Origin: a virus
Reading direction: 5' to 3' (one strand)
DNA: 23,630 nt
Virus record (IMG/VR): IMGVR_UViG_3300007963_000047
Location: 1-23,630 of that record
Shown here one piece after another: positions 1 through 23,630 of the stretch (positions within the stretch are counted from its first letter, which is position 1; each line of letters opens with the position of its first letter). The notes under the pieces were generated by a model. It saw only the letters and a program-made list of their open reading frames with translations. It made no database searches and had not been told where the DNA came from. The translations under genes and the position numbers were made by a program.

Positions 1-38
1 AGCTAAAACGGTTTCTCAGGAAGTGGGCGTAACGGAGA

Positions 39-473
39 ATGATTTCATCAACCAAACAACGCACTGCCCTTCATGTTCTTTATGAGCGTGCCGGGCAGTG
101 CTGCGAGAAGGCGGAACAGTTGGCGGCTGACATTGAGCCGGTTCTGACCGAGGAGCTCAATCACGTTCTGATCGACGGCGAGCAGATCCACGCTGCGCTC
201 GCTCGCAACTTTGAGGTCCCTCTTGTGACCAGTAATTTTTATCTCACCTCTTTTCATCTGGCGGATGCGGAGAAACTCGTCCGTGCCGCTGCGGTCCTGA
301 CTGAGATCAAACCGCACTATATCGACAAACAAAAACAACAAGATTTATTCACCCGGATTACGACCCTGCGAAAACGCATGACCGAGCTCGAACCTGCGAA
401 AGATAGTTTCGTCAGAGCTCACACTCTGGTCATGCGAGAGCTCGAGTCGAGAACACACAAAGGAAATAAATAA
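39..473 (+). CDS. Hypothetical protein, 144 aa
   Basis: I do not recognise this protein. It is mostly helical-looking and charged, with several Glu/Leu-rich stretches, a Lys/Gln-rich patch near residues 93-101 and a basic C-terminus. No signal peptide or membrane segment is visible. The ATG is preceded by GGAG at 34-37, which is unusually close to the start, so the true initiation site or its strength is uncertain. The stop overlaps the next gene's start (TAATG at 471-475), so it is probably translationally coupled to the recombinase. It contains four GAGCTC hexamers in 435 bases, the densest patch in the window. A role in DNA metabolism or packaging is possible from position only. Confidence 0.7.
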   Translation: MISSTKQRTALHVLYERAGQCCEKAEQLAADIEPVLTEELNHVLIDGEQIHAALARNFEVPLVTSNFYLTSFHLADAEKLVRAAAVLTEIKPHYIDKQKQQDLFTRITTLRKRMTELEPAKDSFVRAHTLVMRELESRTHKGNK

Positions 474-1135
474 TGAACTACGGATATATACGGGTTTCAA
501 CTACCGAACAAATTGAAGGTACATCGCTCGAGACACAACGTCGCCAGATTCTCGGAAATGCCATGACCCATGACCTGACCATAGACCACTGGATAGAGGA
601 TGCGGGAATCAGTGGCGCGATGAAATTCTTTGACAGGCTCGCAGCGCATGGCGTTGAGCTTCAGCCCGGCGACACGATTGTCGTTGCCAAGCTCGACCGC
701 TTTTCACGCGATGCCGCTGATGCATTATCGTCCATTGAAACCATGCGCGAGAATAAAGTTGCCTTGATAATAAACGGTCACGGTGATGTCATGGACGAGA
801 CAAACCTGAGCGGGAGATTGATGCTTGAGGTGATGGCGGTTTTTTCCGGACACGAACGCCGTACTCTAAAAGAGAGACAACGTGTCGGACAGAAGGCAAA
901 ACGTGCGGCTGGCGGCCACATCGGCGGCAGCGCCCCATTTGGTTATGTGGTCGCTGGCAACGGCAAAGCAGCGAAGCTCGTAGAGGATTCGGAAGAACAA
1001 AACATCATCGTGCGTATTCACGAGCTCGCGCAACAGCAGGTATCCCTGCGAAAGATTCAGGGCGTGTTGCGTAGTGAGAGTCTACGCAGCCCGTCGTTGT
1101 CTGTCATTTCACGCATCATTAAAGATGCAGCTTAA
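473..1135 (+). CDS. Serine recombinase (resolvase/invertase family)
   Basis: Serine recombinases cut and rejoin DNA at paired sites through a 5'-phosphoserine intermediate. The N-terminus reads YIRVSTTEQ, with the nucleophile predicted at Ser9 and Arg7 beside it. The second conserved block KLDRFSR lies at residues 73-79, supplying Asp75, Arg76 and Arg79. A long helix with the HERRTLKERQR pattern (127-137) matches the dimerisation helix. GGSAPFGY at 151-158 resembles the linker seen after the catalytic domain in many members, and residues 170-220 look like a small helix-turn-helix DNA-binding domain. At 220 aa it is the size of resolvases and invertases, not of large serine integrases. The start overlaps the upstream stop, with an AAAGGAAA Shine-Dalgarno. 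No recombination site is visible nearby, so inversion, resolution and integration all remain possible. Confidence 0.93.
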   Translation: MNYGYIRVSTTEQIEGTSLETQRRQILGNAMTHDLTIDHWIEDAGISGAMKFFDRLAAHGVELQPGDTIVVAKLDRFSRDAADALSSIETMRENKVALIINGHGDVMDETNLSGRLMLEVMAVFSGHERRTLKERQRVGQKAKRAAGGHIGGSAPFGYVVAGNGKAAKLVEDSEEQNIIVRIHELAQQQVSLRKIQGVLRSESLRSPSLSVISRIIKDAA

Positions 1136-1148
1136 AGAGGAGTAAGCT

Positions 1149-1370
1149 ATGAATATCACTATCAACGAAAAAAGTTATGACATTACCATCCCCGGCGCTA
1201 ATGGAGCTCGCTGGCATAAAGCAATTCGCGAAGCGGTCGAATCGCTTGGTTACGATTGGCAGGAGTCGAAGATATTCATCCCGGACTATGTGGCCGGTGA
1301 GGCTGCTAACGAGCGTGGTCGTTATATGACCAAAAGTGCGGGGCGTACTCAACTCGGGGCGGGGAATTAA
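1149..1370 (+). CDS. Hypothetical small protein, 73 aa
   Basis: Unrecognised. The start has a good Shine-Dalgarno (AGAGGAG, about 1135-1141) and the stop overlaps the next ATG (TAATG at 1368-1372), so it sits in a translationally coupled run. The N-terminus looks like short beta strands (NITINEKSYDITIP), followed by a helix (RWHKAIREAVESLGY) and an Arg/Gly-rich tail. There is no signal peptide or membrane segment. The compact, partly basic make-up would suit a small DNA- or protein-binding factor, but nothing supports a specific function. Confidence 0.7.
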   Translation: MNITINEKSYDITIPGANGARWHKAIREAVESLGYDWQESKIFIPDYVAGEAANERGRYMTKSAGRTQLGAGN

Positions 1371-1708
1371 TGATGAAGACAATCGACTTTGACACTCCCG
1401 AAGAAAAGGAACTCTATAGCAAAATCGGATCTGTGGGCTGGGCTTTGGCAGTCATCGATGGCGAAACCATTAAGGAAGTGCATTCACTATTGGCTCCGTC
1501 AGTTCCTGCAAATGTTTCGATTGAAGAGGAGGCAGAAATTCTCACAGACGCTGCCATTCAATTTGCGAGGGATGCGATGGGCGGAGACGTTTTTTTTGGC
1601 ATGGTTTCCTCCTATCAATTTTGTGACCCGCAGCCTTTTGAACCTGTCATGGCTGCAACGATTGCAAGAACGATAGCAGACAAGCTGGTCGAAGAAGAGT
1701 TTGAATGA
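1370..1708 (+). CDS. Hypothetical acidic protein, 112 aa
   Basis: Unrecognised. The protein is acidic (DFDTPEEKELY at the N-terminus, EEEFE at the C-terminus), with a mixed alpha/beta pattern in between and an Ala-rich helix near the end. Two consecutive ATG codons (1370 and 1373) could both serve as starts, and the first overlaps the upstream stop. The last bases overlap the next small ORF in an ATGA arrangement. No motif allows a functional call. Its place in a run of small genes upstream of the terminase suggests an accessory phage function. Confidence 0.68.
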   Translation: MMKTIDFDTPEEKELYSKIGSVGWALAVIDGETIKEVHSLLAPSVPANVSIEEEAEILTDAAIQFARDAMGGDVFFGMVSSYQFCDPQPFEPVMAATIARTIADKLVEEEFE

Positions 1709-1797
1709 AAATAATCATCGAAATCGACACCGATGAAGATGAAGAAATCATTGAGCTCATAAAGAGACTTGTCTCTCTGTTAGAAAAGGCTGAATAA
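1705..1797 (+). CDS. Possible 30-aa acidic microprotein
   Basis: This short ORF begins in an ATGA overlap with the preceding gene and encodes 30 residues: a beta-like start (KIIIEIDTDEDEE) and then one amphipathic helix (IIELIKRLVSLLEKAE). The overlap and the lack of spare DNA between genes suggest it is translated. It is too short to assign by family. It could help dimerise a partner, since the helix has regularly spaced Ile and Leu. It is moderately likely to be a real gene. Confidence 0.45.
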   Translation: MKIIIEIDTDEDEEIIELIKRLVSLLEKAE

Positions 1798-1809
1798 AAA
1801 GGAAAGTGA

Positions 1810-1962
1810 ATGGCTCCCAACACCCCGATCAAAGATCGTGTTCAGAAAGCACGGCAGAAAATGCGCGATGCCGGATTCAAGCTAATCCAAATATGGGTCC
1901 ACCCCGAAGATGAAAAACAACTCAAAGATTATGCGGACTATCTGAGGAACAGGAGAAAGTAA
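1810..1962 (+). CDS. Small MazE/ribbon-helix-helix-like protein, 50 aa
   Basis: A 50-residue protein with a basic N-terminal helix (DRVQKARQKMRDAGFK), a short strand (LIQIWV) and a second helix (PEDEKQLKDYADYLRNRRK). The pattern of an RxxKxRxxMRxxG helix followed by a xxQIWV strand resembles DUF3018/MazE-like antitoxins and small ribbon-helix-helix DNA-binding proteins. That resemblance is from memory of the family pattern. The stop overlaps the terminase start (TAATG at 1960-1964) and supplies an AGGAGAAAG Shine-Dalgarno for it. No recognisable small terminase exists in the window, so a DNA-binding packaging role or autoregulation is an attractive but unproven idea. No toxin partner is visible. 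Confidence 0.6.
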   Translation: MAPNTPIKDRVQKARQKMRDAGFKLIQIWVHPEDEKQLKDYADYLRNRRK

Positions 1963-3410
1963 TGGACAATGCGGCTTTGATAGAAGCAGAAAGCAGAAAT
2001 CCCTTCATCGGTTTTTTGAATCGTTTTCAAAAGAATCCATCATTGTTTGTCCGAGAATGCCTGGGGGTCGAGCCCGATAAATGGCAGGAAGATTTTCTGG
2101 ATGCGATTGCGGGAGGGCATCGCCGGATTTCAATCCGCAGTGGTCATGGCGTCGGCAAATCGACGGCAGCTTCGTGGGCCATGCTCTGGTATCTGCTCAC
2201 CCGGCACACTGTGAAAATTCTTGTCACTGCACCATCATCCGGCCAACTGTTTGACGGGTTGTTTGCGGAGGCAAAGAGATGGGTGCGGCAAATGCCCTCC
2301 GCCCTGCAACAACTGGTGGATGTGAAAAGCGACCGCATCGAGCTCGCATCTGCCCCGGCTGAATGTTTCATCAGTTTGAAAACCAGTAGGCCGGAATCAC
2401 TCGAGGCGCTAGCAGGAGCTCATGCAGATTTTGTCATGCTGATTGCAGACGAAGCCAGTGGGGTTCTGGAAGGCACATTCGAAGCGAGTGCCGGTTCGAT
2501 GTCCGGGGAGAATGCGGTCACAATCCTGCTCGGCAATCCAACCAGAACGAGTGGTCTGTTTTACGACACACATCATCGGTTGCGGAATGAATGGTGGACT
2601 CGAAAAGTGAGTTGCGTCGATTCGCCCAGAGTGTCTGCAGCCTACATTGCGGAGCTCCAGAGTCGCTATGGTGCGGAGAGCAATGCCTACCGGGTGAGGG
2701 TGCTGGGGGAGTTCGCAAAGTCTGATGAAGACACAGTTGTCAGTCTGGCGACGATTGAAAGCGCCATCGGGAGAGATGTGGCGATGATCCCTGCAGCAAC
2801 AACTATCTGGGGCTTGGACATCGCACGCAAAGGAAATGATGCGAGCGCTCTCTGTAAACGCAAAGGAAATCACATTCTCGAGCCCGTCAGGCGCTGGCGT
2901 GGCCTCGACCTGATGCAACTCACTGGGGCAATCGTTGCGGAGTATGAGGGCCTCGAGCCTGAGAATCGCCCCACAGAAATCTGTGTCGACAGTATCGGCC
3001 TGGGGGCGGGTGTTGTAGATCGGTTACGCGAAATTCTGGATATCCGGGTACATGGCATCAATGTGTCAGAAAGCCCGGCATTAGGAACGACTTATCGCAA
3101 TTTGAGAGCCGAGCTCTATTATAAAGCGAAAGCATGGTTCGAGGGGCTGGATGTTTGCATCCCGGCAGATGAACAGCTTATCAGCGAGCTCTCCATTGTG
3201 CGGTACAAATTTAGCAGCAATGGAAAAATCATTCTGGAAAGTAAAGACGAAATCAAAAAACGGCTGAACAGTGCGAGCTCCCCCGATTGTGCAGATGCCT
3301 TCGTTCTGACTTTTGCCGGGACGGCCTCAAGGCTGGCATCGGGCTCGGCAGCGGGTGCGAACTGGTCAAAGCCCTTAAGGCGTAATTTGCCCCGGATCAA
3401 GCGCAGATAG
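1962..3410 (+). CDS. terL: Terminase large subunit (ATPase and nuclease)
   Basis: This is the motor that pumps DNA into the procapsid and cuts the concatemer. The Walker A loop is GHGVGKST at residues 61-68 (Lys66). The Walker B strand FVMLIADE ends at Asp163-Glu164, giving the catalytic glutamate. LLGNPTRTSG at 189-198 matches the coupling motif of terminases. The C-terminal RNase H-like nuclease is seen as GLDIARKGND (Asp286), EICVDSIGLG (Asp343) and SSPDCADAF (Asp442 and Asp445), the usual acidic metal ligands. At 482 aa it is a normal length. It starts at a TAATG overlap with a strong Shine-Dalgarno in the preceding gene. The small subunit is not identifiable here, so it may be very divergent, be one of the small upstream genes, or lie before the window. 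Confidence 0.97.
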   Translation: MDNAALIEAESRNPFIGFLNRFQKNPSLFVRECLGVEPDKWQEDFLDAIAGGHRRISIRSGHGVGKSTAASWAMLWYLLTRHTVKILVTAPSSGQLFDGLFAEAKRWVRQMPSALQQLVDVKSDRIELASAPAECFISLKTSRPESLEALAGAHADFVMLIADEASGVLEGTFEASAGSMSGENAVTILLGNPTRTSGLFYDTHHRLRNEWWTRKVSCVDSPRVSAAYIAELQSRYGAESNAYRVRVLGEFAKSDEDTVVSLATIESAIGRDVAMIPAATTIWGLDIARKGNDASALCKRKGNHILEPVRRWRGLDLMQLTGAIVAEYEGLEPENRPTEICVDSIGLGAGVVDRLREILDIRVHGINVSESPALGTTYRNLRAELYYKAKAWFEGLDVCIPADEQLISELSIVRYKFSSNGKIILESKDEIKKRLNSASSPDCADAFVLTFAGTASRLASGSAAGANWSKPLRRNLPRIKRR

Positions 3411-3426
3411 CCAAAAACCGACCTCC

Positions 3427-3432
3427 TATAAT
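3427..3432 (+). promoter_or_regulatory. Possible -10 box in the terminase-portal gap
   Basis: A perfect TATAAT hexamer lies 17 bases after the terminase stop, in the only sizeable non-coding gap of the first 7 kb (3411-3561). No good TTGACA-like -35 element stands 16-18 bases upstream, so as a sigma-70 promoter it is incomplete. It is followed at once by a weak 5-bp hairpin (ATCGC/GCGAT, 3431-3446). The location would suit a promoter for the portal-capsid operon. The call is positional and tentative. Confidence 0.28.
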
Positions 3433-3534
3433 CGCCTGTAAGCGATTTAAATGCAGGGGGTAGGGGTTTACTAAGGGTCTTTTTCTACACTGTAAAGCAC
3501 TTCCTCTTTCGCCGCTCTCACATTTCATACACGG

Positions 3535-3556
3535 TTCTCTCAATTAATTGAGGGGA
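3535..3556 (+). promoter_or_regulatory. Palindromic hairpin covering the Shine-Dalgarno of the 41-aa gene
   Basis: CTCAATTAATTGAG at 3539-3552 is a perfect 14-base palindrome. As RNA it folds into a hairpin that can extend outward through C-G, wobble and U-A pairs to 3535-3556. Its 3' arm contains the GAGGGGA Shine-Dalgarno (3550-3556) that precedes the GTG start at 3562. Folding would mask the ribosome site of the 41-aa peptide and, through overlap, the portal gene. It could instead be an operator for a dimeric protein, since the DNA itself is a palindrome. Confidence 0.45.
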
Positions 3557-3561
3557 CGTCT

Positions 3562-3687
3562 GTGCCTAAAGTAGGCGGAAAACATTTTTCTTACACCGCC
3601 AAGGGTCGCAAGGCTGCGAAAGCCTATGCGAAGAAAACAGGCAAGAACGTTACCAAGAAAAAACGGGGCAAAAAGAAAGGTGGCTGA
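3562..3687 (+). CDS. Lysine-rich 41-aa peptide upstream of portal
   Basis: A GTG-started ORF encodes 41 residues with 14 Lys and 2 Arg, beginning MPKVGGKHFSYTAKGRKAAK. Short basic peptides with the same pattern (MPKVG-K-F-YT-KG then a Lys-rich tail) occur beside portal or capsid genes in many phages, as I recall them. Their role is not established, and a nucleic-acid-associated or virion-associated function is plausible. A GAGGGGA Shine-Dalgarno lies at 3550-3556, inside a hairpin. The 3' end overlaps the preferred portal start (GTG at 3680), so the two are probably coupled. Confidence 0.72.
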   Translation: MPKVGGKHFSYTAKGRKAAKAYAKKTGKNVTKKKRGKKKGG

Positions 3688-5881
3688 ATACGGGGAGTTA
3701 GTTTCTGATCAGGAGAACATCGAAGAGGAATCTCCGGATCTGGCGAAATTGCAAGCAGCAGTCAGCGCAGAAATCTCTGATGCGGTCGATTATGTCGACA
3801 CGCAACTGAGTCCCAGTCGGGCAGTCGCCATTGATTACTATAAGTCTGAGTTGTTTGGCTCGGAGCAAGACGGTTCGAGCGATTATGTGAGCTCTGATGT
3901 GCGCGACACGATTCTTGGGATGATGCCCAACCTGATGCGAATTTTTGCCGGTGCTGAACGAATTTGTGAATACGTTCCGGCGAGCCCGGAGGACATTGGT
4001 CTTGCGGAGCAAGCGACCGATGTGATCGACTACATTTTCCAGAAACGAAATGACGGATACGGGATTCTGTATTCGACTTTCAAAGATGCGCTGGTCAGCG
4101 GTTTAGGCATCGTGAAATTCTGGCATGAGGAGCAGCGTGACGTAGAGACTTACGAGTTTTCGGGTCTGAGTGAAAACGAGATCATGTTGCTGGCACAAGA
4201 CCCGGATGTGTTGATGCTTGAGCAGAAAATCGAGATCGAAGCCCGGATGGAGGAAGGCGCTGACGGACAACCGATGATGATCGAGCCGCCACAATTCGGG
4301 GCAACGGTCAAACGATTGAAGATGCAACAGCAGTACAACGTCGCGAGTGTACCCCCGGAGGAGTTTCTAATCGCACGCAAGGCGGTAGATTTAGAAACGA
4401 GTAGTGTGGTCGCACATCGCCAAATAAAAACGGTGAGCGAGCTCGTTGCGATGGGTTATGACTTCGAACTGGTTGTACAGTATTCAAGTGTCGATGATTC
4501 CCTCGAACAAAACGAGGAGCGTTTCGCCCGAAACCCGGAGGAAGATTTTTCGATAGCAGACCGACCGGATGACGGAGCTCGCTCTGTCCTCTATTGCGAA
4601 AGTTATATTCGTTTCGATTTAGACGGCGACGGAATTTCGGAGCGATTAAAAGTCTGCACTTTGGGGGGCGATTATTTCATTGTGAACGTGGAGCCGATCG
4701 CGGATTTACCGTTTTCGATTTTTTGTCCTGACCCGGAACCCCACACGATTGTCGGTCTGAGCGAGGCCGACAAAGTCAAAGACATTCAAGAAAGCAAATC
4801 AGAAATCATGCGCGACATGCTCGACTCGCTCGCACAAAGCATTCATCCCAGAACTGCTGTGGTCGAAGGTCAGGCGAATATGGATGATGTGCTATCCAAC
4901 GAAACAGGCGGCATTATCAGAATGCGAGCTCCGGGGATGGTTCAGCCATTTTCTCAACCATTTGTCGGACAGGCTGCATTTCCGATGCTTCAATATCTGG
5001 ACTCTGTGCGTGAAGAACGAAGCGGAGTGTCGAAGGCAAGCATGGGCTTGAATGCCGATGCTTTGCAAAGCGCAACGAGAGCAGCGGTTGCCGCTACGAT
5101 ACAGGGGAGTCAGGCGCGAATTGAATTGATCGCGAGGACGTTTGCAGAAACCGGGATGAAGCGATTGTTCAAGGGGCTGCTGAAAGTGGTCACTGCCCAT
5201 CAGGACATTCCAATGATCGTGCGTTTGCGGAACACATTTGTGGAAGTAGATCCGCGAACTTGGAACGCTGACATGGATGTTGAAATAAACATCGCTCTCG
5301 CCGGAACAACTACTGAGGAGCGAATGCAATCGCTCGGGAACATCGCAGCGAAACAACAGGAAATCATCGGACAAATGGGACCCAATAATCCTATTGTCAA
5401 TTTATCGCAGTACCGGAACACACTTGCAAAAATGGTAGAGCTCTCCGGGTTTAAAGATGCGAGTGCATTTTTCTCAGAGGTCCCTGCTGATTTTGAATTT
5501 CCGGAACCTGCGGAAAATGAGAAACCGAGCCCGGAAGAAATGCTCGCGCAAGTACAGATGGAAAGCATCCGGGCAGATATTGAAAAGAAAGCGGCAGACC
5601 TGCAACTGCAACGAGAAAAAATGTTGCGCGATGATGATCGGCAGCGAGACAAATTGGATGCGGACATTGCATTGAGGGCTGCGGAAATTAAAGCGAAACA
5701 TGGAGCTCAGATTGACACTGCATTGATTCGCGCAGATCTGGAAAGAGACAGAGAAGCGGAGCGCATCCTAGCGCAGGAACGTCAGGCAATGCTTGAGCGA
5801 GCGGTGCAACAGCAGAATCAAGCCATACAGAATCAAGCCATACAGAATCAAGCCATACAGAATCAGGTGCCGCAGGTATGA
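3680..5881 (+). CDS. Portal protein (P22-type)
   Basis: The portal ring sits at one capsid vertex, docks the terminase, and later carries the adaptor and tail. The N-terminal half has the P22-portal pattern of DYVDTQLSPSRAVAIDYY, then SSDVRDTILGMMPNLMRIF, then a long helical/acidic region. DLDGDGISE (residues 313-321) is typical of these portals and not a true EF-hand gene. A long charged coiled-coil-like tail ends in Gln/Asn repeats. I prefer the GTG start at 3680, giving 733 aa. The frame stays open back to an ATG at 3626 (751 aa), but those 18 extra residues merely read the lysine-rich gene in another frame, and neither start has a strong Shine-Dalgarno. The 3' end overlaps the next gene (ATGA at 5878). 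Confidence 0.94.
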   Translation: MAEYGELVSDQENIEEESPDLAKLQAAVSAEISDAVDYVDTQLSPSRAVAIDYYKSELFGSEQDGSSDYVSSDVRDTILGMMPNLMRIFAGAERICEYVPASPEDIGLAEQATDVIDYIFQKRNDGYGILYSTFKDALVSGLGIVKFWHEEQRDVETYEFSGLSENEIMLLAQDPDVLMLEQKIEIEARMEEGADGQPMMIEPPQFGATVKRLKMQQQYNVASVPPEEFLIARKAVDLETSSVVAHRQIKTVSELVAMGYDFELVVQYSSVDDSLEQNEERFARNPEEDFSIADRPDDGARSVLYCESYIRFDLDGDGISERLKVCTLGGDYFIVNVEPIADLPFSIFCPDPEPHTIVGLSEADKVKDIQESKSEIMRDMLDSLAQSIHPRTAVVEGQANMDDVLSNETGGIIRMRAPGMVQPFSQPFVGQAAFPMLQYLDSVREERSGVSKASMGLNADALQSATRAAVAATIQGSQARIELIARTFAETGMKRLFKGLLKVVTAHQDIPMIVRLRNTFVEVDPRTWNADMDVEINIALAGTTTEERMQSLGNIAAKQQEIIGQMGPNNPIVNLSQYRNTLAKMVELSGFKDASAFFSEVPADFEFPEPAENEKPSPEEMLAQVQMESIRADIEKKAADLQLQREKMLRDDDRQRDKLDADIALRAAEIKAKHGAQIDTALIRADLERDREAERILAQERQAMLERAVQQQNQAIQNQAIQNQAIQNQVPQV
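5813..5865 (+). repeat. 15-bp tandem repeat in the portal C-terminus
   Basis: The unit CAGAATCAAGCCATA is repeated exactly at 5813, 5828 and 5843, with a partial fourth copy (CAGAATCA) at 5858. It encodes QNQAI repeats at the portal C-terminus. Because the unit is a multiple of three bases, gain or loss of a copy keeps the frame, so copy number could vary between isolates. Confidence 0.9.
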
Positions 5882-6144
5882 GTTACGAGCGTGAAGTTAT
5901 CGACGGCGAACGAGCTCGAGCTCTGCTTGAAGATGAAACCTTCAAGGCATTGTTTGATGCGGTCGAGAAAGACTACATTCTCGCTTGGCGTCGAACAGAT
6001 CCTTTTGAAACAGAAGGTCGGGAGCGGTTATACATAGCGCTTCACGTTCTCGATCATGTGCGAACACATTTGCGAGTAATGGCTGAAAGCGGCCAACTCG
6101 CAATCGCGCAACTTGAAAAACTGAAGCGCATCAAAGCAGGATGA
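5878..6144 (+). CDS. Conserved-looking 88-aa protein between portal and scaffold
   Basis: Unrecognised in function. The protein is helical and charged (MSYEREVIDGERARALLED, then FDAVEKDYILAWRRTDP, then a long helix to the end), without a membrane segment. Small proteins with this YE-GERAR-LL then W--T-P-D/E layout are often found next to phage portal genes, where they are annotated only as hypothetical. It overlaps the portal stop by four bases (ATGA), which argues for coupled expression and a role in procapsid assembly. Two adjacent GAGCTC hexamers (5912 and 5918) encode an Arg-Ala-Arg-Ala-Leu stretch. Confidence 0.75.
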   Translation: MSYEREVIDGERARALLEDETFKALFDAVEKDYILAWRRTDPFETEGRERLYIALHVLDHVRTHLRVMAESGQLAIAQLEKLKRIKAG

Positions 6145-6151
6145 AATTAAC

Positions 6152-7153
6152 ATGAGCAGCACGCCAGAAGCACTGCCGGAAAATGATGGCAGCATTGCTG
6201 CCGCCTCGAGAGCCTTCGAAAGTTTATTGGACGGGGAATCCCCGCAAACCGAAAACGATGAGGAGCAAACCCCGGTTGAAGCCGGGGAGTCGGATTCTGA
6301 TGTTGAAGAGATCGAGAACCTTGATCTAGACACAGATGATGATGACGAGTCTGAATTGGTCGAAGAGCAACAGGAAGTCGAAGAGGAAGAAATCATTCCG
6401 ACCTATACCATAAAGGTTGATGGTCAGGAAATTGATGTCACTCTCGATGAACTCCAAAAAGGTTATTCGCGTAACGCAGACTACACACGCAAAACGCAAG
6501 CTCTGTCTGAGGAACGAAAACAAGCTCAGGCAGAAATGGCGGGAGCGAAAAATGAGCGTCTCCAATATCACCAAGTTCTGGAACAGTTAAAAAACCAGAC
6601 GTTGAACGGACAAGGTCCGGAGCCCGACTGGGACAAACTTCGCGAAGAAGATCCCGACACATTTGCGGTTCGCTGGGCAGACCATCAACGTCGACAGTCG
6701 CAAATCGCTGGCATCAATGCGGAGCAGCAGAGAGTCCAACAGATTCATCAAGCCGAACAGGAAAAAGAGCTCGAAGCAACCCTGACGAGAGAAAAGGATA
6801 CGTTGCTTGAAAAGCTCCCTGATTGGAATGATGGAGAAGTTGCATCCAAAGAACGACGACAGATAACAGAATGGGGGTTGAACAACGGCTACTCGCAAGA
6901 TCAGTTGAATGGGATTGTGAACCACGTTGATATTTTAACTCTCAGGAAAGCGATGCTTTTCGACCAGTTGCAAACAAAGCAGAAAAGTCGAAAGCCAGTT
7001 GTCAAAAAGTCTGCACCAACTTTGAAACCCGGCAGTGCGAACAATGTTCCTCGACCTCGGAGTCAAATGGAGAAAGCTAGTAGGCGTTTGAAAAAGAGTG
7101 GCAGCGTTCGTGACGCTGCAGCAGTCTTCGAACAAATTTTAGATTCAAGTTAA
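6152..7153 (+). CDS. Capsid scaffolding protein
   Basis: Scaffolds guide assembly of the capsid shell and leave before or during DNA packaging. This 333-aa protein lies just upstream of the major capsid gene. It has a strongly acidic, disordered-looking N-terminal part (many Glu and Asp, about residues 25-85), then a conserved segment around YTIKVDGQEIDVTLDELQKG and YSRNADYTRKTQAL. A long Glu/Gln/Lys-rich coiled coil follows, and then a basic C-terminus (KSRKPVVKKSAPTLK), the region that binds coat protein in other scaffolds. AGGA at 6138-6141 serves as Shine-Dalgarno. No protease gene is seen nearby, so scaffold exit may not need cleavage by a phage protease. Confidence 0.87.
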   Translation: MSSTPEALPENDGSIAAASRAFESLLDGESPQTENDEEQTPVEAGESDSDVEEIENLDLDTDDDDESELVEEQQEVEEEEIIPTYTIKVDGQEIDVTLDELQKGYSRNADYTRKTQALSEERKQAQAEMAGAKNERLQYHQVLEQLKNQTLNGQGPEPDWDKLREEDPDTFAVRWADHQRRQSQIAGINAEQQRVQQIHQAEQEKELEATLTREKDTLLEKLPDWNDGEVASKERRQITEWGLNNGYSQDQLNGIVNHVDILTLRKAMLFDQLQTKQKSRKPVVKKSAPTLKPGSANNVPRPRSQMEKASRRLKKSGSVRDAAAVFEQILDSS

Positions 7154-7164
7154 TATTTCAATAA

Positions 7165-7191
7165 AAGTCAATTAAATCAGTGACTTAGGAG
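7165..7191 (+). promoter_or_regulatory. Leader hairpin and strong Shine-Dalgarno of the capsid gene
   Basis: The 48-base gap before the capsid gene holds an inverted repeat, AAGTCA (7165-7170) and TGACTT (7181-7186), with a 10-base AT-rich loop. The TTAGGAG Shine-Dalgarno (about 7185-7191) follows at once. A small stem beside a strong ribosome site suits a highly expressed mRNA by protecting its 5' end or setting access. The stem is short, and no clear promoter is visible in the gap. Confidence 0.35.
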
Positions 7192-7201
7192 AAACTCTAT
7201 C

Positions 7202-8143
7202 ATGGCTAAGGTTACCAATAGCTTTACCACTTACGACGCGACTGCAGATCGCGAGGATCTGTCAAATTTTATATACAACATCGACCCGTCCGACACGCCG
7301 TTGATGTCTATGATTGGTCGCAGAAATGTCAGCAATGTGACTTTCGATTGGCAAGTTGAAAGCCTCCCTGCTGTAGATACAACCGCACAGGTGGAAGGTT
7401 TCGAGCTCGCTCGAACTGCTTCAACGGCGACCACCCGTGAAAGTAACATGGCTCAGATTTTGAAAATCGATGCTACGGTTACCGGGACTCAGGAGAGCGC
7501 CAATGCCGCTGGCAAGGGCAACGGCGAAATGGCTCATCAGATGGCGATTGCCTCTAAGGCGTTGAAGCGGAATGTCGAAAAAGTCATTTCTTCGGCACAG
7601 GCAAAAAATGCTGGAAACGCGACAACCGCCAGAACAACCGCAGGGCTCGAGTGCTGGATTCAATCCAACAAATCTAGAGGCACGGGCGGTGGCGATGGCA
7701 ATGCTGCACACACAACTGCCCCGACAGACGGGACGCAACGAGCTCTCACAGAGACGATTCTCAAGGCAGTTATCAAGACCTGTTATACGTCCGGTGCTGA
7801 ACCTTCTGTACTGATGGTTGGTCCTACCAACAAGCAAACAGTCTCTGGTTTCACGGGTCGGGCAAGTGCTCAACAAACCATAGCGGCAGATGCGATTCAA
7901 GCGAGTGTCGCAATCTATGCAAGTGACTTCGGTGAGCTCAAAGTCGTTCCGAGCAGATGGGTGCGAGATCGTTCCGCAATGCTGATCGATCCGGAGTTTG
8001 CTGCGACTTCGTTTTACAGACCGTTTCAGCGTAAGCCGATAGCCGATATTGGCGATGCAAAAACGGAAATGATGATCGTCGAATTCGGACTCGAATGTCG
8101 CAATGAAGCGGCAATGGGTTTGATCGCCGACTTGACTACATAG
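7202..8143 (+). CDS. Major capsid protein (DUF5309/SU10-like, HK97 fold)
   Basis: This is the main shell protein. The N-terminus (NSFTTYDATADREDLSNFIY, then PSDTPLMSMIGRR) and the following segments (VTFDWQVESLP, FELARTASTATTRESNMAQI) match the DUF5309 or SU10-type major capsid family, which adopts the HK97 fold. The C-terminal half carries VLMVGPTNKQTVSGFTGRAS, then YASDFGELKVVPSRWVRD and MLIDPEFAATSFYRPF, also typical. At 313 aa it has a usual length. It has the best ribosome site in the region and is followed directly by a strong terminator, as expected for the most abundant virion protein. Confidence 0.93.
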   Translation: MAKVTNSFTTYDATADREDLSNFIYNIDPSDTPLMSMIGRRNVSNVTFDWQVESLPAVDTTAQVEGFELARTASTATTRESNMAQILKIDATVTGTQESANAAGKGNGEMAHQMAIASKALKRNVEKVISSAQAKNAGNATTARTTAGLECWIQSNKSRGTGGGDGNAAHTTAPTDGTQRALTETILKAVIKTCYTSGAEPSVLMVGPTNKQTVSGFTGRASAQQTIAADAIQASVAIYASDFGELKVVPSRWVRDRSAMLIDPEFAATSFYRPFQRKPIADIGDAKTEMMIVEFGLECRNEAAMGLIADLTT

Positions 8144-8168
8144 TCTCTCAATCCTTTGTGTTGAGACT
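8142..8168 (+). other. Bulged hairpin after the capsid gene
   Basis: AGTC-TC-TCAA at 8142-8151 pairs with TTGAGACT at 8161-8168, leaving a two-base bulge and a 9-base loop. It begins at the capsid stop codon and stands just before the terminator hairpin. Two stems in a row may protect the 3' end of the capsid mRNA or slow the polymerase. Confidence 0.5.
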
Positions 8169-8172
8169 CTTT

Positions 8173-8198
8173 GGGGGAGTGTGAGCTCCCCCCTTTTT
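8173..8198 (+). terminator. Rho-independent terminator after the capsid gene
   Basis: GGGGGAG (8173-8179) pairs perfectly with CTCCCCC (8186-8192) around a six-base loop, and five T follow (8194-8198). This is a textbook intrinsic terminator. It separates the capsid-assembly genes from the tail genes and probably lets only part of the transcription pass on, giving high capsid and lower tail-protein levels. The downstream gene has its own Shine-Dalgarno (AAGGA) just after it. A GAGCTC hexamer lies across the loop and 3' arm. Confidence 0.88.
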
Positions 8199-8211
8199 AA
8201 AAGGACAGACT

Positions 8212-8511
8212 ATGGCGCTTAAGACGACGGTTTCTAAAACAGCGACAACGTGGCAGCGACTGATCTCCGATCTGTCAGAGCCAGAAACTGTGTACGAATA
8301 TACGGAGCAGAATGTTGAACCTTTGATTGATATTGCAAAGGCTCAATCTGAATTGAAGCCCGACAAAGACATGCGGCTGGTTGGACATATTCCTCTGGTA
8401 ATTTATAACCAGATGATGCGGGACGGGAGTTTCAATGATTCGGCAGCAATAAAGAAATGGTTGAACAACCCGGATAACAAATGTTTTCGGGTTGCACCGG
8501 GTCGCGTCTAA
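8212..8511 (+). CDS. Small virion-associated protein, 99 aa
   Basis: No family name can be given. The central stretch (QNVEPLIDIAKAQSELKPDKDMRLVGHIPLVI) then WLNNPDNKCFRVAPGRV resembles a small protein commonly placed between the capsid and adaptor genes of phages, with a VEP-L---K then D-R-VA-IP-VV pattern and a C-terminal FLN/FR motif. I infer a head-completion or minor structural role. AAGGA about 8200-8204 is the Shine-Dalgarno. The stop is immediately followed by the ATG of the next gene, so the two are coupled. Confidence 0.78.
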   Translation: MALKTTVSKTATTWQRLISDLSEPETVYEYTEQNVEPLIDIAKAQSELKPDKDMRLVGHIPLVIYNQMMRDGSFNDSAAIKKWLNNPDNKCFRVAPGRV

Positions 8512-9132
8512 ATGGCACTCGCAAATTTTTCAGATTTAAAAACGAGCATTGCGTCTTGGTTGAATCGCGATGATCTGACAACCAGCATTCCGGACTTTAT
8601 TAAAATGGCGGAAGCGGAAGCGAGCAGACGTTTGCGAGTTCGCAGTCAGGTTGTTCGAGCAGATGCGACCGTAGATGCACAATATGTTTCTTTGCCGTCC
8701 GACTTTTTGTCTATCGAAAGTTTCTATTTAAAGACGTCCCCTGTTAGGCGTCTGGAGTTTGCTTCTGTGGATGAAATTGCGAAGAAAAAATCAGAGGGAT
8801 TTTCAACGAGTGGGACACCTCTATATTTTACAATCATTGGGACGACCGCAGAGCTCTTGCCGTCGCCCTCTCAAAGTTTTACAGCAGAGCTCGTTTACTA
8901 TGCTCGGATTCCTGCTCTTACCGACAGTGCTACTTCAAACTGGTTACTCGACAATCACCCGGACATCTACCTCTATGGCGCTCTGTTGCAAAGCGCACCG
9001 TATCTTTTGGACGATGAACGGATTCCCGTCTGGTCGGGGGTATACGAGAAGGCAATCAATCAATTAGAACTTAGTTCTGACAAAGAAAAATTCACAGGCG
9101 GTGTTCTTAAACAGCGTGTTAGGAGGTTGTAG
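8512..9132 (+). CDS. Head-tail adaptor (P22 gp4-like)
   Basis: Adaptor proteins bind under the portal ring and link it to the tail. This 206-aa protein starts NFSDLKTSIASWLNRDDL, then DFIKMAEAEASRRLRVRSQ, the helical opening of the gp4-like phage adaptor family. A beta-rich middle follows (VSLPSDFLSIESFYL, then TAELVYYARIPAL). The C-terminal part (LLDNHPDIYLYGALLQSAPYLLDDERIPVW then YEKAI-QLE) is also characteristic. Length and position after the capsid genes fit. It begins directly at the preceding stop. Its last codons contain the AGGAGG Shine-Dalgarno for the next gene. Confidence 0.86.
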   Translation: MALANFSDLKTSIASWLNRDDLTTSIPDFIKMAEAEASRRLRVRSQVVRADATVDAQYVSLPSDFLSIESFYLKTSPVRRLEFASVDEIAKKKSEGFSTSGTPLYFTIIGTTAELLPSPSQSFTAELVYYARIPALTDSATSNWLLDNHPDIYLYGALLQSAPYLLDDERIPVWSGVYEKAINQLELSSDKEKFTGGVLKQRVRRL

Positions 9133-9134
9133 CA

Positions 9135-9527
9135 ATGGCTGGTTCTTTTACCGATTATTTGGAAGATAAACTTTTAAAACATACTTTTACGAACACAGCG
9201 TATACGTCGCCTTCTGCGGTCTATTGCGGACTGTTCACATCAGCGCCAACAGATACGGGTGGAGGAACGGAGTTGAGTGGCGATGCTTATGCACGGCAAG
9301 CAATTACATTCTCAGTGAGTGGTACAGCGACGCTTTGCACGAACTCTTCCGCGATTGAGTTTCCGACTGCGACAGGTGCTTGGGGAACAGTTGTTGCGGT
9401 TGCTGTTTTTGATGCTTCGACATCCGGGAACATGCTTGCGTGGGCGGACCTCGCGTCTAACCGAACAATCGCTTCCGGGGATATTTTCCGCATTCCCGCC
9501 AACGATTTAGATATCACGCTGGCATAA
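9135..9527 (+). CDS. Small tail/fibre-associated protein, 130 aa
   Basis: The N-terminus reads FTDYLEDKLLKHTFTNTAY, then VYCGLFTSAPTDTGGGTELSGDAYARQAI. This arrangement, with a VY-GLFT-AP-D-G-GTE-SG--YARQ motif, is a recurring family of small phage structural proteins, usually annotated as tail or tail-fibre protein. The rest is beta-rich and ends with ANDLDITLA. It has a very strong Shine-Dalgarno (AGGAGG, 9121-9126). Its position between the adaptor and repetitive fibre-like proteins supports a virion role, but the exact place in the particle is not known. Confidence 0.75.
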   Translation: MAGSFTDYLEDKLLKHTFTNTAYTSPSAVYCGLFTSAPTDTGGGTELSGDAYARQAITFSVSGTATLCTNSSAIEFPTATGAWGTVVAVAVFDASTSGNMLAWADLASNRTIASGDIFRIPANDLDITLA

Positions 9528-9531
9528 AACA

Positions 9532-10230
9532 ATGGCAAGCGGAGACTATGGGTTTCTTTATTATGGTCGGGGAAACTACGGCGTCTCGAGCTATCCGGCA
9601 GGTGCTGCGACTGCAGCAACTACGAGCACTGTTGCCTCCTCTGGTATTGCTCTTTTCTCTGGCACGGCGGCTGCGACAACGAATGTCACTTTCACTTCTG
9701 CCGGGAACAGAGTTGCACTAGGAGCAGCAAGCCCAACATCGACAGTTACTGTAAGTGCTGCAGGTGGAATTATCCGATCTGCTTCAGCGGCGGTGGCGAG
9801 CACAAGCTCATTTTCTGCTGCCGGGAATCGCGTTGCACTCGGTGCAGCTAGTGCTACTTCGACTGTTACCGTGACCGCCGCTGGAGGACTTTTGGTTGTA
9901 GGTGCAGCAGCGCTTACCACGACAGCTAGCGTCTCGGCTGCGGGAAACAGAATTCAAAATGCTGCTGCTTCCTTGACGGCGACGAGCTCTGCTTCATTTG
10001 CCGGGGAACGAATTGCAACAGCATCTGCAGTCATTGATATCACAACAGTTGTCCGGGTTTCATGGGTCCCAACACCTGCTCCCGGAGAGACTTGGAATGG
10101 TCAAACCACAGATGCAAAGAGTTGGTCAGAGCAGAGCGCCGATGCGGAAACGTGGACTGAAAAATCAACCGATGGAAAAACATGGATACAACAAACTGGA
10201 AGCAGTATCACATGGGATGAAGCTGCTTGA
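9532..10230 (+). CDS. Repetitive Ala/Ser/Thr-rich tail protein
   Basis: A low-complexity 232-aa protein. Residues about 37-157 form tandem units of about 20 residues, each a short beta-strand pair with AGNR or AGG turns. The AGNR motif recurs every 40 residues, at 57, 97 and 137. The C-terminus (about 181-230) is a different array: five decapeptides with Trp at 188, 198, 208, 218 and 228. The N-terminal YYGRGNYGVSSY motif resembles YGTGNYGASTYG in the gp10-like protein at 12733, suggesting shared assembly contacts. No clear Shine-Dalgarno precedes the ATG, only four bases after the previous stop, so translation likely depends on coupling. A fibrous or surface structural role is inferred. Confidence 0.75.
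   Translation: MASGDYGFLYYGRGNYGVSSYPAGAATAATTSTVASSGIALFSGTAAATTNVTFTSAGNRVALGAASPTSTVTVSAAGGIIRSASAAVASTSSFSAAGNRVALGAASATSTVTVTAAGGLLVVGAAALTTTASVSAAGNRIQNAAASLTATSSASFAGERIATASAVIDITTVVRVSWVPTPAPGETWNGQTTDAKSWSEQSADAETWTEKSTDGKTWIQQTGSSITWDEAA
10078..10221 (+). repeat. Decapeptide (30-bp) repeat with invariant Trp
   Basis: About five consecutive 30-base units encode variants of D-A-x-(S/T)-W-x-(E/Q)-x-(S/T)-x, with Trp recurring exactly every 10 residues. The units differ at the DNA level, so this is an old repeat kept at the protein level. Confidence 0.82.
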
Positions 10231-10242
10231 GGAAATTAAAAA

Positions 10243-11151
10243 ATGGCTGACACAACTACCACTAATTTAAGTATGACTAAACCGGAGGTCGGCGCGAGCG
10301 CTGACACCTGGGGAACCAAAATTAATGGATCGCTCGATACCGCCGATGCAGTTTTTGCAGCCGCTGGGACCGGAACGAGTGTCGGACTTCAAGTCGGCAG
10401 CGGGAAAACACTAGTGGTTGGCGGTACTCAAAAAATATCAACGACTAGCAAAATCGAATTTCGTGACACCGCAATCTATATCAATTCATCAGTCGATGGT
10501 CAGCTAGACATCGTCGCAGATGGCGAGATTCAGGCAGTCGCTCCGATCATCGATTTAGATGCATCCACGGCGGTCACCGTTAGCCATGATTTGAAACTCG
10601 ACAGCGATGCGGCAGTTCTTGGTTTTGGGGTAAACAATGATGTCACTCTGACTCATGTTCATGACGTTGGCGTGCAGTTCAATACGATGCCAATCGTACC
10701 CAACCCGACTTTCAGGGCATATAGAGATAGTTCAGATCAAACGATGTCGCATAACACCGCTACGAAGGTTGAATTGAATGCAGAGAGTTTTGATATTGGC
10801 GGTTATTACGACCACAGTACTAATTATCGATACACGCCATTGGTAGCTGGTTACTATCAGGTCAACGCATCGATTCAAGACATCTCCAATACCGATGTGT
10901 ATGACATCATTATTTACATCCGGAAAAATGGATCGTCTGTTTCTCAGGGGCGACTTCGGTATGTAGGGGCCACCAACGACGATTTATATACATCAGTTGT
11001 TTCGACAAGCGACCTCGTGTTAATGAACGGCTCAACAGACTACCTCGAGGCGTATGCTCAAATAGCCTCAGAAGACTCTTCAGCAGTGAAAGTGAACGAC
11101 AGTGAAGTTGCAACGTTTATGTCAGCTATTTTAGTGAGCCGAACTTCATAG
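10243..11151 (+). CDS. Tail fibre-like protein with C1q-like C-terminus
   Basis: A 302-aa protein. The N-terminus ([20 protein letters not shown], then [15 protein letters not shown]) is a motif common to fibre and structural proteins of marine phages, with NL--TKP-VG-S-DTWG-K-N--LD. The middle is beta-repetitive. The C-terminal about 140 residues ([20 protein letters not shown], then [20 protein letters not shown]) resemble a C1q/TNF-like jelly-roll trimer domain often used as a fibre tip. It may therefore contact the host surface or cap a fibre. Shine-Dalgarno GAGGAA lies at 10229-10234. No chaperone-type or enzymatic motif is visible. Confidence 0.78.
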
Positions 11152-11161
11152 GAGAAAAATA

Positions 11162-11338
11162 ATGTCCACACTTTTTTCAAAGATAAAAACAATTCACCCG
11201 TCCCTGACAGATGCTGATTTCAGTCCAGAAGGAACTATAGCGTTGCAAAACGATTCAGATGGAAAAGGTGATTATATTAAATCGTGGAACCACCCTTCGC
11301 TGGTTAGACCAACCGATGAACAAATTAGAGACGCTTGA
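11162..11338 (+). CDS. XkdW-like small tail protein, 58 aa
   Basis: This ORF has a good Shine-Dalgarno (AGGAG, 11150-11154). Its product has the pattern I-HPSLTDADFSPEGTIALQND then YIKSWNHPSLVRPTDEQI. A DF-----G-I-LQ-D--G-YI--WN---P-PT motif is the hallmark of XkdW-like phage proteins found next to tail fibre genes. Their function is not settled, and a fibre-associated or assembly role is usually assumed. The stop overlaps the next start (TGATG). Confidence 0.68.
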   Translation: MSTLFSKIKTIHPSLTDADFSPEGTIALQNDSDGKGDYIKSWNHPSLVRPTDEQIRDA

Positions 11339-11502
11339 TGGACGACATTGAAAAAGTCAAAACTGCGCTCGACAAACACGAAGCGGAATGTTTGATTCGC
11401 GCTGAATCTTTTGAAGCGAGATTGTCTCGGCTCGAAAAAGCAACTGCGGGGTTGTATCCCTTCATCGCCGCTTGCGTTTTGATTGCGGCGTGGTTGCGCT
11501 GA
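11338..11502 (+). CDS. XhlA-like membrane-anchored protein, 54 aa
   Basis: The product has a charged coiled-coil-like N-terminus (DDIEKVKTALDKHEAECLIR then ARLSRLEKA) and one hydrophobic C-terminal segment (LYPFIAACVLIAAWL). This is the architecture of XhlA-type lysis proteins, which work with a holin and endolysin. Both ends overlap neighbours (TGATG at 11336 and at 11500), placing it in tight translational linkage with the endolysin gene. Assignment rests on architecture and context, not on a diagnostic motif. Confidence 0.6.
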   Translation: MDDIEKVKTALDKHEAECLIRAESFEARLSRLEKATAGLYPFIAACVLIAAWLR

Positions 11503-11864
11503 TGGCTTGGCAATTTTTTACAAAAGAAGAAATGGCTTGTCGTCACTGTGGCGAATGTGACATGGATGAAACTTTCATGGATGACTTGGACTGGCTGCGT
11601 GAAAAATATGGCAATGCTCTTCGCATCACCTCTGGTTTTCGATGCCCTGACCACAACGAAACGGTCAGTAGCACAGGCAGGAACGGCCCCCACACCACAG
11701 GGCGTGCAGCAGACATTTCGATTGAAAGAACGAACGCCTATGAATTGTCAAAAATTATTTTGCGTGGCCCGTTCACAGGCGTTGGTTTTGCACAGAAGGG
11801 CGGTTCGCGTTTTATTCATGTGGACACGCTTCAAGAAAATCGACCAACGATCTGGACGTACTAA
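11502..11864 (+). CDS. Endolysin, M15 family peptidase
   Basis: M15 peptidases cut peptide cross-links in peptidoglycan, using zinc. The 120-aa protein has the motifs RITSGFRCPDHN (41-52), GPHTTGRAADIS (62-73) and FIHVDT (104-109). The zinc ligands are predicted at His64, Asp71 and His106, with Asp108 beside the active site. This matches the M15_3 type. A CRHCGEC cluster at residues 13-19 is common in this group. I chose ATG 11502 because it overlaps the upstream stop (TGATG). The open frame extends back to an ATG at 11472 inside the previous gene, giving ten unlikely extra residues. There is no signal peptide, so release should depend on a holin. Confidence 0.93.
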   Translation: MAWQFFTKEEMACRHCGECDMDETFMDDLDWLREKYGNALRITSGFRCPDHNETVSSTGRNGPHTTGRAADISIERTNAYELSKIILRGPFTGVGFAQKGGSRFIHVDTLQENRPTIWTY

Positions 11865-11865
11865 G

Positions 11866-12171
11866 ATGCCAAAAAAACTACAGAAAGATTCACGTTACGA
11901 AAAACATGATTTGGACGGCGATGGTGTTGTGTCAGATGAAGAACTGGAAAAAGAAAAGTCGATTAGTTTTCTGGAAAAGGCGGACGCCCAACGAAACATG
12001 GCGTGGGTGTCGTTAGGTTTTATGATTTTTTTCAGCACGTTGTTACTGACACCTGCGATTTCTGATTCAAAAATTTCTGCTCTCGGCGACTTGGCCGGAT
12101 TGCTGTTTATATCTCTGGCCGGAATCATCGGTGCGTACATGGGTGTATCAGCTTGGATGTCTCGAAAATGA
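11866..12171 (+). CDS. EF-hand protein with two membrane helices (holin candidate)
   Basis: A 101-aa protein. Residues 15-26 (DLDGDGVVSDEE) form a canonical EF-hand loop with Asp15, Asp17, Asp19, Ser23 and Glu26 as calcium ligands. Two hydrophobic helices follow (about 45-65 and 72-96), and the protein ends in SRK. The start at 11866 follows the endolysin stop by one base. The same frame is open from an ATG at 11548, but that stretch lies over the endolysin in another frame and is not credible. Two helices and a position inside the lysis cassette suggest a holin or holin regulator, possibly sensitive to calcium. The EF-hand is seen in the sequence. The function is inferred. Confidence 0.75.
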   Translation: MPKKLQKDSRYEKHDLDGDGVVSDEELEKEKSISFLEKADAQRNMAWVSLGFMIFFSTLLLTPAISDSKISALGDLAGLLFISLAGIIGAYMGVSAWMSRK

Positions 12172-12335
12172 CCGACGCGATTCATTCGAATACCCATCAG
12201 CCGACTCACTTGAATGCAACTCTTGAGCGAATCAAAGAGACGTTGGAAATTTATCGTGAATCTCAACAGGAATCTCAAAAAGAAAAAGTAGAAAAGACAA
12301 AGCCAACAAATCACGCAGTGGACGAGTTAGTCTGA
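12168..12335 (+). CDS. Small hydrophilic protein of the lysis cassette, 55 aa
   Basis: Unrecognised. The product is hydrophilic and probably one coiled-coil helix (LERIKETLEIYRESQQESQK) with a Lys/Glu-rich tail, without a membrane segment. ATG 12168 overlaps the upstream stop (ATGA). An ATG at 12153 in the same frame adds five residues but lies deeper in the previous gene. The 3' end overlaps the holin start (TGATG). It may help control the neighbouring holins, or could simply be an accessory gene. It has neither the lipobox nor the anchor expected of a spanin. Confidence 0.6.
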   Translation: MTDAIHSNTHQPTHLNATLERIKETLEIYRESQQESQKEKVEKTKPTNHAVDELV

Positions 12336-12733
12336 TGGTATTGGGAATTGCAGAAAGTGTCGTCGGGGTCGCAGGAAAAGTACTCGACAAATTTGTTGAG
12401 GATAAAGACCTCAAAGCCAAACTCGACCACGAATTGAAAACCGCTTTTCACTCTGCGAATTTGGCTCAAATCGAGGTCAACAAACAGGAAGCAGCGCATC
12501 AGAGTTTATTCGTCGCTGGTTGGCGACCGTTCGTCGGATGGGTATGCGGAATTGCACTGGCCTATCATTTTGTTTTAGCCCCATTTCTATTGTTTGTTTT
12601 TTCTGTATACGGGCTTGAGCAAGAACTACCCGAGTTCGATTTCAGCCAACTCTCAACAATTTTAATGGGGATGCTGGGGCTTGGTGGATTACGCACCTAT
12701 GAAAAAATGAAAAAAGTGAGTCGAGAAAAATAA
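12335..12733 (+). CDS. Holin of the GTA 3-TM family
   Basis: Holins make lesions in the inner membrane so that endolysin can reach the cell wall. This 132-aa protein matches the 3-TM holin family first described for gene-transfer-agent release. It has an N-terminal amphipathic region (about 1-20), a charged coiled-coil stretch (21-53), the diagnostic AGWRPFVGWVCGIALAY (61-77) running into a long hydrophobic span to about 92, and a last hydrophobic region around 104-120 before a basic tail (EKMKKVSREK). Both ends overlap neighbours (TGATG at 12333, TAATG at 12731). It is the best holin call in the cassette. Confidence 0.88.
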   Translation: MVLGIAESVVGVAGKVLDKFVEDKDLKAKLDHELKTAFHSANLAQIEVNKQEAAHQSLFVAGWRPFVGWVCGIALAYHFVLAPFLLFVFSVYGLEQELPEFDFSQLSTILMGMLGLGGLRTYEKMKKVSREK

Positions 12734-14223
12734 TGCCTCTGATTCCCCTTGAAATTCCACCGGGTGTTGTAAAGAACGGAACTGCGCTGCAGGTGGCAGG
12801 TCGCTGGTTTGATTCGAATCTCATTCGCTGGCGTGACCAAGTAATGATGCCTGTCGGCGGTTGGTTGAAAATGAACACGAGCGCGATTACCGGGATCTGT
12901 CGCGGACTGATTGCTTTTCGCGACAATGGAAATGCGAACAAATTTATTTGTGCTGGAACGAATTCGAAACTTTACGTCTGGAACGACAGCGGGACCATCT
13001 ACGACATCACCCCATCGGGTTTCACGACCGGGCGAACAGATGCTATTTATGGTTTAGGCTATGGGACCGGCAATTACGGAGCGAGCACCTACGGGACTGC
13101 TCGCGCAGGAAGTGGACAGGTTTTGGACGCCGCAACGTGGAGCTTGGATACTTGGGGTGAATATCTGGTTGGCGTTGCACCACACTACGGCAGAATCGTC
13201 GAGTGGCAGCTAAATACGGGCTCTGTGGCCGCAAACGTGTCAAATGCACCTTATCCATCCTTGGGCGTTCTAGTGACGCCTGAGCGCCATCTGATGGCCT
13301 TGGGTGCTGCAAGTAACAATCGGAAGGTTGCCTGGAGCGATCAGGAAGACAATACAGTGTGGGCTGCAGGAGCAACAAACACTGCCGGGGCGATTGAGCT
13401 CGAAACAACTGGGACCATTCGAGCAGGTGTCCGGGTGCGTGGCGAAATTTTAATTGTCACTGACGTCGACGCTCATGTTATGACTTATCTAGGCCCTCCT
13501 CTGATTTACAATCGGCAAAAGTTGGGGAGCGCCTGTGGGTTGGTCGGGCCGAATGCAATCGCCACTGCAGAAGGTTTTGCGGTTTGGATGGGAAAAGATG
13601 ATTTTCATGTTTACGACGGCACTGTCAAGAGTCTCCCCTGTGACGTCAGGGATTTCGTTTTTGGCGACATCAATCTAATTCAAGGTTCCAAAATTTATGC
13701 GGGTGTGAATTCCGAGTTCGATGAAATCTGGTTTTTCTATCCCACTGCGGCAAGCGATGAAAATGACCGCTATGTCTGTTGGAACTATAAAGAAAATTAT
13801 TGGTCGATTGGTTCTTTGTCCCGCACCGCTTGGGTTGACTCCGGTGCGTTCACAGATCCTACCGCCACTGATGCTTCTGGATTTTTGTACTCGCAGGAAA
13901 GCGGTTGGACCAATGCCGGTGCTGCATTAACGACGACCCGGTATGTCGAGACGGGCGGTGTTAGCGTTGCTCAGGGAGACAACATTGTCCGGGGAAGACA
14001 AGTGATTTCAGACGAAGCAGTGACAGGCCAAGCCCAAATAAAATTCAAAACACGGTTCACCCCAAACGGGACGGAAACTGAGCACGGCCCTTACACGTTA
14101 GAAAATTATACGGATGTCCGTTTTTCGGGAAGACAATTTGCAATGCGAATTGAAGGGCGTGTTGATGACGATTGGCGGGTAGGCACTTTGCGTCTAGATG
14201 CAAAAACAGGGGGTCGTCGGTGA
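12733..14223 (+). CDS. Tail hub/stabilisation protein (P22 gp10-like)
   Basis: In P22-like phages gp10 plugs below the adaptor and helps retain packaged DNA. This 496-aa protein starts IPLEIPPGVVKNGTALQVAG then RWFDSNLIRWRDQVMMPVGG, a recognisable opening for the marine-phage version. Repeated beta-blade-like segments follow (FICAGTNSKLYVWN, then HLMALGAASNNRKVAWSDQED, GFAVWMGKDDFHVYDG, DEIWFFYPTAASDENDRYVCWN), consistent with a beta-propeller. The end is beta-rich (RFSGRQFAMRIEG). YGTGNYGASTYG near residue 115 resembles the N-terminus of the repetitive protein at 9532. The start is a TAATG overlap with the holin. Confidence 0.83.
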   Translation: MPLIPLEIPPGVVKNGTALQVAGRWFDSNLIRWRDQVMMPVGGWLKMNTSAITGICRGLIAFRDNGNANKFICAGTNSKLYVWNDSGTIYDITPSGFTTGRTDAIYGLGYGTGNYGASTYGTARAGSGQVLDAATWSLDTWGEYLVGVAPHYGRIVEWQLNTGSVAANVSNAPYPSLGVLVTPERHLMALGAASNNRKVAWSDQEDNTVWAAGATNTAGAIELETTGTIRAGVRVRGEILIVTDVDAHVMTYLGPPLIYNRQKLGSACGLVGPNAIATAEGFAVWMGKDDFHVYDGTVKSLPCDVRDFVFGDINLIQGSKIYAGVNSEFDEIWFFYPTAASDENDRYVCWNYKENYWSIGSLSRTAWVDSGAFTDPTATDASGFLYSQESGWTNAGAALTTTRYVETGGVSVAQGDNIVRGRQVISDEAVTGQAQIKFKTRFTPNGTETEHGPYTLENYTDVRFSGRQFAMRIEGRVDDDWRVGTLRLDAKTGGRR

Positions 14224-14429
14224 AGCTGCCTCCACCATCACAAAGCTATTCGCAGAATTCGGAGAGTTTGAAAAATCGTTTGTTGGAACAGGCTGATCAA
14301 CAAAATAGAAAACTACAAGTTGATGTTGAAATCGCAACCAGTGAGCGATTGATTCTAAGCAGCCCGAATGGAACGCGCTACAAAATTACTGTCAATGATG
14401 CTGGCGCGATTAGCGCGACATCGCTTTAG
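14220..14429 (+). CDS. Small hypothetical protein, 69 aa
   Basis: Unrecognised. I chose GTG 14220, which overlaps the upstream stop (GTGA) and has AGGGGG at 14208-14213 in a good Shine-Dalgarno position. An ATG at 14172 in the same frame would lie inside the previous gene. The protein has a Pro/Ser-rich start, a Gln/Asn-rich helix and a beta-hairpin-like C-terminus (SERLILSSPNGTRYKITVND). It probably belongs to the tail or ejection module by position. Confidence 0.6.
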   Translation: MKLPPPSQSYSQNSESLKNRLLEQADQQNRKLQVDVEIATSERLILSSPNGTRYKITVNDAGAISATSL

Positions 14430-14439
14430 GAGAAAACAA

Positions 14440-15366
14440 ATGGCAAGCGGCACAACTACTTTCACTTCTGCAAGTCCGAGCTATCAGGGATCTGCTCAGA
14501 ATGTTTGGCAAACTGCTCAGGATTTAGCGGGGCAATCTTTTGTTCCGTACAAAGATCCACGCATTGCGGGATGGTCCCCGGATGAAAGGCGTGCCTTCAA
14601 TATGACTCGAAATTTTGTAGGCCAGAATGTCGGCGCTGGAGCACTCGGTCAGGCGATTGACACAACGACAGGACTCGCTCAGGGCAATTCATTTTTGTCA
14701 AACATCGGCGACTATTTGAACCCGTACACTCAGAATGTAGTGGACACCACGCTTGGAGAGCTCAGTCGCCAACGTGATTTGACCGCCGCTCAAAATGCTG
14801 CCGATGCGGCGAAGGCCGGTGCATTTGGTGGCGACCGTTCCGCTATTCTTGATGCAGAGTTGCAACGAAATTATCTGAATCAAGCGGCCACTACGTCCGG
14901 TCAACTTTTTTCAGACGCATACAATAATGCTTCGACGCTTGCTTATCAGGATTCGGATTTGCAAAGACGCAGCGCTGCACAGTTGGCGGATTTGGCAAAC
15001 ATGCAGAGACAATTCAGAGGTCAGGACATCGACATGCTTTCCGCATTGGGAGCGCAGCGACGAGCGCAAACCCAAGCGGGACTTGACCTGGATTATCAGG
15101 AATTTTTGCGCGAGCAACAGTACCCGATAGATCGCTACAATATACTTGCTTCCGGGTTTTCCGGATTGCCCGTTGACACGACCACAATGACATCGATTTC
15201 AGATCCAAGAACGAACCCTTGGGCTGCTGCAACAGGTGGAGCCCTGACAGGGGCGAGTTTGTTTGGTCAGGGGGGTCCACTTTCTGGCACTTCAATTCGC
15301 GGACATAATATAGGCGGCTGGGGCGGCGCAGGGCTAGGAGCTCTCGCAGGATATTTGTTGAGCTAA
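14440..15366 (+). CDS. Internal virion (DNA ejection) protein candidate, 308 aa
   Basis: The product has Ala/Gln-rich helices (NVVDTTLGELSRQRDLTAAQ then NAADAAKAGAFGGDRSAIL, then long Gln-rich helices up to about 235). It ends in a Gly/Ala-rich hydrophobic tail (about 262-308) with a GxxG pattern ending GALAGYLL. This helical, Gly/Ala-rich design is typical of ejection proteins that leave the capsid with the DNA and enter the membrane. ATG 14440 is preferred because AGGAG lies at 14428-14432. The frame is open back to an ATG at 14368, over the preceding gene. Not a firmly named family. Confidence 0.75.
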   Translation: MASGTTTFTSASPSYQGSAQNVWQTAQDLAGQSFVPYKDPRIAGWSPDERRAFNMTRNFVGQNVGAGALGQAIDTTTGLAQGNSFLSNIGDYLNPYTQNVVDTTLGELSRQRDLTAAQNAADAAKAGAFGGDRSAILDAELQRNYLNQAATTSGQLFSDAYNNASTLAYQDSDLQRRSAAQLADLANMQRQFRGQDIDMLSALGAQRRAQTQAGLDLDYQEFLREQQYPIDRYNILASGFSGLPVDTTTMTSISDPRTNPWAAATGGALTGASLFGQGGPLSGTSIRGHNIGGWGGAGLGALAGYLLS

Positions 15367-15367
15367 A

Positions 15368-16693
15368 ATGTCTCGTTGGCTGTACGAAAAAGAAGCATTG
15401 GACGGGGCAATCGCTCCGAAATGGAACTGGGTATCTCCGGGGACTCTCGGAACTCCGCTTCATTCCTATAACGCGAAAACTTTACCGCTCAATACGGCTG
15501 AAAAACCTCAGTATGGCGTGGGCATCGCGAACTATGGTTGGACCCCTTCAAACATCCATTCAAAAATAGACAGCATTCGTGGTTCGACCAGCAAAGCCGG
15601 TGGCGCGAAAGAAATGTGGAACTACATGTTTGACTGGGTTGACTCGCGAAATTGGAGTAAGAAAAGAAAAGACAAACTGACCAACTATCTGAACACGGGT
15701 AATGCAAAAAAAGTACCGCTTGACGACATAATGATGGTTAGCGACGCTGCCCTGCGTGAAGCCGCACGGGGTCAACAACATAAAAATTCGTTTTTAAATA
15801 GTCCGCTGGGGAGTCTCTTTAAAACTGCCGCGACCGTTGGCAGTGCATTCGTCCCAGTAGTCGGACCTGCGTTAGCAGTAGGGGTTGGAGGTAGCCTTGG
15901 TGCGATGAGCGGCGGCGGATTACGGGGCGGCTTGTTGGGCGCTGCCAGTGGTTGGGGTGCTGGTCAGTTACCGGGAACATTTGGAACGGGTTGGGCGGGA
16001 GCAGGGAACTTGGCGAAAGGCGTTGCGACAATGCCCTATCGCATTGCACAGGGTGCAGGTTCTTTGGCGACTAATTTTGGGGCTACGGTTCCCGGCTCTT
16101 GGACACTTCCTGCAGGGGTCACAGGCGGCAATGTTCTTTCTTACATGTCCCCGGCGGGAGTAATGTACAACCCGTCAGCAGCAGCAAAAGCAATCTCCTA
16201 TTCACATCTGGGAACAGGAGGAGGTTCTACGGGAGTGACAACTCCTGTTGGCGGGGGAGGTCTTACATGGCAGCAGTCAGCCGGGTTAGCCCCCGTTACA
16301 CCATTGTCACAAACAGGGCTCAGTGGTGCAGTGTTGTCGGGAGCTCAAAATTTTGCGAACACTGCTGGCAATGTTGCGGGAGGCGTTGGTAACTTTTTAC
16401 AAAGTCCGGGAGGGCAAGCATTGGTCGCAGGTTTGGGCGGAATGTTAGCTGACAAACGCCCGGCTCCTGATTTGCCTCGGGCTGGAACTTCGAGCAGAAC
16501 GCAACCCGGTCAATTCAGACCTGTTGAAAGCGGCTTTGCTTTAACAGAATTGGATCGAGCTCTCGCTGCAGAAGCAAACAAAAGACTAGGCACGGCATTC
16601 GCTACAGGGGTAGGAACTCCTATGAGTGCGGTCCAAAGAGAACAGGCTCGTAACATGGCTGAATTGTTCGAGAGAGGATTATTGAGGAGATAG
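15368..16693 (+). CDS. Gly/Ala-rich internal virion protein candidate, 441 aa
   Basis: The N-terminal about 135 residues are ordinary and Trp-rich (YGVGIANYGWTPSNIHSK, then MWNYMFDWVDSRNWSKKRKD). Residues about 145-240 are dominated by Gly, Ala, Val and Leu (VGSAFVPVVGPALAVGVGGS, then GAMSGGGLRGGLLGAASGWG), suited to membrane insertion. A Gly/Pro-rich middle and a short charged C-terminal helix follow. The pattern fits proteins that form a channel in the cell envelope during DNA ejection. There is no good Shine-Dalgarno, and the start is two bases after the previous stop, so translation is likely coupled. Function is inferred from composition and place. Confidence 0.68.
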   Translation: MSRWLYEKEALDGAIAPKWNWVSPGTLGTPLHSYNAKTLPLNTAEKPQYGVGIANYGWTPSNIHSKIDSIRGSTSKAGGAKEMWNYMFDWVDSRNWSKKRKDKLTNYLNTGNAKKVPLDDIMMVSDAALREAARGQQHKNSFLNSPLGSLFKTAATVGSAFVPVVGPALAVGVGGSLGAMSGGGLRGGLLGAASGWGAGQLPGTFGTGWAGAGNLAKGVATMPYRIAQGAGSLATNFGATVPGSWTLPAGVTGGNVLSYMSPAGVMYNPSAAAKAISYSHLGTGGGSTGVTTPVGGGGLTWQQSAGLAPVTPLSQTGLSGAVLSGAQNFANTAGNVAGGVGNFLQSPGGQALVAGLGGMLADKRPAPDLPRAGTSSRTQPGQFRPVESGFALTELDRALAAEANKRLGTAFATGVGTPMSAVQREQARNMAELFERGLLRR

Positions 16694-16696
16694 GAA

Positions 16697-17668
16697 ATGC
16701 CGAGATCGTTATTAGAAATTTTTGGATCAGGTGCAGCCGATCCATATGCTTCGTTGCTCACAGAAGATCAAACGTCTGCTTTGAAAAATAGATCGATGAT
16801 GATGGCAGGGTTGAAAATGTTGCAGCAGAGCAGAGGAAGAGCAGGAGAACCGGAGCCCGGTTTTTTTGACGCTGCGGTTCCTGCGATTGCAACCGGGATG
16901 GATACCTACAGCGCGGGACAGAATCAGTTGCTGCAGCAGCAAGCGGTAGAGACATTACCTGCTGGGTTGAGATCATTGGCGCGAGTTGCACCAAAGGAAG
17001 TTTTTGGCGAGGCTGCGAAAGCAGCAACTGCTGCACCGGAAAAACCTTCTGTGAAAATTTGGGACGACAAAGGAAAGCAATTTTTAGTGCCGTCGTCCCA
17101 AGCTAATCAGATGGTCAAGATGGGATTCACATTGACCGAGCCTAAGGGTGCAACGCTTCCTGAGCTCAATACTATTCAAGAAACTTATCAAGATCGGATT
17201 AAGAATTACAGGGGCTTTTTGAAATCGAAACGAGAGTTGTTAGCCCTTACTGAAAAAGAAGGCCCTGTCAGAGATGTAGCAGCGATTTACAATTTGGTTA
17301 AGTTGTTTGATCCAAATTCTGTAGTGAAAGAAGGTGAAATTTCTTTGATGCAAAGTGCGATGCCAGCGTGGGAAAAATTGAAAGAGAGAGTAGAAGGCAT
17401 TGAGGAAGGAGGATTCCTTGGCAAGGAAACTAAGCAAGATATTTATGGTGTGCTAGGTCAGTTGAATGAAATTTACAGAAAAAGTTATGAAAAAACCAAG
17501 GCAGATCAAATTCGGATAGGCAAAGAGGTTTATGAGCGCCAAGGCATCACTGACAACGTTTGGAGAGCTTTAATGATGTCCGATCTTGATTTCGGAGAGC
17601 CACTTGTCATAGACAAAAAAAAATCAGAAACACCACAACCTCGAACAACTGATAAGGGTCCCGGCTAG
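16697..17668 (+). CDS. Internal virion protein candidate, 323 aa
   Basis: Mostly helical. The start (RSLLEIFGSGAADPYASLLT) is followed by Met/Gln-rich helices, a Pro/Ala linker, a short domain (VKIWDDKGKQFLVPSSQANQ then MVKMGFTL), and a long charged helical region (about 155-290). That region contains VAAIYNLVKLFDPNSVVKEGEI, a pattern (lfDPnSVVrEGE) often seen in phage internal virion or injection proteins. A good Shine-Dalgarno (AGGAGATAGGA) precedes the ATG. It most likely belongs with its neighbours to the ejection complex. Confidence 0.72.
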   Translation: MPRSLLEIFGSGAADPYASLLTEDQTSALKNRSMMMAGLKMLQQSRGRAGEPEPGFFDAAVPAIATGMDTYSAGQNQLLQQQAVETLPAGLRSLARVAPKEVFGEAAKAATAAPEKPSVKIWDDKGKQFLVPSSQANQMVKMGFTLTEPKGATLPELNTIQETYQDRIKNYRGFLKSKRELLALTEKEGPVRDVAAIYNLVKLFDPNSVVKEGEISLMQSAMPAWEKLKERVEGIEEGGFLGKETKQDIYGVLGQLNEIYRKSYEKTKADQIRIGKEVYERQGITDNVWRALMMSDLDFGEPLVIDKKKSETPQPRTTDKGPG

Positions 17669-17682
17669 CTAAGGAGAACAAA

Positions 17683-19680
17683 ATGGCGACATACACAGAG
17701 GGAGATGTTGTTGAAAATTCAAAGGGTGAGTTAGTCCAACTGACCTTTGATGCAAACGATAAAGCATTGTGGGTTCCTTATTCAGAACCAGATACTGAAG
17801 ATCTTCGTTTGGCTGCTCAAGGCTTGACTCTCGGTGCAGCCGACGAAGCAGAAGCATTTGTTCGCAATCCTTTGAGTGGAGTTTTGAACCTGTTTGGGGA
17901 CGAAGCGGCAGGAGCTCCGTATCGGCAAACACATTCCGAAATCAACAAACAACTACAACAAGCAAAAGAAAATTATCCGGTTCGATCATTGCTAACAGAA
18001 ACAGGGGGAGCTGTTGTTCCAGCGATAGCATCGACTCTGTTAGGCGGCGCTACAGCCGGTCCTGTTGTTGCAACGCAGGGATCTAATTTAGCGAGGCTAG
18101 GCAGGTATTTGATGGACGCTGGCAAATCCGGAATAGGAGCCGGGGTCTACTCTTTCAATACGGGCGAGGGAGATTTTTCTGATCGATTGGAAAATGTACC
18201 AACTGACGCCGCAACGGGATTCGCGACTGCGGCTGCGTTGAACAAACCGCTAGATTTAATAAGTCGGGGACTTTCTAATTTTGCGAGATGGGGACAGGAA
18301 AAATTAGGGCGAGCGAGTAGAGCCGTGGAACAGGAAGTGCAAAAGATCGCAGCCAATGCGGGAATGTCTTTTGAAGAAATCGTCGAGCGAGTCTCTCGCG
18401 GAGAAATTTTTCCGGACATGAGTGACACAGTCAGAAGTGTGCTTCGTTCTTATCGCGCAAGCACAGAGGGAGGGCAAACTGCCATCGATGAAACTTTGAA
18501 ACGACGTTCAACCGATAGTTCGCGTGAAGCGTTTGACACGCTGCAACGAAATCTCGCGCCAGAAACTACGAGCTCCTCAAATCTTTTAAAAATTTACAAT
18601 CAAAAAACGCAAACAAACAAGGACGCAGCGAGCAACGAATATAAAAAAATCTGGCGTTCTAATCCTGATCCCGTTGACGGGGAAATCACAGGTGGTGTTT
18701 TGCAAATGCTCGCACGCGATACGGAAATGGCAAAGGAAGCAGCTAGGTTGGTTAAGGCCGAAACGAAGAAATCTTCTTTTTTCAAAGTGGACAAAGAGGG
18801 AACGATTGAACTTTTGCGTAATCCAACTTTACAAGAACTTGAGCAGGTAAGACGGGCTTTCCAAGATTCAGCCAACGCTGCTTTTCAAAAAAACAGAGGA
18901 CAGTTGGGCGACACACTCAAGGGAATTGAAGATGAATTGCGGAAAACCATCGATGATTTTTCTCCCGCACTAAAAGCAACCCGGCAGAAATGGTATTTGC
19001 TCAACGAGGGGAAAAGAGCTCATGATGCGGGAAGCAAAGCAATCGATAAAGCGCCGGATGAAATTGAAATTCTTTTTGAGAAATTCTCTGAAAAGGGTGA
19101 AGAGGTAATCGAGGCTTTCAGAATGGGGTTTGCATCTGCAATCAAAAAGAAAAGAGGTACTCGACAGGCAGGTGGGTATATCGCCGACTTAGCGGACACC
19201 GATAGAAACAGATCAAAAGTTTTAGAAATTATTTTCCCGGAAGATGCACTTCAAGAAACAATCGACAAAGTGACTCGCGCAGCGGCACAACGGACAACCG
19301 CCAATACCGTTATTGGCGGCAGTCAGTCTGCTGAAACGATTTTGAAGGCAGGACGTTTAGGGGACAACCCGATTCGCGCCAACGAAGCTGCTGGCGCTTT
19401 GTTTGGCAACCCGGTAGATATTGCAAACGTCACAAGAAAATTCGTAGGTGAATGGCGAAAGGATTTAAGTCAGGGCGAAGCTGATCAAGTCGTCAAAATT
19501 TTACTTTCGGAAGATCCACAGTTTCTCAGAAAAGCACTCACCGACGAAAATGGATTAGTCGCTTTGCAACGAAATGTAGATCGGCTCGTTAGTATTTTGC
19601 AAGGCGCAAGAACACAAGCCGCATCAGTGGCTGGTCCAGCAGCTTTAGATCGCGCTGGTCTTTTGGAGGATAATCAATAA
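17683..19680 (+). CDS. Large internal virion (ejection) protein candidate, 665 aa
   Basis: The N-terminus (DTEDLRLAAQGLTLGAADEA then EAFVRNP) and the Gly/Ala/Val-rich segments about 104-155 (TGGAVVPAIASTLLGGATAG, GIGAGVYSFNTGEGDF) resemble the opening of phage internal virion proteins with membrane-active helices. Long charged helices follow (about 200-500), including PTLQELEQVRRAFQDSANAAF and LRKTIDDFSPALKATRQKWY, another pattern common in these proteins. AAGGAG is the Shine-Dalgarno. The stop overlaps the next start (TAATG). In length and texture it corresponds to the large ejection proteins of T7- and P22-like phages. I see no transglycosylase motif. Confidence 0.75.
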   Translation: MATYTEGDVVENSKGELVQLTFDANDKALWVPYSEPDTEDLRLAAQGLTLGAADEAEAFVRNPLSGVLNLFGDEAAGAPYRQTHSEINKQLQQAKENYPVRSLLTETGGAVVPAIASTLLGGATAGPVVATQGSNLARLGRYLMDAGKSGIGAGVYSFNTGEGDFSDRLENVPTDAATGFATAAALNKPLDLISRGLSNFARWGQEKLGRASRAVEQEVQKIAANAGMSFEEIVERVSRGEIFPDMSDTVRSVLRSYRASTEGGQTAIDETLKRRSTDSSREAFDTLQRNLAPETTSSSNLLKIYNQKTQTNKDAASNEYKKIWRSNPDPVDGEITGGVLQMLARDTEMAKEAARLVKAETKKSSFFKVDKEGTIELLRNPTLQELEQVRRAFQDSANAAFQKNRGQLGDTLKGIEDELRKTIDDFSPALKATRQKWYLLNEGKRAHDAGSKAIDKAPDEIEILFEKFSEKGEEVIEAFRMGFASAIKKKRGTRQAGGYIADLADTDRNRSKVLEIIFPEDALQETIDKVTRAAAQRTTANTVIGGSQSAETILKAGRLGDNPIRANEAAGALFGNPVDIANVTRKFVGEWRKDLSQGEADQVVKILLSEDPQFLRKALTDENGLVALQRNVDRLVSILQGARTQAASVAGPAALDRAGLLEDNQ

Positions 19681-21500
19681 TGGCTCTGCGACAACCTTCG
19701 AGGATGGGAGCAAACAATCCGGAGCTCTCTGCCCATCAAAAATTTGCACGATTCATTTCGGGGAATCCATCTGACTATGTACACCCTGATTTCTGGTCTG
19801 GTCTAGCAAAGGAGGCAACATTGGGTTTGGCCGGATTGCCGGGGGACCTTGGATTTTTGATAGGCGGAATGGCCGCACCCGCCGTTATGGAGATGCGGGA
19901 AAATTTTCGTGAAGGTAGGCCGCTTACGCAAGGTCTGTTGCAGCACGTTGGCGACCCAACGGACTATCACTACACGAGTGATCGAATCGCAAAAGATGCA
20001 GGGATTCCTTTTAAAAACACGCCACAAGAAATGCGAGGTCGATTTTACGGAGGACTATTCGATGTTCTCGCATTAGCGAATGCGCTGCGACTTCAACGGA
20101 ATTTTTTTGACCCGGATGTTGAGGTGTCAGATCCAACACGACAGGGAGGCGCTGTTGCCATTGCCGGTAAGCCTAAAACTGAAAATAGATTACCAAGAGG
20201 TATGGGGCAAAAATTAAAAGAGGCAAAGGCAGAGCTTCGGTCTGCCAACGAAGAGTTCAAGATCTTTGCAAACAGAAGGAAAAAAAATCCGGATGCACCC
20301 CTAGGGCGTGCAGAGCAAGCAGCAAAAAACAGATTATCATCCGCTCGCAAAAATGTCGCAGCAATACAAAGATTGCGGGAAATTGAAACCACAGTTGCTA
20401 ACCCACAACGGGTCGCATATCCCGGCGTCTACAAAGATGCAGTCGAGCTTGCACGAGAAGCAGAAAAAAGAGTTGAGCCCGAAGACCCGGCGCTCAAAGA
20501 ATTGTTTGGCGTGACTCGCGCAGATCTATTCGACATTCAACAAGAGAGAGGAGTCGGTCCTGTTTCATCCTTGATCAACAGACCACAAAAAAGTCGAGGG
20601 TCTGAAGCTGCTCGCAATGTCATGAATCCAGAAAACGAAGCGCGGTTAATCGAGAATTTGGCAACAGCTAAAACCGAAGCTCCTCGTTTGTTTTCCAGTA
20701 TGGCACCTTGGTATGTCATGGACCCTGCTTTCAACCGGATGTTGGAACTGCTCGGCCCGGACGAAGCTCAGAGACTTTATGTGCAGATGAATACGCTGAC
20801 GGGTATGGCTTCTCCGGGTTCAGATGTCTTGACTGAAATCAGAAGAGGAACTGCCGCAAGTAAATTAGCAGAGGAAGGGCGCTTCGATGAATTCGTGCAA
20901 CTTGCCGGAGTTCCTTTTCACAAACGAAAAAATTATCCGGACGACCTCGCGCAAGTGCCAGGCCATATGTATCACTCGACAGCACATGCGAAACCGATGC
21001 AGGAATTTTTGAACACGGGAGAAATTGTGACTGATGCAGTGAAGGTCCCGAGCTATATTGAAGCGAGCGGGATTCCGAATGTGGAGGGAATTCCTTTCCA
21101 GAGCGGGACACCTGTCGGCGATGCACATTTCATTCGTTCTCTAGGATTAGCAGATACCCGTACTTCAAAAGATTTTGCAAAAAGTATTTCCGGTCCCGAG
21201 CTCAGAACCATTGAAGATTGGTGGAGCAATATCGCACGTTCGCAAGGGTTGGAGCCGGTCCCTGCACAGGCTGTGAACTGGGGATTATATTCACCGCAAA
21301 CAGGTGTTGAAACAATGATAGGGGCTGGCAAATTAGAGCTCCTCTCAAAAAGGATAAAAGAGCGTGCGGCACAACTCGGAATGTCCCCGGAAGAATTAAG
21401 GGACCTTGTATTGACCGGAAAGGAATTTGCGACAATGACTCCGCTTGTGGCAGGTGGATTGCTCGGGGCTGAACAACTGTATCAGCCGGAGTCAATTTAA
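19680..21500 (+). CDS. Ejection-module protein with an unidentified C-terminal domain, 606 aa
   Basis: The N-terminal about 130 residues have membrane-active character (LAKEATLGLAGLPGDLGFLI then GGMAAPAV). Residues 175-260 are a basic charged coiled coil. The C-terminal about 290 residues look like a separate folded domain, with APWYVMDPAFNRMLELLG, GHMYHSTAHAKPMQEFLNTG, VGDAHFIRSLGLADTRT, PVPAQAVNWGLYSPQTGVET. The order WY, then K--eFl-tG, D-H--RslG, P-QA--W recalls a phage domain (DUF7178-like, with a helix-hairpin-helix glycosylase flavour), but this is a pattern recollection, not an identification. It lies between the large ejection protein and the GNAT/ART protein, with coupled starts on both sides. 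It may also enter the host. Confidence 0.68.
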   Translation: MALRQPSRMGANNPELSAHQKFARFISGNPSDYVHPDFWSGLAKEATLGLAGLPGDLGFLIGGMAAPAVMEMRENFREGRPLTQGLLQHVGDPTDYHYTSDRIAKDAGIPFKNTPQEMRGRFYGGLFDVLALANALRLQRNFFDPDVEVSDPTRQGGAVAIAGKPKTENRLPRGMGQKLKEAKAELRSANEEFKIFANRRKKNPDAPLGRAEQAAKNRLSSARKNVAAIQRLREIETTVANPQRVAYPGVYKDAVELAREAEKRVEPEDPALKELFGVTRADLFDIQQERGVGPVSSLINRPQKSRGSEAARNVMNPENEARLIENLATAKTEAPRLFSSMAPWYVMDPAFNRMLELLGPDEAQRLYVQMNTLTGMASPGSDVLTEIRRGTAASKLAEEGRFDEFVQLAGVPFHKRKNYPDDLAQVPGHMYHSTAHAKPMQEFLNTGEIVTDAVKVPSYIEASGIPNVEGIPFQSGTPVGDAHFIRSLGLADTRTSKDFAKSISGPELRTIEDWWSNIARSQGLEPVPAQAVNWGLYSPQTGVETMIGAGKLELLSKRIKERAAQLGMSPEELRDLVLTGKEFATMTPLVAGGLLGAEQLYQPESI

Positions 21501-23333
21501 ATGAAAAGGGGGTTGTTATCTCAGCCGCAGCGTATCGGTGAGCGCATTGCATCGCGCAATCTGCTAAACATCAATCACCCGTTAGCAGAATCTAGTCCGG
21601 TCGCTCGCATCCCGATCTCCATGATACCCGGCGTGGGAGGTATCGCTTCTGGTTACATGCAGGAAGATCTTGCAACTTTGCAGCAACCAGAAGAAACATT
21701 TTTCAACATTCCGTCTTCTGTGTACGGCATACGCGATCCTCGCTATTTCCCATTGCCGGGTGGAGCAAATATCACTAACCATGATCTAGCACGATTTGGT
21801 CTGGCGACAGACGCAATGGATTGGATTCCCGGTGCAGCGGCTGTGGGAAGCATGGCAACCGGGGCGGGATTACTTGGCCGATGGCTTAAGGGGAATGAAA
21901 CTCCTGACAGTGACGCTGTGTCATTGTGGGATGCAATCTCTCCCGCAATGGTTGATCCGAGAACAGGTTTGTTGTCGATGACAGGCGAAAATAATCTTGC
22001 AAATAAAATCAATAAAACTTCATCTATAGAAGATAGATTGCGATCAAAATACCCAGAGGTTGAACTATCTTTATCGGAAACAGACACGGGTATTACATTA
22101 AATCAAATAGTGATACCAGAGCATCTTCGCGGGGAAGGGTCAGGCTCGAAAATAGTCCGGGAAATTACAAAGTATGCAGATGATAAAAATATGCCAGTAG
22201 CCTTAACTCCCGATACTGTTTATGGCGGGAAAAGCAAAAAGGCGCTTGTGAATTTTTACAAAAAACTTGGTTTTGTTCCTAACAAGGGTAAGAACAAAGA
22301 TTTTCGATTTCGAGAATCTTACATACGAGAACCAGTGGAACCTTCGAAAAAATCTGTCAAAGAGCTTAAAGATGATTTGCCGATGGACGAAGCTAGTCGG
22401 ATGCGGCGGGCGCAGGATATGGGGTTTGATACTGACGTCTATCACGGAACCACCCATGACATAGAAGCATTTGATACCGCAAAAGCTAATCCAGAATCGG
22501 ATTGGGGGGCAGCGACTTACACAACAACATCGTTAGATGATGTGAATCCGAATTATGCGGGTGAGGGGCCAGATTTAACAAACCGAATTACTCAACGACA
22601 AGAACAAATTGCTAATGAAAATGATTGGCCGCTCGAGGATACGAGAGCACTCGAACTAGCCAGAGGAGAATTAGTTGGAAGCAAGGGCGCAATATATCCG
22701 CTAAAGGTCAACACCGAAAAATACGCTGTGATCGGTGACAACTCGACTGAAATAGAAATGCCAGATTACAGGGGTGAGGCAATGCAAGAAATTAATCGGG
22801 CGGATTTTGACAGTTTGGATGAGTATGAAGAGGCCTTACAAGAATATATTTTTGATTTAGAAAACTCTGATATGGATCATCCTCTCTTAACGATCAAAGA
22901 CACACTTATGCGTACTGCAGGGGATGAGTACTTCGGAGACGAAGATGCGGTTCTTCAAGCCGTTGAAGAAATTCAACAAGAATTGTATGAAGGGTTAACT
23001 GCTACGCGACTAGATGAAATTATCCGAAACAATATCAGTGGTTGGGAAGGCGAGAATGGTGAATTTTTTAGCGCTGGAGCAGCCTCCGCAGAAGTATTGA
23101 AAGCTCTAGGATTTGAAGGGGTAATTGATAAAACAGTAGATACAAAATTTGGATCATCTCGGAAATTAGGAAAGTCAATGGAAGGTGTAGATCCAGATAC
23201 AATTCACATAATTACCTTTCCCGGTTTTGAAAAAAACATTCGTAGCAAATCAGCAAAGTTTGATCCAAAAAAAATAAATGATTCAGATTTGTTGAGCGGC
23301 AGAGGTTTGCTGAACTTCGGTCGAGCTGTGTAA
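21501..23333 (+). CDS. Ejection-type polyvalent protein with GNAT and ADP-ribosyltransferase-like domains
   Basis: A 610-aa multidomain protein. Residues 1-165 resemble its neighbours, with hydrophobic Gly-rich stretches (GVGGIASGYM, IPGAAAVGSMATGAGLLGRW). Residues about 176-272 look like a GNAT acetyltransferase: PEHLRGEGSGSKIVREI (207-223) gives the acetyl-CoA loop, and NFYKKLGFVP (251-260) the usual C-terminal strand. Residues 308-352 (GFDTDVYHGTTHDIEAFD, then GAATYTTTSLDDVNPNYAG) and 537-591 (FEGVIDKTVD, NIRSKSAKFDPKK) follow the pattern of ADP-ribosyltransferases found in phage polyvalent proteins (ART-PolyVal type), with His315 as NAD-binding candidate. If injected, it could modify host proteins at once. 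The region from about 22,000 on is visibly more AT-rich than upstream genes and lacks GAGCTC. Domain calls come from motifs and are not search results. Confidence 0.75.
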   Translation: MKRGLLSQPQRIGERIASRNLLNINHPLAESSPVARIPISMIPGVGGIASGYMQEDLATLQQPEETFFNIPSSVYGIRDPRYFPLPGGANITNHDLARFGLATDAMDWIPGAAAVGSMATGAGLLGRWLKGNETPDSDAVSLWDAISPAMVDPRTGLLSMTGENNLANKINKTSSIEDRLRSKYPEVELSLSETDTGITLNQIVIPEHLRGEGSGSKIVREITKYADDKNMPVALTPDTVYGGKSKKALVNFYKKLGFVPNKGKNKDFRFRESYIREPVEPSKKSVKELKDDLPMDEASRMRRAQDMGFDTDVYHGTTHDIEAFDTAKANPESDWGAATYTTTSLDDVNPNYAGEGPDLTNRITQRQEQIANENDWPLEDTRALELARGELVGSKGAIYPLKVNTEKYAVIGDNSTEIEMPDYRGEAMQEINRADFDSLDEYEEALQEYIFDLENSDMDHPLLTIKDTLMRTAGDEYFGDEDAVLQAVEEIQQELYEGLTATRLDEIIRNNISGWEGENGEFFSAGAASAEVLKALGFEGVIDKTVDTKFGSSRKLGKSMEGVDPDTIHIITFPGFEKNIRSKSAKFDPKKINDSDLLSGRGLLNFGRAV

Positions 23334-23605
23334 TGCTCGAAATAATGACAGCGATTTCCGTCTGTAGCCAATGCATCAAGGGCGTTGAACGGTTGGTCAA
23401 TCGCGGGGCGGAACTGGAGCAATGCGTCGGTCATCTCAGTAGATGGTTTGAAGCGGCCTCCGACATAAAACAAAGAGAAGAAGAACAGAAAAATCCTGCA
23501 CTGTGGAAGAAGCTCACCTTCCAAGGTTCGATTGAAAGTGAAGCACTGAACCTGATCGTCGTAAAAAAAAACTGGCTGAACAGGAAACACAACTACGCGA
23601 AATAA
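23333..23605 (+). CDS. Conserved small phage protein, apparently frameshifted near its end
   Basis: In frame the product is 90 aa: MLEIMTAISVCSQCIKGVER, then LEQCVGHLSRWFEAASDIKQ, then a charged helix. This fits a family of small proteins near the ends of phage structural operons, with an LSRWF-AASDIK-AE then ALWKKL--GSIE-EAL pattern. After Val-Lys-Lys the frame gives an uncharacteristic tail and stops at 23603-23605. In the -1 frame after the A run, translation would continue KLAEQETQLREIICYRYGID to the window end without a stop, which is the charged helix expected for the family. So this is either programmed -1 frameshifting, an assembly or sequencing error in the A run, or a broken gene. 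The start overlaps the previous stop (TAATG). Confidence 0.7.
   Translation: MLEIMTAISVCSQCIKGVERLVNRGAELEQCVGHLSRWFEAASDIKQREEEQKNPALWKKLTFQGSIESEALNLIVVKKNWLNRKHNYAK
23563..23572 (+). promoter_or_regulatory. Slippery A-run, possible -1 frameshift site
   Basis: Nine A (23563-23571) followed by C. In the reading frame the codons are GTA AAA AAA AAC, so both A-AAA-AAA and A-AAA-AAC heptamers stand in the correct X-XXY-YYZ register for -1 slippage. The -1 frame stays open to the end of the window. A stimulatory hairpin cannot be judged because only 58 bases remain. Confidence 0.45.
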
Positions 23606-23630
23606 TTTGCTATCGCTATGGGATCGACAC

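Follow-up and report, generated by a model that had tools for sequence, protein, structure and literature searches.

Several-fold excess of the exact palindrome GAGCTC in a predicted podovirus whose relatives rarely carry it

The hexamer palindrome GAGCTC is six to seven times more frequent than its genes and base composition would lead one to expect in the window, by which is meant the whole stretch of 23,630 bases analysed here, which spans the entire viral record (G000). An exact-match recount gave 41 copies, the first starting at 153 and the last at 21336, in agreement with the number and places given in an initial annotation of this DNA, but the other GAGCTN hexamers, put there at about nine, came to 12 (4 + 2 + 6). 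Base composition predicts 5.3 copies and Markov models of orders 1, 2 and 3 predict 6.3, 7.6 and 10.0 respectively, so that low-order sequence statistics, which the annotation had named as a possible source of about 40 copies, yield only 5-10. An order-4 model gives 29, but this is an unfair null because GAGCT and AGCTC are mostly copies of GAGCTC themselves. The strongest null is a synonymous-codon shuffle, which preserves every protein as well as codon usage, and in 1000 shuffles the genes held 6.0 copies on average (sd 2.4) and never more than 16, compared with 38 observed. Divided by codon frame the observed copies number 21/13/4 against 3.5/1.6/1.0 in the shuffles, an enrichment of 6.1, 8.3 and 3.9 fold, and a further three copies lie in the approximately 2 kb outside genes. 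The split originally given (22/14/4 plus one intergenic copy) therefore needs correction in its exact figures, whilst the excess in all frames, about 4-8 fold, stands; together with the intergenic copies and the shuffle it bears out the view that the excess acts on DNA and not on protein, base composition not being the cause.

The sites are scattered through the window in unrelated sequence contexts and both halves are enriched (6.6 and 5.2 fold). The uneven density that had been pointed out is real in so far as there are empty stretches, but as a separate signal it was rejected, since 26 copies were found against 3.9 expected in the first 10 kb and 12 against 2.3 in the rest; the unevenness mostly reflects amino-acid and codon content, the excess being 5-7 fold in both halves. 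Were the sites placed uniformly, the largest gap (3412 bases) would not stand out significantly (p = 0.066). The excess also continues beyond the window, a point on which the annotation had made its claim depend: an independent contig (L005), which is 99.9% identical to window positions 1-3224 and reaches 2229 bases farther upstream, carries four further copies in that extension. The palindrome is thus several-fold in excess in all frames and spread over the window and 2.2 kb upstream, as HIP-like palindromes are.

Judged by its gene content the phage is a podovirus, that is, a short-tailed virus with a bacterial host. The window encodes a terminase large subunit, portal, scaffold and major capsid proteins, virion proteins, a DNA-ejection-like protein and an M15 peptidase, in an order that matches those of MW202879 and Sinorhizobium phage phiM5, and the upstream extension of L005 adds genes for the small terminase and a DpdA-like protein (Table 1). 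Together the window and this extension cover roughly one half of a genome of 36-44 kb, the replication half lying outside both. A 610-residue protein encoded at 21501-23333, with weak similarity to GNAT acetyltransferases and to ADP-ribosyltransferases (polyvalent protein), is probably an injected virion protein. A search for relatives with a 665-residue protein as the query gave no match.

Table 1. Positions of GAGCTC and of the genes and regions discussed; coordinates are those of the window except where L005 is named
Feature	Position	Strand	Remarks
GAGCTC field	153..21341	.	exact matches; synonymous shuffle 38 vs 6.0 in genes
GAGCTC starts, part 1	153, 384, 415, 438, 1022, 1204, 1753, 2340, 2416, 2652, 3111, 3186, 3275, 3889		
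GAGCTC starts, part 2	4439, 4575, 4926, 5438, 5703, 5912, 5918, 6767, 7403, 7740, 7934, 8183, 8851, 8887		
GAGCTC starts, part 3	9984, 13396, 14758, 15338, 16341, 16557, 17162, 17912, 18570, 19016, 19722, 21198, 21336		
Densest cluster	384..443	.	3 GAGCTC in 60 bases
Adjoining GAGCTC pair	5912..5923	.	
GAGCTC beyond annotated genes	1204..1209	.	
GAGCTC beyond annotated genes	1753..1758	.	
GAGCTC beyond annotated genes	8183..8188	.	GC-rich stretch, then T run
GAGCTC-free stretch	9990..13395	.	part 10222-10665 has 78% DNA identity to L062, a relative without GAGCTC
Serine recombinase (Resolvase domain)	473..1135	+	Pfam PF00239, PHROG 95/125; one GAGCTC
Terminase large subunit	1962..3410	+	phrog_2; six GAGCTC; sites compared with relatives
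Portal protein	3626..5881	+	phrog_1216; six GAGCTC
Major capsid protein	7202..8143	+	phrog_1328; three GAGCTC
DpdA-like gene	L005 1267-1962		phrog_887 (queuine tRNA-ribosyltransferase); lies after the small terminase gene and before the first gene of the window

The signal is the exact hexamer. Its one-base neighbours total 98 against 103 expected, and among them only GAGCTG/CAGCTC is depleted (2 against 15), as is CAGCTG, two steps away (0 against 9.7). The flanks show no preference apart from a marginal one for C at -1. Very-short-patch repair was considered and is unsupported, the T-for-C neighbours of GAGCTC not being depleted. When the remaining 63 hexamer palindromes were pooled they proved to be depleted (196 against 316 expected from the shuffle). 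The window holds a second, weaker contrast, in which CCSGG is raised about 2-fold (76 against 40) and CCWGG lowered about 6-fold (6 against 35), and GANTC occurs at normal frequency, unlike in the alphaproteobacterial phage phiM5.

The relatives of this phage do not share the excess. Three complete relatives have no GAGCTC where 10-15 copies are expected, the hexamer is absent from 119 of 160 related viral loci, which pooled hold 250 copies against 435 expected, and at the places of the window's own sites relatives seldom carry it. L062, the phage that k-mer profile puts nearest and that shares the 78%-identical stretch, has none in 19 kb. The residues beneath the sites are more conserved than a residue-matched background (0.60 versus 0.47; p about 0.005 toward conservation), which indicates that the sites came without visible cost to the proteins, and this conservation together with the lack of sites in relatives implies that this lineage acquired the sites, largely through synonymous change. 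By these comparisons GAGCTC is a lineage-private, highly iterated palindrome of this phage. When the collection was scanned for GAGCTC clusters, many contigs of high GC came up. In two of them (L288 1-5831 and L240 1529-9082) genes for giant collagen-like GAQ-repeat proteins alone produce dense clusters; the others that were inspected are unlike the window in k-mer profile and were not taken as evidence.

Several relatives have iterated palindromes of their own. In L155 (IMGVR_UViG_3300020281_000127), whose capsid protein is 56% identical, RGATCY numbers 132 against 31 in genes (also counted as 167 against 21) and CCWGG 128 against about 21; in the same genome GANTC occurs once against 80 expected and CATG not at all against 54. 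In L088 there are 29 CAGCTG against 9.6 and 115 CCWGG against 26. The clearest instance is the complete genome of phiM5 (MF074189, 1-44005), in which TGWCA occurs 423 times against 62 expected, a 6.8-fold excess that is even over 44 kb, whilst GANTC is wholly absent (0 against 197) and RGATCY likewise (0 against 36). Other avoidances were seen in Phage C72C1 (OQ984150), with no GATC against 115 and two GCWGC against 123 in 35 kb, and in Microcystis phage MJing1 (OQ540923; GC 0.71), with no GANTC against 174; from its sequence MJing1 looks like an alphaproteobacterial phage and its recorded host may be wrong.

Loss is the usual fate of restriction-type palindromes in phages, and that one should have been kept and multiplied several-fold implies that something acts in its favour. 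The reading tentatively favoured here, at somewhat less than an even chance, is that GAGCTC is recognised by a sequence-specific DNA-modifying enzyme, most probably a methyltransferase, whose gene would lie in the host or in the half of the phage genome beyond the window and L005. Modification would shield the sites from restriction and would also benefit the phage, as a mark or as protection, and synonymous changes creating GAGCTC would be retained whereas the majority of other restriction-type palindromes disappeared. This reading is preferred because of the exact six-base specificity, the avoidance of other palindromes and the occurrence of relatives with RGATCY, CCWGG and CAGCTG, and the excess in all frames and the conservation of the underlying residues also count towards it. 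Type II restriction-modification enzymes recognise sites of this format, six exact bases with no preference in the flanks. Direct reading of some marine Caudovirales genomes has shown cytosine methylation at GAGCTC (PMC9516812), and in cyanobacteria replacement palindromes accompany matching methyltransferases (Elhai, PMC4390886). The methyltransferase that the initial annotation had proposed to look for did not appear in the half of the genome covered: PF00145 has no match in the window or L005, and PF01555, searched for in L005, has none there. Also against the modification reading, the complete genome of phiM5, with its strongly iterated TGWCA, has no match to PF00145 or PF01555, and MW202711 and C72C1, which do carry a PF00145 methylase, have no comparable iterated hexamer. 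Moreover, protection alone accounts for the tolerance of GAGCTC and not for its excess.

The main rival, possible if unlikely, is that a phage protein engaged in packaging, replication, recombination or coating of DNA binds GAGCTC as an unmodified, phage-private label, by a logic comparable to that of the self-recognition signals known as Chi sites and DNA uptake sequences. That relatives bear differing motifs is in keeping with this, as is the case of phiM5, with an even TGWCA excess, no methylase of either family and a host in which a 50 kb stretch of the replicon pSymB holds about half the expected number (27 against 54). A plain binding site should however tolerate near matches, and the neighbours of GAGCTC are not enriched; nor was a candidate binding protein found. 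The wider proposition that phiM5/LUZ24-like podoviruses each carry a private iterated palindrome, which the phage machinery reads as self against a motif-poor host, and that lineages switch motifs and lose most other palindromes, is distinctly doubtful. It is very improbable that the DpdA-like enzyme of 7-deazaguanine DNA modification encoded just upstream acts on GAGCTC: a protein matching phrog_887 is indeed encoded in L005, 3' of the gene for the small terminase, and enzymes of this kind modify the DNA of phages and block its restriction (PMC6884629), but an excess should then accompany every close homologue, and L215, which encodes an 86%-identical protein, has no GAGCTC in 4.4 kb where this phage's density would give about 7-8. 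In addition, about 30% of G carries the modification in the known phages of this type, far above the capacity of a rare hexamer (PMC6884629). The copy in L215 adjoins unrelated genes. Virtually no credit can be given to chance, codon or dipeptide preference or tandem repetition as the source; 21 of the 41 sites do encode Glu-Leu, but the synonymous shuffle refutes such causes, frames 1 and 2 and noncoding DNA are also in excess, and the dispersal of the sites in unrelated contexts speaks against a tandem repeat.

The initial annotation had also suggested that the excess mirrors the genome of a host with a HIP1-like GAGCTC signature, and this is now rather unlikely. HIP-type palindromes do occur in bacteria (PMC4390886), and a host that matches the GAGCTC phage may lie outside the sampled genomes. 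A sweep was made of about 730 bacterial genomes (Gammaproteobacteria, Alphaproteobacteria, the class of an Opitutae genome and assorted others), in which GAGCTC was counted against the reversed palindrome CTCGAG and stretches of the better genomes were modelled. None had a comparable excess over this control; high counts were met only where CTCGAG was equally common, or proved on inspection to be about 2-fold. One candidate host (G718) was discarded, its high count being about 1.9-fold over expectation at 65% GC, and none of forty further test stretches was above about 2.5-fold on an adequate count. The absence of GAGCTC from L062, the phage closest in k-mer profile, is a further difficulty. 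For phiM5, the only relative whose host is known, the signature idea fails, since the poverty of TGWCA in 50 kb of pSymB implies that the phiM5 excess is not a host signature, albeit on one comparison with part of one replicon. A host signature is accordingly weakened as the explanation for the GAGCTC phage.

A literature search found no direct precedent for an excess of GAGCTC, and none of the literature covered, the original phiM5 paper not being part of it, describes the TGWCA excess of phiM5. Among the nearest known cases is that of the subcluster B3 mycobacteriophages, in which GATC/GGATCC is over-represented genome-wide, more than 4 times, but not in sister subclusters, for reasons that are unexplained (PMC4841201). 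As there, a restriction-type palindrome is in excess in one phage group and absent from relatives, here from all three complete genomes and most of the related loci; the motif, phages and host are different, and the excess in the GAGCTC phage is stronger (6-7 fold). HIP1 (GCGATCGC) and the palindromes that replace it in cyanobacteria, where lineages exchange one iterated palindrome for another (PMC4390886), are likewise exact, extend across coding frames and have the format of methyltransferase sites. HIP1 is however chromosomal, whereas the present motif is GAGCTC, is carried by a phage and has no cognate methyltransferase in the window or L005. L005 resembles phages with the 7-deazaguanine system (PMC6884629) in having a DpdA-like gene beside those for the terminase, but a close DpdA homologue (L215) comes without the excess. 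Closest in kinship is phiM5, a podovirus with the same structural genes (terminase 51% and portal 44% identical) and one strongly iterated palindrome; it differs in its motif and in the avoidance of GANTC, and its complete genome is without either methylase. The iterated palindromes thus vary among related phages, the effect in phiM5 being even denser and the bias of its host opposite. A genome-wide palindrome excess confined to a phage group is therefore already known, though unexplained, and the GAGCTC phage adds another case; phiM5, having a known and cultivated host, makes the pattern first seen in the B3 mycobacteriophages testable in a laboratory phage.
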